64,000 nucleotides of DNA from Hymenobacter cellulosivorans (lineage in GTDB: Bacteria > Bacteroidota > Bacteroidia > Cytophagales > Hymenobacteraceae), in assembly GCF_022919135.1 (NCBI RefSeq), contig NZ_CP095049.1, positions 682,001 to 746,000 on the forward strand. Reading direction: 5' to 3'. This document shows positions 1 to 64,000 of this stretch, in pieces. Each line of letters begins with the position of its first letter. The stretch's first letter is position 1. The position numbers and the translations under genes are program-made. Under the pieces are notes generated by a model. The model made no database searches and was not told the DNA's origin. It was given only the letters and a program-made list of their open reading frames with translations.

Positions 1-195
1 GAGTTTGACTTTGGCGACTCGGTCCGCGTAACCGGAATTTCCCCTCAACTCGACGGTAACTACATCATCCACGACACGATGAACCGTCGGCACCGCCACT
101 GCATGGATATCCTGGCCGCCAAGTCGGAAAACCTGGACGAAATGTGGAAAAACGTCAAAATCACCAAGGTCGTGCCCCAGTGGCGCGCCAGCTAA
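1..195 (+). CDS. C-terminal fragment of a probable 3D/DPBB-domain secreted protein
   Basis: The frame is open from the first base and ends with TAA at 193-195, so only the last 64 codons are present. The visible pieces GDSVRVTG, LDGNYIIHDTMNRRH and CMDIL resemble the end of a double-psi beta-barrel (3D/RlpA-like) domain, which in LysM or lytic-transglycosylase-related wall proteins sits at the C-terminus and uses conserved Asp residues. The N-terminus, any signal peptide and the operon context lie outside the window, so the family call is tentative. Confidence 0.55.
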   Translation, partial: EFDFGDSVRVTGISPQLDGNYIIHDTMNRRHRHCMDILAAKSENLDEMWKNVKITKVVPQWRAS

Positions 196-278
196 ACGGC
201 TTATTAGCTGTAGCTTTAGTCCCACCTAGGCAACTCAATTGAGTGGTAGTCCCTGGTGGTGTTTGCCCTGTTCCGGGC

Positions 279-1292
279 TTATTTCTCAGTCAGACCTTCC
301 CAGCGTTCCAGCACTAGTGGCTCCCCATCCTGGTCGTACAGGTAACTTAGGGGCTGCCGGGCATCACGCATGATTTCGGTATACGGAATCTGCCACCGTT
401 TCCACATTTCCTGCAGCGAGGTACCGTAAGCCGAGTTTTCCCAGGGGTTGAAAATCTCGCGGGTCACGTCGTCAATCAGCGTATCGAACACCAATTCGGT
501 GTCGCCGGGCTGTACGGGGCGCGGAAAATAATCGGGCACGACGTTCAGCAAATACGCCCCGTAGTAGACCCGAGCCTTAAACTCGGCAATCTGAATGGGG
601 TGCAGGGGCCGCTGGGCATCCCGGTACACCCGGCCCATAGCCTGCCGTAGTAAGCCATTGTCGATCAGGCAGCTGACCAGCACCGTCTCGTCGAGCTTGA
701 TGCTGAAGGTCATCGTGCTCAAGTCGTCGTCGTATTCGAAAGGAATCGTGTCTTCGAGCGGGGCGGTTTCGAGGATAAAAATTGAAGCCGGCGTGAAGTC
801 TTCGTACACAATAGGGACGCGCAAGGCCTGAAACACCTGGAAAAAGCACTGCAGTTTGCGTAGCAGCTGGGTGTTTTCGGCCAACGGATACAACGGCTTC
901 ACCAGTGGGTCCAGCTCATTGAGGATTTCCAGCAGCATCACGCCGTAAAACATCTTGCCCAGCCACAGAAACAGCGTTTTCTCATCGAGGCTGCGCAGGG
1001 CTACCGCGCCGGTCTGCACGGCCTGGGCCACGGTTTGCTCCAGCGGCTCCACGTACTGCTGCCGGCACTCGGCGCAGCAGGGCATACGCAGCTCGGGGTA
1101 AGCCAACACACTCTGGTCGAGCAGCTTGATCTGCAGATCCGTCAGCTGGTAGCGCTCCAGCAACCACCGGTCAAATACCAGCACCGAGTCGGACGGGGCG
1201 GGCGTGGGCGTGCCGCACAGGAAGCAGTGCTGGGCGAAGCGCATGCCCGTAAACGGGTCGTAGAGCGAGAGGTCGGGCGTGGTGGCAGACAT
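279..1292 (-). CDS. hypothetical protein with a double-CxxC zinc-binding-like module
   Basis: 337 aa. The frame is open further upstream, but the ATG at 1292 is preferred because a good TAnnTTTG element lies 24 nt before it and the extra upstream residues are Pro/Lys/Trp-rich, like out-of-frame translation. Near the N-terminus are CFLCG and, about 50 residues later, CCAEC; this spacing resembles a treble-clef or HNH-type zinc site, but no catalytic His-Asn-His pattern is obvious. The rest is a mixed alpha/beta soluble protein with no signal peptide or membrane segment. I do not recognise the family. It is separated by a strong hairpin from the upstream gene at 1441-1842 and is probably transcribed alone. 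Confidence 0.7.
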   Translation of the reverse strand: MSATTPDLSLYDPFTGMRFAQHCFLCGTPTPAPSDSVLVFDRWLLERYQLTDLQIKLLDQSVLAYPELRMPCCAECRQQYVEPLEQTVAQAVQTGAVALRSLDEKTLFLWLGKMFYGVMLLEILNELDPLVKPLYPLAENTQLLRKLQCFFQVFQALRVPIVYEDFTPASIFILETAPLEDTIPFEYDDDLSTMTFSIKLDETVLVSCLIDNGLLRQAMGRVYRDAQRPLHPIQIAEFKARVYYGAYLLNVVPDYFPRPVQPGDTELVFDTLIDDVTREIFNPWENSAYGTSLQEMWKRWQIPYTEIMRDARQPLSYLYDQDGEPLVLERWEGLTEK

Positions 1293-1316
1293 AAGCGGCA
1301 CGAAAGAATGAAGGCG

Positions 1317-1324
1317 CAAAAGTA
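1317..1324 (-). promoter_or_regulatory. Bacteroidota -7 element (TACTTTTG)
   Basis: Minus-strand TACTTTTG matches the Bacteroidota sigma-A -7 consensus TAnnTTTG and ends 24 nt upstream of the ATG at 1292. It supports that start. No clear -33 TTG box was identified. Confidence 0.5.
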
Positions 1325-1383
1325 CGGGGTCCCCGTCTGGTATTGGCCATTGCCGAGCAACTTTGCCGGGGGTGCGCCTAACA

Positions 1384-1422
1384 ACCAAAAGCCTCCGCCA
1401 GTGTTTGGCGGAGGCTTTTGGT
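1384..1422 (-). terminator. perfect 17-bp hairpin, rho-independent terminator
   Basis: Arms 1384-1400 and 1406-1422 are perfect reverse complements around a 5-nt loop, with A/T-rich ends. It lies just past the stop codon of the minus-strand gene at 1441-1842 and upstream of the promoter for 279-1292, so it most likely ends the former transcript. Confidence 0.75.
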
Positions 1423-1440
1423 TGGGGTAGCAATCCGGAA

Positions 1441-1842
1441 CTAGCGGGAAAGTGAAGAACCCATTTTAATGAGGAGCTTGCCCAGCTGGGTGAGCGGGCC
1501 GCTGTAGTCGTCGGAGGTTTCGTCAGCCACCTTAACGGTTTCGGCTCCCAGCGTAGCCAGGGTTTCGGCAATGTCGTGGGCGGCAGTATCGGGGGTGCTA
1601 AGCTGCTCGTTCAACGTAGCCAATTCCTGGATAATTTTGGCCAGCCCCGGCCGCTCGGAAGCGCGCAGTACTTCTTGCCACCGGTCGATTTCGCCTAGTC
1701 CGCGCTGGTCAGCCTTCTCGGGCACGCCGTTGTTGAGCAACGCTAGCGTATCGTCGAGCAGGGCAGAATTTTGCTGGTCGGTCACGTCCAGGGGAACCGT
1801 GGGCGTGGGAGTATTCTGGGGCGTGGGCGCAGTGGAGTCCAT
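1441..1842 (-). CDS. small hypothetical protein, Pro/Thr-rich N-terminus
   Basis: 133 aa starting at ATG 1842. The first 20 residues are Pro/Thr-rich and probably disordered; the remainder is predicted helical, with leucine-rich segments around residues 25-40, 60-80 and 115-130. There is no signal peptide, transmembrane segment or recognisable catalytic motif. It is divergent from the NERD/WG-repeat gene that begins at 1979, and a strong terminator follows it. I do not recognise the family. Confidence 0.6.
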   Translation of the reverse strand: MDSTAPTPQNTPTPTVPLDVTDQQNSALLDDTLALLNNGVPEKADQRGLGEIDRWQEVLRASERPGLAKIIQELATLNEQLSTPDTAAHDIAETLATLGAETVKVADETSDDYSGPLTQLGKLLIKMGSSLSR

Positions 1843-1978
1843 GGGTAAAGCGAATAAAGCGGAAGATATTCCCTGCTATACTGGCTTTTTTCCAGAAAAG
1901 TTAAGTCACCAAGGTCGAGCCGGCTGCGTACAACCCGCCCGGCCCTGTATTTGGCTTGGCCAAGCCGCTTTCCAATTT

Positions 1979-3865
1979 ATGCTGCACGTTTTCCTTCTGG
2001 GTTCTTTTTCCGATTCCGCCCGGCGGGAGCAATTTGAGGCCGTCCGCGCCGCGTTGGCCGCCGAGCCGAATTCGCCCCCCACCCTGTTGCTGGGCAACGT
2101 GCCCGGGGCGGAAGGCGAGGCGCTGGATGCCGTAGTGCTGCGCCCCCACCTGATTACGATTCTGGTGCTTGAGCCCCGGGGCGGCCGGCTTACCATCCGC
2201 GACTTTGCCCACGCCGCCTGGCAGCTCAACGGCGCCCCGCTGACCGGAGCCGCTGCTGCCGACAACCCATTTCAGCAGTTCTTGCAGCAAAAAAATGCGT
2301 TAGACCAACTGTTGAGGCCTCATTTACACGCCGGCCAAGCCAATCTGAACTTTATCAGCGGACTACTGCTGTTCGGGGAGCCGGTGACGTTTGGACCCGA
2401 AGTAGAAGAGCGGATGAGTGCGGTACCCGCCGCCAACAATTTCCAGCTTCTGGCCGACCCCAGCCGCTTCACTCGCCGCCTGGCCCAGCTGGCTACCCCC
2501 GAAATTGACCTGACGGCGGCCGACCTAGAACATCTGGCCGCCGAGCTGGCTCCCAGTGCCGACTCTACTTCGGCTGCCGCTGCGCCCGAGCCGGAAGAGG
2601 AACCTGCCGACGCACTCTCTGACGAACCCATTGCTCCGACGGCGGGCGGCTTTCTGCAGCAGAAAGCCGCGCAGCTGTGGCGGTGGCTGGGCGCCGAAGA
2701 CGTGACTGACCTGGACGAAGCCCCGTACGGCTACACCGAAAAGACCTTAGCCGCCCGCAACCACGAAAAGCAGGAGTTGGAGCGCCTGCAGGCCTCTATG
2801 CAGCAAGAACTGGCCACGCAGCTACGGGCCATGGAAGCGCGGGAGGCAGAACGGGAGAAAAGCATTGCACAGCTACGCCAGCAGCTGGCCACGGCTCCGC
2901 CTGTAGCCTCCGAAGCCGCCCGACTGCAGGAGCGGCTAGCCGTGGAAAATCGGGAGAAAGAGGCCCTGGACGCAGCTATTCTGGCTTCCCGGGCCGAATC
3001 GGAAGCCCGCAACCGGGAGCTAGACGCCAAAATCCAGCAGCTGGAACAGTTGATGCAACGCCTGCAGGCAGCCCCAATTTCCAGTCCGGCAGCCCCGGGC
3101 TACTCGTCAGCTAGCAGCCCCGCCCCTACCCCACTCCACCCAACGATTCGGGCAGGCTTCCGGCAAGTGCGGGCGTGGCGCCGCCGGCTGCCGCGCCTGG
3201 CGGCCCTAGGCACCGGCGTACTGGCCGTAGCCTTAGTAGTAGGCGGTGTGAAGTCACTGATGGCCGGGCCACCCACCCGCTTTACAGAGCATGGTCGGTG
3301 GGGCCTACTGGAGGCCGACGGCGACACGCTGGTTCCCGCCCGCTACAGCAGCATCAGCGACTTTATCGACGGCCAGGCCGTGGTTGAGCAGAGCGGGGCT
3401 TTTGGCTTTATCGGCAAGAACGGTCAGGAAGTATTGCCTCCTACCTACGATGCGCTGAACCCATACCGGGAAGGCTACGCCCGGGTGCGGGTAGGCGACA
3501 CCTATACTTTCCTGGATGAGGATGGGCAAGAGTTTGACCACTACTATTATAATGCCCTGGACTTTGCCGAAGGCTACGCGGCCGTGCTCGACTACCGGGG
3601 CTGGTTTTACATCCAGGGCCCCGACACACCCGCGCAGAACCCCAAACTGTTCCGGGAAGCCTATTCCTTCCACGACGGCCTAGCCCGGGTACGGCTGGCC
3701 GATGGGTACACCTTCATCCGGAAAAGCTACCTGCGCAGCCCCGAGGCCGACACCAAGCCGTTCGGCCGCTACAGCAGCGCCAGCGACTTTGCCGACGGCA
3801 AGGCCCGCGTGACCCAGAAGGGGCGCACATTCTACATCGATGAGGATGGGGACCCGGTAGAATAG
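1979..3865 (+). CDS. NERD-like / coiled-coil / membrane / WG-repeat protein
   Basis: 628 aa from ATG 1979; the frame runs further upstream but those residues overlap the divergent neighbour and look noncoding. Residues about 1-120 resemble a NERD (nuclease-related) domain: a GEALDAVVL strand-turn, a hydrophobic strand with EPRGGRL, and an NPFQQ segment followed by a leucine-rich helix. An acidic Ala/Glu linker follows, then a long coiled coil rich in Glu/Gln/Arg (about 260-370), one transmembrane helix (about 410-430) and four or five WG-type beta repeats (RWGLLEADGDTLVPARY, FGFIGKNGQEVLPPTYD and so on). The layout suggests a cytoplasmic nuclease-like head and a periplasmic repeat domain. The NERD call is by pattern only and its catalytic residues are not verified. 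Confidence 0.7.
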   Translation: MLHVFLLGSFSDSARREQFEAVRAALAAEPNSPPTLLLGNVPGAEGEALDAVVLRPHLITILVLEPRGGRLTIRDFAHAAWQLNGAPLTGAAAADNPFQQFLQQKNALDQLLRPHLHAGQANLNFISGLLLFGEPVTFGPEVEERMSAVPAANNFQLLADPSRFTRRLAQLATPEIDLTAADLEHLAAELAPSADSTSAAAAPEPEEEPADALSDEPIAPTAGGFLQQKAAQLWRWLGAEDVTDLDEAPYGYTEKTLAARNHEKQELERLQASMQQELATQLRAMEAREAEREKSIAQLRQQLATAPPVASEAARLQERLAVENREKEALDAAILASRAESEARNRELDAKIQQLEQLMQRLQAAPISSPAAPGYSSASSPAPTPLHPTIRAGFRQVRAWRRRLPRLAALGTGVLAVALVVGGVKSLMAGPPTRFTEHGRWGLLEADGDTLVPARYSSISDFIDGQAVVEQSGAFGFIGKNGQEVLPPTYDALNPYREGYARVRVGDTYTFLDEDGQEFDHYYYNALDFAEGYAAVLDYRGWFYIQGPDTPAQNPKLFREAYSFHDGLARVRLADGYTFIRKSYLRSPEADTKPFGRYSSASDFADGKARVTQKGRTFYIDEDGDPVE

Positions 3866-3883
3866 AAACCGAGAAGCCCCCTG

Positions 3884-4342
3884 CTAGTGGTCGTGCTTTT
3901 TGTGCTTTCCCTTACCGTGCTTGCCCTTCTTCTGATGGCCCCAGCCCCGCCGCTTGCCGCCGTTGACTAGCTGCCGCAAATAGGCCTCTGCTGATATAGG
4001 CGCCCTCACGGCGGAAGCGGCAGGCCGGGGAACTGCTGCCAGTCGCAGTGGCCCGCCCACCTCGCCCGTCACCTGAACGACATTGCCAGCCAGGTCGCAG
4101 CCTTTGCCTTCCGCCAGCTCGGTGCGGCGGCCGTCGCGGGCTACCACAAAACCGTCCCGGGTGATGACGCGGCCGTTGGGCAGGTGCACGTCGCGGGTCA
4201 TGGGCCGGGGCGCGCCGTTGCGAATAATAAACATGCCGCCGTCCCGTCGCTGAAACCCGTCGTTCCGCCCCCGGCTTTGGGCCAGGCCGGATAAAGAGCT
4301 GGTCAGGCAGCACAGCAGCAGTATACGGGCAAAGGATGGCAC
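3884..4342 (-). CDS. secreted DUF6799-like protein, Lys/His-rich tail
   Basis: About 152 aa if it starts at GTG 4342, which gives a clean signal peptide (MPSFARILLLCC to LSGLAQ); the frame also allows a TTG at 4405. The mature part has the repeated glycine-turn pattern FIIRNGAPRPM, HLPNGRVITRDG, VVARDGRRTELAEG typical of DUF6799-type secreted Bacteroidota proteins. The C-terminus is a strongly basic tail (GKHGKGKHKKHDH) that could bind metal, nucleic acid or polyanions. It is convergent with the upstream WG-repeat gene, 19 bp away. Function unknown. Confidence 0.65.
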   Translation of the reverse strand: MPSFARILLLCCLTSSLSGLAQSRGRNDGFQRRDGGMFIIRNGAPRPMTRDVHLPNGRVITRDGFVVARDGRRTELAEGKGCDLAGNVVQVTGEVGGPLRLAAVPRPAASAVRAPISAEAYLRQLVNGGKRRGWGHQKKGKHGKGKHKKHDH

Positions 4343-4498
4343 GACGGGCAAAATAGTAAGGGTTGAGGCAAAACGTGACCCAACTACGGTTGGGTGTACT
4401 CGCAAGTTTTAGGTCATTTTTCTAAAAACTGTTGGGTTACTTTTAAACTCAACCCGTATCAAGGCACACTTAAACTTTTAATTTAACTCCACTTAGCC

Positions 4499-4768
4499 AT
4501 GAAAATGTCCTTCAAAGCCCTGTTTGTTGCCGCCGCTGCCTGCGCCATGTTTGCCACCACTTCCTGCTCGGAGAAGACCCAGGAAAACGCCGAAGCTACG
4601 GCTGAAAGCGCTGCTTCTGATGCTGCTACCACCACTGAAAATGCTGCTGACGCTACGGCCAACGCTGCTGGCGAAGTAAAAGCTGACATGGCTCCCGAGG
4701 CTGGCGACACGGCTGTTGTAGTAGACAAAGAGGCCGACAAACTGGTAGAAGAAGCTCCCAAGCAGTAG
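4499..4768 (+). CDS. small Ala/Thr-rich lipoprotein
   Basis: 89 aa with a signal peptide ending in a lipobox-like ATTSC, so Cys23 should be lipidated. The mature chain is low-complexity (Ala, Thr, Glu, Asp), acidic and probably disordered or helical, with no domain I recognise. A second ATG two codons in is an equally good start. It stands alone, divergent from the DUF6799-like gene, and is followed by a perfect terminator hairpin at 4791-4825. Confidence 0.7.
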   Translation: MKMSFKALFVAAAACAMFATTSCSEKTQENAEATAESAASDAATTTENAADATANAAGEVKADMAPEAGDTAVVVDKEADKLVEEAPKQ

Positions 4769-4790
4769 TTTCGACTATCTTTTTACATAC

Positions 4791-4825
4791 AAAAAAGCCC
4801 GTGCTACCACAGCACGGGCTTTTTT
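4791..4825 (+). terminator. rho-independent terminator (15-bp stem)
   Basis: Arms 4791-4805 (A-tract plus GCCCGTGCT) and 4811-4825 pair perfectly and end in six T. It ends the lipoprotein transcript and, with its A-tract, can also end the convergent minus-strand gene 4846-6378. Confidence 0.85.
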
Positions 4826-4845
4826 GTCTTTCGAGGGGATGCACC

Positions 4846-6378
4846 TTACTGAGCCGCCGTAGCCGATAGCTCCAGCAGCACGTCATAGTAGGGCCGGCCC
4901 ACGGCGCGGGACTTAAGCCAGGCATAGAAGCTCATAGCGTGCAGATCTTCGCGCTCCAGGGGCAGAAAATCGGGCAGGGCTTCCATCCGGGCCTTGAAGT
5001 CGGGTTTGGTGGGCGCAGTGGGGTCATCAATTATTTCGCGCACCAGCCCCAGGTAGCTGAGCACGTAGTGGTAGTCGCCGCCCTCGTCGCCGAGTCGCTC
5101 GCGCAGCACCCGCTCAATGGCCCGCAGCCGGTTCAGGGCCAGGTCGGGGTTGCCCATTTCCAGCTGCACCAGCATTTCGCCCAGGCTTTTGTTAAACACC
5201 CATTCCAGCCCCATCTGCTGCTCGCACCACCTGTCGGAGCGCCCGATGCCGATGAGCACTTGGTTGGTTTTGCTGAACTTGCCTTCGGCGAAGTAGTGAA
5301 AGCCCAACCCCAACCGGGCCGTGAGCTGGTCGCGCGGATTCAGGACCACGTCACGGCCTTTGAGTACTTCTTCCAGCAACTGAATACTCTCAGTGTTGCG
5401 GCGCAGAAAAGCGTAGTTGGCGGCCAGCAAAAACGTGTGCTTGGGCACAAAATCGGCGTAATGCCCGCGCGGACCGGCGTAGAGCGCTGTCCGCAGCTGC
5501 TCCAGATACTCAATGGACTCGGTGAAGCGGCGCGTGCGGTACAGCCCATGCGCAATCATGTAGAGCAGGCTGAGCTGGTAGTAGCGGTGGGCCGAGGCAA
5601 AGCCGTGGCGCTTTTCCATGAGCTTGTAGCACCGAATCACGAAGGGTGTGAAGGAGGCAAAGTCGCGGCGGGCCAGCATGGCGCTGCGGGCAATGGCCAT
5701 GAGCCGGTAGAGCAACGACGGACGGCGGGCAAAGGCTTCCTGCAGGTCGTACTCGCGCAGCACTTCCTGCATGATACCGTCGAAGGACTCGCCGGCGCGG
5801 CCCCGCACCCGGGCTTCGCGCAGGCGCTGCCGGATGAGGCTGTGCGCAATACCGGCCCGCTCCTCTTCGTCGGCGGCCTTTTTGTTGAGGTTGCGCCGCT
5901 TGATGATGTCATTCAGATCCTCGGCGTATTCGCTGTCGGCCTGAGCTATCTGCAAGTTATAAATCGTGTTGAGCAGCTCATACTGCTCATTGGTCTGGGC
6001 CTGCTTCTCGGCTTTGCGCAGCGTAAGCCAGGCTAAACGCGGAATGCCAGCCTCAAACAGGTACTGGGCCAGGGTAAGCTGCCCCCGCACCGAGGAAGCC
6101 GCCGTAGGATCTTGCTGGCGCTGGCGCAGCAGCAAAAAGTCGGTGACGTGGCGCATAAGGCGCTTGCGCAAGGCGTAGTACGCCACCGTGTTGGGCTCTT
6201 CCGGGTAGAGGCGGGCTACCAGCTCGTCGGTGTCATATTCTTTTTGATGCAACAGCAGCTCATACAGGCGCGAGTCCATACGGCCCTTCTGTTTTTTGCG
6301 CTGGCGCTGAATAAACCGGCCGAAATCCTTCCGGTCTTCCGCCGAAAAGGTAGCCAGGGTAGTACGTAGGTCATCCAT
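4846..6378 (-). CDS. helical-repeat (TPR-like) protein
   Basis: 510 aa, no signal peptide or transmembrane helix, dominated by Leu/Ala/Arg-rich helices. The first 80 residues are basic (RQRKKQKGR) and are followed by repeated helix pairs with TPR-like spacing (ANYAFLRRNTESIQLLEEVL; LGFHYFAEGKFSKTNQVL; MLVQLEMGNPDLALNRL). It is probably a cytoplasmic scaffold or adaptor. It shares its general plan, though little sequence, with the helical protein at 33930-34856. It is a single gene between a bidirectional terminator and a 186-bp AT-rich divergent promoter region. Confidence 0.7.
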   Translation of the reverse strand: MDDLRTTLATFSAEDRKDFGRFIQRQRKKQKGRMDSRLYELLLHQKEYDTDELVARLYPEEPNTVAYYALRKRLMRHVTDFLLLRQRQQDPTAASSVRGQLTLAQYLFEAGIPRLAWLTLRKAEKQAQTNEQYELLNTIYNLQIAQADSEYAEDLNDIIKRRNLNKKAADEEERAGIAHSLIRQRLREARVRGRAGESFDGIMQEVLREYDLQEAFARRPSLLYRLMAIARSAMLARRDFASFTPFVIRCYKLMEKRHGFASAHRYYQLSLLYMIAHGLYRTRRFTESIEYLEQLRTALYAGPRGHYADFVPKHTFLLAANYAFLRRNTESIQLLEEVLKGRDVVLNPRDQLTARLGLGFHYFAEGKFSKTNQVLIGIGRSDRWCEQQMGLEWVFNKSLGEMLVQLEMGNPDLALNRLRAIERVLRERLGDEGGDYHYVLSYLGLVREIIDDPTAPTKPDFKARMEALPDFLPLEREDLHAMSFYAWLKSRAVGRPYYDVLLELSATAAQ

Positions 6379-6564
6379 GAGGTACAGCGAAGATTACGAT
6401 AAATCTACAAAGTCAAATTATCAATGCAAAACATTCTCACAATCAGTATTATACACACAAACTAACTTAAATTTAAAAATCTACCAACGGAAAAAGGTGG
6501 CTGACAACCGTCCAGATTATTCCTGCATCTTTCCAGTACACACACCCCTCCTTTTCGCCACGCT

Positions 6565-7308
6565 ATGCAACGTATTCTACTCACGCTCTTTTTCGGGCTG
6601 TTGGCTCTGGCTGCCCAGGCCCAGGACGTACTCACCAAACAGAATGGGGAGGAGGTTCAGGTGAAGGTGCTGGAAATCACCCCCACTGAGGTACATTACA
6701 AGCGCTTCGATTATCTGGATGGGCCTCTGATTATCGTGCGTAAAGCCGATGTGTTCATGATTCGCTACGCCAACGGTACCAAGGAATTGTTTGGTGCCAC
6801 AACGGTGCCCACGGGCCCTACTCCGGGCAAAACTGCCCCGCCTTCGGGAGCCACAGTACCTGGCGACGAGGAATCGGCTTACGAGGAAGTGCACCTGGGC
6901 GGACCGCGAATCGGGGTGACGGTGCTGGCCGGCGGCGTAGCCGACCGGGCCCGGTCGGAGTACAGCGTTAAGCCTTTTCTGACCCAGTTTGGCTGGCAGT
7001 TTGAAACCCGTATTTTCCGCTTGCCCAACGGGACCTCGGGCCTGGTGGAGCTGGTACCTTTGATTGGGGGCCTGGAACAAAACAAGTTTGTGCCAAGCCT
7101 GAACGCCCTGGTGGGCATCCGGGGTCCGAAAGGGCTGGAGTTTGGCCTGGGCCCCAACGTGTCGCCGCTCAGTGCCAGCATCGTGCTGGCCGTGGGCACC
7201 AGCTTCCGCTCCCACGGGGTCAATTTCCCGGTGAATTTTGCGGTGGTACCCGGCAACGGCGGGGCCCGCTTCAGCTTGTTATTCGGCTTTAACTCTCGTC
7301 GTAACTAA
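6565..7308 (+). CDS. secreted hypothetical protein, first of a tandem paralogous pair
   Basis: 247 aa with a signal peptide (LTLFFGLLALAAQAQ). The first mature domain contains NGEEVQVKVLEITPTEVHYKR and KADVFMIRYANGTKELF, a beta-rich pattern common in secreted Bacteroidota proteins and repeated in the next gene. A Pro/Thr linker leads to a glycine-rich beta domain ending LLFGFNSRRN, which could be a small outer-membrane barrel or lipocalin-like fold. Eleven bases separate it from the paralogue at 7320, so the two are almost certainly cotranscribed. Function unknown. Confidence 0.7.
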   Translation: MQRILLTLFFGLLALAAQAQDVLTKQNGEEVQVKVLEITPTEVHYKRFDYLDGPLIIVRKADVFMIRYANGTKELFGATTVPTGPTPGKTAPPSGATVPGDEESAYEEVHLGGPRIGVTVLAGGVADRARSEYSVKPFLTQFGWQFETRIFRLPNGTSGLVELVPLIGGLEQNKFVPSLNALVGIRGPKGLEFGLGPNVSPLSASIVLAVGTSFRSHGVNFPVNFAVVPGNGGARFSLLFGFNSRRN

Positions 7309-7319
7309 CTGCTTATCTA

Positions 7320-7940
7320 ATGTTCACTTATTCACTGCACCCGGTCGTCAGGCGCTTCATGCTCATCCTTCTGGGCTGGATGCTCAGCCCGGCGGCCTTT
7401 GCCCAGCACGACGCCATCCTACGCACCAACGGCGAAGAAATCAAAGCCAAAATCCTGACGGTGAGTCCCGATACCATCCACTACGTCCACCTCGACCCAC
7501 CCAGTACCGACACGCTGCGCATAGCTTCCGCCGACGTTTTTATGCTACGCTATGCCAATGGTACCCGGGAAGTGATTCAGCACCCGGTGGCTACTAGCAG
7601 CGCCATGCAGCTCTCCCGGCAGGAAGCCATGCAGCGCGGCGCGGCCGATGCCCGGAAATATTTTCGGGCGCCCGGGGCTTTCTGGGGTACGTATGGTGCT
7701 ACGCTGCTCAACCCCATGGCCGGGCTCGTGACGGGAGTAGTGGTAGGCAACGTTCGTCCGCTGGAGTATAACCTGACTGCACCCGACCCGAATCTGCTGA
7801 AAAACCCCGACTACGTACGCGGCTACCAGCGGCAGGCCAAAAATAAGAAGCTCGGTAAAGCTGTTGCTGGGTTCGGGGCCGGGGTAGGCACTTTGGTGGT
7901 AGCCCTAGCCGTGCTGCTGACCAACAGCAGGCACTGGTAA
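7320..7940 (+). CDS. secreted/membrane hypothetical protein, second of a tandem pair
   Basis: 206 aa with a signal peptide ending AFAQ. The N-terminal domain repeats the pattern of its upstream neighbour (NGEEIKAKILTVSPDTIHY; SADVFMLRYANGTREVI), showing a tandem duplication. The C-terminal half differs: a glycine-rich hydrophobic stretch (LLNPMAGLVTGVVVG), a basic segment (GYQRQAKNKKLGK) and a final hydrophobic helix (VGTLVVALAVLL) suggest membrane association. A terminator hairpin follows at 7999-8037. Confidence 0.7.
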   Translation: MFTYSLHPVVRRFMLILLGWMLSPAAFAQHDAILRTNGEEIKAKILTVSPDTIHYVHLDPPSTDTLRIASADVFMLRYANGTREVIQHPVATSSAMQLSRQEAMQRGAADARKYFRAPGAFWGTYGATLLNPMAGLVTGVVVGNVRPLEYNLTAPDPNLLKNPDYVRGYQRQAKNKKLGKAVAGFGAGVGTLVVALAVLLTNSRHW

Positions 7941-7998
7941 TAGGGTTATCGAAGAGAGCTAGGCATCTTTAAGAATAACTGAGCTCGTTCGTATAAGT

Positions 7999-8037
7999 CC
8001 TCTGTCTGCCAGATACTGGGAGACAGAGGCTTTTTTT
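7999..8037 (+). terminator. rho-independent terminator
   Basis: Stem CCTCTGTCT (7999-8007) pairs with AGACAGAGG (8021-8029), followed by seven T at 8031-8037. It ends the 6565-7940 pair. Confidence 0.8.
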
Positions 8038-8120
8038 GTGACAAGACCAATAATATATAGTACTTTAACAATCATAAGCAGTATAAAACCCATACTCCGT
8101 GGACTTCACTGCTGAATCCT

Positions 8121-8693
8121 ATGCCTATTGCTCCTGAAGAACTGCGCACGCTGGGCAATCTGGCGCTGCTTGATTTGCTCAAAACCGCCTTTTTTTGTTC
8201 GCGCCAGTATCCGGCCGCCGTCGAACAGCCTACATACCGGTGGGCCCTCGAGCAGCGGACTCAGGGCCATTGTATCGTGTCGGGCTTTCACTCGATGCTG
8301 GAGCAAACGGTTTTTCGCTATCTGCTGCAGGGCCCCGAGCAGCCTATAGTCTATGCCCTGGGGCGAGGCATTCAGCCCAATTTGCACCTAGAATACGGGC
8401 TCGAAATCGAGGCCGGCCATTTGCTGTTCGTCACGCCTTTCGAACCCGAAATTCAGACCGTAACCCAGGAAACGGCTGATATTCGCAACCTGCTCATTGC
8501 GGATATGGCGGATCAGTTCTTTGTTCCGTATGCCGCCCCAGACGGCAATCTGGACCGCCTCCTGCGCCATGCAACGGCTCAGGGCAAGACTATCCTGACG
8601 CTCGATATTGCGGAGAATCAGGCCTTACTGGCGCGGGGTGCCCAGCCGTTTCAGCCCACTGGTATTATGGGCCTGCACAAGCAGCAGCTATAG
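8121..8693 (+). CDS. DprA/SLOG-like putative nucleotide-binding protein
   Basis: 190 aa, soluble, no signal. The order of motifs resembles a reduced DprA-type Rossmann (SLOG) domain: CIVSGFHSMLEQTVFRYLL (Ser-Gly-Phe-His nucleotide-binding turn), IVYALGRGI, a strand with LLFVTPF, then ETADIRNLLIADMADQFFVPYAAPDGN. In DprA relatives the same order binds ssDNA or a nucleotide. The protein is shorter than DprA (about 280-360 aa) and lacks its extra domains, so a role in recombination is not assured; it could instead bind a signalling nucleotide. Confidence 0.55.
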   Translation: MPIAPEELRTLGNLALLDLLKTAFFCSRQYPAAVEQPTYRWALEQRTQGHCIVSGFHSMLEQTVFRYLLQGPEQPIVYALGRGIQPNLHLEYGLEIEAGHLLFVTPFEPEIQTVTQETADIRNLLIADMADQFFVPYAAPDGNLDRLLRHATAQGKTILTLDIAENQALLARGAQPFQPTGIMGLHKQQL

Positions 8694-8771
8694 AGAGGTA
8701 AAGGGACTAGTGTACCCAAACAGCAACTGATGCGTAAGCACTAGCCTCATCCGCACCTAAACTCGACTGCT

Positions 8772-9608
8772 ATGACTTCAATTTCTTCCGTTTTACCTCA
8801 GGCTTCACCTTCGCAGGGCATTCGCACCCTAGCCCGGTTTGGGTTTGCGGCCAAAGGAGCCGTGTATATAACGATGGGCATTTTGGCACTGCTGGCGGCC
8901 ACGGGCATGCGAGGCGGCAAAACTGCCGACAAGCAGCAGGCGGTTCAAACTATTCAGGATTTGCCCATGGGCCGGTTTTTACTAGGCCTGATTGCGCTGG
9001 GCCTGGCCGGTTACGTCATCTGGCGCTTCACCCAAGCCCTGCGCGACACCGAAAACAAAGGCCATGGAGCCAAAGGCATTGCCCGGCGCATTGGCTACGC
9101 GGCCAGCGGCTTGTTTTATGTGGCCCTGGCTTTTTACGCCGGTAAAGCCGCCTGGCAAAACACGGCCGTCAGCAGCAGCGGCGGCCGCGGCAACTCCAAG
9201 CAGTCGATGGTGGCTACACTGCTGGAGCAGTCGTACGGTCCCTGGCTGGTGGGCGCTATTGGCTTGTTCATTATCGGCACGGGCATTTACCAGATCTGGC
9301 GGGCGTACTCCGGCAAGTTTGCCAAGCACGTAAATTCCAGTCAATTGCCTGCCAACCAGCAACAGATTGTGTACCGCACCGGGCAGGTGGGCTACACGGC
9401 CCGGGGCATCGTTATGGCTATTATCGGTTACTTCTTCGTGCAGGCTGCCCGCCACTCCAACGCCAGCGAAGTCAACGACACCGAAGGCGCCTTCGACCTG
9501 CTGAGCTCTATGGGCCCGGGCGTTCTAGGCATCGTGGCGTTGGGATTGGTGGGCTATGGCGTTTATCAGGTAGTGCAGGCCAAGTACCCAGTCCTCAACG
9601 GCGTGTAA
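8772..9608 (+). CDS. DUF1206 family membrane protein
   Basis: 278 aa, an integral membrane protein made of three repeats of two transmembrane helices, each beginning with a glycine-rich ARFGFAAKGAVY / RRIGYAASGLFY / GQVGYTARGIVM motif. This threefold repeat defines the DUF1206 family, which is widespread but uncharacterised. There is no signal peptide beyond the first helix. A terminator at 9629-9659 follows and also serves the convergent gene. Confidence 0.85.
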   Translation: MTSISSVLPQASPSQGIRTLARFGFAAKGAVYITMGILALLAATGMRGGKTADKQQAVQTIQDLPMGRFLLGLIALGLAGYVIWRFTQALRDTENKGHGAKGIARRIGYAASGLFYVALAFYAGKAAWQNTAVSSSGGRGNSKQSMVATLLEQSYGPWLVGAIGLFIIGTGIYQIWRAYSGKFAKHVNSSQLPANQQQIVYRTGQVGYTARGIVMAIIGYFFVQAARHSNASEVNDTEGAFDLLSSMGPGVLGIVALGLVGYGVYQVVQAKYPVLNGV

Positions 9609-9628
9609 GACTGCTCACGCTAAACCAC

Positions 9629-9659
9629 AAAAAGGCCTGCTTGACAGCAGGCCTTTTTT
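9629..9659 (+). terminator. rho-independent terminator, bidirectional
   Basis: AAAAAGGCCTGCT (9629-9641) pairs with AGCAGGCCTTTTT (9646-9658). It lies between the convergent genes 8772-9608 and 9679-10893 and suits both. Confidence 0.8.
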
Positions 9660-9678
9660 GCTTTTCGGTGGTCAAACC

Positions 9679-10893
9679 CTAATCCGCCACATAGTCGCTC
9701 AGGTAGAGGTACCGCTCGGTGAGCTGGCCGCCGCGGACAATAGTAGCCCGCTCGATAACCTCGTCGGCATCGTCACTGAGCAGGTGAGGGAACACCGTAT
9801 CGAGCAGCTGGCGGCCAAAGTCCCGGGAGGCGTTGCGGGGCAGCTCACAGGGCAGATTATCCACGGCCATCATGGTAATGTTGCCGGGGCGAGAACAGGG
9901 CTCCTCCAGCTCTCCGGTCTGGGGGTTGTAGTCGAACAGCGGGTGCTGAATGCTGCTGCTGCGCTTAGTGCACGGAATGGAGCCGTTTACGTCGCAGGTC
10001 ACATCGGCTATGGTATTGATGCGGAAGCTAGGCTGGCGGGTGTCTTCCTCCGTGAAGAGCTTGGGTGCCGTCGGGTGCCAGTAGGCGCAGGCAATGAGCA
10101 GGTCGGTGACGGGCAAAAACTTGTCGAAGGTACTTTTGTATAAGTGCGGGTTGCGGTGAAAGTCGGGCGTATCCCACACCCGGCCGTCGAGGCGGGCGTT
10201 GTAGTCGGAGCTGCGCAACTGGGCGTACACGGGCTCCTTAAAATCCAGGTACAGATAGTCGTACACGCTCACCCGGCGGATGCCCATACGGTCCAGCACC
10301 TCCAACGCGCCCTGGGCTACCCGGCCCGAGCCGGTTACGGCAATCTTGATAGGCGGCAGCTTTTTGACTTTGAAAAATTCCTCCTGCATGTCGTCCATGT
10401 CGACGCACTGGTAGGCGGGCTTGAGGCGGTACAAATCGTGTTTGCGGCCGTAGCTCAGCAGCCCATTATAGGCGCCTACGATGCCAGCGTAGCGCCCGAA
10501 AGCCACAATCCGCTCCCCGTTGCCGTTGGTGAGTAGTTCGTAGTCAATCAGGGTAATGTTCTTGCGTAGCACGGCCCGCAGCAACTCCCGGTTGGCGGGC
10601 TGCTTTTTCACCGTGTGCGAAAAAAACATATACGTTTTATCCGGAATCAGCTGAGCCACCGGCACTTCCTTGACGCCCATCAGGATGTCGCACTGGCTTA
10701 CGTCGGGGCTGACCTGAATGCCCAGGTCGCGGTATTCCTGGTCGGAGTAACTGCGCACAGGGCTTTCCTGCACCACGATGGTCAGGCCAGGAAAGGTGGT
10801 TTGGGCTTCCACGCACTTCTTCGGGGTCAGGGGCACGCGTTTATCCGGCGGATTTTTGCCTTCGCAGATAATGCCAAGGGTAACTTTTCGCAT
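9679..10893 (-). CDS. saccharopine/alanine dehydrogenase-like NAD(P)-dependent oxidoreductase
   Basis: 404 aa starting at ATG 10893 (MRKVTLGII); an in-frame ATG at 10917 would add eight residues. The N-terminal half matches the alanine dehydrogenase/PNT N-domain (REGKNPPDKR-like opening EGKNPPDKRVPLTPKK; QESPVRSYSDQEY). The Rossmann part has KIAVTGSGRVAQGALEVL, a GxGxxxxG dinucleotide site. The overall pattern is closest to lysine-forming saccharopine dehydrogenases of the fungal LYS1 type and their bacterial relatives, with a cytoplasmic location. The physiological substrate cannot be fixed from sequence. It is divergent from gcvP. Confidence 0.7.
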   Translation of the reverse strand: MRKVTLGIICEGKNPPDKRVPLTPKKCVEAQTTFPGLTIVVQESPVRSYSDQEYRDLGIQVSPDVSQCDILMGVKEVPVAQLIPDKTYMFFSHTVKKQPANRELLRAVLRKNITLIDYELLTNGNGERIVAFGRYAGIVGAYNGLLSYGRKHDLYRLKPAYQCVDMDDMQEEFFKVKKLPPIKIAVTGSGRVAQGALEVLDRMGIRRVSVYDYLYLDFKEPVYAQLRSSDYNARLDGRVWDTPDFHRNPHLYKSTFDKFLPVTDLLIACAYWHPTAPKLFTEEDTRQPSFRINTIADVTCDVNGSIPCTKRSSSIQHPLFDYNPQTGELEEPCSRPGNITMMAVDNLPCELPRNASRDFGRQLLDTVFPHLLSDDADEVIERATIVRGGQLTERYLYLSDYVAD

Positions 10894-10983
10894 GGGTTTG
10901 GGGTTGGGTGGTAGCAACTTGGGTAGGAAGGAATTCGGGTAAAACTAGCCCTTTTGCCGTAAGGCGGCCTCACCTTTTCATCT

Positions 10984-10991
10984 TACCTTTG
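10984..10991 (+). promoter_or_regulatory. -7 element (TACCTTTG) of gcvP
   Basis: TACCTTTG matches TAnnTTTG 52 nt upstream of the gcvP ATG at 11044. No good -33 box at standard spacing was seen. Confidence 0.45.
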
Positions 10992-11043
10992 TGTGCCCCA
11001 CCCTCCCATCGGGCATTTCCCCTGCCATTTCTAGCCCTTTTCT

Positions 11044-13965
<2,922 letters not shown>

Positions 13966-13980
13966 GGTCTGGTACAACAT

Positions 13981-14014
13981 AAAAAGAGCCGCTCCTTTCG
14001 GGGCGGCTCTTTTT
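13981..14014 (+). terminator. rho-independent terminator of gcvP
   Basis: AAAAAGAGCCGCTCC pairs with GGGGCGGCTCTTTTT around a short loop, beginning 16 bp after the stop codon. Confidence 0.85.
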
Positions 14015-14065
14015 GTTTGGGGTTTGCAAGCGGGTGTGAAGCCCAGCGGCAGACTTGGAAATAGC

Positions 14066-14362
14066 CTAACGCTGCGGGAAGCAGGTGCGGTACATGTAGC
14101 CGGTCAGAGGCTTACCATCCTTGGTTACGCGGGCCTTCACGAAGTAGGCATCCACGGTGTCCATTACCTGCACCTCCATCCCGGAGCCAATAGTCATTAG
14201 CTGGGTCGACTGCTTGTTCATGCCGTCATATAGTGTGCACTCTACCACGGTGTTATACGCCACGGGCGTGCGGTTGGGGCGGGTAGAAGTAGCTGACTCA
14301 CCGGCGGTGCTGCAGGAAGCCAGAGCCGTGAGGCCAAAGAAGTAAAGTAGTGGTTTGTTCAT
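14066..14362 (-). CDS. small lipoprotein with SH3-like fold
   Basis: 98 aa with a short signal sequence and lipobox LASC (Cys17). The mature part, with VVECTLYDGMNKQSTQLMTIGSGMEVQVMDTVDAYFVKARV and a final YMYRTCFP, resembles a bacterial SH3-type beta-barrel of the kind that binds wall peptides or proteins. Two Cys flanking the barrel (in VVECTLY and TCFP) could form a disulfide. It is a single gene, divergent from 14583. Confidence 0.7.
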   Translation of the reverse strand: MNKPLLYFFGLTALASCSTAGESATSTRPNRTPVAYNTVVECTLYDGMNKQSTQLMTIGSGMEVQVMDTVDAYFVKARVTKDGKPLTGYMYRTCFPQR

Positions 14363-14582
14363 ATCAGGTCGTTAGGTCGGTTAAGATAGGGCTATTTCAA
14401 GGCTAAAAGGAATTTTCCTATAAAATTTCTTCTGCAGGATATGCTGCAAGCCGACTACTTTGGGAACGTTGGCTGGCCTCCCAACGTTTAATTACCAGAC
14501 CCGGAAGGCGGGGCATTTCAGCCAGCGTTTTCAGCTGATTCTCGCTATGAGGGTTCTTCTCTCAACTATTTGATTAACGACG

Positions 14583-15185
14583 ATGAACCGTATATCCCGC
14601 TTCTTTACCCGCCCGGTAGCAATGGTTGCTGTAGGCCTTTCCCTCTTGCTGGGAGCCACTAGCTGCGCCACTTCGCACGTGGGTGTTTCTTCTGATTTTG
14701 ACCACTCTGTTAATTTCCGGGCCTACAAAACCTGGGCCTGGTATCCGCAGCAAACCGTTGACACGGAAGGCGGCCCAGCTAAGGGCTACGAATCTTTCTT
14801 CGACAAGCGGATGCGCTCGGCCGTTGAAGCCGAAATGGGCCGTAAAGGCTTAACCCAGGTTGAAAAGAACCCTGACATCTACGTGGCCTACAGCGCCAAA
14901 GTAGAAGACAAACAGCGCGTAAACTATCCGTACTCGCCATTCGGCTACGGGTACTACGGCTACGGTGGCTACGGCCGCGGCATGAACTCGGTGTCGGAGT
15001 ATAAGGAAGGCACTGTCATTATTGACATCGTGGACGCCAAGCGTAAAGAGCTGGCATGGCGTGGCCAGGGTGAGGCGCAGATTGACAACCGCACCATTTC
15101 CGAGCCCGAAGTATACCGCATCGTGGGCAGCGTACTGGGGAACTACCCCCCCACGGATGGCCGTAACAGCCAAGCCCAGCGCTAG
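14583..15185 (+). CDS. DUF4136 domain lipoprotein
   Basis: 200 aa with a lipoprotein signal (LLLGATSC, Cys28). The opening SSDFDHSVNFRAYKTWAWYP and the later YAVKVEDK-like and GTVIIDIVDAKRKELAWRGQGEAQI patterns are diagnostic of DUF4136, a periplasmic family of unknown function common in Bacteroidota and Proteobacteria. A Gly/Tyr-rich insert (FGYGYYGYGGYGRG) interrupts the domain near residue 120. It is probably outer-membrane anchored. A terminator follows at 15203-15238. Confidence 0.85.
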   Translation: MNRISRFFTRPVAMVAVGLSLLLGATSCATSHVGVSSDFDHSVNFRAYKTWAWYPQQTVDTEGGPAKGYESFFDKRMRSAVEAEMGRKGLTQVEKNPDIYVAYSAKVEDKQRVNYPYSPFGYGYYGYGGYGRGMNSVSEYKEGTVIIDIVDAKRKELAWRGQGEAQIDNRTISEPEVYRIVGSVLGNYPPTDGRNSQAQR

Positions 15186-15202
15186 TACCCCGATTTAGCA
15201 AT

Positions 15203-15238
15203 AAAAAGCGCGGCCCCCAGATGGGAGCCGCGCTTTTT
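15203..15238 (+). terminator. rho-independent terminator, bidirectional
   Basis: AAAAAGCGCGGC pairs with GCCGCGCTTTTT between the convergent genes 14583-15185 and lipA. Confidence 0.85.
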
Positions 15239-15263
15239 CTTTTTCAGAAGAAACCCAACTGAA

Positions 15264-16178
15264 TTAAATCGGCACGTTGACGTGGCGTTCAGCGTGGTAG
15301 CTGCTACGTACCAACGGACCGGCTTCCACGTACTTTAAGCCGCGGCGCAGGCCTTCCTCGCGGTAGTGTGCGAACAGGTCGGGGTGGATAAACTCGGCGA
15401 CTTCGATGTGGCGCTTGGTAGGCTGCAGGTACTGGCCCAGCGTCAGGATGTCGAGGCCGTTAGCGGCTAGGTCGTCCATGGCCTGGTACATTTCCTCCTT
15501 GGTTTCGCCCAGTCCCAGCATGATACCCGACTTGGTGCGCTTACCGGCTTCCTTAGTCCGGCGGATCTGCTCCAGGCTCCGGTCGTACTTGGCCTGGGGC
15601 CGCACGAGGCGGTAGAGGCTGCCCACAGTTTCCACATTGTGCGACACTACTTCCTGACCACCGGCAATCATTGTTTCCAGCGCGGCCCAGTTGGCTTTCA
15701 CGTCCGGAATCAGGGTTTCGATAGTCGTAGCCGGGCTCAACTCCTTGATGCGGACCACGGTTTCGAGCCAGATGCTGGCGCCACGGTCCTTGAGTTCGTC
15801 GCGGTTTACGCTGGTAATTACGGCGTGCTTCACGCCCATGAGCTGAATGGCCTCGGCCACGCGCCGGGGCTCGTCGGTATCGTATTCGTTGGGGCGGCCC
15901 GTGGCTACGGCGCAAAACGAGCAGGAACGCGTGCACACGTTGCCCAGAATCATAAACGTAGCGGTACCGGCTCCCCAGCACTCACCCATGTTGGGGCAGT
16001 TGCCGCTTTCGCAGATGGTGTGCAGCTTATGCTCGTCTACCAAGCGGCGCACTTTGGCATATTCGGGTCCTACCGGCAGCTTCACACGCAGCCAGTCCGG
16101 TTTCCGGGGCTTGGCTGGCACCGCCGGAGCGGCCGTTTCAGCTTGAATGATAGGTAAAGTCAACAACAAGTCATCCAT
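15264..16178 (-). CDS. lipA: lipoyl synthase
   Basis: 304 aa radical SAM enzyme that inserts two sulfurs into octanoyl groups on lipoyl domains. The family-specific auxiliary cluster motif [12 protein letters not shown] (CX4CX5C) and the radical SAM motif CTRSCSFC (CX3CX2C) are both intact, and the C-terminal RSSYHAE serine motif that ligates the auxiliary cluster is present. Its products are needed by the glycine cleavage system (gcvP nearby) and by 2-oxoacid dehydrogenases (E1 at 18908). A TACCTTTG element ends only 4 nt before the ATG, so the transcript may be leaderless or translation may begin at a downstream GTG (codon 20). Confidence 0.97.
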
Positions 16179-16182
16179 ACTA

Positions 16183-16190
16183 CAAAGGTA
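16183..16190 (-). promoter_or_regulatory. -7 element (TACCTTTG) abutting lipA
   Basis: Minus-strand TACCTTTG ends 4 nt before the lipA ATG. At the usual 5-8 nt distance, transcription would begin at the start codon. Confidence 0.5.
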
Positions 16191-16243
16191 GCAGTCAGTT
16201 AGCAGTTATGAGTACCATCCCAGGGAGATGGGTAAAAAACGAA

Positions 16244-16291
16244 GGACTTTTCCGCCGTCGGGGTAGTAACACCCGAGCGCCAGAAAAGTCC
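16244..16291 (-). terminator. terminator hairpin of the 16322-17101 gene
   Basis: Arms GGACTTTTC (16244-16252) and GAAAAGTCC (16283-16291) enclose a partly paired GC-rich centre; read on the minus strand the hairpin is followed by TTCGTTTTTT. Confidence 0.65.
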
Positions 16292-16321
16292 AAATTCGCG
16301 GTAAAAAAATGAGTCGGTGGC

Positions 16322-17101
16322 TTAGCTCCGGTGCCCGATGTACAGTGTCAGATACACCGAGGGAAAAAAGTTGGTGTTCAAGGTCGCATCACTGATATTC
16401 GGGGCCCGCAGGATGGTGAGCTCCTTGGGGTATAGCTCAAACAGAAAACCGGTTTCGATACCCGCCACTGCGTCGCGGTAGCGGCCGTACTCGAAGCTCA
16501 GGGCGCCGCGCAGGTGACCACCGATGCGGGCCTTGGTTTCGTTGGCACCCGAGAAGATAGGAGCCCGGTCCAGAATACGGGAGTCCGCGGAGTTGACGGC
16601 CGGGTCATACTGCTCGCTGCGGATGTCTTCCTGTATCGGCGCGCCGGGCCGGTTTTCCCGCACCGTGTAGTCGTAGTAGATGTAGTAAGGCATCAGCAGG
16701 CCAATCGACGGGCCAGCGCCTACCAGGGCATTTACCTGCACGCCCGATTCGGGGGCCTTACGGAAAATAACCCGCTGCATTCCGTAGGACGGCCGCAGCA
16801 CAAATAAGTAGTTGGACTTGCCAAACACGAAAGAACCGCCCGAATTCTGATTGAGCACGCGCTGTTCTTTGGGGTGCTTCACTTCCACACCTTCCACTCC
16901 CCAGAAGCGGGACCATTTCTCGTCCAGCACCCGGGTAGAGCGCACGGCCACGCCGCCGATGAGGCCGCCGCGGGTGTTAAAATTGATGCCGTAGGTAAAT
17001 TCCTTGCGGTAGGATGGGTCCTCGGATACCTGTGCCTGCGCCGCAGACGCCGCCCCGAGCAGGGCCAACAAGCTAAGACCGAATGGATAGAGGTTGCGCA
17101 C
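16322..17101 (-). CDS. secreted beta-rich hypothetical protein, probable outer-membrane barrel
   Basis: 259 aa beginning at GTG 17101, the only start that gives the full signal peptide (NLYPFGLSLLALLGAASAAQAQ). The mature protein has alternating hydrophobic/polar strands (FTYGINFNTRGGLIGGVAVRST; YLFVLRPSYGMQRVIF; VFLTLYIGH-type ending) like a small outer-membrane beta-barrel. No named domain is recognised. It sits alone between a terminator and the divergent OsmC gene. Confidence 0.65.
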   Translation of the reverse strand: MRNLYPFGLSLLALLGAASAAQAQVSEDPSYRKEFTYGINFNTRGGLIGGVAVRSTRVLDEKWSRFWGVEGVEVKHPKEQRVLNQNSGGSFVFGKSNYLFVLRPSYGMQRVIFRKAPESGVQVNALVGAGPSIGLLMPYYIYYDYTVRENRPGAPIQEDIRSEQYDPAVNSADSRILDRAPIFSGANETKARIGGHLRGALSFEYGRYRDAVAGIETGFLFELYPKELTILRAPNISDATLNTNFFPSVYLTLYIGHRS

Positions 17102-17173
17102 GGGAGCGAGGAGCTAAACGAGTGAAAATAAACCGCGAAAAAGGGGCCCGAGGGCCCTACCATCTAAAGTACG

Positions 17174-17181
17174 TAAATTTG
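17174..17181 (+). promoter_or_regulatory. -7 element (TAAATTTG) of the OsmC-family gene
   Basis: TAAATTTG matches TAnnTTTG 28 nt upstream of ATG 17210. Confidence 0.5.
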
Positions 17182-17209
17182 CTGGCAATGTGTCGCCAAC
17201 TTTCTGACT

Positions 17210-17614
17210 ATGAGCACTGCCACTGCCCGCTACACCGGGAACCTGCGTACCGAAGCCGTTCACACCGCTTCCGGCACCACCATCTTCACCGATGCGCCCG
17301 TCGATAACCATGGCCGGGGCGAATCATTTTCGCCTACCGATCTGGTCAGTGCCGCGCTGGGAACCTGCATGATGACCATCATGGGCATCGTAGCAGAACG
17401 GCAGCAGCTGGACCTAACTGGGGTTAGCTTCGAGGTGCAGAAACACATGGCCCCCGAGCCGCGGCGCATCGCGCAGATTGACATAACCTTCCGCATGCCG
17501 ACGACCCTGTCAGACAAAGAGCGGGCCGTGCTCGAAAACGCGGCCCGCACCTGTCCGGTGGCTCTAAGTCTGAACCCCGAAATCCGGCAGGAGGTTCAGT
17601 TCCTCTATGAGTAG
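17210..17614 (+). CDS. OsmC family peroxiredoxin-like protein
   Basis: 134 aa, a full-length single OsmC domain. Members reduce organic hydroperoxides with two cysteines; here one Cys lies in the helix AALGTCMMTIMG and the second in RTCPVALSL, matching the family's catalytic pair. The substrate-binding and dimerisation region ending NPEIRQEVQFLYE is intact. It is cytoplasmic. It is convergent with ytxJ, itself linked to bacillithiol redox control, which makes a thiol-stress context plausible. Confidence 0.88.
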   Translation: MSTATARYTGNLRTEAVHTASGTTIFTDAPVDNHGRGESFSPTDLVSAALGTCMMTIMGIVAERQQLDLTGVSFEVQKHMAPEPRRIAQIDITFRMPTTLSDKERAVLENAARTCPVALSLNPEIRQEVQFLYE

Positions 17615-17618
17615 TGGG

Positions 17619-17714
17619 GTGATGAAATAGGGAGATGGTGAGTTGTTGTTTAGACTGCGCACTAGTGCGCCGCCAGAACATAGAACTTACCATTTCACCA
17701 TCTCCCTATTTCAC
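17619..17714. repeat. long inverted repeat with an inner palindrome
   Basis: Nineteen bases at 17623-17641 recur perfectly inverted at 17695-17713, and the loop contains a second perfect palindrome GCGCACTAGTGCGC at 17657-17670. The right arm overlaps the last codons of ytxJ. It has no T-tract, so it is either a weak bidirectional terminator or a member of a dispersed palindromic repeat family. Confidence 0.6.
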
Positions 17715-18050
17715 CAACTCACGCACGTCGCTGAGGCGGATGCCCATGTGGGAGGCGTCGAAGCGGCACTCACCGTCTTGGATGAGCAGCAGTTGGGGCG
17801 ACTCGTGGCGCACGCCAAACTTGCTGGCTATTTCTGAGGAAATAGGGCGGTAGCGCAGCAGGTCCAGGTAGTAGATGGTGGCGTTGGCCAGGTCGGCATC
17901 GGGCCACTGGCGCTCCAGCTTGCTTTTGGCCGCGGCGCTAATAGAACAGGACGTGCTGTGCTTGAAAATCAGCACCGGGTGCTCGTGCGACTCTTGCACG
18001 ATGTCGGTGAGTTGGGCAGCGTCGGTGAGGGGAAGCCAGGGAGTACTCAT
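17706..18050 (-). CDS. ytxJ: bacillithiol system redox-active protein YtxJ
   Basis: 114 aa starting at ATG 18050; the frame is open upstream but those residues belong to the neighbour's 3' end read in another frame. It has a thioredoxin-like fold with a monothiol site FKHSTSCSIS, typical of YtxJ, then YYLDLLRYRPISSEIASKFGVRHESPQLLLI, which carries the cis-Pro region (SPQ). The family is proposed to act as a monothiol bacilliredoxin that removes bacillithiol from proteins. It follows the small secreted-protein gene 18061-18384 by 10 bp on the same strand and may be cotranscribed with it. Confidence 0.9.
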   Translation of the reverse strand: MSTPWLPLTDAAQLTDIVQESHEHPVLIFKHSTSCSISAAAKSKLERQWPDADLANATIYYLDLLRYRPISSEIASKFGVRHESPQLLLIQDGECRFDASHMGIRLSDVRELVK

Positions 18051-18060
18051 ACGGGTGGGA

Positions 18061-18384
18061 TTATTCTTTCGTCGCTTTCTTTTTCTTGCGGAGTCCCAGC
18101 CCAACGTGGGCTGGTTCGCTAACGCGGGGTTCCCCGGTTTTATCAAACTTATAACTCTCGCGGCCGTCTTTAGGTTGCTGGGGCCGCCCGGTTCCGCCTT
18201 GTTTCAAAGCCGTTTTGTCGACGGCCAAGTGGGAGTCTTTGTATTCTCCCTTGAATTTGCGGGCGTCGCGCAGGGCCCGGCGGTTTTCGGCCCGCTTCCG
18301 GGCCGGGTACATGTCCTCGGTTTGGGCCGCAGCCGCCGTGCTGATACCCAGTACCAACCCAACAATAAGCAAGACGTGACGCAT
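18061..18384 (-). CDS. small basic secreted hypothetical protein
   Basis: 107 aa with a signal peptide (VLLIVGLVLGISTAAAAQ). The mature chain is short, highly charged and Lys/Arg-rich (ARKRAENRRALRDARKFKGEYKD; LRKKKKATKE) and probably disordered. It lies 10 bp upstream of ytxJ on the same strand. I do not recognise a family. Confidence 0.6.
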   Translation of the reverse strand: MRHVLLIVGLVLGISTAAAAQTEDMYPARKRAENRRALRDARKFKGEYKDSHLAVDKTALKQGGTGRPQQPKDGRESYKFDKTGEPRVSEPAHVGLGLRKKKKATKE

Positions 18385-18495
18385 AAGAAGCGGGAAAAGG
18401 AAAGCGTGAACAGGCAGACTACCCGGCGCCCCGACGGCTTAAGTCCGAGGGGCTTTCAGTACGTAAAATTCCCTGCCTGAGGTGTTTAAAAGCAG

Positions 18496-18807
18496 TTAGA
18501 ACGGTAGCGGGATGCCCAAAAACTTGCGTTGGCCCACCTTCTTCTTCAGCCGGCGGTTTTTATACTTGGGCTTTTTCAGGATGCCGTTCTTGTCGTAGCT
18601 GTTTTTTATGGGCTTGGCTTCCGTCGTGGCATTCATGTCGCGGCCGTCAGCGGCTTCGCTTTCCACTTTTTTGGCCTTGCGCACCTTAGGCTGGGGCGGG
18701 CCGGTTGGGTTAGGAATCCGGTACGGGTGGCAGCTTACCGACATCAGGAAGCACATGAGCACTAGCCCCAGCAGATGACGCAGACCACGAAAAGCAAAAC
18801 GACTCAT
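18496..18807 (-). CDS. small basic lipoprotein
   Basis: 103 aa from ATG 18807, chosen because it starts directly before the signal sequence (FRGLRHLLGLVLMCFLMSVSC). The lipobox Cys is followed by a Pro-rich stretch and a very basic C-terminus (KKPKYKNRRLKKKVGQRKF). It is similar in size and charge to the neighbouring secreted protein 18061-18384. It may interact with lipopolysaccharide, peptidoglycan or nucleic acid; no domain is recognised. Confidence 0.6.
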   Translation of the reverse strand: MSRFAFRGLRHLLGLVLMCFLMSVSCHPYRIPNPTGPPQPKVRKAKKVESEAADGRDMNATTEAKPIKNSYDKNGILKKPKYKNRRLKKKVGQRKFLGIPLPF

Positions 18808-18907
18808 AAAGCGGCAATAGTCCGACTGAAGCGTATCAATCAGTAGGCAAGATAAATAGCGCCCCGGATTCCACACATATTATGTAGCCGAACCCGGGGC
18901 GCTAAGG

Positions 18908-20896
18908 TTAGTAAGCCAGCAGTTTCTCGACCCGCTCGCGCAGGCGCTGCTGGGGCAAAAAGGCCTTCTCCAGCGGCGGCGAGAACGGAATGGCCGTATC
19001 CAGGGAGGCCACGCGCTGCACGGGGCCGTCGAGGTGCTCGAAGCAGTGCTCGGCAATCCAGGCCGCAATTTCGCCCCCGATGCCGCCGGTCAGCGTGTCT
19101 TCATGGAAGAGAATGACGCGGCCGGTTTTGCGCACGGTAGCCCGCACGGCTTCTTCGTCCCAGGGCAGCAGCGTGCGCAAATCCAGAATGTCGCAGTTCA
19201 GGTTCAGCTCACTAGCCAGGCTGGTAGCCCAGTGTACGCCGGCCCCGTAGGTGATGATGCTCAGCTCGGAGCCTTCCCGGGCCAGGGCCGCCTTGCCAAT
19301 GGGCGTGGTGTAGTAGGCATCCGGCACCGGCCCGCTGATAGAGCGGTAGAGCAGCTTGTGCTCGAAGTAAATCACCGGGTTGGGGTCTTCGATAGCCGCG
19401 TTGAGCAAGCCTTTGGCGTCGTGGGGGTTCGAGGGAAACACCACTTTCAGGCCGGGCGTGTGGGTAAACCAAGCCTCGTTGCTCTGGCTATGGAAAGGCC
19501 CCGCGGCCGAGCCCGCGCCAGTCGGCATGCGGACTACTACGTCGGCATTCTGGCCCCAGCGGTAGTGGCTTTTGGCCAGGTTATTCACAATCTGGTTGAA
19601 GCCGCAGGTCACAAAGTCGGCGAACTGCATTTCCACCATGGCCTTTTTGCGGCGGATGCTCAGGCCCAGGCCCGCGCCTACAATGGCAGACTCACACAGG
19701 GGCGTATTGCGCACCCGGCCTTTGCCAAACTGGGCTACGAAGCCTTCCGTCACCTTGAATACCCCGCCGTAGTCGGCAATGTCCTGGCCCATGAGCACCA
19801 ACTCGGGGTAACGCTCCATGCTCTGGCGCAGCGCGTCGCTGATGGCGTCGACGTAGCGCTTATCGGTAGCTGGTTGCTGGTTGTCAGCTGATAGTTCCAG
19901 GGACTTATCCGCCTCGAAAGCCTGATACATGTCGGCAATTTCCTCCTCGATGTTGGCCGTAGGCATGGGCGTAGCATCGGCCACGCGCAGCCCTTCCTCG
20001 ATTTCGCGCTTGATGGTTTCGCGGAAGCGCATGCGGGCTTCTTCGTCCAGAATGCCTTCGGCCAGCAGCCACTTCTCGTAGTTCTCGACCGGGTCTTTCT
20101 GGGCCCATTCCTCAAACAGCTCCTGGGGCACGTACTTGGTGCCGCTGGCTTCTTCGTGGCCCCGCATCCGGAACGTGAGGGCCTCCAGCAGCACGGGGCG
20201 GGGGTTCTGGCGCAGGTCTTCGGCCAGGCGCTTCACCGTATCGTAGACTTCCAGTACGTTGTTGCCGTCCACCTGCACGGCTTCCATGCCGTAGGCGGGG
20301 CCCTTATCGATGAAGTAGTTGAAGCGGAACTGCTCTTTGCTGGGCGTGCTCAGGCCGTAGCCGTTGTTTTCGATGATGAAAATGACCGGCAGCTGCCACA
20401 CGGCGGCCACGTTGAGGGCCTCGTGGAAGTCGCCCTCCGAGGCGCCGCCGTCCCCGCTGTAGGTCACGGTCACGCGGGGCTCCTTATCCAGCAGATCAGC
20501 CAGGGCAATGCCGCCGGCCACGGCCAGCTGCGGACCCAGGTGCGAAATCATGCCCACAATGTGGTGCTCATTGGTGCCGAAGTGGAAGCTCCGGTCCCGG
20601 CCCTTGGTGTAGCCGGTGGTTTTGCCCTGCCATTGGGCAAAGAGACGGTCCAGGGGCACGTTGCGGCCGGTAAAGACGCCCAGATTGCGGTGCAAAGGCA
20701 AAATGTACTCGTCCGGGTTCAGGGCCAGGGTGCTGCCCACCGAAATAGCTTCCTGCCCGATGCCCGAAAACCACTTGCTGACTTTGCCCTGGCGCAGCAA
20801 AATGAGCATTTTCTCCTCAATCAGGCGGGGCTTGAGCAAGCCCTGGTAGAGGTGGAGCAGTACGTCGTTGGAGTAGTCTTTCCGGTCGAAGTTCAT
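18908..20896 (-). CDS. fused alpha/beta 2-oxoacid dehydrogenase E1 component
   Basis: 662 aa from ATG 20896. Residues about 1-330 are an E1-alpha (thiamine diphosphate motif SGDGGASEGDFHEAL ending ENNGYG); residues about 345-662 are an E1-beta (EMQFADF, PTGAGSAAGPFHSQSNEAWFTHTPGLKVV, LFHEDTLTGGIGGEI). The fused form is common in Bacteroidota and likely acts on branched-chain 2-oxoacids or pyruvate, feeding a lipoyl-bearing E2. The linker between the halves (SLELSADNQQPATD) is encoded by a CAACCAGCAACCAGCTA-like microrepeat. A TACTTTTG promoter element lies 29 nt upstream, and the gene is divergent from the SusC-like gene. Confidence 0.93.
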   Translation of the reverse strand: MNFDRKDYSNDVLLHLYQGLLKPRLIEEKMLILLRQGKVSKWFSGIGQEAISVGSTLALNPDEYILPLHRNLGVFTGRNVPLDRLFAQWQGKTTGYTKGRDRSFHFGTNEHHIVGMISHLGPQLAVAGGIALADLLDKEPRVTVTYSGDGGASEGDFHEALNVAAVWQLPVIFIIENNGYGLSTPSKEQFRFNYFIDKGPAYGMEAVQVDGNNVLEVYDTVKRLAEDLRQNPRPVLLEALTFRMRGHEEASGTKYVPQELFEEWAQKDPVENYEKWLLAEGILDEEARMRFRETIKREIEEGLRVADATPMPTANIEEEIADMYQAFEADKSLELSADNQQPATDKRYVDAISDALRQSMERYPELVLMGQDIADYGGVFKVTEGFVAQFGKGRVRNTPLCESAIVGAGLGLSIRRKKAMVEMQFADFVTCGFNQIVNNLAKSHYRWGQNADVVVRMPTGAGSAAGPFHSQSNEAWFTHTPGLKVVFPSNPHDAKGLLNAAIEDPNPVIYFEHKLLYRSISGPVPDAYYTTPIGKAALAREGSELSIITYGAGVHWATSLASELNLNCDILDLRTLLPWDEEAVRATVRKTGRVILFHEDTLTGGIGGEIAAWIAEHCFEHLDGPVQRVASLDTAIPFSPPLEKAFLPQQRLRERVEKLLAY

Positions 20897-20925
20897 ACGG
20901 GAGGAAGGGTGGGTGGTAAGCAGGG

Positions 20926-20933
20926 CAAAAGTA
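20926..20933 (-). promoter_or_regulatory. -7 element (TACTTTTG) of the E1 gene
   Basis: Minus-strand TACTTTTG matches TAnnTTTG and ends 29 nt upstream of ATG 20896, supporting that start over the longer open frame reaching 21040. Confidence 0.5.
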
Positions 20934-21031
20934 CAGGTTTGGACGAAAGGAAAATTGTTGACTTGGCTTTGTGAAATTGGCCGAGCAGCGGCATCTATCT
21001 TCGGGGTTGATTTCCTCCCTGCTACTCCTAT

Positions 21032-23677
21032 ATGAAGCAACTTGTACTCGTTACGCCTTTTCTGCTAACTACCCTGGCCGCCCGGGCCCAACAGCCCGAC
21101 ACGCTAGCCCGGCCAGCCACTGATAGTTTGCGCCTTATTTCCTGCGGAGCCACTTCCGTTACGGAACAGATTAACCTGCCGGCCTTTACTACCATTCAGC
21201 CCGCGCTTAGCCGCATAGCCGGGGTGCAAGTCACGCCCTACTCCGGGGCGCCGGGGGCCTGGGCCACGGTCCGCATCCGAGGGGCCGGTAACGTGACCGG
21301 CAGCAGCCAGCCGCTGTACGTGGTAGATGGCGTGCCGGTGTATAATACCGACGTGACGCCGGAGCGCTGGGATAACCGAAACCCATTCTACCCAACTAAA
21401 GACAACTCCAGCTTCCCCAACATTGCCACTCCCAGCGCGCTCGGTGCCAACCCACTGCTGGACCTGCCCGTGGACGATGTAGACCAGATAATCGTGCTGC
21501 GTGGGGCCGCCGCTACCGCCCAGTACGGAATGCAGGGCTCTAATGGTGTTATTCTCATCAGCACCAGGCAGGGTGCCGACGGCCGCACGCAAGACCAACC
21601 CCTGCGGGTGCGCTACAGCGGCTGGGGTGGCGTGCAGCAAGTGCGCCAGCGCTACGAGCTGCTCAACGGTCGCCAGTACGCCCAGCTCGCCAACGCCGCT
21701 ACGGCTTCCAGCTTCGGGCGGCCCCTTCCCTACTCAACCGCCGACTTGAGCAGTCTACAGGAAGTAGACTGGCAGGATGAACTATTCCGGCCCGCCGCCG
21801 TGCAGAGCCACAACCTAAGCGTAGACGGCCTCGCCGGCAACACCCGCTACTACGTCGCCGCTGACTACCTCAACCAGGCTGGCGTTATCGTCAAGTCAGG
21901 AATGAGCCGGGGCAGCTTACGTTTCAACCTTGACCAGCAAATTACCCAGAAGCTGCGGGTGGGCGTTCGGGCCAGCGCCAGCCAAACCAACCAGCACCAC
22001 GCTGGTCAGGAGTTGGATGCCGGCTCGCTGGTACGAAGCTACCTGCTGGGCATTCCGGCTGTGCCGGCCCGCACCTCCTCTAGCTATTCCCCACCAGCGC
22101 CGCGCTATGCCCTCGACGACTACTCGCAAACGGCCCGCACCCGCCGCCTCGTTACCCAACTCAACGCTACATACCAGTTCTCGCCCAGCCTGAGCCTCAC
22201 TGCCCGTGGCAGTCGCGAGAAGGTAGACGCCGAAGGACTCGACTACACGCCCAACGGCTTTGGCCCCGGCCCGGTACCCGTAGAGCGCACCGGCACTGCC
22301 ACCACCTTGGCCCACAACTGGGTGGTGGCCGCCACTCTGCGCTTTGAGCGCACTTTCCGGGAGCAACACGCCGTGACGGCCGCTCTCAACTACCTGCGCC
22401 AACAGGACCAGCGCGAGCTAGAATATACTTACGAGGGGATGTACTCGGGCGGCTTTTTGCGGTCCGAAGAGAAGCGCCTGGCCATTCACAGCCCCTCGGT
22501 GGTGGCTGCTTACACCTACGCCGGACGCTACGAGGCGCAGGCCTCCATGCGCACTGAGTTTGCCTCCGGCGAAAACGCCTCCGATAAGAAAGTGTGGCTA
22601 CCCGGCGGCCAACTCAGCTGGCATATCAACAAAGAGCGTTTCCTGGCCGACCATCCCCGCCTCACCGACCTTACGCTCTGGGCTGGCTCGGGCAAAACCA
22701 GTTCCTTTTTTGTGACTGACCGCACCACCCAGCACGATGCCGGCCTGCGCGCCGGCCTGCTTGGGGGAAGCCTTACGCTGGAAGTGGCCGCCTACCAGCG
22801 CCGCACCAGCCATTCGCAGGCCTCGTTCCTGGCTTTGGTGCCCACGACCATCGGTATCATCAATTTACCCACCTTTCCCAACATTACATTGCTTAATAAG
22901 GGTCTGGAGCTTACCGTCGGCGGCAGCTGGCAGGTCGGGCCAGTTAGGGGTTTCTCTCAGCTAAGCGCCGCCACCAACCGCAACGAGGTAACCGAACTCA
23001 ACCCCGGCGACGACTTCGGTCGGACAGTGCCCAGCAACCTGGAAGTGGGCCAGCCAGTGAGCCGCTTCCGGGTGTATGAGGCCGATGGCACCTTCCCAGT
23101 GGGCCACCCCAGCGCCGGCCAGCAACGCTACGCGGACCGCAACAACGATGGCCACCGCGACTTTGGCGATATCTACTACGAAGGCACCGGTCTGCCCCGC
23201 TACTCGCTTAATTTCTCCCAGCAGCTGCGCCTCAAGCACTTCCAGCTCGATGCCCAGTTCGACGGCCTTTTCGGTTACCAAATTCAGAACTCCACGCTGC
23301 TGCGTCTCGACGCGCCTTCTGGCTTTGCTAACAGCTCCGTGCGGGCCCTTAACTACTGGACACCCGCCAACCAGGATACCTCCGTGCCCCGCCCTGGCTT
23401 CGCCAACTTTTCGTCCCCCGTGCCCACCAACGAAGACCTGGAAAACGGCAGCCACGTGCGCCTGTCCCAGCTCACGCTCAGCTACGAGGTGCTTAATACC
23501 GGCCCGCGCAAGGTCAGCGTATGGGTGGGCGGCCAAAACCTGTTCGTGACGGGCCCCTACCGCGGCTTTGACCCCAACGTGAGCAGCGGCGGGGCCGGCC
23601 CCTACTACGCCGGCCAGGATGCAGGCGTGTACCCCGTGGCCCGGATGTGGCAGCTAGGCTTGCGCGGCCAGTTTTAG
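21032..23677 (+). CDS. SusC-like TonB-dependent outer-membrane receptor
   Basis: 881 aa with a signal peptide (LVTPFLLTTLAARAQ). A plug domain follows almost directly (RIAGVQVTPYSG; ATVRIRGAGNVTGSSQPLYVVDGVPVYN; VDDVDQIIVLRGAAATAQYGMQGSNGVILISTRQG), and a 22-strand-type barrel ends in the terminal Phe of LGLRGQF. It imports a ligand energised by TonB/ExbBD. Unlike many SusC proteins it has no carboxypeptidase-regulatory-like N-terminal domain and no SusD partner beside it; the next gene is an M16 peptidase. The substrate is unknown. Confidence 0.9.
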   Translation: MKQLVLVTPFLLTTLAARAQQPDTLARPATDSLRLISCGATSVTEQINLPAFTTIQPALSRIAGVQVTPYSGAPGAWATVRIRGAGNVTGSSQPLYVVDGVPVYNTDVTPERWDNRNPFYPTKDNSSFPNIATPSALGANPLLDLPVDDVDQIIVLRGAAATAQYGMQGSNGVILISTRQGADGRTQDQPLRVRYSGWGGVQQVRQRYELLNGRQYAQLANAATASSFGRPLPYSTADLSSLQEVDWQDELFRPAAVQSHNLSVDGLAGNTRYYVAADYLNQAGVIVKSGMSRGSLRFNLDQQITQKLRVGVRASASQTNQHHAGQELDAGSLVRSYLLGIPAVPARTSSSYSPPAPRYALDDYSQTARTRRLVTQLNATYQFSPSLSLTARGSREKVDAEGLDYTPNGFGPGPVPVERTGTATTLAHNWVVAATLRFERTFREQHAVTAALNYLRQQDQRELEYTYEGMYSGGFLRSEEKRLAIHSPSVVAAYTYAGRYEAQASMRTEFASGENASDKKVWLPGGQLSWHINKERFLADHPRLTDLTLWAGSGKTSSFFVTDRTTQHDAGLRAGLLGGSLTLEVAAYQRRTSHSQASFLALVPTTIGIINLPTFPNITLLNKGLELTVGGSWQVGPVRGFSQLSAATNRNEVTELNPGDDFGRTVPSNLEVGQPVSRFRVYEADGTFPVGHPSAGQQRYADRNNDGHRDFGDIYYEGTGLPRYSLNFSQQLRLKHFQLDAQFDGLFGYQIQNSTLLRLDAPSGFANSSVRALNYWTPANQDTSVPRPGFANFSSPVPTNEDLENGSHVRLSQLTLSYEVLNTGPRKVSVWVGGQNLFVTGPYRGFDPNVSSGGAGPYYAGQDAGVYPVARMWQLGLRGQF

Positions 23678-23760
23678 CCTCTGCCTCTAACACAGCCGAA
23701 CCTCTGCGCCGCCTAGTAGGTTATTAACGTACTCTTTCGTGCTTCCTACTATCTTGCCCT

Positions 23761-25032
23761 ATGATTAAATTCGAAGAATTCACCCTGGCCAACGGCCTGC
23801 GCTGCATCGTACACGAGGACCACTCCACGCCCATTGCCGTTCTGAACGTGCTCTATAACGTGGGCTCCCGCGACGAGGACGTGGCGCACACCGGCTTTGC
23901 CCACCTCTTTGAACACCTTATGTTCTCGGGCTCGGTCAACATTCCGAGCTACGATGAGCCTCTGCAATACGTGGGCGGCGAAAACAACGCCTTCACTTCC
24001 CCCGACATCACCAACTACTACCTGACCTTGCCCGCGGCCAACATCGAAACCGCCTTCTGGTTGGAATCGGACCGGATGCTGGGGCTGGCCTTCTCAGAAA
24101 ACGGCCTGGAGGTGCAGCGCAAAGTGGTGGTCGAGGAGTTCAAGCAAAACTACCTCAACCAGCCCTACGGCGACGTCTGGCTCAAGCTCCGCCCCCTGGC
24201 CTACCAAGTGCACCCCTACCAGTGGCCCACGATTGGCAAAGAAGTCGGCCACATCGAAAACGCGGTAATGGACGACGTTCGGGCCTTTTTTGCCAAGCAC
24301 TACGCTCCCACCAACGCCGTGCTGGTCATTGCCGGCGCCGTAACCGTGGCCGAGGCGCGCCGCCTGGCCGAGAAGTGGTTTGAGCCCATTCCCGGCGGTA
24401 CGCCCTACGAGCGGCAGCTCCCGGCCGAACCGCGCCAGACCGAAGCCCGCCACCTCGACGTAATAGCCGAAGTGCCGGCCAGCGCCTACTACAAGGTGTA
24501 CCACATACCCGGCCGTGCCGCCGCCGACTACCACACCGTGGACCTGCTCAGCGACGTGCTGGGCCGGGGCAAGTCGGCCCGCCTCTACCAGCGCCTGGTG
24601 AAAGACCAGCAGCTGTTCAACTCGATTTCGGCTTCCTGCAGCGGCTCCCTGGAGCCCGGGCTGCTCGTCATCAGTGGCCGCCTCAACAGTGGCGTCGCTA
24701 TGGAAACCGCCGACGCGGCCGTGGAAGAAGTGGTAGCCGAGCTGCGCGAGGAGCTGGTTTCGCCCCAGGAGCTGGAAAAAGTGAAGAATCAGGCCGAAGC
24801 CAGCATCGTCTTCGAGGAAATCGAGCTGCTCAACCGCGCCATGGCCCTGGCCTACTTCAAACTGCTCGGCGACGCGGACCTTGTCAACCAGGAAAGCGCC
24901 AAGGTGCAGGCCGTCACGGCCCAGGGCCTGCGCGCCGCCGCCCAGGAATACCTGCGCCCCGACAACAGCAGCACACTTTTCTACCGCGCCCAGTCCGAAG
25001 TAGCCACCCTAGCTACTGCTGACGCAGAGTAG
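23761..25032 (+). CDS. M16 family zinc metallopeptidase
   Basis: 423 aa, about the length of one M16B subunit (two homologous halves). The inverted zinc motif HLFEH sits in FAHLFEHLMFSG and the third ligand glutamate lies in the downstream ENNAFTSPDITNYY / EVQRKVVVEEF region. The C-terminal half has the R-Y-like RLYQRLVKD segment used in substrate binding. There is no signal peptide, so it is likely cytoplasmic or paired with an inactive partner; no second M16 subunit is adjacent. It lies 83 bp after the receptor gene and may be read through from it. Confidence 0.92.
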   Translation: MIKFEEFTLANGLRCIVHEDHSTPIAVLNVLYNVGSRDEDVAHTGFAHLFEHLMFSGSVNIPSYDEPLQYVGGENNAFTSPDITNYYLTLPAANIETAFWLESDRMLGLAFSENGLEVQRKVVVEEFKQNYLNQPYGDVWLKLRPLAYQVHPYQWPTIGKEVGHIENAVMDDVRAFFAKHYAPTNAVLVIAGAVTVAEARRLAEKWFEPIPGGTPYERQLPAEPRQTEARHLDVIAEVPASAYYKVYHIPGRAAADYHTVDLLSDVLGRGKSARLYQRLVKDQQLFNSISASCSGSLEPGLLVISGRLNSGVAMETADAAVEEVVAELREELVSPQELEKVKNQAEASIVFEEIELLNRAMALAYFKLLGDADLVNQESAKVQAVTAQGLRAAAQEYLRPDNSSTLFYRAQSEVATLATADAE

Positions 25033-25059
25033 GTCGCCGAAGCCACGTTTTACTAAAAT

Positions 25060-25095
25060 AAAAAAGCCCTGCCGGATATTCAGCAGGGCTTTTTT
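25060..25095 (+). terminator. rho-independent terminator, bidirectional
   Basis: AAAAAAGCCCTGC pairs with GCAGGGCTTTTTT between the convergent genes 23761-25032 and 25124-25735. Confidence 0.85.
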
Positions 25096-25123
25096 ATGCA
25101 ATTGTTGTAGTGGGCTGTAAGGC

Positions 25124-25735
25124 TTACCAGCCGCTACCGGAGGAAGAACCCCAGCCGTCATTCTTGGCCGGAGCCTTTTTGGCCGGGGCTTTCTTGGGAG
25201 CAGGAGCGGCAGCTGCCGGAGCTGCGCCGGCGGCGGTTACTTTCTTCGTGGTCGAAGCTGAAGCAGCTGCCGACTTAGTAGCCGTGGCCGTCTTGGCGGC
25301 TGGAGCAGCTACGGGAGCAGCTACTTCGGTGGTCGTTACGGCGGGCTCAGCAGGAGCCGTGGCTTCTACCATCGGGGCTGGAGCCGTCGTCGAGGTATTG
25401 GTGCTCACGTTGCGCTTGATGTAGGGAGCCAGAGGCCGGCCCCGGTAGTCCATCCGGACGCGGTGCGAGGGCGCGGCCGTAAAGCCGGGCGCAATAGCGA
25501 AGCCATTGGACTGGGGGTTAGCCTCCACAGCGGCGGCGGGAGCGGCAAAACCACTGCTGCCCGCTGGAGCGGCGGCAGCCGGCGTAGTGCCAGCAGCGGG
25601 AGCTGCCGGGGCTGCTTCGGCGCCCCAGGAATCGGCGGCGGGCTTAGCCGCTTTCGAGCGGCTTTGCTGGGCTAGTGCGTTTGAGGTGCTCAACACGGCA
25701 ACCAACAAGAGGCACGAAAAAACGGGACGTAGCAT
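25124..25735 (-). CDS. Ala/Pro-rich secreted protein with an APG-TDY-GRP-type motif
   Basis: 203 aa with a signal peptide (FSCLLLVAVLSTSNALAQ). Most of the chain is Ala/Pro/Thr/Lys low complexity, ending in a Gly/Ser/Trp tail (NDGWGSSSGSGW). The one conserved-looking part is IAPGFTAAPSHRVRMDYRG followed by RPLAPYIKR, which is also found in variant form in the next two genes. It could be a wall-associated or surface spacer protein. Of the three related genes it is the last in minus-strand order. Confidence 0.65.
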   Translation of the reverse strand: MLRPVFSCLLLVAVLSTSNALAQQSRSKAAKPAADSWGAEAAPAAPAAGTTPAAAAPAGSSGFAAPAAAVEANPQSNGFAIAPGFTAAPSHRVRMDYRGRPLAPYIKRNVSTNTSTTAPAPMVEATAPAEPAVTTTEVAAPVAAPAAKTATATKSAAASASTTKKVTAAGAAPAAAAPAPKKAPAKKAPAKNDGWGSSSGSGW

Positions 25736-25864
25736 AGCTAGAAAACGAGTGGTAGTAGAAAATTTGCTCTCCCCTACTACGCAGAAACTGTAGGATTTGT
25801 GCCTGAAAGCACAAAAATATCTACTCCACCCCGAAGTATTGGGTTTAACCCGATATTTTTCTCG

Positions 25865-26188
25865 CTACGGCTTCCGAACCGGAGCTGCTTTCTCCGAGGA
25901 AATAGTGGAACTGGTAGAGGCTGGCTTGGCAACTTTCTTCTTGATGGGCCGGCCCATGTAATCGGTGCTCGGGGGCGTGGGCATATTAATACGCATGCCC
26001 GGAGCCAGACGCTGCCGGTCTTCGTCGGTATAGCGTCTCGAATTGGAAACGCGGGCCACCGCCCGGGAACGGGCTGGAGTGGCTTTCTTGTGGTAGCCGC
26101 TGGCCCGCTTGGTTTGGCCCTGGGCATTAGACGCAACAAGCAGGCAAGCCAGGCTCAATAGCCCGAAAAAGAGTCGAGGGTACCGCAT
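25865..26188 (-). CDS. small basic secreted protein with APGM-STDYMGRP motif
   Basis: 107 aa with a signal peptide (LFFGLLSLACLLVASNAQGQ). The mature part is basic and contains LAPGMRINMPTPPSTDYMG then RPIKKK, the same motif as in the neighbours at 25124 and 26277. A Ser/Thr-rich tail follows. Unknown function; the three genes are probably paralogues in decay or diversification. Confidence 0.65.
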   Translation of the reverse strand: MRYPRLFFGLLSLACLLVASNAQGQTKRASGYHKKATPARSRAVARVSNSRRYTDEDRQRLAPGMRINMPTPPSTDYMGRPIKKKVAKPASTSSTISSEKAAPVRKP

Positions 26189-26276
26189 CAGGAAACAGGA
26201 TTAAGTGAAATATACACTCCTGGTCCCTAATACGGTACCCTCGATTAGTTAGGCCATCTTTTGGCCCAGCTACCTT

Positions 26277-26801
26277 TTACTCCCCCGATGAAGCCGTAGT
26301 GGCCACGGTCGAGGACTTGGCGATTTTGGCGGCTACCTTGGCATCCTGACGCTGAGCTTTGCGCACTGGGCGGCCCCAGTAATCGGTGCTGGTGCCCCGG
26401 TAAGGAGCCGTGTTCATGCCAGGCGCAATCATCACCCCGGACGAGTGCATCATGGGGTCGTCGCTGGCTTCGTCGGCGGCAGTGGCTTGCGCGACGGGGG
26501 CCGTGGTCAGGTTATTCTTGGCTTTTTTCTTAATCGGACGCCCCCACCAGTCGGTGCTGGGCTTATCGTGCAGACTCAGGCTGATGCCAGGGGCGCTGCT
26601 CCAGCCGGTGTTATAGGTAGCGGGCTCGTCGGTGGCTTGGTCGGCGGCTTTTTCGGCCTTGGTGGGCGCGTTCATGGTCCAGGGGTCCAGCACGGGCTCA
26701 GCCCAACCGGCCGGGGCGGCCGACGTGTTTTGAGTTTGAGCCTGGGCCGAAGCGGCACTTAGTATAACAAAGAAAAATGCGGAAGACAGGAAACGGTTCA
26801 T
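26277..26801 (-). CDS. secreted protein with two APG-STD-GRP motifs
   Basis: 174 aa with a signal peptide ending AQAQ. It carries the motif twice: SAPGISLSLHDKPSTDWWG then RPIKKK (about residue 70-95) and IAPGMNTAPYRGTSTDYWG then RPVRK (about 125-150), separated by an Ala/Asp-rich spacer. It is the first of three adjacent minus-strand genes sharing this motif. The repeat structure suggests a short binding module rather than an enzyme. Confidence 0.68.
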   Translation of the reverse strand: MNRFLSSAFFFVILSAASAQAQTQNTSAAPAGWAEPVLDPWTMNAPTKAEKAADQATDEPATYNTGWSSAPGISLSLHDKPSTDWWGRPIKKKAKNNLTTAPVAQATAADEASDDPMMHSSGVMIAPGMNTAPYRGTSTDYWGRPVRKAQRQDAKVAAKIAKSSTVATTASSGE

Positions 26802-26986
26802 AACTCAGAGAAGGCGAAAGGATGGAAATACAGACCAGGCGCGTAGCCGTCGGCGTGCAAGCTCGAACGGGTGGCGCCCCGCGTTCAGTCTTCTGTGCCG
26901 CTTGTGAGAAGGCATTTTGCAGCAATCGTACCAACTTTTTCGGCGGCCTTTCCGAGCCCGTTTTATGTATGGAAATTTGATACCTG

Positions 26987-26994
26987 TACCTTTG
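26987..26994 (+). promoter_or_regulatory. -7 element (TACCTTTG) abutting pheS
   Basis: TACCTTTG ends 7 nt before the pheS ATG at 27002, so the predicted transcript start falls at or next to the start codon; the mRNA may be leaderless. Confidence 0.45.
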
Positions 26995-27001
26995 CCTTAC
27001 T

Positions 27002-28045
27002 ATGCAGGACCAAATCAACCGCCTCCGCGCCGAAATCGAAGCGTACGACCTCTCTGCTCCCGACCAAGTGGAGCAGTTCCGCATTGCCTTCACCGGGCGC
27101 AAAGGGCAGCTGGCCGATTTGTTTGACCTTCTCAAAACCGTGCCCCAGGACCAGCGCCGGGCCGTGGGCCAGGAGCTGAACCAGCTCAAGCAGCTGGCCC
27201 TCGACAAGTTCAGCCAGCGCCAGCAGGAGCTCGAAGCCGCCGCCCAGAACGCCCCCGCCGACCCTACCTTCGACTACACCCTGCCCGTGGTGCCCAACGC
27301 CCTGGGCACCCGTCACCCGCTGAGCCTAGTGCGCGAGGAAATGGTGCGCATCTTCTCCCGCATCGGCTTCAATGTGGCCGAAGGGCCCGAAATTGAGGAC
27401 GACTGGCACAACTTCACGGCCCTCAACTTCCCCGAAAACCACCCGGCCCGCGACATGCAGGACACGTTCTTCGTGACCCGCAACCCCGCCGACCCAACCC
27501 ACGACGCGCTGCTGCGCACTCATACCAGCACAGTGCAGGTGCGGGTGATGGAAAGCCAGAAGCCGCCCATCCGCAGCATCATGCCGGGGCGGGTGTACCG
27601 CAACGAAGCCATTTCGGCCCGGGCCCACATGATGTTCCACCAGGTGGAAGGCATTTTCATTGACGAGGGCGTCAGCTTCGCCGACCTGAAGCAGACGGTG
27701 TATTACTTCGTGCAGGAAATGTTCGGCCAGGACATCAACATCCGGTTCCGTCCCTCCTTCTTTCCCTTCACCGAGCCCAGCGCCGAAATCGATATTACCT
27801 GCCTGATTTGCAAAGGCACGGGCTGCAATATCTGCAAGCAGTCGGGCTGGGTTGAAATCGGGGGCTGCGGCATGGTTGACCCGAATGTGTTGGAACAGTC
27901 GGGCATCGATACGGAGAAGTACTCGGGCTACGCCTGGGGCATGGGCATTGAGCGGATTACCATGCTCAAGTACCAGATTAAGGACCTGCGCCTGTTCACG
28001 GAAAACGACCTGCGGTTCTTGCGTCAGTTTGAGGGCGTACAATAA
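27002..28045 (+). CDS. pheS: phenylalanine--tRNA ligase alpha subunit
   Basis: 347 aa, the usual length. The N-terminal coiled-coil (residues 1-90) that grips tRNA-Phe is followed by the class II catalytic core: motif 1 region HPLSLVREEMVRIF, motif 2 TFFVTRNPA to IMPGRVYRNEAISARAHMMFHQVEG, and motif 3 GYAWGMGIERITMLKY. A CLICKGTGCNICKQSGW insert provides a Cys-rich loop seen in many bacterial PheS. Its partner pheT is not adjacent, as is usual in Bacteroidota. Confidence 0.97.
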   Translation: MQDQINRLRAEIEAYDLSAPDQVEQFRIAFTGRKGQLADLFDLLKTVPQDQRRAVGQELNQLKQLALDKFSQRQQELEAAAQNAPADPTFDYTLPVVPNALGTRHPLSLVREEMVRIFSRIGFNVAEGPEIEDDWHNFTALNFPENHPARDMQDTFFVTRNPADPTHDALLRTHTSTVQVRVMESQKPPIRSIMPGRVYRNEAISARAHMMFHQVEGIFIDEGVSFADLKQTVYYFVQEMFGQDINIRFRPSFFPFTEPSAEIDITCLICKGTGCNICKQSGWVEIGGCGMVDPNVLEQSGIDTEKYSGYAWGMGIERITMLKYQIKDLRLFTENDLRFLRQFEGVQ

Positions 28046-28125
28046 AACAAGTACAAAGAGTGTTTATCCGGGGCGCATTGCCCGGAACAAGAAGAACCTG
28101 TAGCCGCGTTGTACGGCTGCCGTTA

Positions 28126-28172
28126 GTCGCCCCGGTGGGCAATGTCCTAGCGGCATTGCCCACCGGGGCGAC
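28126..28172. repeat. perfect 19-bp inverted repeat between pheS and a lipoprotein gene
   Basis: GTCGCCCCGGTGGGCAATG at 28126-28144 is repeated inverted without mismatch at 28154-28172, around a 9-nt loop. No T-tract follows. It may be a REP-like element, an attenuating hairpin before the ATG at 28192, or the pheS 3' end. Confidence 0.65.
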
Positions 28173-28191
28173 GCTCATTAACCCCAACCCT

Positions 28192-28632
28192 ATGCTGCAG
28201 CTGCTTTCCTTCCGCTCCTCTCTTATCGGTTTGGCCCTGGCTAGTCAGGCCGTGTTCTGCGGCTGCGGCTCAAGCACCAACGTGCAGCCCCAAATTCCTC
28301 TGGCGGCTTTCAACGAGGTGCTGTACCTGACCAACCAGGAGAATAGCGCCCTGCGCTTCGACAATGGAGCAGTGTACCACAAAGGCGGTGTGAACGGGCT
28401 GATTGTTGTGCGGCAGAACGCCAGCACCTACATAGCCTTCGAACGAACCTGCACCTACAACCCGACCGATACCTGCGCCCGAGTTAAAATTTCGCCGTTT
28501 GTGCAGTTGTTTGACCCGTGCTGCAAATCACAATTCAGCTTTCAGGGCCAGCCGCAGGGCGGTCCGGCCAGCTTACCGCTGCGTCGATACACAACTTCTC
28601 TCTCGGGCAACACACTGACAATCACAAACTAG
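28192..28632 (+). CDS. lipoprotein with a degenerate Rieske-like domain
   Basis: 146 aa from ATG 28192, chosen because it directly precedes the signal sequence; a lipobox FCGC gives Cys23 or Cys25. Residues about 60-135 follow the Rieske pattern used in Bacteroidota lipoproteins (VYHKGGVNGLIVVRQ; FERTCTYN; DPCCKSQFSFQG; QGGPASLPLRRY). In true Rieske proteins the cluster is bound by CxH and CxxH; here these read C87-T-Y89 and C111-K-S-Q114, so both histidines are lost and no [2Fe-2S] cluster of the normal kind is expected. The remaining Cys87, Cys95, Cys110 and Cys111 could form disulfides. Function unknown. Confidence 0.7.
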   Translation: MLQLLSFRSSLIGLALASQAVFCGCGSSTNVQPQIPLAAFNEVLYLTNQENSALRFDNGAVYHKGGVNGLIVVRQNASTYIAFERTCTYNPTDTCARVKISPFVQLFDPCCKSQFSFQGQPQGGPASLPLRRYTTSLSGNTLTITN

Positions 28633-28728
28633 AGAATTTTTTACAATTATTTTTACAGCAATGCTTGCAGGAACTAACCCGGTGCATTAATATTGCACCC
28701 GCAACGACAGATAAACGTCGCCATAACC

Positions 28729-28805
28729 GCTTCCTTAGCTCAGCCGGTTAGAGCATCTGACTGTTAATCAGAGGGTCCCTGGTTCGAGCCCAGGAGGGAG
28801 CGCCA
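28729..28805 (+). tRNA. tRNA-Asn (anticodon GTT)
   Basis: Complete cloverleaf: acceptor GCTTCCT pairs with AGGGAGC (one G-U), D-arm GCTC/GAGC, anticodon stem TCTGA/TCAGA with loop CTGTTAA (anticodon GTT), T-arm CCTGG/CCAGG with TTCGAGC loop, discriminator G and an encoded CCA at 28803-28805. Confidence 0.97.
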
Positions 28806-28810
28806 AGTGT

Positions 28811-28845
28811 AATACCCGCCGGATATCCGGCGGGTATTTTTGTTT
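28811..28845 (+). terminator. terminator after tRNA-Asn
   Basis: A 28-bp perfect palindrome (28811-28838) centred on GGATATCC is followed by a T-rich run, 5 nt after the tRNA CCA. Confidence 0.85.
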
Positions 28846-29606
28846 TAGCCCCATCCAGCAGGATTGCCCTGACGAGTATGGGAGGCCAGAGCAGTACAAA
28901 ACCGGTACGACTGCCCGTGTGCAGCGCCAACAGCTTATAAGCGTATAATCAGCGTCCGGCTCTACCCTCATTCATTCTGCCGCCGATAAAGCTGGCTAGC
29001 GCCCCTGCGCATCACCATACTTTCTAGGCAACCAATGCCTTGGCAGGCATTCACTTCGAGGCTAATCAAGGGCCCAGTTCGTGCTAAGAGGAGCTGTGCT
29101 CCCCAGTAACCTTAGACCAGTCCCTGAATAGAAGTCAGGCATAGGCTGTAGTTACTCGCAGGTAACGTAAAAAAGTACGTGTTTTTTAACTGATTGCTGT
29201 TTTCCGCTTCCTGGCTGACCCTAACCCAGCAAATGGCTTTAAAAGGGTCGTAGACTTGTCGAAAGTGAGTGTGCCTTAGCCGTATAACCCTGCCTACCAG
29301 ATTATTTATCTGCGACTAGGCTCTGTTTTTTCCTCCCAACTTCTTCTACCTTACTGACCAAGCTCCTGGCCCAAGACGGCCGTGGCAGCCTTATTTGGCC
29401 TCTCTTGTGCCGCCCCTGCCAGACGGTTGGCTTCCGCCTCTGGCCGTGTGCCCTGTCCGGCCGGTAGGTCGCCTACTACCTACCAGTCCGCCCCATCCTC
29501 CGCCTGTTGCTGCCCACTCATAGCCCTCCTCAAAGGGCTAGTTCGTATCGGTGCGCCCCACCAGCTTGGTCTGCAATTTTCCATTTTTCCATCCAACCCC
29601 TACCCT
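28846..29606. other. 760-bp intergenic region without a supported gene
   Basis: Between the tRNA terminator and the GH18 start. Open frames here are short or lack coding character. The last 300 bases are pyrimidine-rich on the + strand and probably form the promoter and 5' leader of the chitinase gene. I found no duplicate of the tRNA 3' end, so there is no sign of an integrated element. Confidence 0.5.
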
Positions 29607-31484
29607 ATGAAAACCAAAACGCCCTTACACGCTCTGCTAGCCAGTCTACTGGCGAGCTTACTGCTGCTCGGCAGCGTCCCGGCCTGGGCCCAGTTCAACG
29701 TTATTGGCTACTTACCCTCCTGGACCGGGGACGTGAACAGTGTGCAGTATGACAAGCTCACTCACATCAACTACGCCTTCCTGCTGCCCAATGCCGACGG
29801 CACGCTCCGGCCCATTGACAACCCAGCCAAGCTGCAAAGCTTGGTTTCCACCGCTCACTCCCGCGGCGTGAAGGTGCTCATCTCAGTGGGCGGCTGGATG
29901 AACGACGGCAACCCAACGGAATTTACCTCCATCGGCAACAACGCCACCTACACCCGCAACTTTGCCACCAACCTCATCAACTTCGCTACCCAGTATGGGC
30001 TGGACGGCATTGATATTGACTGGGAGCACCCCAACGCCAATACGGCCGGCGGCTACGCCAATGTGATGCAGGAGCTAGGTACCCAATTGCACAGCCGGGG
30101 CAAGCTCCTGACGACGGCCGTAGCCGGGGGTACCTGGGCCGGCCCCTCCATTCTGGACCGCGCCCTTGCTGCCCTGGATTTTGTGAACGTAATGGCCTAC
30201 GACGATGCTCCCCCAGCCCATTCCACCTATCAGCTGGCTTCGCAGTCGCTCGCTTACTGGCGGGGTCGTGGGTTGCCCGCTAGCAAGCTGGTGCTGGGCG
30301 TGCCCTTTTACGGCCAGGCCGGCGGCGAGACGTTTGCCTCACTCGTGGCACGCGGCGCTGACCCCAATGCCGACCTGTTTCAGGGTATCGGCTACAACGG
30401 CATCCCGACCATCAAGAGTAAAACCAATCTGGCCTTTGACCAGGCCAGTGGCATCATGATCTGGCAGCTGGCCGGCGACGCCACCGGGGCCAACTCCTTG
30501 CTGACGGCCATCAACCAAGTGGTGCAGCAGCGCAATCCGGTGAGTACGGGGGTGGCGACGGTGTACCGCGACTGCAACTATACGGGCACGGCCACCGCGC
30601 TGCCAGTGGGCACTTACACGCTAAGCCAGCTGCAAAGCCGGGGCATTCTCGACAACGACGTATCCTCGCTGAAGGTGAACAGCGGCTACGAGGTAGTGCT
30701 CTACGAAAACGACAACTTCACCGGCGGTACGCTCACGGTGGGCAGTGCTGGCAATACTTGCCTGGTCAATAACCCGCTGGGCACCAGCAACTGGAACGAC
30801 AAAACCACTTCCCTGCGCGTACGCGCGGCCTCCGGCACAGGTAGCCGCCAGTTGGAAGCCGAAGCAGCCAATACTAATTCCGGCATGACGGCCGAGCCCT
30901 GCTCGGAGGGCGGGCAGAACATGGGCTACGTGGATGCTGGTGACTACCTCGTGTGGACCAGCATCAATTTCCCCACCACCGGCCAGTACCTGATTGAATA
31001 CCGGGTGGCCAGCCCATCCGGCGGTACTATTTCGGCGGACCTGAATGCTGGAGCTACTCAGCTGGGTAGCACAGCCATTCCGGCTACCGGCGGCTGGCAG
31101 AACTGGACCACCGTGTCGAAAACGGTGACCGTCAATGCGGGTACTTACAACTTTGGCGTCTTTGCCCAGTCGGGCGGCTGGAACATCAACTGGGTCCGTA
31201 TCAGCCAGGGGAGTGGAGCGGCGGCAGTAGCAAGCAGGTCTAGCCAGCAAGCAACCGAAACGGTAGACCTGTACCCCAACCCCGTTACGAACGAACTGCT
31301 CATCCGCTCCGACCAAGACCTAACCAACAGCCGCTACGAAGTGGTCGATGCGCAGGGCCAGGTATGGGCCCAGGGGGCTGGGCCGGTTACCCGCCTCAAC
31401 GTGACCAAGCTGCCCACTGGCATCTACACATTGCGTCTGAGTCTGCAGGGGCGCACCACTATCACGAAACGGTTTGTGAAGTAG
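29607..31484 (+). CDS. secreted GH18 chitinase with crystallin-like, CBM6 and T9SS domains
   Basis: 625 aa from ATG 29607, which begins the signal peptide (cleavage after PAWAQ); the frame is open further upstream without signal. GH18 domain about residues 30-300: SxGG strand LISVGGWMND and catalytic DGIDIDWE with Glu140 as acid, plus MAYDD. Residues about 315-405 form a beta/gamma-crystallin-like module (YRDCNYTGTATALPVG; YENDNFTGGTLTVG), about 414-540 a CBM6-like module (EAEAANTNSGM; GYVDAGDYLVW; GGWNINWVRI), and the last 75 residues a type A T9SS sorting tail (VDLYPNP; LPTGIYTLRL). It should hydrolyse chitin or related beta-1,4 GlcNAc polymers at the cell surface or outside. Its accessory modules are nearly identical to those of the GH64 protein at 57200. 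Confidence 0.92.
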   Translation: MKTKTPLHALLASLLASLLLLGSVPAWAQFNVIGYLPSWTGDVNSVQYDKLTHINYAFLLPNADGTLRPIDNPAKLQSLVSTAHSRGVKVLISVGGWMNDGNPTEFTSIGNNATYTRNFATNLINFATQYGLDGIDIDWEHPNANTAGGYANVMQELGTQLHSRGKLLTTAVAGGTWAGPSILDRALAALDFVNVMAYDDAPPAHSTYQLASQSLAYWRGRGLPASKLVLGVPFYGQAGGETFASLVARGADPNADLFQGIGYNGIPTIKSKTNLAFDQASGIMIWQLAGDATGANSLLTAINQVVQQRNPVSTGVATVYRDCNYTGTATALPVGTYTLSQLQSRGILDNDVSSLKVNSGYEVVLYENDNFTGGTLTVGSAGNTCLVNNPLGTSNWNDKTTSLRVRAASGTGSRQLEAEAANTNSGMTAEPCSEGGQNMGYVDAGDYLVWTSINFPTTGQYLIEYRVASPSGGTISADLNAGATQLGSTAIPATGGWQNWTTVSKTVTVNAGTYNFGVFAQSGGWNINWVRISQGSGAAAVASRSSQQATETVDLYPNPVTNELLIRSDQDLTNSRYEVVDAQGQVWAQGAGPVTRLNVTKLPTGIYTLRLSLQGRTTITKRFVK

Positions 31485-31504
31485 TCCGGCACGTTCAAAC
31501 ACTT

Positions 31505-31540
31505 TTCAACGCTCCCGGCCTAAGTAAGCCGGGGGCGTTT
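31505..31540 (+). terminator. probable bidirectional terminator
   Basis: AACGCTCCCGGC pairs with GCCGGGGGCGTT (one mismatch), followed by TTTG, between the convergent GH18 and GH97 genes. Confidence 0.6.
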
Positions 31541-31576
31541 GGGTAGCTCCGCAACTAGGTGGTCCGGCCCGCAGCC

Positions 31577-33697
31577 TTACTTGCCGACGGGCTTCAGGCT
31601 GATGGCCGTGCCGCCACCGGGAGCCAGCTGCAGTTTGATTGTCGTCTTGCTGTCTACTTTCTGCTTGCGAATCTGGTAAGCGCCGGGGTTCTTATCCCAA
31701 CTGGCACCTTTGCCGTCGGCGTAGATGGTGGCCTCGTAGCGCTGCCCCGGGGTCAGGAAATCGAGCTTGATTTGCTGCTGCCGGGCGTTTTCATCGGTGA
31801 TGCTACCCACGTACCACTCGTCCTTGCCTTTGGCCTTGCGGGCCGTGGTAATAAACTCGCCGGGCTCGGCCAGCAGAATGCGCGTATCGTCCCAGTCGAC
31901 GGGCACGTCGCGGATGAACTGGAAGGCGTCGAGGTGCTTTTCGTAGGCTTCGGGCAGGTCGGCGGCCATTTGCAGGGGCGAATACAACGTCACGTACAAC
32001 GCCAGCTGCTTGGTAAGCGTGGTGTGCACCTGCTTGCCCTGGTTACGCTGCGGGTTCCAGTCGTCGAGCTTGATCTGAAAAATGCCGGGCGTGTAGTCCA
32101 TCGGGCCGCCGATGAGGCGGGTGAAGGGCAGAATGGTTTCGTGCTCGGGCGGGTTGCCGCTGCTCCAGGCATTGAACTCGTTGCCGCGGGCTGCTTCCGA
32201 GGCCAGCCAGTTGGGATAGGTACGGTGCAACCCCGTGGGCCGCACCGACTCGTGCATATCCACCATAATGTGGTTGTCGGCCGTTTTCTGGGCCGTGCGC
32301 ACGTAGTGGTTCACCATCCACTGCCCGTCGTGATGCTCGCCGCGCGGGATGATGCGGCCCACGTAGCCGGTTTTCACCGCGTCATAGTTGTGCTCCTGCA
32401 TGAAGCGGTAGGCTGCGTCCTGGCGCCGCTCGTAGTTGGTCACCGACGAGCTGGTTTCGTGGTGCATCATCAGCTTGACGCCCTTGCTCTGGGCGTACTG
32501 CTGCAATTCCTGCACGTTGAAGTCCGGGTAGGGCGTCACGAAGTCGAAGACTTCCTCTTTCCAGTTGCCGGCCCAGTCTTCCCAGCCCACGTTCCAGCCT
32601 TCGACCAGCACACTCTGCAGGCCGTATTTGGCGGCAAAGTCAATGTAGCGCTTCACATTGGCCGTGTTGGCGCCGTGGTGGCCGTTGGGCGTGAGCTTGC
32701 TCCAATCGGTGCCGGCCAGCTTGATGTTGCTCACGTCGGCGTAGTTCCAACTGGCTTTGTTGACGTGCATTTCCCACCACACCCCCACAAACTTCTGAGG
32801 CTGAATCCAACTGGTTTCCGTGAGCTTGGTAGGCTCATTGAGGTTGAGCACCAGCTTGGAAGCCAGCACGTCCGGAGCCTTGTTACTCACGATAACCGTG
32901 CGCCAGGGCGTGTGCTCGGGCGCCTGCAGATAGGCTTTGGCCCCGGTACCGGTAGCATCGGGCACGAGTTGGCTGCTCAGCCCGAAGGTTTTAGTATCCA
33001 CATTCAGCATCAGGGCCGGGTAGTTGACCAGAGCCGCCTCGTGAATGTTGATGTAAAGCCCATCGTCCGACTTGAGCATCAGCGGCGTCTGCACGCGCTG
33101 GGGCGCCGATTTGAGCTGAATAGCCTCAATATTGGCGCTGTTGACTTCGCTCAGACGGGTGGTGCTGTAGGTATACTCGTTCGAGTCGTAGTCGCCCGGA
33201 ATCCAGAAGGCTTTGTGGTTGGCGGGCAGGTTGAACTCGGTTTTCTCGTCCTGTACCGTGAAATACTGCAGCGTGGGCTGGGCCGGAAACTCGTAGCGGA
33301 AGCCCACACCGTCGGCAAAGATGCGGAACACGATATCCAGCTGCCGGCTGGGGGCGGCGGGCTGGCGCAGGTGCACAGTCAGCTGCTGGTAGTGGTTGCG
33401 GATAGTCTTGACTTCCCCCCAGACCGGCTGCCAGGTTTCATCTACTTCCTTGGTTTCACTGCCTACCAGCTCCAGCGGCCCCTCAAAGCCTTGGCCGTCG
33501 GCCAGCGCCAGGCCCAGCCGGGAGGGCTTGAGCACGGTCTGGGAGCCAAACTGCACCGCGTAGGTGGGCTGCCCGCCCGAAGCCATAGCGAAGGTCAGGC
33601 TCACCTGCCCCAGGCGTGCCGTCAGGGGGGCCGCCGTTTGCCCGCTCACGCGCAAGCCAGTGGATAATAGCAGGACAACCAGAAAAGACTTCTTCAT
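31577..33697 (-). CDS. GH97 family glycoside hydrolase (SusB-like)
   Basis: 706 aa from ATG 33697 (a TTG one codon earlier is less likely), with a signal peptide ending RVSGQ. It has an N-terminal beta-supersandwich, a central TIM barrel and a C-terminal beta domain, as in GH97. Glu414 (MHHETS), Glu483 (MHESVRPTG), Glu501 and Glu507 have the same spacing (69, 18, 24) that I recall for Glu439, Glu508, Glu526 and Glu532 of B. thetaiotaomicron SusB, implying an inverting, Ca2+-dependent alpha-glucosidase type rather than the retaining Asp subtype. It is periplasmic or outer-membrane associated. A paralogue lies at 54452 in the opposite orientation, on the other side of the peptide cluster. Confidence 0.93.
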   Translation of the reverse strand: MKKSFLVVLLLSTGLRVSGQTAAPLTARLGQVSLTFAMASGGQPTYAVQFGSQTVLKPSRLGLALADGQGFEGPLELVGSETKEVDETWQPVWGEVKTIRNHYQQLTVHLRQPAAPSRQLDIVFRIFADGVGFRYEFPAQPTLQYFTVQDEKTEFNLPANHKAFWIPGDYDSNEYTYSTTRLSEVNSANIEAIQLKSAPQRVQTPLMLKSDDGLYINIHEAALVNYPALMLNVDTKTFGLSSQLVPDATGTGAKAYLQAPEHTPWRTVIVSNKAPDVLASKLVLNLNEPTKLTETSWIQPQKFVGVWWEMHVNKASWNYADVSNIKLAGTDWSKLTPNGHHGANTANVKRYIDFAAKYGLQSVLVEGWNVGWEDWAGNWKEEVFDFVTPYPDFNVQELQQYAQSKGVKLMMHHETSSSVTNYERRQDAAYRFMQEHNYDAVKTGYVGRIIPRGEHHDGQWMVNHYVRTAQKTADNHIMVDMHESVRPTGLHRTYPNWLASEAARGNEFNAWSSGNPPEHETILPFTRLIGGPMDYTPGIFQIKLDDWNPQRNQGKQVHTTLTKQLALYVTLYSPLQMAADLPEAYEKHLDAFQFIRDVPVDWDDTRILLAEPGEFITTARKAKGKDEWYVGSITDENARQQQIKLDFLTPGQRYEATIYADGKGASWDKNPGAYQIRKQKVDSKTTIKLQLAPGGGTAISLKPVGK

Positions 33698-33795
33698 CAA
33701 GGTGCTAATGAGTTTCCAAGAACCACAGCCGGTCCGTAGGCGCAGCAGCCGCTGGCGACAAGTCAGCAGGGCACTTGCCGGGAAAAGGCGGTGGT

Positions 33796-33803
33796 CAAAA
33801 GTA
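33796..33803 (-). promoter_or_regulatory. -7 element (TACTTTTG) of the GH97 gene
   Basis: Minus-strand TACTTTTG matches TAnnTTTG about 98 nt upstream of ATG 33697, between the peptide-cluster terminator and the gene. It implies that GH97 is not part of the upstream operon. Confidence 0.4.
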
Positions 33804-33869
33804 GCGAATAGTTGCGGAGTTTATTCATACTCTCCAGTCACGACCGACCAGCCGGCCCCATACGCAAAA

Positions 33870-33892
33870 CGCCCCACCGGTAGGGAGAGGCG
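33870..33892 (-). terminator. probable terminator at the end of the peptide-cluster operon
   Basis: CGCCCC (33870-33875) pairs with GAGGCG (33887-33892, one G-U), flanked on the minus strand by a T-run (the A-run at 33866-33869). It lies 38 bp past the stop of the last cluster gene. Confidence 0.5.
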
Positions 33893-33929
33893 CATTTTTT
33901 GCCAGCGGAATGGTTATCCAGGCGAGGCC

Positions 33930-34856
33930 TTACACTTCGGCCAGAACCGGCTCACTCAGCTCCCGGCTGTAGCCCACGAAGCTTTCCAGCAGTTGGTGTG
34001 GCACGTTGCGCAGGCACGAGGGCGCCGCGGCCAGGAAGGCTGCGGCCGCGGCCCGGAAATCGGCGTACTGCTTCTGGTAGAACAGCTGCACGACCAGCAG
34101 CCAGTTCTGCAAAAAACCCTCTTGTGGCTCCCGCAGCACAAAGTCCTTGGCCGCCGCCAGAATCGGGGTGATAAATCCTTCGCTGTCTTGCACAAACGAC
34201 TCAGCATCGGCACCTTTTTGCAGGTTGGTAAGCGTTTCGCACAGCATCAGAGCCAGCAGCGAATAGCGCATCTGAATCAGGTCCGCGTTGTAGGTACTCA
34301 CGTAGTTGCGGTTCAAATCGGTGAGGACGTTGGCCCGCCCCGTCATCAGGAAGCAGATGGAATCCGACAGAATTTCGAATCCCCGCTCGGGCTGCTGCAA
34401 ACCGAAATAGACCTTGGCCAGGTTGTGGTACTGCGATACCCGGTCGAACAACAGGAACTCGAAGCCATTGGCTTCCAGGGTGATGTTGTTGTCCAGCGCG
34501 TTGTGCACCAGGCGAATGGCCTCCGTAGGGTTACCGGTCCGGTAGTGGTAAAACGACTTGGAACGGTCGTAGATATTCGACAGAAATAGCCTTAGAACGG
34601 GCTTCTCAGCAGGTATTGCAGCAACATATTTCTCTCCACGCTCAAAAAGATGTCGAGCCATGTGGAGTCGGCGGCCGCCCGACTCGGCTGCTCCGTCGGC
34701 GAAGAGCTTAGAAACAATGAACAGAGTTTGTCGATCATGAGGAGGTAGAATACGGTTTAGAGCCTCGGTATAAACTTTTATATAGGTGTTGGTTTCAATC
34801 AGCTGACTGCGGTTCCACTTCATCTTAGCGGATACCGGCTTGTTGGTAGTGGCCAT
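33930..34856 (-). CDS. helical-repeat protein, last gene of the peptide cluster
   Basis: 308 aa, soluble, all-helical by pattern (Leu/Ala/Tyr-rich amphipathic segments such as LFDRVSQYHNLAKVYFGLQQPERGFEIL, a TPR-like pair). There is no signal peptide and no catalytic motif. Its start lies 4 bp after the stop codon of the SPASM gene, so the two are translationally linked. In RiPP systems such helical proteins often act as scaffolds or partner proteins for maturases; that role is inference. It could also be a regulator or immunity protein. Confidence 0.75.
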   Translation of the reverse strand: MATTNKPVSAKMKWNRSQLIETNTYIKVYTEALNRILPPHDRQTLFIVSKLFADGAAESGGRRLHMARHLFERGEKYVAAIPAEKPVLRLFLSNIYDRSKSFYHYRTGNPTEAIRLVHNALDNNITLEANGFEFLLFDRVSQYHNLAKVYFGLQQPERGFEILSDSICFLMTGRANVLTDLNRNYVSTYNADLIQMRYSLLALMLCETLTNLQKGADAESFVQDSEGFITPILAAAKDFVLREPQEGFLQNWLLVVQLFYQKQYADFRAAAAAFLAAAPSCLRNVPHQLLESFVGYSRELSEPVLAEV

Positions 34857-34860
34857 ACTA

Positions 34861-36051
34861 TCAGGATCTAACGAGGTTATATTTCAGCTCTACCTTCTTC
34901 ATAAAGTTCTGCACGAAAGCCGGGCAGTCGTGGTCGTGGGTGCTGCTCTTATCGGGCCGGCCACCGCACATGGGCAGATAAATACACGACGAGCAGCTGA
35001 TCTGGTTGGCGCGCAGCAAGTCGCTGATACTTGCGTCGTAGAACTTGCGGGCGGCCAGGGTTTCGGCCGTATCCAGCTCCAGCGGAGGGTGGTCCAGGGT
35101 CAGCGCGGCGGCTGGCGTTTCGGCCCGGTCGCGGTACAGCTGCCCGGTGTGGAAGTAGGTATTGGTCGGGGCCGGCAGCAGGTTCAGGCACACGTTCCGC
35201 GTCCCAACCGCGTTGAGCCACGCCAGTTCCTGCTGCGCAGCTTCTTCCGCCCCTGCCACTTCTGCCGGGGGCAATAGCTGCACATACAGGTCGGCGCCCA
35301 GCGCGTGCTTGAGCTGTTGAAACTCGTTGACAATCTCCACTACTTTCGTGGTAGCACTCGTCGTCAGCAAATGAATATTGACCGGGGCCGTGGGCTGGCC
35401 AGCCATGGGGCCCTGCAGGGCCCGCAGCTCCTGAAACACTAGCGGCACGTGGGCCTGCTCCACCGGCAACACCAATGAAACCTTGGTCACGCGGGCCTTG
35501 AGCACCCCGGCAAACACCGGCTCGGCAGCGGCATTCCCAGCGCCCAGACTCACTAGTTGAAACTCTTTCTGCAGCTTGGCCACCAGCGGAGCATGGTCTA
35601 GAAAGGCACTCAGCCAGTGAATCCGCTGCAGGCCCGCGGCCACCGAAGGACCGGCTACAATAAGCACCAGCTTCTTCTTCGAGGCCGCCGCGTGTTGGCT
35701 TAGCAGGTCGGTCAGGGTTTGCCGGAGCTGTTCGTCCAAGGCCGCCGTCGAGCCTAGGTATACGGTCAGCTCGGCACCACTTGTATCGAGGGCCATCAGC
35801 TGGTTGCGGGTAATTATTTCCTCCAACTCATCTTCGTCCTCGGGCACAATCAACTCGTGGTACATCAGTACGTTGAACAGATTGTCGGGAATAGCCGTGA
35901 AGTTACCCTCCTGAATCAGTGACCAGACGTAGTTGGAAATGGTAATGCCCATCCCCTTTCGCGTCGAGAAAAGTATGCGCTTGGACGTTAGGGTTTCCTC
36001 CGCGTCGAGGGCCCCGGATAGCAGCGCGTATCTGGATTTTTTTAAATTCAT
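34861..36051 (-). CDS. SPASM-domain protein lacking the radical SAM motif
   Basis: 396 aa. Residues about 1-85 resemble the N-terminal module of the neighbouring radical SAM enzyme (ILFSTRKGMGITISNYVWSLI; LIVPEDEDELEEII). The middle looks like an alpha/beta barrel but has no CX3CX2C. The C-terminus keeps a SPASM-type cluster motif, C353-SS-C356-IYLPM-C362-GG, then C376, missing one of the usual Cys. This recalls the SPASM maturases of grasp-with-spasm systems, which also lack the radical SAM motif, but no ATP-grasp gene is present here. Likely roles are precursor binding or an electron-transfer partner to the true radical SAM protein at 37433. Confidence 0.75.
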   Translation of the reverse strand: MNLKKSRYALLSGALDAEETLTSKRILFSTRKGMGITISNYVWSLIQEGNFTAIPDNLFNVLMYHELIVPEDEDELEEIITRNQLMALDTSGAELTVYLGSTAALDEQLRQTLTDLLSQHAAASKKKLVLIVAGPSVAAGLQRIHWLSAFLDHAPLVAKLQKEFQLVSLGAGNAAAEPVFAGVLKARVTKVSLVLPVEQAHVPLVFQELRALQGPMAGQPTAPVNIHLLTTSATTKVVEIVNEFQQLKHALGADLYVQLLPPAEVAGAEEAAQQELAWLNAVGTRNVCLNLLPAPTNTYFHTGQLYRDRAETPAAALTLDHPPLELDTAETLAARKFYDASISDLLRANQISCSSCIYLPMCGGRPDKSSTHDHDCPAFVQNFMKKVELKYNLVRS

Positions 36052-36123
36052 ACCCGTGTTGGTTACACTATGGAGTAAGATGTAGTCCTATTCTGTCGAG
36101 CAGGGGCAAGTGCCCGCTGGGCT

Positions 36124-37323
36124 CTACAGGGCAGGATTCCAGGTTACTTGCAGCTTCACCGACGAGGGGCCACGTTGCACGTAGGGTGCTGTGCGCCAAA
36201 CAGTGCCGCCGTTTACGGGTGCGTAAGCCGTGGTGCGGGCAATGAACTTGCTCAGGGCGGTACCGGCCTGCATGTGGGCCAGGCGGGCGCCAATGCAGCG
36301 GTAAGCGCCCGTGCCATAGCTCAGGTGAGCCGGCTTGCGGGTCAGGTCCAGACCATCGGGGTTGGTAAACACGCTGGGGTCCCGATTGGCGGCGCCTACG
36401 CAAATCAGGATCTGGCTACCGGCAGCAATGGTTTTGTTGCCCAGCGGAATCGGGCCCTTGGCAAACAGCAGGAAAAACTGCACTGGACTGTCGTAGCGCA
36501 GCAGTTCGTCCACGCACTCATACACCCGGGCTGGCTGTTCGCGCAAAGTGGCCTGCTCGGCCTGGTGCTTGTCCAGGGCTAGAATGGCATTGCCCAGGAA
36601 GTTCATCATGTTGTCGTGGCCCGCGTAGAACAGCAGGATCAGCATCGACAGAATAAACGACTCATCTTCCTCTTCCCGCCGGCAGGCATCAATCAGGGCG
36701 CTACACAGGTCGTCGCCGGGATTAGCCTTCTTCTGCTCGATAAACGCGCGCAGAAAGCTCAGAAACAACCCACCGGCGCCCGTCGCCACGGGGTTGTAAA
36801 TCAGGCCCAGATACATGCCGTCCAGTTCGGCCACCGTTTCGCTCAGTCCCGGAATGTCCTCTTCGGGAATACCAATGATGCGGCTGATAGTTTCGAACGT
36901 CAGCGGGTGGGCGTAGTCCCGGATAAAGTCAATTTCTTCTTTGCCCACGAGCTTATCCAGCAGCTTATCAGCCTGCTCCTGCATGGCTTTGCCATCGAAC
37001 TTCAGGTTTTTACCGGCCAGCGCGTGCATCACGTTCTTACGGTACGGCAGGCCGCTGTCGGGCGCAAAAGCGAATAGCGTCTTGGCCACGGCACTTTTGC
37101 CGGAAAACAAAATAGCCTGCGTCTCAGAATCCTGGCCCCAGTGGGAGCACAACGGATTCTGCAGCAACGATATGGCATCCTGATACCCGGTAATCACCCA
37201 CTGCGTCGGCGACACCCGGTAAATTGGATTTTCCTTTCTTACTTTATGGTAGGCCGGATACGGGTCAACCGTGGGAATGGGCATAGGGGCGCCTACCAGG
37301 AACGAGGATGCTTTCGTGTTCAT
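36124..37323 (-). CDS. cytochrome P450
   Basis: 399 aa, soluble class I bacterial P450. Heme-binding loop LSYGTGAYRCIG (Cys343 as axial ligand), K-helix ELLR in ECVDELLRYDSP, and I-helix LLFYAGHDNMMNFLG. In the I-helix the usual acid-threonine pair (D/E-T) that handles oxygen protonation reads D-N, so the Thr is replaced. Such changes occur in P450s that do unusual chemistry. Redox partners are not encoded nearby. Position between the radical SAM gene and the SPASM gene makes it a probable tailoring oxidase for the peptide or its terpenoid part. Confidence 0.92.
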   Translation of the reverse strand: MNTKASSFLVGAPMPIPTVDPYPAYHKVRKENPIYRVSPTQWVITGYQDAISLLQNPLCSHWGQDSETQAILFSGKSAVAKTLFAFAPDSGLPYRKNVMHALAGKNLKFDGKAMQEQADKLLDKLVGKEEIDFIRDYAHPLTFETISRIIGIPEEDIPGLSETVAELDGMYLGLIYNPVATGAGGLFLSFLRAFIEQKKANPGDDLCSALIDACRREEEDESFILSMLILLFYAGHDNMMNFLGNAILALDKHQAEQATLREQPARVYECVDELLRYDSPVQFFLLFAKGPIPLGNKTIAAGSQILICVGAANRDPSVFTNPDGLDLTRKPAHLSYGTGAYRCIGARLAHMQAGTALSKFIARTTAYAPVNGGTVWRTAPYVQRGPSSVKLQVTWNPAL

Positions 37324-37432
37324 AAGGATAGAATAATGGTAAAATAATAAGAGTAACTAACGTAGTATTCAGGTATCGGGGCCGGTCATGAAGCCGTCCG
37401 GGCCCGACAGATACTTCTGCCGGGTGACGCGC

Positions 37433-38842
37433 TTAGCTGTAGCGCACGAACTCCTCTTCCGAGAAGGCGTTTTCGAAGGCGGTCAGCACCTCATCCAGCT
37501 CGGCTGCGGGAGTAGTAGCCAGCAAGTACTTAAACTCAATTTCCTTGCGGATATTAAACTTATACGGCGGGCAGGCCGGAATTCCTTCCACCCACGACTT
37601 CGGGCAGCTACCACCGCAGATAGGCAGCAGCCGGCAGCCATGGCACGGGTACTTGTCCGTGTCGCGCACGATGCTGTACCAGTCGTTGTGGGGCTTATTA
37701 TTAAACGTTTTGAACGTATCCTGCTGCAGAGTACCCAGCTTATAGTCTTTGTCTTCATAGTACTCAGAATAGGATACTTCCGTGCAATTGAAGATGTTGC
37801 CGAAGGCGTCGTATAGCTCGCCTTTGCCGCCGGTAGCCATGCAGGTATTCTTCTTGCGCTTGTGCAGGGCCGTTTGGAAAGGATAGCCCAGCTTTACCTG
37901 CAGAATTTCCCACTGCAGCTTCATGCGCGAAAACTGCTCCTTAGTCAACGACTTGGTCTGAGCATCGTTGCCGCCCCAGGAGTAAATCCCGATGAAGTAC
38001 AGGTCGTGAATGCGGCGGTGCAGGTTGTCGTCGGCAATCAGGCGAATGAGCGGCTCCACGCCTTCCACGTTGTTGATATCCACATTGCAGCGGATAATCA
38101 TGCGGGTTTTGGCGGGGTCGTAATCGGCGCTGGAAACGATGCGCTTAATGTTCTGATAAATAATCTTAAACGAAGGTCCGCCCGCCTTCGTGAAACGGTG
38201 ACTATCGTGGTACTCCTCGGCTCCATCCAGAGTAATTTCGAACGTATCCACGTGGAGTTCCTGCACCAGCTCGGCAAAGATATTTTCCTTCAAACTCAGC
38301 CCGTTGGTCACAATCTTACCACCGATATGCACACTCGGGTCGGCGATACGGGCAGTGAGTCGGCGGTAGATGGCCCGCATCTGGGGCAGACCCATCAGAG
38401 GCTCGGCTCCAAACCAGCCGATATAAATTTTCTTGTAGTCGCCTTTTACAAACTTGTCGTAAATGCGCTCCACGAGCTTATCAACCAGTTCGTCGGAGAT
38501 GCTGCTTTTTACATGTTGCTGCCCGCAGTAATAGCAGCCGAGCTGACACATGGCGCTCGGCTGAATTACTTCGTTGAGCTGGCCTTGCTCCGTCTCGCCG
38601 AAATCGATGTTTTCGTTGATGACACTGGCTAGCTCATCTTCCTCGGCCGGCACCAGAATGCCGGTCTTGATCAGTTTTTCCTGAATATGTACTGGGATGC
38701 TGCCCGCCAGGCCGTTCTGCAAAAAGTCGTGGCACAGGCTGCTGAGTGGCACTACATGCCCAGTGCGGGTCGAATAAGCCAATCTGTTGTTCTTACCATC
38801 GATTGGATTCGTGATTATGGTATAATAGGAAAGCTTATACAT
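37433..38842 (-). CDS. radical SAM/SPASM peptide maturase
   Basis: 469 aa from ATG 38842; a TTG three codons upstream is possible. Residues 1-80 form an N-terminal module similar to that of the SPASM protein at 34861 and may bind the leader. The radical SAM motif is C99-QLG-C103-YY-C106. The SPASM domain is complete: C334, G-x4-C353, then C400-x2-C403-x5-C409-x3-C413 and C424, enough for two auxiliary [4Fe-4S] clusters. Such enzymes make thioether, C-C or C-O links or epimerise residues in RiPP precursors; the Cys-rich core motif CW is a natural target. It lies 48 bp after the M50 gene. Confidence 0.93.
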   Translation of the reverse strand: MYKLSYYTIITNPIDGKNNRLAYSTRTGHVVPLSSLCHDFLQNGLAGSIPVHIQEKLIKTGILVPAEEDELASVINENIDFGETEQGQLNEVIQPSAMCQLGCYYCGQQHVKSSISDELVDKLVERIYDKFVKGDYKKIYIGWFGAEPLMGLPQMRAIYRRLTARIADPSVHIGGKIVTNGLSLKENIFAELVQELHVDTFEITLDGAEEYHDSHRFTKAGGPSFKIIYQNIKRIVSSADYDPAKTRMIIRCNVDINNVEGVEPLIRLIADDNLHRRIHDLYFIGIYSWGGNDAQTKSLTKEQFSRMKLQWEILQVKLGYPFQTALHKRKKNTCMATGGKGELYDAFGNIFNCTEVSYSEYYEDKDYKLGTLQQDTFKTFNNKPHNDWYSIVRDTDKYPCHGCRLLPICGGSCPKSWVEGIPACPPYKFNIRKEIEFKYLLATTPAAELDEVLTAFENAFSEEEFVRYS

Positions 38843-38890
38843 ATAGTACAATACATAATAGTTAATAAAATAATCCTAAAACTTTCTTAC

Positions 38891-40147
38891 TCAAGCACCG
38901 ACAGCTACTGCCTCGGGGTGGGCCGGAGCCCGGTTAGCAAAATATTTATCCTTGACGCCGCCGATAATCGACTTAATCAACATATAGTAGAAGACGAAAG
39001 GTATAAATAATTTTGCAATGTTGGTCTTGATCCACAAAAAATCTACTTGCTGAAAGTCAAATAGCAGTCCGTGGAGGAAAGAATACAGATTAAGTGGGAA
39101 ATTAAGCAGGGAGTGGTGGTTGAAAAACAGCATGTATCCGGCAAAGGCAATGAAGGCGCCGGCGGATACAAAACCGTAGACCGTTAGAAAGAGGGCGCGC
39201 CGGCTGTGGTCCCAGTTTTTGTTGATGCCGATGCACATGCCGAAGAACTTGCCCAGGGCCGTCATCGACTTGCCTTTCAGGTTGGAGATGTTCAGCGCGT
39301 CGCTTAGGGCCCAGTAGCCGTCGTAGCGCAGCAACGGGTTGAGATTGGCAGCAATAGAGATGCCGATGACGAAGGAAACGTAGAGCAGAGACTTTTCGTG
39401 GGTAAAGTAGAAGGCCACGGTCAGCAGCACGCACATCAGCAGCTGCATGTAGATACCGCCGAAGTCCACAATCAGGCGCTCGTGGCGCTTGAGGCGCCAG
39501 GTGTCGGTTACGTCGGCGTAGAACACGGGCGTGAAGGCGTAGAAGCCGAAACCAATGGCCCCGCTGTTGGCTCCAAACCGCTCACAGGCAGCCGCATGCC
39601 CAAACTCGTGCAGCAGCAGGCTCAGGTAGACCACCGAAATCAATACGCCCAACAGTTTGGGGTTGGAATCGTGGTAAATGGCCTGGATGTCGATGTTGAG
39701 CGCGAAGTTAGCGGCCAGAAACAGTAAGCTGGCGACGAACAAGACCACAAACAGCTTGACGTTGAACAGAAACGTCAGAAAGGGCGTGACCTTTCGAACT
39801 ACTGCGGCCGGCAGCAGCGTCACGCGCAGCTTCAGGTACTCGTCCTGGGCCTTGATTCGGTCCAGGTTATCGGTATCGAAGATGCCGTAGCCCACCAGCT
39901 GCTTGTTGAAGATGGTCACGATATCCTCCACCGAGAAGTTGACTTCGTTGGCGCGGTTGAAGGCGTAGGTGATATCCTCGATGTTGCGGTTGCCGTCAAT
40001 CTGCTCCAGTAGGCTCTTGGTCAGCTGGTTGACATTGAGCTTGATGGGCGTAATTCCGTCGATGCAGAGCACGTAGGTGTTCTTGTCGAACTGGACGTAG
40101 GTGTACTGCTCGGCTAGCTGGGGCACGTATTCCTTACTAATTTCCAT
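38891..40147 (-). CDS. M50 membrane metalloprotease with PqqD-like N-terminal domain
   Basis: 418 aa. Residues about 15-95 match a PqqD-like peptide-recognition element (winged helix: YVLCIDGITPIKLNVNQLTKSLLEQIDGNRNIEDI, then a second helix pair and GYGIF). It is followed by six or seven transmembrane segments with the site-2-protease zinc motif H180-E-F-G-H184 and the third ligand Asp276 in NPLLRYDGYW. The same fold is found in YydH-like proteins of peptide clusters. It probably recognises the precursor leader and cuts it at the membrane, but could instead act in immunity or signalling. Its start overlaps the end of the cyclase gene by 11 bp. Confidence 0.88.
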   Translation of the reverse strand: MEISKEYVPQLAEQYTYVQFDKNTYVLCIDGITPIKLNVNQLTKSLLEQIDGNRNIEDITYAFNRANEVNFSVEDIVTIFNKQLVGYGIFDTDNLDRIKAQDEYLKLRVTLLPAAVVRKVTPFLTFLFNVKLFVVLFVASLLFLAANFALNIDIQAIYHDSNPKLLGVLISVVYLSLLLHEFGHAAACERFGANSGAIGFGFYAFTPVFYADVTDTWRLKRHERLIVDFGGIYMQLLMCVLLTVAFYFTHEKSLLYVSFVIGISIAANLNPLLRYDGYWALSDALNISNLKGKSMTALGKFFGMCIGINKNWDHSRRALFLTVYGFVSAGAFIAFAGYMLFFNHHSLLNFPLNLYSFLHGLLFDFQQVDFLWIKTNIAKLFIPFVFYYMLIKSIIGGVKDKYFANRAPAHPEAVAVGA

Positions 40148-42152
40148 AAGTGGCGGTATCTAATTGGTGGTAGCGCTGCAGGGCCCGAAGCGAAACCGCA
40201 GTAGAAAACAGGTTGGCAACTTCGCCGGTAATGGAGTTGCCGCCGCCCGCTTTGTTGATTTTCAGGCGCTTTTTGGACTGGTACCAGTTCAGCGTCGTCG
40301 GATTGGGAATCACCAGGAAGTTGGAGCCGGTAAAGCCGCCGTCCTCGTACTGATTAGCCAGCAGCCAGTCTTTCATCCGGGCGGCGGGAGCCTGGTACTT
40401 GGCAAACAGCGCCGGCGAGGCGGCCAGCGTGTCGAGCACCATAGCTGTGTAGAACACGCTCTTCTGCTTGAGAATCTCGCAGGAGAAGCTGCCGTCCTTG
40501 TTTTGCTTGCTGATAATGTAGTCCAGGGCCTGGGCAATTTCAGCCGTGAAGTCCTCTTCGTCGCGCAGCATGCCCTGCACCACGAAGCAGGTGGGATACA
40601 GGTAGGAAGTCCACCAGTAGGGCTGCCAGATGCCTTTTTCCGACTTGTTTTCCAGGATGTAGGCCTTCAGCGCGGCCCGCTGCTCCTCAAAGCCACTGCG
40701 GTCTTCCAGATGGTTGAGGAAGTAGTACGCCAGGGCGCTGACGCAGATGTGGGAACTGGTCCAGCCGTTGAGCTGGGTCTTTTTCAGGCCCAGTTGGCTT
40801 ACCAGGTTAAAGGCCGTGTCGGAGTAGGTGTGGAAGCCACCGGTGCTGGTCTGGCCCTCAAACCAGGGTGCCAGGTAGGGCTGCACGGGCTGAGCGGCAT
40901 TGTTCAGAGCAAACAGTACGCAGGTGGTCGAGTCATAATCGAAAACCCAGTCGGTGTTGTAGCCCCAGAGGTGGTCTTGCTGGTTGCTGAGCAGGAACTC
41001 GGTAGCCTTGACCAGGTTGGGATTATCTTTTTCCAGGAAAGAAGCCACGAAGCCCGTCGACCAGACGTTGCTCAGGCCCTGCATGTTCGTTACCTCAAAC
41101 CACGACCCATCGGCGGTTTGCAGCCGTTCTATGTATTTCTTGGAGCGCGCAATGGCTTCGTTGATGCTCGTTTGATTACCGAATGTGGTGCTGATGAGCT
41201 TGTCCAGCAGCTTGTTAACCCGGTAGGCTTGCACGTTGACCTTGTAGAAATTTATCTTGTTTCTGACCAGGTCAATGATTTTGATGTAGTCCGTCAGCTC
41301 GTTGCGGTAGGGCTCGATTTCGTCGATGGCCTGCTGATAATAGCTCTTCGAGAGTGTCATCATCCGCTCGGCGGTTTCGGAAGTAAACAAGTACCGCTCC
41401 AGCACCTCCGGCGTGTAGTCTTTCAGCTTTTTGCCGTTCGACTTCAGCCAGGCTTGCAGCAGTATGTGGCCCAGGTTGTTTTTCTCGTACTGCAGGTCCT
41501 TTTTAAAGTCTTCCAGGTCGTCCTGGATGCAGCGGGCAATGGAAAAATAGTCGAGCGACTGGGTCAGGGCCCGGTGCAGCTCGGTTTGGCTGTTGTTCTT
41601 GGCGTAATAGGCATCGGCCCCCACTTTCGAGAAGGCGCACTTGTTGATGGCCAGCCGGGTGTAGGTATCGAAGCTCATCTGCACGTTGTACTCCTTGTCG
41701 AGCAGAATGCTGGCCAGAAACTCGTAGTTGCGCTGGTTCCACAGCACCCAGAAGGCATCCTTCTTACCGAAGTGCCTCGAGAGAATCTTCATCGACTCCT
41801 CGTGGTAGATGTGGGACTGTAGCAGCAGGTGGCTTTCCCGCTCGGCGCTGGCTTTGCCGGAAATATCGTCCTTGTCGTGCATGGCATCCAGGCACAGCAG
41901 GTACTTGAAGTAGAAGAAGCCGGAAACGCACACCTGGTGGACAAATAAGCTGTTCCGTTCCCCAAACGCTTTCCGGAACAAATACGGAAAGGTCAAGTAA
42001 TACTCCGAATCGAAGAAGGAATTAGGAAAAGCCAAATGCTTCAGACCACCTGGAAGTGAAACGTTGTCGTCCAAATAAGTTAAAAATGATTGGCGCAGAT
42101 TCTCAGTTGTTTTTTCCATATGAGAAAATCGCACTTTACTAATGTCAATCAT
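40137..42152 (-). CDS. isoprenyl-synthase-like plus terpene-cyclase-like fusion protein
   Basis: 671 aa from ATG 42152; ATG 42119 or TTG 42197 are alternatives. Residues about 40-310 are all-helical with two acid-rich sites at isoprenyl-synthase spacing: D89-x3-D93-x-D95-D96 and QD211-D212-LED215, with a KCAFSKVGADA segment between them that resembles the K-T helix of prenyl synthases. Residues about 330-670 form an alpha/alpha toroid of the squalene-hopene cyclase/prenyltransferase-beta type, with repeats such as LQTADGSWF, QNKDGSF and YEDGGF and a D405-Y-D407-ST motif at the class II DxDD position; the catalytic middle Asp is kept and the last Asp is Ser. The likely role is attaching or cyclising an isoprenoid on the precursor peptide. 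This is inferred, and a free terpene product is the alternative. Confidence 0.75.
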   Translation of the reverse strand: MIDISKVRFSHMEKTTENLRQSFLTYLDDNVSLPGGLKHLAFPNSFFDSEYYLTFPYLFRKAFGERNSLFVHQVCVSGFFYFKYLLCLDAMHDKDDISGKASAERESHLLLQSHIYHEESMKILSRHFGKKDAFWVLWNQRNYEFLASILLDKEYNVQMSFDTYTRLAINKCAFSKVGADAYYAKNNSQTELHRALTQSLDYFSIARCIQDDLEDFKKDLQYEKNNLGHILLQAWLKSNGKKLKDYTPEVLERYLFTSETAERMMTLSKSYYQQAIDEIEPYRNELTDYIKIIDLVRNKINFYKVNVQAYRVNKLLDKLISTTFGNQTSINEAIARSKKYIERLQTADGSWFEVTNMQGLSNVWSTGFVASFLEKDNPNLVKATEFLLSNQQDHLWGYNTDWVFDYDSTTCVLFALNNAAQPVQPYLAPWFEGQTSTGGFHTYSDTAFNLVSQLGLKKTQLNGWTSSHICVSALAYYFLNHLEDRSGFEEQRAALKAYILENKSEKGIWQPYWWTSYLYPTCFVVQGMLRDEEDFTAEIAQALDYIISKQNKDGSFSCEILKQKSVFYTAMVLDTLAASPALFAKYQAPAARMKDWLLANQYEDGGFTGSNFLVIPNPTTLNWYQSKKRLKINKAGGGNSITGEVANLFSTAVSLRALQRYHQLDTATYGN

Positions 42153-42219
42153 ATAATTATTGTAAAAAACAGTTCCATAGTATTCTATCCAGCCCAAAAT
42201 TCCTTTTCCAGATACCCAA

Positions 42220-42267
42220 AAAAATGCTTAACAGTTTTGCAGTTGCAGTTCACTGTTAAGCATTTTT
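42220..42267 (-). terminator. hairpin with T-run between precursors and cyclase gene
   Basis: Arms 42220-42235 and 42252-42267 (core ATGCTTAACAGT) are perfect reverse complements around a 16-nt loop. On the minus strand the stem ends in a run of seven T. It lies between the last precursor stop (42331) and the cyclase start, where it can act as a partial terminator so that precursor mRNA exceeds enzyme mRNA. Confidence 0.75.
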
Positions 42268-42282
42268 CAGGAGTATCCATTT

Positions 42283-42323
42283 CACCGGCTGCGGGCCATG
42301 AGTTGTCTAGCCCACAGCCGGTG
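42283..42323 (-). terminator. GC-rich hairpin directly after the last precursor gene
   Basis: Arms 42283-42296 and 42310-42323 pair over 14 bp with one mismatch (CACCGGCTG core), 8 nt past the precursor stop. It may protect the 3' end of a short precursor mRNA or act with the next hairpin. Confidence 0.7.
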
Positions 42324-42330
42324 ACTCAGA

Positions 42331-42498
42331 TTAACCGATCCAGCACACGCCGTTAGCGGTGGCGTCTACCAGCGCTTCGGCGGCAGCGGCCATCTCCAGA
42401 CGGTTTTCGAGTTCTTCCACGCTGAAGAGTTCGAGTTTCTGATCTTCCGACAGATCCGTGATTTTAGCGAGCAGCTGAGTTTGGTTAGCGTTGTTCAT
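42331..42498 (-). CDS. RiPP precursor peptide 5 (core NGVCWIG)
   Basis: 55 aa from ATG 42498. Leader: Asn/Gln-rich start MNNANQTQLL, acidic LSEDQKLELF, then SVEELENRLEM and an Ala-rich segment. C-terminus ANGVCWIG. It is the last of five tandem copies and differs from copy 2-4 mainly by an extra residue near the N-terminus. It has no signal peptide, no Gly-Gly cleavage motif and one Cys. The region upstream in the same frame is open but is spacer sequence shared by all units, not coding. Confidence 0.9.
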   Translation of the reverse strand: MNNANQTQLLAKITDLSEDQKLELFSVEELENRLEMAAAAEALVDATANGVCWIG

Positions 42499-42557
42499 AA
42501 AACAAGAAGTTAAAAAGATGAAGAAAGGAAAAAAGGGTAAGCAGGTAACAAGCCAGA

Positions 42558-42722
42558 CTAGCCGATCCAGCACACGCCGTTGGCGGTGGCGTCTACCAGC
42601 GCTTCGGCGGCGGCAGCCATTTCCAAGCGGTTTTCGAGTTCTTCCACGCTGAAGAGTTCGAGCTTCTGGTCTTCCGAGAGGTCGGTGATCTTAGACAGCA
42701 GTTGGGTTTGATCGTTGTTCAT
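42558..42722 (-). CDS. RiPP precursor peptide 4 (core NGVCWIG)
   Basis: 54 aa from ATG 42722. It differs from precursor 3 at a single residue (ALVDA instead of ALIDA). The conserved leader block LSEDQKLELFSVEELENR is intact, and the C-terminus is ANGVCWIG. Spacing to the next unit is 59 bp. The lone Cys next to Trp is the obvious modification site for the radical SAM and isoprenyl enzymes downstream. Confidence 0.9.
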   Translation of the reverse strand: MNNDQTQLLSKITDLSEDQKLELFSVEELENRLEMAAAAEALVDATANGVCWIG

Positions 42723-42781
42723 AAAAAAAGGAGTTAGGGAAGTGAAAAAAAGGAGAAAAGAAAGAAAAGGTAAGCGAAGAC

Positions 42782-42946
42782 CTAACCGATCCAGCACACG
42801 CCGTTGGCGGTGGCGTCTATCAGTGCCTCAGCAGCGGCAGCCATTTCCAAGCGGTTTTCGAGTTCTTCCACGCTGAAGAGTTCAAGCTTCTGGTCTTCCG
42901 ACAGATCCGTGATTTTGGACAGCAGTTGGGTTTGATCGTTGTTCAT
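42782..42946 (-). CDS. RiPP precursor peptide 3 (core NGVCWIG)
   Basis: 54 aa from ATG 42946, the middle unit of the array. Leader and core are as in copies 4 and 5, with Ile for Val in ALIDA. The start context is a pyrimidine-rich tract ending CCTTTTTTTATG with no Shine-Dalgarno sequence, as is usual in Bacteroidota. Confidence 0.9.
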   Translation of the reverse strand: MNNDQTQLLSKITDLSEDQKLELFSVEELENRLEMAAAAEALIDATANGVCWIG

Positions 42947-43006
42947 AAAAAAAGGAGTTAGAAAAAGTGGAAAAATGAAAAGGGTAAGCAAGAAGTCAGA
43001 CAGTTC

Positions 43007-43171
43007 TTAGCCGATCCAGCACACGCCGTTGGCAGTAGCATCAACTAACGAGTCGGCCACGGCGGCCAGCTCCAGGCGGTTCTCCAACTCTTCCACGCTG
43101 AAGAGTTCGAGCTTCTGGTCTTCCGAGAGGTCGGTGATTTTGGACAGCAACTGAGTTTGATCGTTGTTCAT
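43007..43171 (-). CDS. RiPP precursor peptide 2 (core NGVCWIG)
   Basis: 54 aa from ATG 43171 to TAA 43007. Too short to be caught by common length cut-offs. The leader begins MNNDQTQLLSKITDLSEDQ like the others; after ELENRLE it reads LAAVADSLVDAT, differing from copies 3-5 in four places, while ANGVCWIG is unchanged. This pattern of leader-tail drift with a fixed C-terminus supports NGVCWIG, or a slightly longer stretch, as the selected core. Confidence 0.9.
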   Translation of the reverse strand: MNNDQTQLLSKITDLSEDQKLELFSVEELENRLELAAVADSLVDATANGVCWIG

Positions 43172-43228
43172 AAAAAAGGAATTAGAAAAAGTGGAAAAAT
43201 GAAAGATTCGATTAAAAGTCAGGGGAGA

Positions 43229-43396
43229 TTAAGAGGCCACCCAGCACATGCAGTCAATGACAGTTTCTGTCAGCGTATCAGCGGTGGCAGCCATCTCTAA
43301 GCGGTTTTCAAGTTCCTCGACGCTGAAGAGTTCAAACTTCTCGTCTTCCGACAGCTCGGTGAATTTGGCCAGCAGTTGGGTTTGATCGTTGTTCAT
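43229..43396 (-). CDS. RiPP precursor peptide 1 (divergent core DCMCWVAS)
   Basis: 55 aa from ATG 43396, first in transcription order and most diverged. The leader keeps MNNDQTQLLAKFTELSEDE, ELFSVEELENRLEM, but the C-terminus is TVIDCMCWVAS: two Cys instead of one, Met between them, and Val-Ala-Ser instead of Ile-Gly. The Cys-Trp pair is conserved with the others. It may give a second product or the partner of a two-peptide system. Confidence 0.9.
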   Translation of the reverse strand: MNNDQTQLLAKFTELSEDEKFELFSVEELENRLEMAATADTLTETVIDCMCWVAS

Positions 43397-44019
43397 AAGG
43401 CAAAGGGTTAGTAGCGATAAAACAATGAATAGTGCTAAATGCGGTAAGTATTTTTGGGTTATAAAACAGACTGAACGCAGCGGATGTATGGCACTGCTAG
43501 GTGTGGCGTCCAAGCCGTAGCGGCAGCCACTGGAGCCCTGGGGAACGGAGCCTGGTGTTTGAGCTTTGCCTGTACATACCGGCAGCGGATGAAGCGCAGG
43601 CCTGGCGACAGGTGTTGCCAAGCAGTAGCGGGCAACTCTTAATAGTATTTGGGGAAAGGCATGGGATTAGCCACGGCACTACGCACCAGGTAGAAAAGGC
43701 GCAGCAGGTAATTCGGTAATCAGGTATTGGAGAGGTAAGCTGCTCGGTATGATGAGGTAGCAGCGGGTGGGCGCAGTACCGGCCCAGGACTAAATGATGC
43801 TCTCGTAATAATCTATGTGGTAAACATATCTACATTTAATTAAAAAAGCAAGTGCATTTTAATTAAATTTTTGATATTTTTTTTAAATCACACAGTTGAA
43901 ATATTACTCATTGTTTAATTAATAATACAACCAAAATACAGTCAATACTATTAAATTAAAGTACATCAAACAATCATTTGCCGACCACGACTTAAGATAC
44001 AACGAGCACACTTTGGCTG
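43397..44019. other. 620-bp intergenic region upstream of the precursors, AT-rich at the far end
   Basis: 43840-43990 is strikingly AT-rich (long A/T runs, TTAATTAA-like pieces) compared with the surrounding GC-rich DNA; 43400-43800 is of normal composition. Open frames here overlap each other and lack coding character. I see no exact TAnnTTTG on the minus strand. It probably holds the promoter and a long leader for the precursor operon, perhaps with a regulator site. Confidence 0.5.
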
Positions 44020-45204
44020 TTACTCTTCCCGTAGCGACAACGCTGGTCGGATGCCGGTGGCTAGCTGGCTGGGATACACGGCGCACAAGGTTACTAAGCC
44101 GTAAATGAGCCCCAACCCCAGGCCAATTGCCAGGAAGTACACGCTGGCCGGCACGCTAAATACCCCCAAAATCGGGAACTGAATGACGGCTAGCACGCCC
44201 AGGAGCAGGCCAAAAGTGGTGATGATCAGGATTTCGCCCAGGATCTGACTGCTGATGGAGCCAGCACTGGCGCCGATGGCTCGCCGCAAGCCTATTTCCA
44301 CCCGGCGGCGGCTAATGTTGAGCCACATCACCCCGAAGATGCCCAGGGCCACGTTCATCGTCAGGAATAGGCAGACGATACCGAGCATGGCGGGCAATGC
44401 CAGCAGCATCTTGAGCTTGGCCAAGCGCTGCTCACCTAGGGCCACAATGGTACTCGTCCAAGAGGGGCTAGTAGAGTGGATTTGCTCCCCAATCTGCTTT
44501 TTGAGGGCCGCACCCGACCCGGGCGCAACCCGCACAAGCAAGGTCGATAATGCTTCCGCGGTATCATTAGGACTCACGTAGAGCATGATGGCGGGTCGGG
44601 GCGTACTCAGCTCACCACCGGCACGGTAAGAGTTGGTAACGCCAACCACTTGCCACTCCTCTTTGAGGCCTCGAACCACCTTACCGATAGGCGACTCGTT
44701 AGGAAACAAAGCAGCCCGGGTTGCTTCCGTAATGACCACGGGGCGGCGGGTAGCGGCTTCATCGCGCCGGTCAAACCACCGGCCTTCAGCAATCTGCAGG
44801 TCCAGCACCTTCTGGAGCTCGGGGCCGGCAAAGTAGATGTCGGTGCTGGGCGACTGGCGCTTGTTGGCTCCTTCGCCGGCATCGAGCTTGGCGGTACCAT
44901 TGTTGAAGGAAAAAGGCGTGTTTTCGCCGCTGCGCGCCACGCTTGTCACGCCGGGCGTGGCTTTGAGGCGCTGCACTACTTGCTGCAAAGTGGCGTACCG
45001 CTGTTCACTTTGGGCGCCCTGCTTGAGGTTGATTTGCCAGACATCCTGGTACTCGAAGCCCAGGGGTGTCTGGTAGTTTTGCCGCATGTACATAATCAGG
45101 CTGGTCACGGCAAACACCGCAATGAAGGCCAGAAATATCTCGGAAACCAGGAGGCCATTGGCCCGGCGGCGGTTCCAAATGAGGGTAATGAGGTGGCGTA
45201 TCAT
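44020..45204 (-). CDS. MacB/FtsX-type ABC permease, second subunit
   Basis: 394 aa with the MacB topology: one N-terminal transmembrane helix, a periplasmic domain of about 220 residues, then three C-terminal helices (LLALPAMLGIVCLFLTMNVALGIFG; ILIITTFGLLLGVLAVIQF; VYFLAIGLGLGLIYGLVTL) with the FtsX signature RRVEIGLRRAIGAS. It overlaps the preceding permease gene by 4 bp, so the two form a heterodimer with the ATPase at 46484. Likely exports the mature peptide or takes periplasmic intermediates to the TolC-like channel. Confidence 0.9.
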   Translation of the reverse strand: MIRHLITLIWNRRRANGLLVSEIFLAFIAVFAVTSLIMYMRQNYQTPLGFEYQDVWQINLKQGAQSEQRYATLQQVVQRLKATPGVTSVARSGENTPFSFNNGTAKLDAGEGANKRQSPSTDIYFAGPELQKVLDLQIAEGRWFDRRDEAATRRPVVITEATRAALFPNESPIGKVVRGLKEEWQVVGVTNSYRAGGELSTPRPAIMLYVSPNDTAEALSTLLVRVAPGSGAALKKQIGEQIHSTSPSWTSTIVALGEQRLAKLKMLLALPAMLGIVCLFLTMNVALGIFGVMWLNISRRRVEIGLRRAIGASAGSISSQILGEILIITTFGLLLGVLAVIQFPILGVFSVPASVYFLAIGLGLGLIYGLVTLCAVYPSQLATGIRPALSLREE

Positions 45205-46454
45205 ACCTTGAAGTCTGCTTTTAGCGCCTGCACGACAGGCAGTTTTGACATTTTATAGGCTGGGTAAGCCCCCGACAGCGCCCCGAAGAATAGGGACGTC
45301 AGAATTCCGGCCCCGAAGACCCGGGCATTCAGCGCAAAGTCGGAGTAGGGCATAAACTGGCTGTAGTTGAGCAGCATCAGCGCGCCGGCGGCCAAGGCCA
45401 GGCCGAGCAGACCGCCCAGCAGCGTCAGGAAGACGTTTTCGAACAGGAACTGCGTCACCAGGGTGCGGGAAGTGGCTCCGAAGGCCTTGCGCACCCCGAT
45501 TTCGGAAGAGCGTTCCAGCATGCGGCTCACGTTCACGTTGACCAGGTTCAGAGCGGGCAGCAGCATGAAGAGCAGGGCCATTACCACCGAAACCTGCATC
45601 ATGCGCCCTACTCCGCCTTCTGCGTCGGCGTTGTTATTGAAGCGGGCCGTGAGCGAGGCCAGCAGGGTACGGGCATATGAGTGCACGGCTTTGTACTTTT
45701 TGGGGTCGGGTAAGGGCACTTGCTTGATGATGCGCTCATACTCCTGTTGAATGGTTGCCACGTCGGAAGAGGTTCGGGCTAAGGCAATAGCCTGGTAGTT
45801 GCCGATGTAGCCCGGGTCCCGCAGGTCCTCACTGGTCGTGGTAAGAGGCACCCAGAAGTCGGCGTAGGAGTTGGAGCGTGAAATCGGCACGTCGCGCACC
45901 AGGCCTACCACCCGGTAGTGCACAGCTCCAGCCTCGAACGTGCGCCCAATGACGTTTGTCGTGGTGCCGAAGTATTTGCGACTAGTGCTTTCGTTGATAA
46001 CAGCCACTAGGGCCGCTTCCCGTACTTCGGCGGCCGTGTAAGGCCGGCCGGCGACGAAGTCGAAATTCAGCACTTGCCAGAACTCGCTGTCGGTCAGCTT
46101 GCGGTCCAGCTTCAGGGTGCTTTCGCCCACGTAGGCTTCCACGTTATTGTAGTTGCCTTCACTCAGCGAAATCTTCTCCGGGGTGCGCATGGGCCGCACG
46201 TAGCGGTCGAGAAAGGAGTAGCCGATAAAGCCGTTGCTTTGCCCTCCCTCCTGCGCTACCAGTTGAATCCGGTTGATAAATACCAGCCGGTCGACCTGGG
46301 TTTCGGGCGTGTGCGGGCCCACGGTGTAGTCGAAGATGGCATAGAGTACCAGCAGCACCATCAGGGTCAGGCTGGTTCCGAAGAGGCTGATGAACGTGAA
46401 AAACCGCCGCCGCAGCAGCACCTTCCAGGCTATTTTTAGATAATTGAGCAACAT
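45201..46454 (-). CDS. MacB/FtsX-type ABC permease, first subunit
   Basis: 417 aa with the same plan as its partner at 44020: N-terminal helix (FFTFISLFGTSLTLMVLLVLYAIF), periplasmic MacB-like core, then helices around VMALLFMLLPALNLVNVNVSR with SSEIGVRKAFGAT and a final GAGILTSLFFGALSGAYPAYK. The C-terminal KLPVVQALK is typical of FtsX proteins. It lies 29 bp after the ATPase gene. Confidence 0.9.
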   Translation of the reverse strand: MLLNYLKIAWKVLLRRRFFTFISLFGTSLTLMVLLVLYAIFDYTVGPHTPETQVDRLVFINRIQLVAQEGGQSNGFIGYSFLDRYVRPMRTPEKISLSEGNYNNVEAYVGESTLKLDRKLTDSEFWQVLNFDFVAGRPYTAAEVREAALVAVINESTSRKYFGTTTNVIGRTFEAGAVHYRVVGLVRDVPISRSNSYADFWVPLTTTSEDLRDPGYIGNYQAIALARTSSDVATIQQEYERIIKQVPLPDPKKYKAVHSYARTLLASLTARFNNNADAEGGVGRMMQVSVVMALLFMLLPALNLVNVNVSRMLERSSEIGVRKAFGATSRTLVTQFLFENVFLTLLGGLLGLALAAGALMLLNYSQFMPYSDFALNARVFGAGILTSLFFGALSGAYPAYKMSKLPVVQALKADFKV

Positions 46455-46483
46455 AGGATAGGAGGTTAAAACGCGTGCGGGCT

Positions 46484-47176
<693 letters not shown>

Positions 47177-47230
47177 GGTAGTGGCTGTAAAGAGGATAGA
47201 GATAAATGAGACAAGGCAGGTCCGCCGGCG

Positions 47231-48685
47231 CTACTGAGCCGCCAGGGGCTGTTGCTTTTCAAAATCGTAGAGCGTGAGGGCCCGTAGCCGGTAATACGCC
47301 ACCCACCGGGCCCGCAGGGCCGCTATGTAGCTGCGGCGGGCGCCGTCCTTGGCCTGGGTAGCCAGGCTCAGATCGGTGAGGCTGATGCGACCGAGCAGGT
47401 AGGTGGAGCGGGCTATGTCGTAGCGGCGTTGGGCCACTGAGTCGGCGTGCTGGGCCAGGCGGAGCTGTACCGTCAGCTGCTGCTGCTGCCCGGCTTCGGT
47501 CAGCACGCTTTGGGCAAAGCTGCGTTCTTCCTGGCTCACCGTATGCTCCACCTGCTCGCGGGTGAGCTTGGCGGTTTTGACCACAGCCTGCCGGTGGCCC
47601 CAATCGAGCAGGGGCATCGAGAAGGACAGCCTGACTTGCTGCTGATTACGCAGGTCTTGTAGGCTACTATTCAATTCGGGCGCCTGATTGACGTAGCCCA
47701 GATTGGCCGACAGCGTAGCTTGCATGCCGGTGGTGCCGCGGGCTTCGGCCACGTCGCGCTCGGCTTCGAGCAGGCGGCGCTGGAAGGCCAGGATGGCGCT
47801 GCGGTGCTGCCGGGCTTGTTCCAAAGCTACTTCCGGGGCTACCACGGGTTGTGGAGCCAGTGTGGGCACATCCAGCGCGGGAGCCGTAGCGAGGCCAGTG
47901 TAGGCCTGCAGCTCTACGGTGGCGTTCTGGGCGCTGAGCTGGGCCTGAATTTTGGCCTGCTGGGCATCGAGCAGGTTGAGCTCCAGCTGTAGCAGGTCGC
48001 TCTGAGAAAGGCGACCCAACCGGTAGCGCTCCTGCCCAATGCGCAGCAGTTCGTCGGTGGCCTGGGCATTCTGGCGGGCTACTTCGGCATTCACCTGTTG
48101 CAGCAGCACGTCAAAGTACAATTCAGTGGTGCGCTGGGCAATCTTTTCCCGCTCCTCTAAATACTTCCGCTGGCTTTCCTGGTAGCGCAGGGGCTCAATG
48201 CGGCGGTTCCAGTGAAGTTCGTTGAACTGACCGATAGGCTGTGTGAGGCCCAAAGTGAAAGGCTGGCTGTTGTAACGCTTGGCCTTACCGATAAAGTCAT
48301 CGTAGCGCAACACATCAGCCCCCACGATTACTTGGCCACCGGTCAGGCCAATATTCTGCTTCACGGCAAAGCCGACATTGGAATTATTGTTCTTGACTGA
48401 TTTGAATTCAATAGCGCCATCTTTCTGCACTACGGGGGTAATCGTGCTGCTGTAGTTAGGCAAATTGCCTTGCAGGCCAATCTGGGGCCGGTAGGTAGAG
48501 CGGTAGTCGCGCCACTGCCAGTAGCTGATTTCCCGGTCGGTATTGGCCTGTTTGCCAATAGCCGAGTGGTTGAGGGCCAGCGTAATCACCTCATCGAGGT
48601 TCAGAGGGCGGCTGGCATTTTGGGCCGTAAGGTCATGGAGCGGCAGCCCCAGCAGCGCCAGGAAGGGAAGGAAGCGGAGTTTCAT
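47231..48685 (-). CDS. TolC family outer-membrane efflux protein
   Basis: 484 aa with a signal peptide (LPFLALLGLPLHDLTAQ). Two repeats of long coiled helices (AQRTTELYFDVLLQQVNAEVARQNAQATDELLRIGQERYRLGRLSQSDLLQLELNLLDAQQ; and a second near 380-450 ending YLLGRISLTDLSLATQAKD) with the family's RY-x-G turn before each. It forms the outer-membrane channel for the ABC complex. It sits 12 bp after the adaptor gene and is cotranscribed with it. Confidence 0.93.
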   Translation of the reverse strand: MKLRFLPFLALLGLPLHDLTAQNASRPLNLDEVITLALNHSAIGKQANTDREISYWQWRDYRSTYRPQIGLQGNLPNYSSTITPVVQKDGAIEFKSVKNNNSNVGFAVKQNIGLTGGQVIVGADVLRYDDFIGKAKRYNSQPFTLGLTQPIGQFNELHWNRRIEPLRYQESQRKYLEEREKIAQRTTELYFDVLLQQVNAEVARQNAQATDELLRIGQERYRLGRLSQSDLLQLELNLLDAQQAKIQAQLSAQNATVELQAYTGLATAPALDVPTLAPQPVVAPEVALEQARQHRSAILAFQRRLLEAERDVAEARGTTGMQATLSANLGYVNQAPELNSSLQDLRNQQQVRLSFSMPLLDWGHRQAVVKTAKLTREQVEHTVSQEERSFAQSVLTEAGQQQQLTVQLRLAQHADSVAQRRYDIARSTYLLGRISLTDLSLATQAKDGARRSYIAALRARWVAYYRLRALTLYDFEKQQPLAAQ

Positions 48686-48697
48686 GGTCGTGGGGCC

Positions 48698-49945
48698 TTA
48701 TTCGGTGATACTCAACTCTGGCGTATCCAGATGGTCCTTCATGTCCGACACGATGATCTGCTCACCCTGCCGCAAGCCGCTCACAATCTGCACGTAGTCG
48801 AAGTTGCTGTCGCCAAACCGCACGGTGCGCTGGCTGGCCTTACCGTCTTTCACCACGAACACCGCCTGCTCCTGCCCGCCCTGGTAGAAGGCACCGTTCT
48901 TTACCCGGACCACATTGTGGTGACCTTTGGTAACCACGAATACATCCACGCGCAGGTTGGAGCGCAGTGCGGGGTGATGATCCTGCTCCAGTTGGGCGTA
49001 GAAGGTAACTACGCCTTTGTCCACGGCCGGGCTGATAGTGCTGATGGTCCCGCGCAGGTCAGTACCGTTGATGCGCACCACTACCGGGTCGCCCACGTGC
49101 AGGGCATCGGCATAGGCATCAGAAATAGTGGCCCGCACCTTGAAACTGCTCAGGTCGGCTACGCGGGCCAGCGGAGCCCCCTGCTCTACCGAGCCACCGA
49201 TGTCGTCATTTACCCAGGTCAGCACGCCGCCATCCTGGGCGCTGATGGTAGCCTGAGCCAGCTTACCGGCCAACTCAGATATAGCGCGATTTTGAATGGC
49301 CATGGTGTAGCCTAGCTCCCGGACGTCGGCGGCGTTGGAACGCTGTTGGGTCTGAATCTGACGGGCCAGACGGTCGGCCTCCAGCTGGGCTACTTTCAAG
49401 TTGAGCTCGGCTTGGCGTACGGTTTCGGCCGTGCCACCACCGATTTTGAGTAGTTGCTGCTCATCCCGCAGATTGGACTGCAGGCTACGCACCTTCGCTG
49501 CCTGCACTTCTACCTGAGTGCGCAAGTCGTTCAGGTCGCGCTCCAGGCCAAGCTGCAGCTGGGAGTTTTTGTTGCGGTTCCGCAATTGCTCATCATCCAG
49601 CTTAGCCAAGCTTGAGGCGGCAGCTTCTTTGTCTAATTCCAGGATAGTCTGGCCCGGTGCCAAATGCGCTCCAACTGCCACAGCCACCCGCCGAATTGTA
49701 CTTTGAATAGGACTGGTAATTACAGCCTCATGACCAGGAATTAGGACGCCGGCCGCCGTCAAGGAGGCTTCGACATCTCCTATTTCAACTGGAGCTGTCA
49801 GGATAACGCTACGCTGGATACTGGGCTTCAGTAACGAGCGAAAAGCCATTGTACCACTGAGCAGTATCACCACCAGAGCCAAGCTAAGCAACCACCGCCG
49901 CCGACTTTTCTGGCTTCTAACTTTGGGAGCTATTAGTCTGTCCAT
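48698..49945 (-). CDS. MacA/HlyD-type periplasmic adaptor
   Basis: 415 aa with one N-terminal transmembrane helix (LLSLALVVILLSGTMAF). It has a split lipoyl/biotinyl-like hairpin (SPIQSTIRRVAVAVGAHLAPGQTILELD and the matching AQDGGVLTWVNDDIGGSVEQGAPLARVADLS) flanking a long coiled coil, a beta-barrel domain and a membrane-proximal domain. It joins the MacB-like inner-membrane complex to the TolC-like channel. It is the first gene of the five-gene export set. Confidence 0.93.
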   Translation of the reverse strand: MDRLIAPKVRSQKSRRRWLLSLALVVILLSGTMAFRSLLKPSIQRSVILTAPVEIGDVEASLTAAGVLIPGHEAVITSPIQSTIRRVAVAVGAHLAPGQTILELDKEAAASSLAKLDDEQLRNRNKNSQLQLGLERDLNDLRTQVEVQAAKVRSLQSNLRDEQQLLKIGGGTAETVRQAELNLKVAQLEADRLARQIQTQQRSNAADVRELGYTMAIQNRAISELAGKLAQATISAQDGGVLTWVNDDIGGSVEQGAPLARVADLSSFKVRATISDAYADALHVGDPVVVRINGTDLRGTISTISPAVDKGVVTFYAQLEQDHHPALRSNLRVDVFVVTKGHHNVVRVKNGAFYQGGQEQAVFVVKDGKASQRTVRFGDSNFDYVQIVSGLRQGEQIIVSDMKDHLDTPELSITE

Positions 49946-50585
49946 TTTTATAAATAATATGATTATATCAATTGCAGTAATACAACTTCCGAGCTAGCAA
50001 AGCCAGATAATCCCCGAAGTCAATAGCACTAATGTTGAATAAGCTAATCCTAACGCGCAGCTGGTGAGCCACAAGCTCCCTGCTGGTAAAGAGCTACCTC
50101 TGATAACCAGAGCAAGCCTTGGTAGTATTACTAATATGTACTCTAAAAGCTCACGTAAGAGCTATAAACGAACTTTTGCAGGAGGTAAAACACACCTGAC
50201 CGTGAACTTGCCTAGCGGCAATTGACAGTCATGGCGCTACTCGTAGCAGCTGTAGCTCGGCAAAAACAAAAAGTAGAATTGAGGCAGCACAAAAGGATGG
50301 TGGTGCTGCGGACTGTCTTCCGGCTCCAGGCTGAATCCCTGTAGATCCACTGGGGCAACTGTACCAAGCTATGCTATAGTACCGGGGAAAACAGACGGAG
50401 TTGTGGAGAATGGGGCATATATGGTATGGATAAGTGCTGTAAAAATTCTCTAACTAACGTATCTAATAATAATGCTCTCAAATATGCAGAAACAATTTCA
50501 ATAAATACAAGAACAGGTGCAATTTATTTTGCAAAATTTTTCTTGAGCCACTTTTTAAAAACATAACCTTATGATATTCAAAGTT
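49946..50585. other. 640-bp AT-rich intergenic region, no gene supported
   Basis: Lies between the aspartic protease gene and the export operon, both minus. Only short, overlapping open frames exist and none carries the precursor-leader motif. The 50460-50590 end is notably AT-rich. It probably holds the export-operon promoter and the protease gene 3' end; I see no clear hairpin terminator. Confidence 0.45.
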
Positions 50586-51626
50586 TTAATCATATTCAAC
50601 TCTTGCAACCAAACCGGCTTGTAGTTGCTCAATGAGGCCAAAACGCCCTGCGGCAGCATCCAGAATGATGGTGTGGCGACGAAAAGGCTCATTGCCCAGC
50701 ATACCATCCATGCCCGAAGCGTGCATCAGGATATATTGCCACCACTTCATTCCCTGAATGTAGGTGACGCTGTGCAGGGGCACCGCTGTGGCTTCCAACT
50801 GCAAGGAGGCTTGGGTAGGAGCGGTATAAGCAGTAAGGGAGCGGCCCCAGGAATTCACGCTACTGGCCTCGACTTGCGCTCGTGCCTGAACCAGGTTTTT
50901 CCAATGCTTTTTACTGGTTATCAAGGCGTAGGCGCTGCTCCCTGAATCAAACAGCAACTCGTGCTGCTGCCCCAGCAGGACAGTACCCAGCAATACCCGG
51001 CGCTTACGAAACCGCAGGGGCGCAAAAACTGCCTGGTGGGCCAGAGCCGGGGGCAATTGAGGCAGTAGTTGAAACTGGCGTTGTGGATAGTCGAGCACGA
51101 GGACGTGGTTTTCCAGCACGTCGGCACCCAGCGTGCCGATAATGAAGGGTTCAGTGCTATCGGCGGGCAGTTCCTCCTTGCCATACGGCAGTACTCGGAT
51201 GTGGGCCGCTGAGAAAGTGGCTTGACCTAGCTGAAAGCTGAAAGCAAGCACCTGGCCATCGTGGACGCGCAGGACCGGCTCAGTAGCAGGATACGCGGCC
51301 TGCAAAGCACCCAGGGAGTGCGCGTAGAGCAGAGAAGAAGGTGCGCCGGTATCGAACTGCAGATAGCACGTGAGCGGGCAGCCGGGCAGCTGCACGGGCA
51401 CAAGCAGGGAAGCGTAAGGCTCCACCGGAACAGCATCGGTATCGGCCTGCCACTCGAAGGTGCACTGAGCCGGCAGGTTATGTACCGTAAGCTGATTTGG
51501 TGCCGGTTCGAACCGCTTACGCAGGTAATAATACCCACTCAGGCCACCCAGTACCAGCAGCGCCAGCAGCCCTGACCTATACTGTTTGGGGAAAGCACCA
51601 GGCGTAGTACGAACGGCAGCACACAT
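50586..51626 (-). CDS. membrane-anchored aspartic protease (retropepsin/pepsin-like)
   Basis: 346 aa with one transmembrane helix (about 18-34) and a large extracytoplasmic part. It has two copies of the aspartic protease motif, D92-TG in LQFDTGAPSS and D227-SG in LLFDSGSSAY, each followed by a hydrophobic-hydrophobic-Gly strand, as in a two-lobed enzyme or a fused retropepsin. Bacterial relatives are poorly characterised. Being next to the export operon of a peptide cluster with no C39 or subtilisin protease, it is a candidate for leader or product trimming in the periplasm; that is inference. Confidence 0.75.
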   Translation of the reverse strand: MCAAVRTTPGAFPKQYRSGLLALLVLGGLSGYYYLRKRFEPAPNQLTVHNLPAQCTFEWQADTDAVPVEPYASLLVPVQLPGCPLTCYLQFDTGAPSSLLYAHSLGALQAAYPATEPVLRVHDGQVLAFSFQLGQATFSAAHIRVLPYGKEELPADSTEPFIIGTLGADVLENHVLVLDYPQRQFQLLPQLPPALAHQAVFAPLRFRKRRVLLGTVLLGQQHELLFDSGSSAYALITSKKHWKNLVQARAQVEASSVNSWGRSLTAYTAPTQASLQLEATAVPLHSVTYIQGMKWWQYILMHASGMDGMLGNEPFRRHTIILDAAAGRFGLIEQLQAGLVARVEYD

Positions 51627-51742
51627 ATAGTTATTTTAAGGATAAGCAGCTCGCCCGTAGTTGTCAGGCAATAATGAGTAGTATAAAGTATAGTCGGTAG
51701 CTTGTAAGCCCCTGGGTCACTATCTGACGTTGAACTGTCGGT

Positions 51743-52606
51743 TTAGCTGGCCATAGCCGGCACGGCTACCAAGGCATTGCGCACATCTTCGAGCAGCCAC
51801 ATCGGCGTGCTAGTGGCCCCGCAGATACCGACCGACTGCCCAGGAGCGAACCACGATAAATCCAACTCATCGACTTTTGATATAAAGTGTGTGTTCGGAT
51901 TGGCCGCCTTGCAGACCTGGTAAAGGGCTTTGCCATTGCTGCTCTTGGTGCCCGATACAAAAATGATGTGGTCGAAGCGAATAGCAAAGTGCCGCAGGTC
52001 CTTGTCGCGGTTGCTGACCTGCCGACAGATGGTGTCGTTGGCCAGTACTGTGTAGCCGCGCTCCTCTAGTTCCTGCTTGATGCGATAAAAGCTGTCGGGA
52101 CTTTTGGTTGTTTGGCTATAGAGCGTAAGCTCTTGCGGTAGTGGGTGCTGCAAGAGCTGCTCCAAGTTCTCGAACACCACCGCGTGGCCCTGGGTCTGCC
52201 CCAGCAAGCCTTGCACTTCGGCGTGGCCGTGGGTGCCGTAGATAAAGATCTTATTCTGTTTGTCGTAGCTGGCCTTGATGCGGTTCTGCAACTTGAGTAC
52301 GACCGGACAGGAGGCATCAATCAGGGTCAGATTATTGTTCAGGGCAATGCGGTAGGTGCTGGGTGGCTCGCCGTGGGCCCGGATAAGTACCATTTCATTA
52401 TGCAGCTGGGCAAAAACGTCATAGGTGATGATGCGTAAACCCAGAGACTTGAGCCGCTCCACTTCTTCTTCGTTGTGCACGATGTCGCCTAGACAGTACA
52501 GATAGTCTTGGTCATCTAGTATTTCTTCGGCCATCTGAATGGCGTAAGTAACTCCAAAACAGAAGCCGGAGTCCTGGTCGATACTAACGGTAAGATTATG
52601 TGCCAT
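51743..52606 (-). CDS. ispH: 4-hydroxy-3-methylbut-2-enyl diphosphate reductase
   Basis: 287 aa. IspH is the last enzyme of the MEP pathway and makes IPP and DMAPP. The three cluster cysteines are C16 (SGFCFG), C100 (ASCPVV) and C194 (DTICRQVSNR); the catalytic Glu130 lies in HGHAEVQG, and the substrate loop SSNGKAL and TTKSP are present. A complete, functional-looking enzyme next to a peptide cluster that has an isoprenoid-handling protein hints at a dedicated precursor supply, though it may equally be the only chromosomal copy. Confidence 0.95.
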   Translation of the reverse strand: MAHNLTVSIDQDSGFCFGVTYAIQMAEEILDDQDYLYCLGDIVHNEEEVERLKSLGLRIITYDVFAQLHNEMVLIRAHGEPPSTYRIALNNNLTLIDASCPVVLKLQNRIKASYDKQNKIFIYGTHGHAEVQGLLGQTQGHAVVFENLEQLLQHPLPQELTLYSQTTKSPDSFYRIKQELEERGYTVLANDTICRQVSNRDKDLRHFAIRFDHIIFVSGTKSSNGKALYQVCKAANPNTHFISKVDELDLSWFAPGQSVGICGATSTPMWLLEDVRNALVAVPAMAS

Positions 52607-52983
52607 ATAAACGGGCTGAATAACGATATACAGGATAATTTTAAGCGCTAAACGGGCTTTCCGGCCAGCTGATAACCAGCATGCCAGGCCGTATAGATCT
52701 TATTTTAATAGAAGAAACGAATGAGTGGACAGCTGGCCGAAAAGCCAACTATCGGGCAACTACTTCGCGGGGAACAGTGGGCGTGAAATCACAGCAGGCT
52801 CTCATGCAGCCCAGGATATCAGCAACAGAAAAAAAGGAAACTACTGGTCAGTAGGTTGGGGTTGTGGGATAGATGAGAGTAACAATAGATTATATATAGT
52901 GCTGCAATATAAATTCTTTTTGCCAATTACTATAACCAACCTCAATAATTAATCTAAAGATCTGCTTCTCAAAACTTTATTTT
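52607..52983. other. 377-bp intergenic region, AT-rich at its far end
   Basis: Between ispH and the alpha/beta hydrolase gene. I see no supported gene; a plus-strand frame at 52725-52952 begins with GTG and has no family resemblance. 52870-52980 is AT-rich. Probably promoter for ispH. Confidence 0.45.
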
Positions 52984-53796
52984 TCAATTAACCCATAGTC
53001 TGCCGCCCGGCAGATAGGCCTCCAGGGCGTTGAGTGTTTGGGTAGGAGCACTTAGCTGCGGGCAGTGGCCACTGACGGGCAGCGTAACAAGCGTCGCATC
53101 GGGAATGGCTGCCAACAGAAACTCGCCAACCTCGGGCGGCGCAACCAGGTCTTCGGCGCACTGCACCAGCAGGCAGGGAATGCGCAGCCGGCCCACATCC
53201 CGGCGGTTATCGGAGAGGAAGGTAACGCGGGCAAACTGCCGGGCAATGGCGGGGTTGGTTTGACAGAAGCTATGAGTAAGCTCGGCGGTGAGTGTGGGAC
53301 GGTCGGGAGTGCCCATAATAAAGGGGGCGAAAGTATCGGCCCAACCTACGTAGTCGGTTTCCATAAACGCCAGCATGGCCTCCAGGTCGGGGCGGTCGAA
53401 GCCGCCGTAATACTCGGCGTCGTTGACGTAGCACGGCGACGGGCACAACAAGAGCAGCTTGCGGAAACGCTCGGGCGCAGCAATAGCCGCCAGCGTACCA
53501 ATCATGGCCCCGACGGAGTGGCCCACCAGGTAGATTTCGTCCCGACCCAGGTGGTCACAGATTTCCAGCACATCCTGGGCGTAACCCTCCAGGGAAGAAT
53601 ACTTAGCCGCATCATAAGCTGCCGCTACCGACAAGCCCGCGCCCACGTGGTCGAACAGCACCAGGGTAAAATGCTCGGCAAAGGCGGGCGTGAGGTAGCG
53701 CCAGATACTTTGGTCGCAGCCAAAGCCATTGACGAAAAGCAGAGTTCGGGGCCCGTTTCCGATTACGCGGACGTTATTGCGGCGCAGCACATTCAT
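52984..53796 (-). CDS. alpha/beta hydrolase (RsbQ-like)
   Basis: 270 aa, soluble. Nucleophile elbow VGHSVGAMIG with Ser94, catalytic His244 in SGHCPQLS, and acid in the AEDLVAPP loop; the oxyanion region is FVNGFGCDQSIW. Closest in pattern to RsbQ/KAI2-like hydrolases, which cut small lactone-like signals or support stress signalling. There is no partner PAS/phosphatase gene (rsbP) beside it. It could tailor or degrade the cluster product; it may also be unrelated. Confidence 0.85.
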   Translation of the reverse strand: MNVLRRNNVRVIGNGPRTLLFVNGFGCDQSIWRYLTPAFAEHFTLVLFDHVGAGLSVAAAYDAAKYSSLEGYAQDVLEICDHLGRDEIYLVGHSVGAMIGTLAAIAAPERFRKLLLLCPSPCYVNDAEYYGGFDRPDLEAMLAFMETDYVGWADTFAPFIMGTPDRPTLTAELTHSFCQTNPAIARQFARVTFLSDNRRDVGRLRIPCLLVQCAEDLVAPPEVGEFLLAAIPDATLVTLPVSGHCPQLSAPTQTLNALEAYLPGGRLWVN

Positions 53797-54000
53797 AGCA
53801 AGTCGACTCTGGCTACTGTAGTTGACATCCTCAAAGTCAACAGCAAAACCCTATTTAATACCACTATAATCTAAGTATACGAAATTTTCACAAAACCCAG
53901 TAGGGTTCAGGAGTGTAATTCTGACTTAGCCGGATAGTTTGGGGCTCCTGACCGGGCGGTAGGTTTTTGTCCTCGCCTGAATACCTAACCTCGATTTGCT

Positions 54001-54310
54001 ATGTGGAAACTGCTACTGGGACTCTTGTTGCTAGGCATATCGAGCCAACTATGGGCGCAGTCGGTAACGCACGCGTTTGAGCTGGGCGATGATAATTTCC
54101 TGCTGGATGGAAAGCCTTTTCAGATGATTTCGGGCGAAATGCACTACCTGCGGGTACCCCGGCAGGCGTGGGGGCAACGGCTGCGCATGGCTAAGGCCGC
54201 AACAACGTGGTGGTGCTGGAATTGCCGGGGCCTGGGTAAACGAAACTGCTGACGGTAAACAAACCAGTTCTGAGCGTGGTAAAGCTAGCCACCGTGGTGC
54301 GGCCGTAGCG
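54001..54310 (+). pseudogene. GH35 beta-galactosidase remnant with large internal deletion
   Basis: A signal peptide and GH35 start (ELGDDNFLLDGKPFQMISGE, then MHYLRVPRQAWGQRLRMAKA) run from 54001 to about 54195. The sequence then jumps, in another frame, to GRNNVVVLELPGPG, a stop at 54237-54239, and TKLLTVNKPVLSVVK, which fit the last residues of the same family (G-x-N-V-V-V-L-E-L). About 500 central codons, including the catalytic glutamates, are gone. The open reading frame that continues past the junction to TGA 54252 is an artefact of the deletion. Confidence 0.8.
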
Positions 54311-54394
54311 CTGAGCGGCGTACTTCCCCAATCAAACCGGCTGATAAACCGACGGATAGGAAGAGTTTCGGGGCGGGTTAAATTAGTTGCGTAA

Positions 54395-56602
<2,208 letters not shown>

Positions 56603-56624
56603 CCCTGCTTCTTCTTTAATACTG

Positions 56625-56696
56625 AAGCCCTGTCTTACCAAGTGTAAGGCAGGGCTTTGTTTTTAAGGAGTGTAAGGCAGGGCTTTGTTTTTAAGG
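56625..56696 (+). terminator. terminator hairpin with a tandemly duplicated 28-bp arm
   Basis: AGCCCTGTCTTAC (56625-56637) pairs with GTAAGGCAGGGCT (one mismatch), followed by GTTTTT. The 28-bp unit 56641-56668, containing the right arm and T-run, is repeated exactly at 56669-56696. Confidence 0.8.
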
Positions 56697-57199
56697 CCGG
56701 AGTTCTATTTCATAGCATAGGCGAAATTCACCTTCTTCCCAAGAAGCCGACAACTGTTCCATGATTGAGTAACGAAGCGGATACAAGCAGAGTAATCATC
56801 CCTGTTCAATGAAAAATTTTTAAAAAACTTTGCTTAATCATCCTATTTATTACTTGTTTTTTAAGTGAATCGCTAAAAAACCACCACCCTTATAATAGCC
56901 GGGCTAATCTTGCTCCCTACGAACCTCTGTGTGTGCAGTAGCCCTGGCAACCGTGCGACGTAAGCGTAATATCAACCCTGCTTCACTCTTCTCAGCCAAG
57001 TACAGTCCTTGCTTTTCTTGAAAAAGGCCTACTATATTTAAATCACACCAGCAGCGGCGCAGTCGATTTTACCTGTACTCGTGGCTTCCGTCGGAGCCGC
57101 CGCTTTGCTCTTTTTCCGGCCTGTTGCGCTACCCAGTTTCTGGGGAAGCCAGTAGCCGTTGCCCTGCCCCTACCAATTCCCACTCTAATCCCAAACTTC
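56697..57199. other. 500-bp intergenic region upstream of the GH64 gene
   Basis: 56800-56900 is AT-rich with A/T runs. The last 150 bases are C/T-rich on the + strand, as before the GH18 gene at 29607, and likely hold the promoter. No gene is supported. Confidence 0.45.
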
Positions 57200-59431
57200 A
57201 TGAAAACCCGTACGCGTACCGCGTGGCGAAGCCTGTTGGTTTTGCTCAGCACCCTGCTCTTTTCGGCCACCAGCTGGGCCCAGGGCAGCATTCCGTTTAC
57301 CATCGCCAACAACTCTCCTTTCCCGGATTCGGACCTCTACGTGGCCATCGTCGGCAAAGACGCGGCCGGCAACCACCTCTGGATCAACGCGGCCAACGGG
57401 CAGGTATTGCCCATGTCGGCCTCGTACAATACTGTAACCGGACCAACCTACAACGGCAACACCGGGCCGGGGCAGAACTCCAAGTACGCGGCCTGCTTCA
57501 CCCGCTTGAGCAACATCCCGAACAAAACCTTTACCCTGCCCTACATTGCTGGCTGCCGGGTTTTCATTGCCCAGGGCCAGCAGCTGTATCTGTACTTCTT
57601 CGGTGCATCGGGCGCACCTTCGGGCTACGCCGCCCCCGATTTTCAGAACCCTAACGACCCGAACAAAGGCATCCGCTACGAGTTTATCGAGCTGACTAAC
57701 AACCAGTACGGCTTCTTCGGCAACCACACCCGCGTAGACTCCTACCACTACCCGATGGGGCTGGAGCTGTGGGGCAACGGCTACTACAAGCGCGCCGGTG
57801 AGCTGAAAAGCCACGCCGACATCCTAGCTGCCTACCAGAGCTTTGCGCCCTCAGCATTTCAGAGCCTGCTCAATACCTCGGCCGGCACCATTACCTGCCC
57901 CGGTAAGTCGCCGGCGTTTCAGGCTGGCGGGGCTCAGTCCAACTACTTCGGCGCTTACATCGACGCCATCTGGAACAAGTACGTCAACGAAGACCTAATT
58001 TTCTATGCCGGCGACGCGGGCGTGTTCAAGGGCCGCATCAGTGGTGGCCGGCTCACGGTGGTAGGCCAGTCGGGCGGCTTCGCGGGCCGCACGGGCATCG
58101 TGGCGCGCAAGCCCACGACGCAGGAAGTACTAGAAGGCAAGGGCGTCCTCGACCAGCGTGTAGGCGATGGGGACCTCGACCTGGTAATACAGTCGCAGCT
58201 ATGCGCGGCCATCAACCGGCACGTGGTGAATACGACCACGCCCAACCCCGGCCAGCAGAACTGGTACAATGCCGGGCAGTACTACCTGGCTGACCCAACC
58301 AACCACTACGCCCGCTTCTGGCACCAGGGCGGCATCAGCGTGGATAACCTGAACTACGGCTTCGCCTACGACGATGTGAACGACCAATCGTCGAGCTTGC
58401 ACACGCCCCAGCCGACTAAGGTTGTAGCTACTTTCGGCGGCTTCGCTGGTTCTACTCCACCGCCTCCGGCTACGGGCGTAGCTACCATGTACAAGGACTG
58501 CAACTACACCGGCACGGCCGTAGCCCTGCCCGTGGGCGACTACAATCTGGCCGCCCTGCAAAGCCGGGGCATTCTCGACAACGACGTATCCTCGCTGAAG
58601 GTGAACAGCGGCTACGAGGTAGTGCTCTACGAAAACGACAACTTCACCGGCGGCACGCTCACGGTGGGCAGTGCTGGTAACGGCTGCTTGGTAAACAACC
58701 CGCTGGGCACCGGCAACTGGAACGACAAGGCGACTTCGCTGCGGGTGCGCACCACTACGTCCTCCACGTTTAGCATAACCTTGCAGGCCGAAGCGGCCAA
58801 CGTGAACAACGGTATGACGGTAGAAACCACCACGGATACGGGCGGCGGCCAGAATATGGGCTACGTAGACGCCGGCGACTACCTAGTTTGGAACGGCATC
58901 AATTTCCCCACCACCGGCCAGTACCTGATTGAGTACCGCGTAGCCAGCGGCGGGGCGGGTGGCACCATTTCTTCCGACCTCAACGCCGGTACTACGCAAT
59001 TCGGCAACACGACCATCCCCGGTACCGGCGGCTGGCAGAACTGGACCACCGTGTCGAAAACGGTGACCATCAACGCGGGTACTTACAACTTTGGCGTCTT
59101 TGCCCAGTCGGGCGGCTGGAACATCAACTGGGTCCGCATCACCAAGGTCAACAGCGCAGCCCGCACCACGCTGGCTGCCTCGGCCAAGAGCAACCCGGAA
59201 GTCCTGCAGCTTTATCCCAACCCGGTAGTAGACCAGCTCTATCTGAGTGCCTCGCTGGATATGGCCGGTAGCCAGTACCGCATCCTGGACGTCAGCGGCC
59301 GCACGATGAGCAGCGGCACTGTAAGCGGCCAGACTGTGGAAACCGCCCAGCTACCGGCGGGCATCTACACCCTGCAGGTCACGACTGCCGACCAGCAGCA
59401 GATTCTGCGGCGCTTCGTTAAGAGCAAATAA
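57200..59431 (+). CDS. secreted GH64 beta-1,3-glucanase with crystallin-like, CBM6 and T9SS domains
   Basis: 743 aa with a signal peptide (LLVLLSTLLFSATSWAQ). Residues about 28-410 match GH64, with the thaumatin-like opening FTIANNSPFPDSDLYVAIVGKD and the core RVDSYHYPMGLELWGNG and YFGAYIDAIWNKYV. GH64 enzymes cut laminarin-type beta-1,3-glucan into pentasaccharides. From about 427 it carries the same crystallin-like, CBM6 and T9SS modules as the GH18 protein at 29607, with long identical DNA stretches (for example about 58560-58720). A terminator follows. Confidence 0.92.
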   Translation: MKTRTRTAWRSLLVLLSTLLFSATSWAQGSIPFTIANNSPFPDSDLYVAIVGKDAAGNHLWINAANGQVLPMSASYNTVTGPTYNGNTGPGQNSKYAACFTRLSNIPNKTFTLPYIAGCRVFIAQGQQLYLYFFGASGAPSGYAAPDFQNPNDPNKGIRYEFIELTNNQYGFFGNHTRVDSYHYPMGLELWGNGYYKRAGELKSHADILAAYQSFAPSAFQSLLNTSAGTITCPGKSPAFQAGGAQSNYFGAYIDAIWNKYVNEDLIFYAGDAGVFKGRISGGRLTVVGQSGGFAGRTGIVARKPTTQEVLEGKGVLDQRVGDGDLDLVIQSQLCAAINRHVVNTTTPNPGQQNWYNAGQYYLADPTNHYARFWHQGGISVDNLNYGFAYDDVNDQSSSLHTPQPTKVVATFGGFAGSTPPPPATGVATMYKDCNYTGTAVALPVGDYNLAALQSRGILDNDVSSLKVNSGYEVVLYENDNFTGGTLTVGSAGNGCLVNNPLGTGNWNDKATSLRVRTTTSSTFSITLQAEAANVNNGMTVETTTDTGGGQNMGYVDAGDYLVWNGINFPTTGQYLIEYRVASGGAGGTISSDLNAGTTQFGNTTIPGTGGWQNWTTVSKTVTINAGTYNFGVFAQSGGWNINWVRITKVNSAARTTLAASAKSNPEVLQLYPNPVVDQLYLSASLDMAGSQYRILDVSGRTMSSGTVSGQTVETAQLPAGIYTLQVTTADQQQILRRFVKSK

Positions 59432-59449
59432 GCCGGGAACCCACACTAC

Positions 59450-59485
59450 AAAAAGCCCCGCCGGATTATCCGGCGGGGCTTTTTT
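59450..59485 (+). terminator. rho-independent terminator, bidirectional
   Basis: AAAAAGCCCCGCCGG pairs with CCGGCGGGGCTTTTT between convergent genes 57200-59431 and 59508-61025. Confidence 0.88.
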
Positions 59486-59507
59486 GGCTTGCAACACCTG
59501 TTGGGCA

Positions 59508-61025
59508 TTACGGCACCAGCAGCTTGCCGGAGGCCGTGGCGGCGGGCCCGGCTATTTCCACCGTGTACACACCGCTGGCCAGGCCACTTACCGACAAGAT
59601 GGTTTCGGCCTGCTCGGCGGAGGTGGTGGCAAAGGAGGCCTGCCGCTGCAGCTGCCCGGTGGCGTCGTACAACCGCAGCGTGGCCTCGCCCCGCCCGATG
59701 CCCTTGGCCGTCACCGTGGTTTTGGAGGAAGCCGGGTTCGGAAACACCGTGAGGCCCGTAGCAGACGTGGCGGCTCCGCTGCGAGCGGCCGGCACCGTTA
59801 TGTTGGCGTAGCGGTACGTCAGGTAGCGGTAGGGCCGCTGGGAGCTGTTGCGCCCCACGCCCTCGACTGGGTTGCCGTGGGCCGTGTAAGTGTAGCTGTA
59901 GGTAGAGGTGGAAGGCCGAGCCGACTGGTCGTGCTTCTGTTTACGGATCAGGTTGTGCAGGCCGCTATCCTCTACTTCCAACGGCGAGCCGGCCGAGGGA
60001 AACAGATTGTGCAGAGGATTGGGGCTGGAATCGTACTCGAAAGAATACGTCCAGGGCTTTTCCAGCGGCTTGTAGTTGAAGCCCCGCACGGTGGAAGCCA
60101 CCAGGCTGCCCTCCGCATTCAGGGTGTAGTCGGTGCGGCCGAAGCTGCTCATGCCCTCGTACCGCTTCGTACTCAGCGAAAAAGCCAGCTGCGTGGTCCC
60201 GTCCGGGCCCGGCTGCCGCTCCAGCAGCGTTTCACTCATCAGCTCCCATTTGTCCCGGGGCCGGTACTGCTGGGTTATTTTGGTGAGCTGCCCCGCATTG
60301 TCATAGCTGAAGCTGTAGCGCCGACGCCCATCCGCGTTGATTTTAGTCAGCAGCGGCCCGCTTTTGGCGTACTCGTAGCGCCAAGTATTAGACGATATTA
60401 CTTTACCGTTTTCCACTACATCCACACGGTGGGTGGCGGGCTGCCCCGCCACGTCGTACGTGAAATAGTGCCGCTGCACCAGACTCTTCTTGGTTGCCAG
60501 CTGGTAGGTCGAGTCCCGGAAGCTGGCAATTTTCTCCACCGTGGTGCTGCCGACCAGCGTGTTGGCCTGGGGCTGCACGGCCGCTACCGGGGCCACGGCT
60601 ATGGGCTTAGCCGGACCGGACTGCATTATCTTGAAGCTAATGGGAATCGTCATCGGGGCTGGTACGGCCTGGCCGCCCTGCATAGCCGGCCGAAACTTGC
60701 CCAGGGCCCGCACCGCCTGCAGGGCCGACTCATTGAGCAAGGGCGAAGACGAATCCAGCACCCGCATGTCGGTTGCAGAGCCCGTGGCGTCCACGATGAA
60801 CGTGACGTTGACCTTGCCTTCGGCCCGGGCGCGCAGGGCCGCCGCCGCGTAGCGCGTATTGCGACCTAGGTCTTGCAGCATCTTTTCGCTGCCCCCGATA
60901 TACTCCGGTAGCCGGTCGTACTTCACAGCGGCCGGTGCGGCGTCGGGCATGGTAGTCGTTTGCGCGTAGGCCGCGGCAGGCAGCAAGACGCCGCTCAGGG
61001 CCAGGATAAGTCTAATGGCAGTCAT
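59508..61025 (-). CDS. secreted TonB C-terminal-domain protein with T9SS tail
   Basis: 505 aa with a signal peptide (IRLILALSGVLLPAAAYAQ). Residues about 60-130 match the TonB C-terminal fold (EGKVNVTFIVDATGSATDMRVLDSSSPLLNESALQAV; PISFKI). The middle has YD/RHS-like beta repeats (YSFSYDNAGQLTKITQQY; YTLNAEGSLVAST). The last 80 residues are a T9SS sorting tail (LTVFPNPASSKTTV; GLASGVYTVEI). A TonB-C domain exported by T9SS cannot work as an ordinary energy transducer, so it more likely binds TonB boxes or polymer at the surface. Confidence 0.8.
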   Translation of the reverse strand: MTAIRLILALSGVLLPAAAYAQTTTMPDAAPAAVKYDRLPEYIGGSEKMLQDLGRNTRYAAAALRARAEGKVNVTFIVDATGSATDMRVLDSSSPLLNESALQAVRALGKFRPAMQGGQAVPAPMTIPISFKIMQSGPAKPIAVAPVAAVQPQANTLVGSTTVEKIASFRDSTYQLATKKSLVQRHYFTYDVAGQPATHRVDVVENGKVISSNTWRYEYAKSGPLLTKINADGRRRYSFSYDNAGQLTKITQQYRPRDKWELMSETLLERQPGPDGTTQLAFSLSTKRYEGMSSFGRTDYTLNAEGSLVASTVRGFNYKPLEKPWTYSFEYDSSPNPLHNLFPSAGSPLEVEDSGLHNLIRKQKHDQSARPSTSTYSYTYTAHGNPVEGVGRNSSQRPYRYLTYRYANITVPAARSGAATSATGLTVFPNPASSKTTVTAKGIGRGEATLRLYDATGQLQRQASFATTSAEQAETILSVSGLASGVYTVEIAGPAATASGKLLVP

Positions 61026-61241
61026 CAGGAAAAGCGTAATGGGTATAAGTCACAAGCAAAGGCAAGGCTAAGATATTAAATCCCACGCTCCTTGGTGTAC
61101 CCAATAGCGGCCCTGCCTTTGCCCCGGCCCAGTTGCCCGGACGAATGGAAATTCCACGAAGTCAACCTTTTTAGAACATGGGCAGTACGTATTACGACAA
61201 GACCCGCGGGCCTTCTCTACCACACTCTCTTCGCCCTGACC

Positions 61242-61415
61242 ATGAAAAACTACCGTTTTTACTTCCTGCCCGTTTTCCTGATTCTTCTGACTTTCTCGCT
61301 CAGCGGCTGTGAGCTGGTGGGTGACATATTCAAAGCCGGCATGTGGACGGGCCTGATTGGCGTCGTACTAGTCGTGCTGCTGGTGCTGTTCATCCTGCGC
61401 AAAGTCCGCCGCTAG
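61242..61415 (+). CDS. small membrane lipoprotein
   Basis: 57 aa from ATG 61242, a start that gives a clean lipoprotein signal (FLPVFLILLTFSLSGC, lipobox LSGC). After ELVGDIFKAGMWTG comes one strongly hydrophobic helix (IGVVLVVLLVLFIL) and a basic end (RKVRR). Small proteins with this CELVGDIFKAG pattern are widespread in Bacteroidota and some are mislabelled as phosphatidate cytidylyltransferase because of a misleading database name; the size rules that enzyme out. Function unknown. Confidence 0.75.
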   Translation: MKNYRFYFLPVFLILLTFSLSGCELVGDIFKAGMWTGLIGVVLVVLLVLFILRKVRR

Positions 61416-61435
61416 GTCGTTTGCCAAACCATATA

Positions 61436-61468
61436 AAAAGGGCGTCTCTAACCGGGGCGCCCTTTTTT
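61436..61468 (+). terminator. rho-independent terminator of the small lipoprotein gene
   Basis: AAAAAGGGCG and CGCCCTTTTTT form the outer stem, starting 20 bp after the stop codon. Confidence 0.75.
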
Positions 61469-61543
61469 TATTGGCCCGTCAGCTGGATGCGGTAGCTGGT
61501 TTGCCAAGCACAGTATGAGCGGCTAAGCCACCATTGCGCACAA

Positions 61544-61575
61544 AAAAGCCTGATCTGTCTCCAGATCAGGCTTTG
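61544..61575 (-). terminator. rho-independent terminator of the hydroxylase-family gene
   Basis: AAAGCCTGATCTG pairs with CAGATCAGGCTTT; read on the minus strand it ends in a T-run, 25 bp past the stop codon at 61600. Confidence 0.8.
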
Positions 61576-61599
61576 AAAAATTCGGGGAGACCAAACGTG

Positions 61600-62277
61600 T
61601 TAGCCGTTGGTCTTCTTGGGCATGGTTCCGATGATATGGTCCCAGAGGGTAGACGAAACGCCGAAGGCAATTTCATCCTGCCGGTAGTGGTGCTGGGCGT
61701 GGTGCGTCCACCACACCTTCAGAAAGTTCTTCGGAGGTGCGTAGGCGTGAATGGCGTAGTGCACAAACAGATACAGCGCGTAACCGAACGTGAAGCCAGC
61801 CAGAATACCGAAAGCGTAGCTACTGAAAACGAAGCGGAAAATAAAGAACAACAACGACGCCACGAATACCGTGATGATGGGCGGCATGGCTAGGCGGGTC
61901 TTGTCCTTGGGATACTCGTGGTGCACGCCGTGCATGGTGTACTGAAATTTGGCCCGCTTCGGCGTGGTGGCCGGAATGTGGTAGAGGTAGCGGTGCATGG
62001 CGTACTCCACGTACGTGAACATGAACCATCCCAGCAGGAACAGTCCGAAAGCCGACAGCCCGCTGATAAAGCCGCGGGTAATGCCATAGTATAAGCTCCC
62101 GGCCGCCGTCAGCAAGAAGATGGATACCGGCAGGGCAATGTGGGTGTGCGTCAGCCGCTCCAACACCGGGTTTTTAAACAACTGCGCCGAACCCTTGTGC
62201 TTGGGTTTAATCTGGTCAGGTGTTTTTACTGGGTCGGGAGCTACTTCGAGGGCTGAGGTAGAAGAAGCGGAATTCAT
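61600..62277 (-). CDS. fatty acid hydroxylase / sterol desaturase superfamily protein
   Basis: 225 aa integral membrane protein with four or more helices and the di-iron histidine boxes of the superfamily: HRYLYH, HGVHHEYP, HYAIHAYAP and HHAQHH. The spacing is closest to fatty acid 2-hydroxylases (Scs7/FA2H type), which hydroxylate sphingolipid or other acyl chains. In Bacteroidota, which make sphingolipids, such a role is plausible but not proven. A TACTTTTG promoter element lies 25 nt upstream. Confidence 0.88.
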   Translation of the reverse strand: MNSASSTSALEVAPDPVKTPDQIKPKHKGSAQLFKNPVLERLTHTHIALPVSIFLLTAAGSLYYGITRGFISGLSAFGLFLLGWFMFTYVEYAMHRYLYHIPATTPKRAKFQYTMHGVHHEYPKDKTRLAMPPIITVFVASLLFFIFRFVFSSYAFGILAGFTFGYALYLFVHYAIHAYAPPKNFLKVWWTHHAQHHYRQDEIAFGVSSTLWDHIIGTMPKKTNG

Positions 62278-62302
62278 AGGAATGATCAGCTAGTGTAAGG
62301 AG

Positions 62303-62310
62303 CAAAAGTA
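62303..62310 (-). promoter_or_regulatory. -7 element (TACTTTTG) of the hydroxylase-family gene
   Basis: Minus-strand TACTTTTG matches TAnnTTTG, ending 25 nt upstream of ATG 62277. Confidence 0.5.
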
Positions 62311-62356
62311 CGCAGTATGGCACAAACACTGCGCCGAACGCACCGGGGAAGGCAAA

Positions 62357-62878
62357 TTAGCTGCTGGTTTGATACTGAGCCAGCAGGCGCTGCACCGCCG
62401 CCACCGTACAGGCTGCACCCGAGCAGCGGAGCGGCGCGCGGCTATAAAACTGTTCGCGCACCGCTAAGGTTTCGCGCAGACGATTCTCCAGCGCTTCGGG
62501 GCTGCCGGCCTGGGCCAGCAGCGGCCGACTGGCGGCACCTTGCTGCAGTCGCCGGACCAGCTCTTCCAGCGGGGCGTACAGGTACAGCGTGTAGCCGGTT
62601 TCGAGCAATAGGTCCATATTCTGGTGAAAACAGGGCGTCCCGCCGCCCGTAGCCAGCACCAGCCCGGGCAGCTCGGCCACCACTTCCCGCAGCACGGCGG
62701 CTTCGCGCTGCCGAAAGTACGCTTCTCCCTCAGCCGCAAAAATATCGGGGATGCTGCGCTGTTCAAGCCGCACGATTTCCTGGTCAAGGTCCCGGAACGG
62801 CAGCCCGTAGGCCGTAGCCAGCGCCCGGCCCAGCGTCGTTTTGCCCGCCCCTGGCATTCCAATCAAATACAGACGCAT
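62357..62878 (-). CDS. aroK: shikimate kinase
   Basis: 173 aa. It phosphorylates shikimate at O3 in the pathway to chorismate. P-loop GMPGAGKTTLG, shikimate-binding D-x-D (FRDLDQEI) and the GGGTP strand (LATGGGTPCF), lid Arg in SRPLLAQ and adenine-loop R-E-x-Y-like REQFYSRAP are all present. Length is standard. It lies next to a palindromic intergenic region. Confidence 0.95.
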   Translation of the reverse strand: MRLYLIGMPGAGKTTLGRALATAYGLPFRDLDQEIVRLEQRSIPDIFAAEGEAYFRQREAAVLREVVAELPGLVLATGGGTPCFHQNMDLLLETGYTLYLYAPLEELVRRLQQGAASRPLLAQAGSPEALENRLRETLAVREQFYSRAPLRCSGAACTVAAVQRLLAQYQTSS

Positions 62879-62887
62879 GGGTTTCTT

Positions 62888-63134
62888 CTAATGTGCTAAT
62901 GTGTTGGAAAGTGCTAATGCACAACCCGTGCCTTTGCGAGGCTGAAGGCCGAAGCCATCCTTCCGCCGAAATGTACGGAGCCTTCTATCTTGACAAGCCC
63001 TCATCGGTGCATAGGCGAAAGAGCTTAGCGGGAAAAGGCTGTGGCTACCTTCGTAGCGGAAGGGTTGCCGCCGCTTGATGCGCGGAATGTGCTAATGCTG
63101 CTCCTCGCAAGGACAAGAGGAGCATTCGCACATT
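62888..63134. repeat. probable dispersed repeat element with inverted ends
   Basis: The block opens with CTAATGTGCTAATGTG and closes with an inverted copy of the theme (AATGTGCTAATGCTGCTCCT at about 63086-63105 pairing with AGGAGCATTCGCACATT at 63118-63134). In between are CGAGGCTGAAGGCCGAAGCC and other non-coding palindromic pieces. It resembles the AATGTGCTAATG-type interspersed repeats I associate with Hymenobacter genomes. The right end reaches the stop codon of the ABC permease gene. Confidence 0.5.
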
Positions 63135-64000
63135 AACTCAGCTTCACCCGCGGGTCCAGCACGGCGTAGAGCACGTCGACGACGATGTTGACAACCACGA
63201 AGAGGAAGGCAATGAAGATAGTAGCGCCCATCACAACCGGGAAATCCAGGTTTTCAACGGCCCGCAGCGTAACGGTACCCAGGCCTTTCCAGTTGAAGAT
63301 GTACTCGATAAAGAAAGCCCCCGCCATAAGTGAAGCCAGCCAGCCCGATACGGCCGTGATAACCGGGTTCAGGGCGTTTTTCAGGGCGTGGCCCACCACC
63401 ACCCGGTAGCCCGACAGGCCCTTGGCCCGGGCCGTGCGGATGTAGTCCTGGCTAAGCACATCGAGCATGGAGCTGCGGGTGAGCTGGGTAATAACGGCCA
63501 GGGGCCGGATGCCCAGGGCAAAGGCTGGTAGCAGCAGATTGCGCAGCACCAGGTGGCGGCCCGTAAAGGGGTCCGTTTCGTAGAGCTGCCCGGTCAGGTT
63601 GAGCCCGGTCCAGTGGCTCCAGTAAAAGCCGAAGGTCATGGCAATCAGGATGCCGGCCACAAACGAGGGCACCGAGATGCCCAACACCGACGTCGTAATC
63701 AGGGCCCGGTCGAGCCAGGAGTGGGGCTTGAGGGCGGCTATTACTCCAAAGGCTATGCCCAGCACTGCTGCCAGCAGCATAGCCGCCAGCGCCAGCCAGA
63801 GCGTGCCGGTAAAATGGTCGAGCAGGATGCGCAGTACGTCCTTATTGCTTTGAAACGAGCGGCGCAGATACGGCACCTTCAGCACCACCGATTTTTCGCC
63901 CAGCGGCAGCAAAGCCACGCCCCCGTACTTGGCCACCCCGGCCGAGTCGCGCGGGTGCAGGCCCAGCGGCGACACATCGTTGAGGTAGCCCACCAGCTGC
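63133..64000 (-). CDS. oligopeptide/dipeptide ABC transporter permease (OppB/DppB type), partial
   Basis: The gene runs off the right edge of the window; about 289 codons of the C-terminal part are present and its start is outside. At least five transmembrane helices and the EAA-loop RTARAKGLSGYRVVVGHALKNALNPVIT, characteristic of BPD-type permeases, are visible, along with the AFFIEYIFNWKGLG segment common in OppB/DppB. It would form a heterodimer with an OppC-like partner and an ATPase, expected upstream. Substrate unknown. Confidence 0.9.
   Translation of the reverse strand, partial: QLVGYLNDVSPLGLHPRDSAGVAKYGGVALLPLGEKSVVLKVPYLRRSFQSNKDVLRILLDHFTGTLWLALAAMLLAAVLGIAFGVIAALKPHSWLDRALITTSVLGISVPSFVAGILIAMTFGFYWSHWTGLNLTGQLYETDPFTGRHLVLRNLLLPAFALGIRPLAVITQLTRSSMLDVLSQDYIRTARAKGLSGYRVVVGHALKNALNPVITAVSGWLASLMAGAFFIEYIFNWKGLGTVTLRAVENLDFPVVMGATIFIAFLFVVVNIVVDVLYAVLDPRVKLS

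Follow-up and report, generated by a model that had tools for sequence, protein, structure and literature searches.

We found that a gene cluster in the window, the whole 64,000-nucleotide stretch of DNA analyzed here, very probably attaches a ring-folded terpene to a ribosomal peptide, and that it is likely a RiPP pathway working like the ChrPC type. Our computations established the folds and catalytic residues of its fused prenyltransferase-cyclase (hereafter, PC protein), the tie among precursor leader, PC protein and M50 protease, and a conserved Trp in the precursors. The window cluster belongs to a separate branch of this known chemistry, in which the likely acceptor has moved, the acceptor site is altered and the set of tailoring enzymes is larger. 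Its genes are as follows:

33930..34856 (–), TPR-like protein, with a weak Pfam TPR match
34861..36051 (–), SPASM-only protein, with a SPASM-like CSSC..CGG end and no CxxxCxxC
36124..37323 (–), cytochrome P450 (GAYRCIG)
37433..38842 (–), radical SAM/SPASM maturase (CQLGCYYC)
38891..40147 (–), M50-type intramembrane metalloprotease (HEFGH, NLNPLLRYDG)
40137..42152 (–), PC protein, 671 aa, N-terminal trans-IDS-like and C-terminal MstE-like class II cyclase domains
42331..42498 (–), precursor 5, 55 aa, end CWIG
42558..42722 (–), precursor 4, 54 aa, end CWIG
42782..42946 (–), precursor 3, 54 aa, end CWIG
43007..43171 (–), precursor 2, 54 aa, end CWIG
43229..43396 (–), precursor 1, 55 aa, leader ELENRLE, end CMCWVAS
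44020..45204 (–), ABC exporter half permease (ADOP-like)
45201..46454 (–), ABC exporter half permease (ADOP/MacB-like)
46484..47176 (–), ABC exporter ATPase (LolD/DarD/MacB-like)
47231..48685 (–), TolC-like outer membrane protein
48698..49945 (–), periplasmic adaptor (RND mfp/DarC-like)
51743..52606 (–), IspH, one of three full-length copies in the genome

All genes listed between 33930 and 53796 lie on the minus strand, in blocks parted by 623 bp (precursors to exporter) and 640 bp (exporter to an aspartic-protease-like gene); a gap of 377 bp precedes a hydrolase gene. A preliminary description of this region listed five precursors, a terpene protein, an M50 protease, a radical SAM/SPASM enzyme, a P450, a SPASM protein without CxxxCxxC and an exporter, all tightly spaced on one strand. 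Each of these was present in the sequence and the single strand was confirmed, but the three gaps show that the spacing is not uniformly tight. The ispH gene assigned to the cluster is likewise real and is an extra copy. The protein encoded at 50586-51626 (–), between exporter and IspH, had no Pfam match and contains two D(T/S)G-type motifs, which we take to resemble those of aspartic proteases. GC contents were 0.50-0.61 in the cluster genes versus 0.585-0.635 in the large ORFs of the rest of the window, and the value fell to 0.459 at 42-44 kb; a GC island is not clear-cut. GH18, GH97 and GH64 glycoside hydrolases flank the cluster at 29382-31481, 54452-56599 and 57200-59428 (+), and two of them carry CBM6 and a secretion-tail domain.

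The PC protein combines an N-domain (about residues 1-320) containing D89/D93 and D211/D212/D215/D219 with a C-domain (about residues 326-670) containing the acid motif D405-Y-D407-S-T, and its structure model joined a trans-isoprenyl-diphosphate-synthase fold to an MstE-like class II cyclase; the C-domain also resembles squalene-hopene cyclases. A trans-IDS fold with FARM and SARM aspartates, a fused class II cyclase domain with an acid motif and a RiPP precursor in the same cluster are all features of the ChrPC type, and all were found here. According to the available part of a 2026 review (PMC13290415, citing Hubrich et al. 2024), ChrPC uses its P domain to prenylate an internal Trp from C10-C20 donors and its C domain to cyclize the chain; as described there, ChrPC shares with the window protein two fused domains of the same kinds, a RiPP substrate and a Trp-bearing precursor. 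The window branch differs from that description in its C-terminal Cys-Trp far from the leader, its Gln-to-Cys replacement beside the SARM and its radical SAM, P450, SPASM-only and TPR genes; as the two were compared by description and not by sequence, ChrPC may fall inside or outside the branch. NctPC, in the same partial source, carries out the same two steps with another prenyltransferase fold: it too pairs Trp prenylation with a fused MstE-like cyclase domain, but its P domain is an alpha-beta-beta-alpha barrel, whereas the window N-domain model is all-helical and isoprenyl-synthase-like. Because the review describes ChrPC and NctPC as fused prenyltransferase-cyclase RiPP maturases, the earlier claim that no described family combines these components fails. 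In the literature searched, which did not extend to Hubrich et al. 2024 itself, we found no paper describing the addition of radical SAM, P450 and SPASM-only genes.

Other relatives share only part of this arrangement. PalQ and ComQ have the isoprenyl-synthase fold and a ribosomal peptide substrate, but no cyclase domain is described for either in the portions of the sources available. MstE, among the monodomain class II cyclases (6sbb, 8pak, 8paj and 6ij1), acts on prenylated dihydroxybenzoate according to the PDB titles, whereas the window cyclase domain is fused to a prenyltransferase domain and lies in a RiPP cluster.

The clearest departure concerns one residue just upstream of the SARM. 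In an alignment of 19 PC proteins, the position three residues before the second Asp-rich motif was Gln in 16, and was Cys only in the proteins of the window (Cys208), G114 and Chryseobacterium sp. ISL-6. It corresponds to PalQ Q197, which reportedly contacts the indole NH in a model (PMC10853753, available in part), and the Gln-to-SARM spacing fits PalQ Q197 and D200 as well as the Ord1 Q216A and D219A entries. Alignments place the same Gln in ordinary synthases, so it is not diagnostic; a conserved SARM is likewise no proof of PC activity, because PalQ with both SARM Asp residues changed retained activity in an endpoint assay (PMC10853753, same portion). Since the acceptor-site Gln is changed, we describe the window PC as working like ComQ, PalQ and ChrPC and do not file it as a plain member.

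We searched a phylum draw of 395 genomes, the window's own included, with a PC profile, which matched 38 genomes at E <= 0.001 and gave a strong N-domain match (E below 1e-90) in 10. A leader profile applied to the same kind of draw found the leader in 11 genomes, namely these 10 and G384. Thus, among the candidates scored (at most 3 per genome for PC and 17 for the leader, so that single misses are possible), the leader was present in 10/10 strong-PC genomes versus 1/385 others; the leader model was built from PC-found loci, but no sequence from G071 or G284 went into it. Failure of leader and cyclase to co-occur had been named in the preliminary description as grounds for refutation, and the association held. 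A scan of named genomes yielded nine loci, including those of ISL-6, a Saprospiraceae MAG, Fulvivirga and three Allomuricauda; among its matches, L065 appears to be a contig already counted in G127, and L070 matches the C-domain only. Within the genus of G114, 7 of 150 genomes had a PC match at E <= 1e-20. Among 59 genomes, the window's own included, the full PC protein and precursor were confined to the latter, and G003 and G035 gave N-domain matches only; in this sample the cluster thus counts as accessory.

For detailed comparison we took 20 loci that encode a PC protein or its N-domain, leaving out L022, L065, L067, L068 and L069, which repeat L066 or nearly so, and G576, which is partial at a contig end. 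An M50 gene lay within 1.5 kb of the PC or N-domain gene in 19/20 loci, the exception (L023) being on a short contig, and leader-bearing precursors were found in all but L031 and L119 (18/20). The other genes were rarer: radical SAM in 9/20, the P450, SPASM-only and TPR matches together in 3/20, a TolC-like gene in 2/20 and IspH in the window alone (1/20); as flank lengths differ (8.7-21.9 kb, L063 ending about 0.7 kb past its radical SAM gene), genes scored absent may lie outside. Nine of the 20 loci had leader-bearing precursors and no radical SAM gene in the flanks examined (tblastn, four queries), which ties the leader to PC and not to the radical SAM enzyme.

Several further observations were made around these loci. 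Permease and adaptor matches also lie near PC in L026. Proteins with carboxypeptidase-regulatory-like domains recur near PC in L026, L030, L062, L066 and L080, and weak TonB-plug matches occur in L030 and L062. At L031 (G003) and L119:5902-8032, on a plasmid of Hymenobacter sp. DG01, an N-domain-only gene adjoins an M50 gene, and no leader peptide was found at either locus. Both DG01 genes are annotated as hypothetical; the plasmid protein search gave one weak match, which was this N-domain-only gene, and a near-DNA search with the G003 locus gave no match. C-domain-only matches (G105, L070 and a second gene of G114) and weaker N-domain matches (G448 and G230, where neither M50 nor leader turned up in the vicinity) were left out of consideration as different proteins.

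The precursors indicate where a terpene might be attached. We selected 38 rows by the leader pattern and removed one spurious row. In the remaining 37, Trp stood at +3/+4 after the leader motif in 26, at +7 in one and at +18 to +20 in eight, and was absent in two, both from G284; the core lacked Cys in 9/37 and Trp in 2/37. Because the Trp position is near-fixed and nine cores have no Cys, Trp appears the likeliest acceptor for the family, with Cys optional. Together with the co-occurrence of leader and PC, the near-fixed Trp in most precursors gives good support to the earlier proposal of a ribosomal peptide carrying an isoprenoid group. There are counter-cases to a scheme linking leader, PC and Trp: besides L031 and L119, with N-domain and M50 genes and no leader peptide, they are G284 and G384. 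In G284 (L030), a stand-alone N-domain and an M50 gene accompany two Cys-rich, Trp-less leader peptides (8 and 10 core Cys), whose composition suggests that the acceptor there may be a residue other than Trp. The G384 leader peptide (L116:9367-9504, FSVEKLEERYEM) also has no Trp, and no PC or M50 gene was found within about 9.4 kb of it, which suggests that the leader is orphaned there or serves some different purpose.

The eight precursors with Trp at +18 to +20 were exactly those of the window (five), G114 (one) and ISL-6 (two). Four window precursors are alike and end in CWIG, precursor 1 differs in ending CMCWVAS, and all five contain Trp. Throughout the branch, Trp follows Cys near or at the C-terminus (CWIG or CWVAS, CWLA, CW); it has thus shifted from +3/+4 to a C-terminal Cys-Trp, 14-17 residues farther from the leader than usual. 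PalQ, as described in its partly available source, also acts on a C-terminal Trp, like that of the ISL-6 precursors. The N-domains of window, G114 and ISL-6 formed one clade with support of 100/100, next to the Saprospiraceae protein (98/94). The gene order PC, M50, radical SAM, P450, SPASM-only, TPR is common to the three, and the last three genes were found in these alone among the 20 loci. It was not borne out, in the stretches examined, that the ISL-6 and G114 clusters also have IspH and an exporter ATPase or TolC.

With Gln replaced by Cys and Trp 14-17 residues farther away, the Trp acceptor is less certain in the window branch than in the family. The Cys beside Trp might itself be the acceptor (S-terpenylation), the SARM-adjacent Gln having been lost as no indole needs recognition. 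Cys-Trp in all eight branch precursors and Cys at the Gln position in exactly the three PC proteins of one clade agree with this reading, but family-wide a Cys is missing from more cores than a Trp, all characterized trans-IDS-like prenyltransferases target Trp according to the available part of PMC13290415, and the neighboring Cys may instead serve the radical SAM enzyme. We therefore consider S-terpenylation unlikely. We tentatively raise a bolder possibility, which we regard as rather doubtful: that window, G114 and ISL-6 represent a separate terpenoid RiPP sub-class, in which a cyclized terpene would be placed on the C-terminal Cys-Trp via a remodeled pocket (Gln to Cys), the radical SAM enzyme and P450 then tying Cys, Trp and terpene into fused rings. 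If true, the ribosomal peptide produced would end in a peptide-terpene polycycle.

We compared the tailoring and processing enzymes with NCBIfam models. The M50 protein, which shares an M50 metalloprotease in a RiPP cluster with the daptide HExxH and YydH-LiaK systems, scored 135.7 bits against the former (NF041824, its nearest model, cut-off 300) and 70 bits against the latter (curated cut-off 225), below both; it is the probable leader-processing enzyme. The M50 assignment of the preliminary description stands, whereas its PqqD-like domain finds only weak support, NF002535 matching at 13.6 bits (E 0.043) where the cut-off is 101. The radical SAM/SPASM enzyme was nearest to TIGR04463 at 149.5 bits, below the cut-off of 525. 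About 85 aa at the N-terminus of the SPASM-only protein align with the N-terminus of the window radical SAM enzyme, and its counterparts in G114 and ISL-6, each 217 aa, lack not just the CxxxCxxC but the SPASM part as well. From these alignments, the protein looks like a decayed radical SAM copy that retained its N-terminus, and perhaps acts as a peptide-binding helper. The TPR-like protein has a counterpart in ISL-6 with 36% identity over 169 aa, and its match in G114 is split into two pieces in different frames.

The window IspH is probably an isoprenoid-supply gene. It is 78% identical to a second genomic copy, and three full-length ispH copies were found in none of 40 other genomes of the genus; G010 and G028 each gave three matches, two of which were partial pieces. 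This extra IspH close to PC, and the retention in the N-domain of both Asp-rich motifs of ordinary isoprenyl synthases, would also fit a PC protein whose product is a free terpene or diphosphate and which only happens to adjoin an ordinary radical SAM RiPP cluster. But the leader tracks PC in the nine loci where no radical SAM gene was found, and in the window the PC and M50 genes have 11 bp in common, which makes a free product very improbable. Least probable of all is a C-domain acting on the peptide as a LanC-like alpha/alpha toroid, with a thioether or other plain cyclic peptide as product; in its favor, the model is matched, at lower rank, by other toroids (epimerases and the farnesyltransferase beta subunit) as well.

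A ChrPC-like pathway would then proceed as follows. The five precursors would be recognized via the leader motif FxVEELExRLE, and the PC N-domain would take a C10 to C20 prenyl chain off its diphosphate and attach it to Trp in the C-terminal Cys-Trp. Judging from its fold and motif, the fused C-domain may protonate the chain through the middle Asp of DYDST and fold it into rings. The radical SAM/SPASM enzyme and the P450 could introduce additional bonds or oxygens; leader removal would fall to the M50 protein and product release to the five-gene exporter, and the extra IspH may raise the isoprenoid supply.

The study of ring-folded terpenes on ribosomal peptides is still young. The leader family FxVEELExRxE and its near-fixed Trp, tied to a fused enzyme in many Bacteroidota, offer an easy way to search for further examples. 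The window cluster unites radical SAM, P450 and terpene cyclase genes around one short peptide, and its branch is a natural experiment in which the acceptor position and a residue implicated in Trp recognition have changed together, which bears on how fused prenyltransferase-cyclases choose their target.
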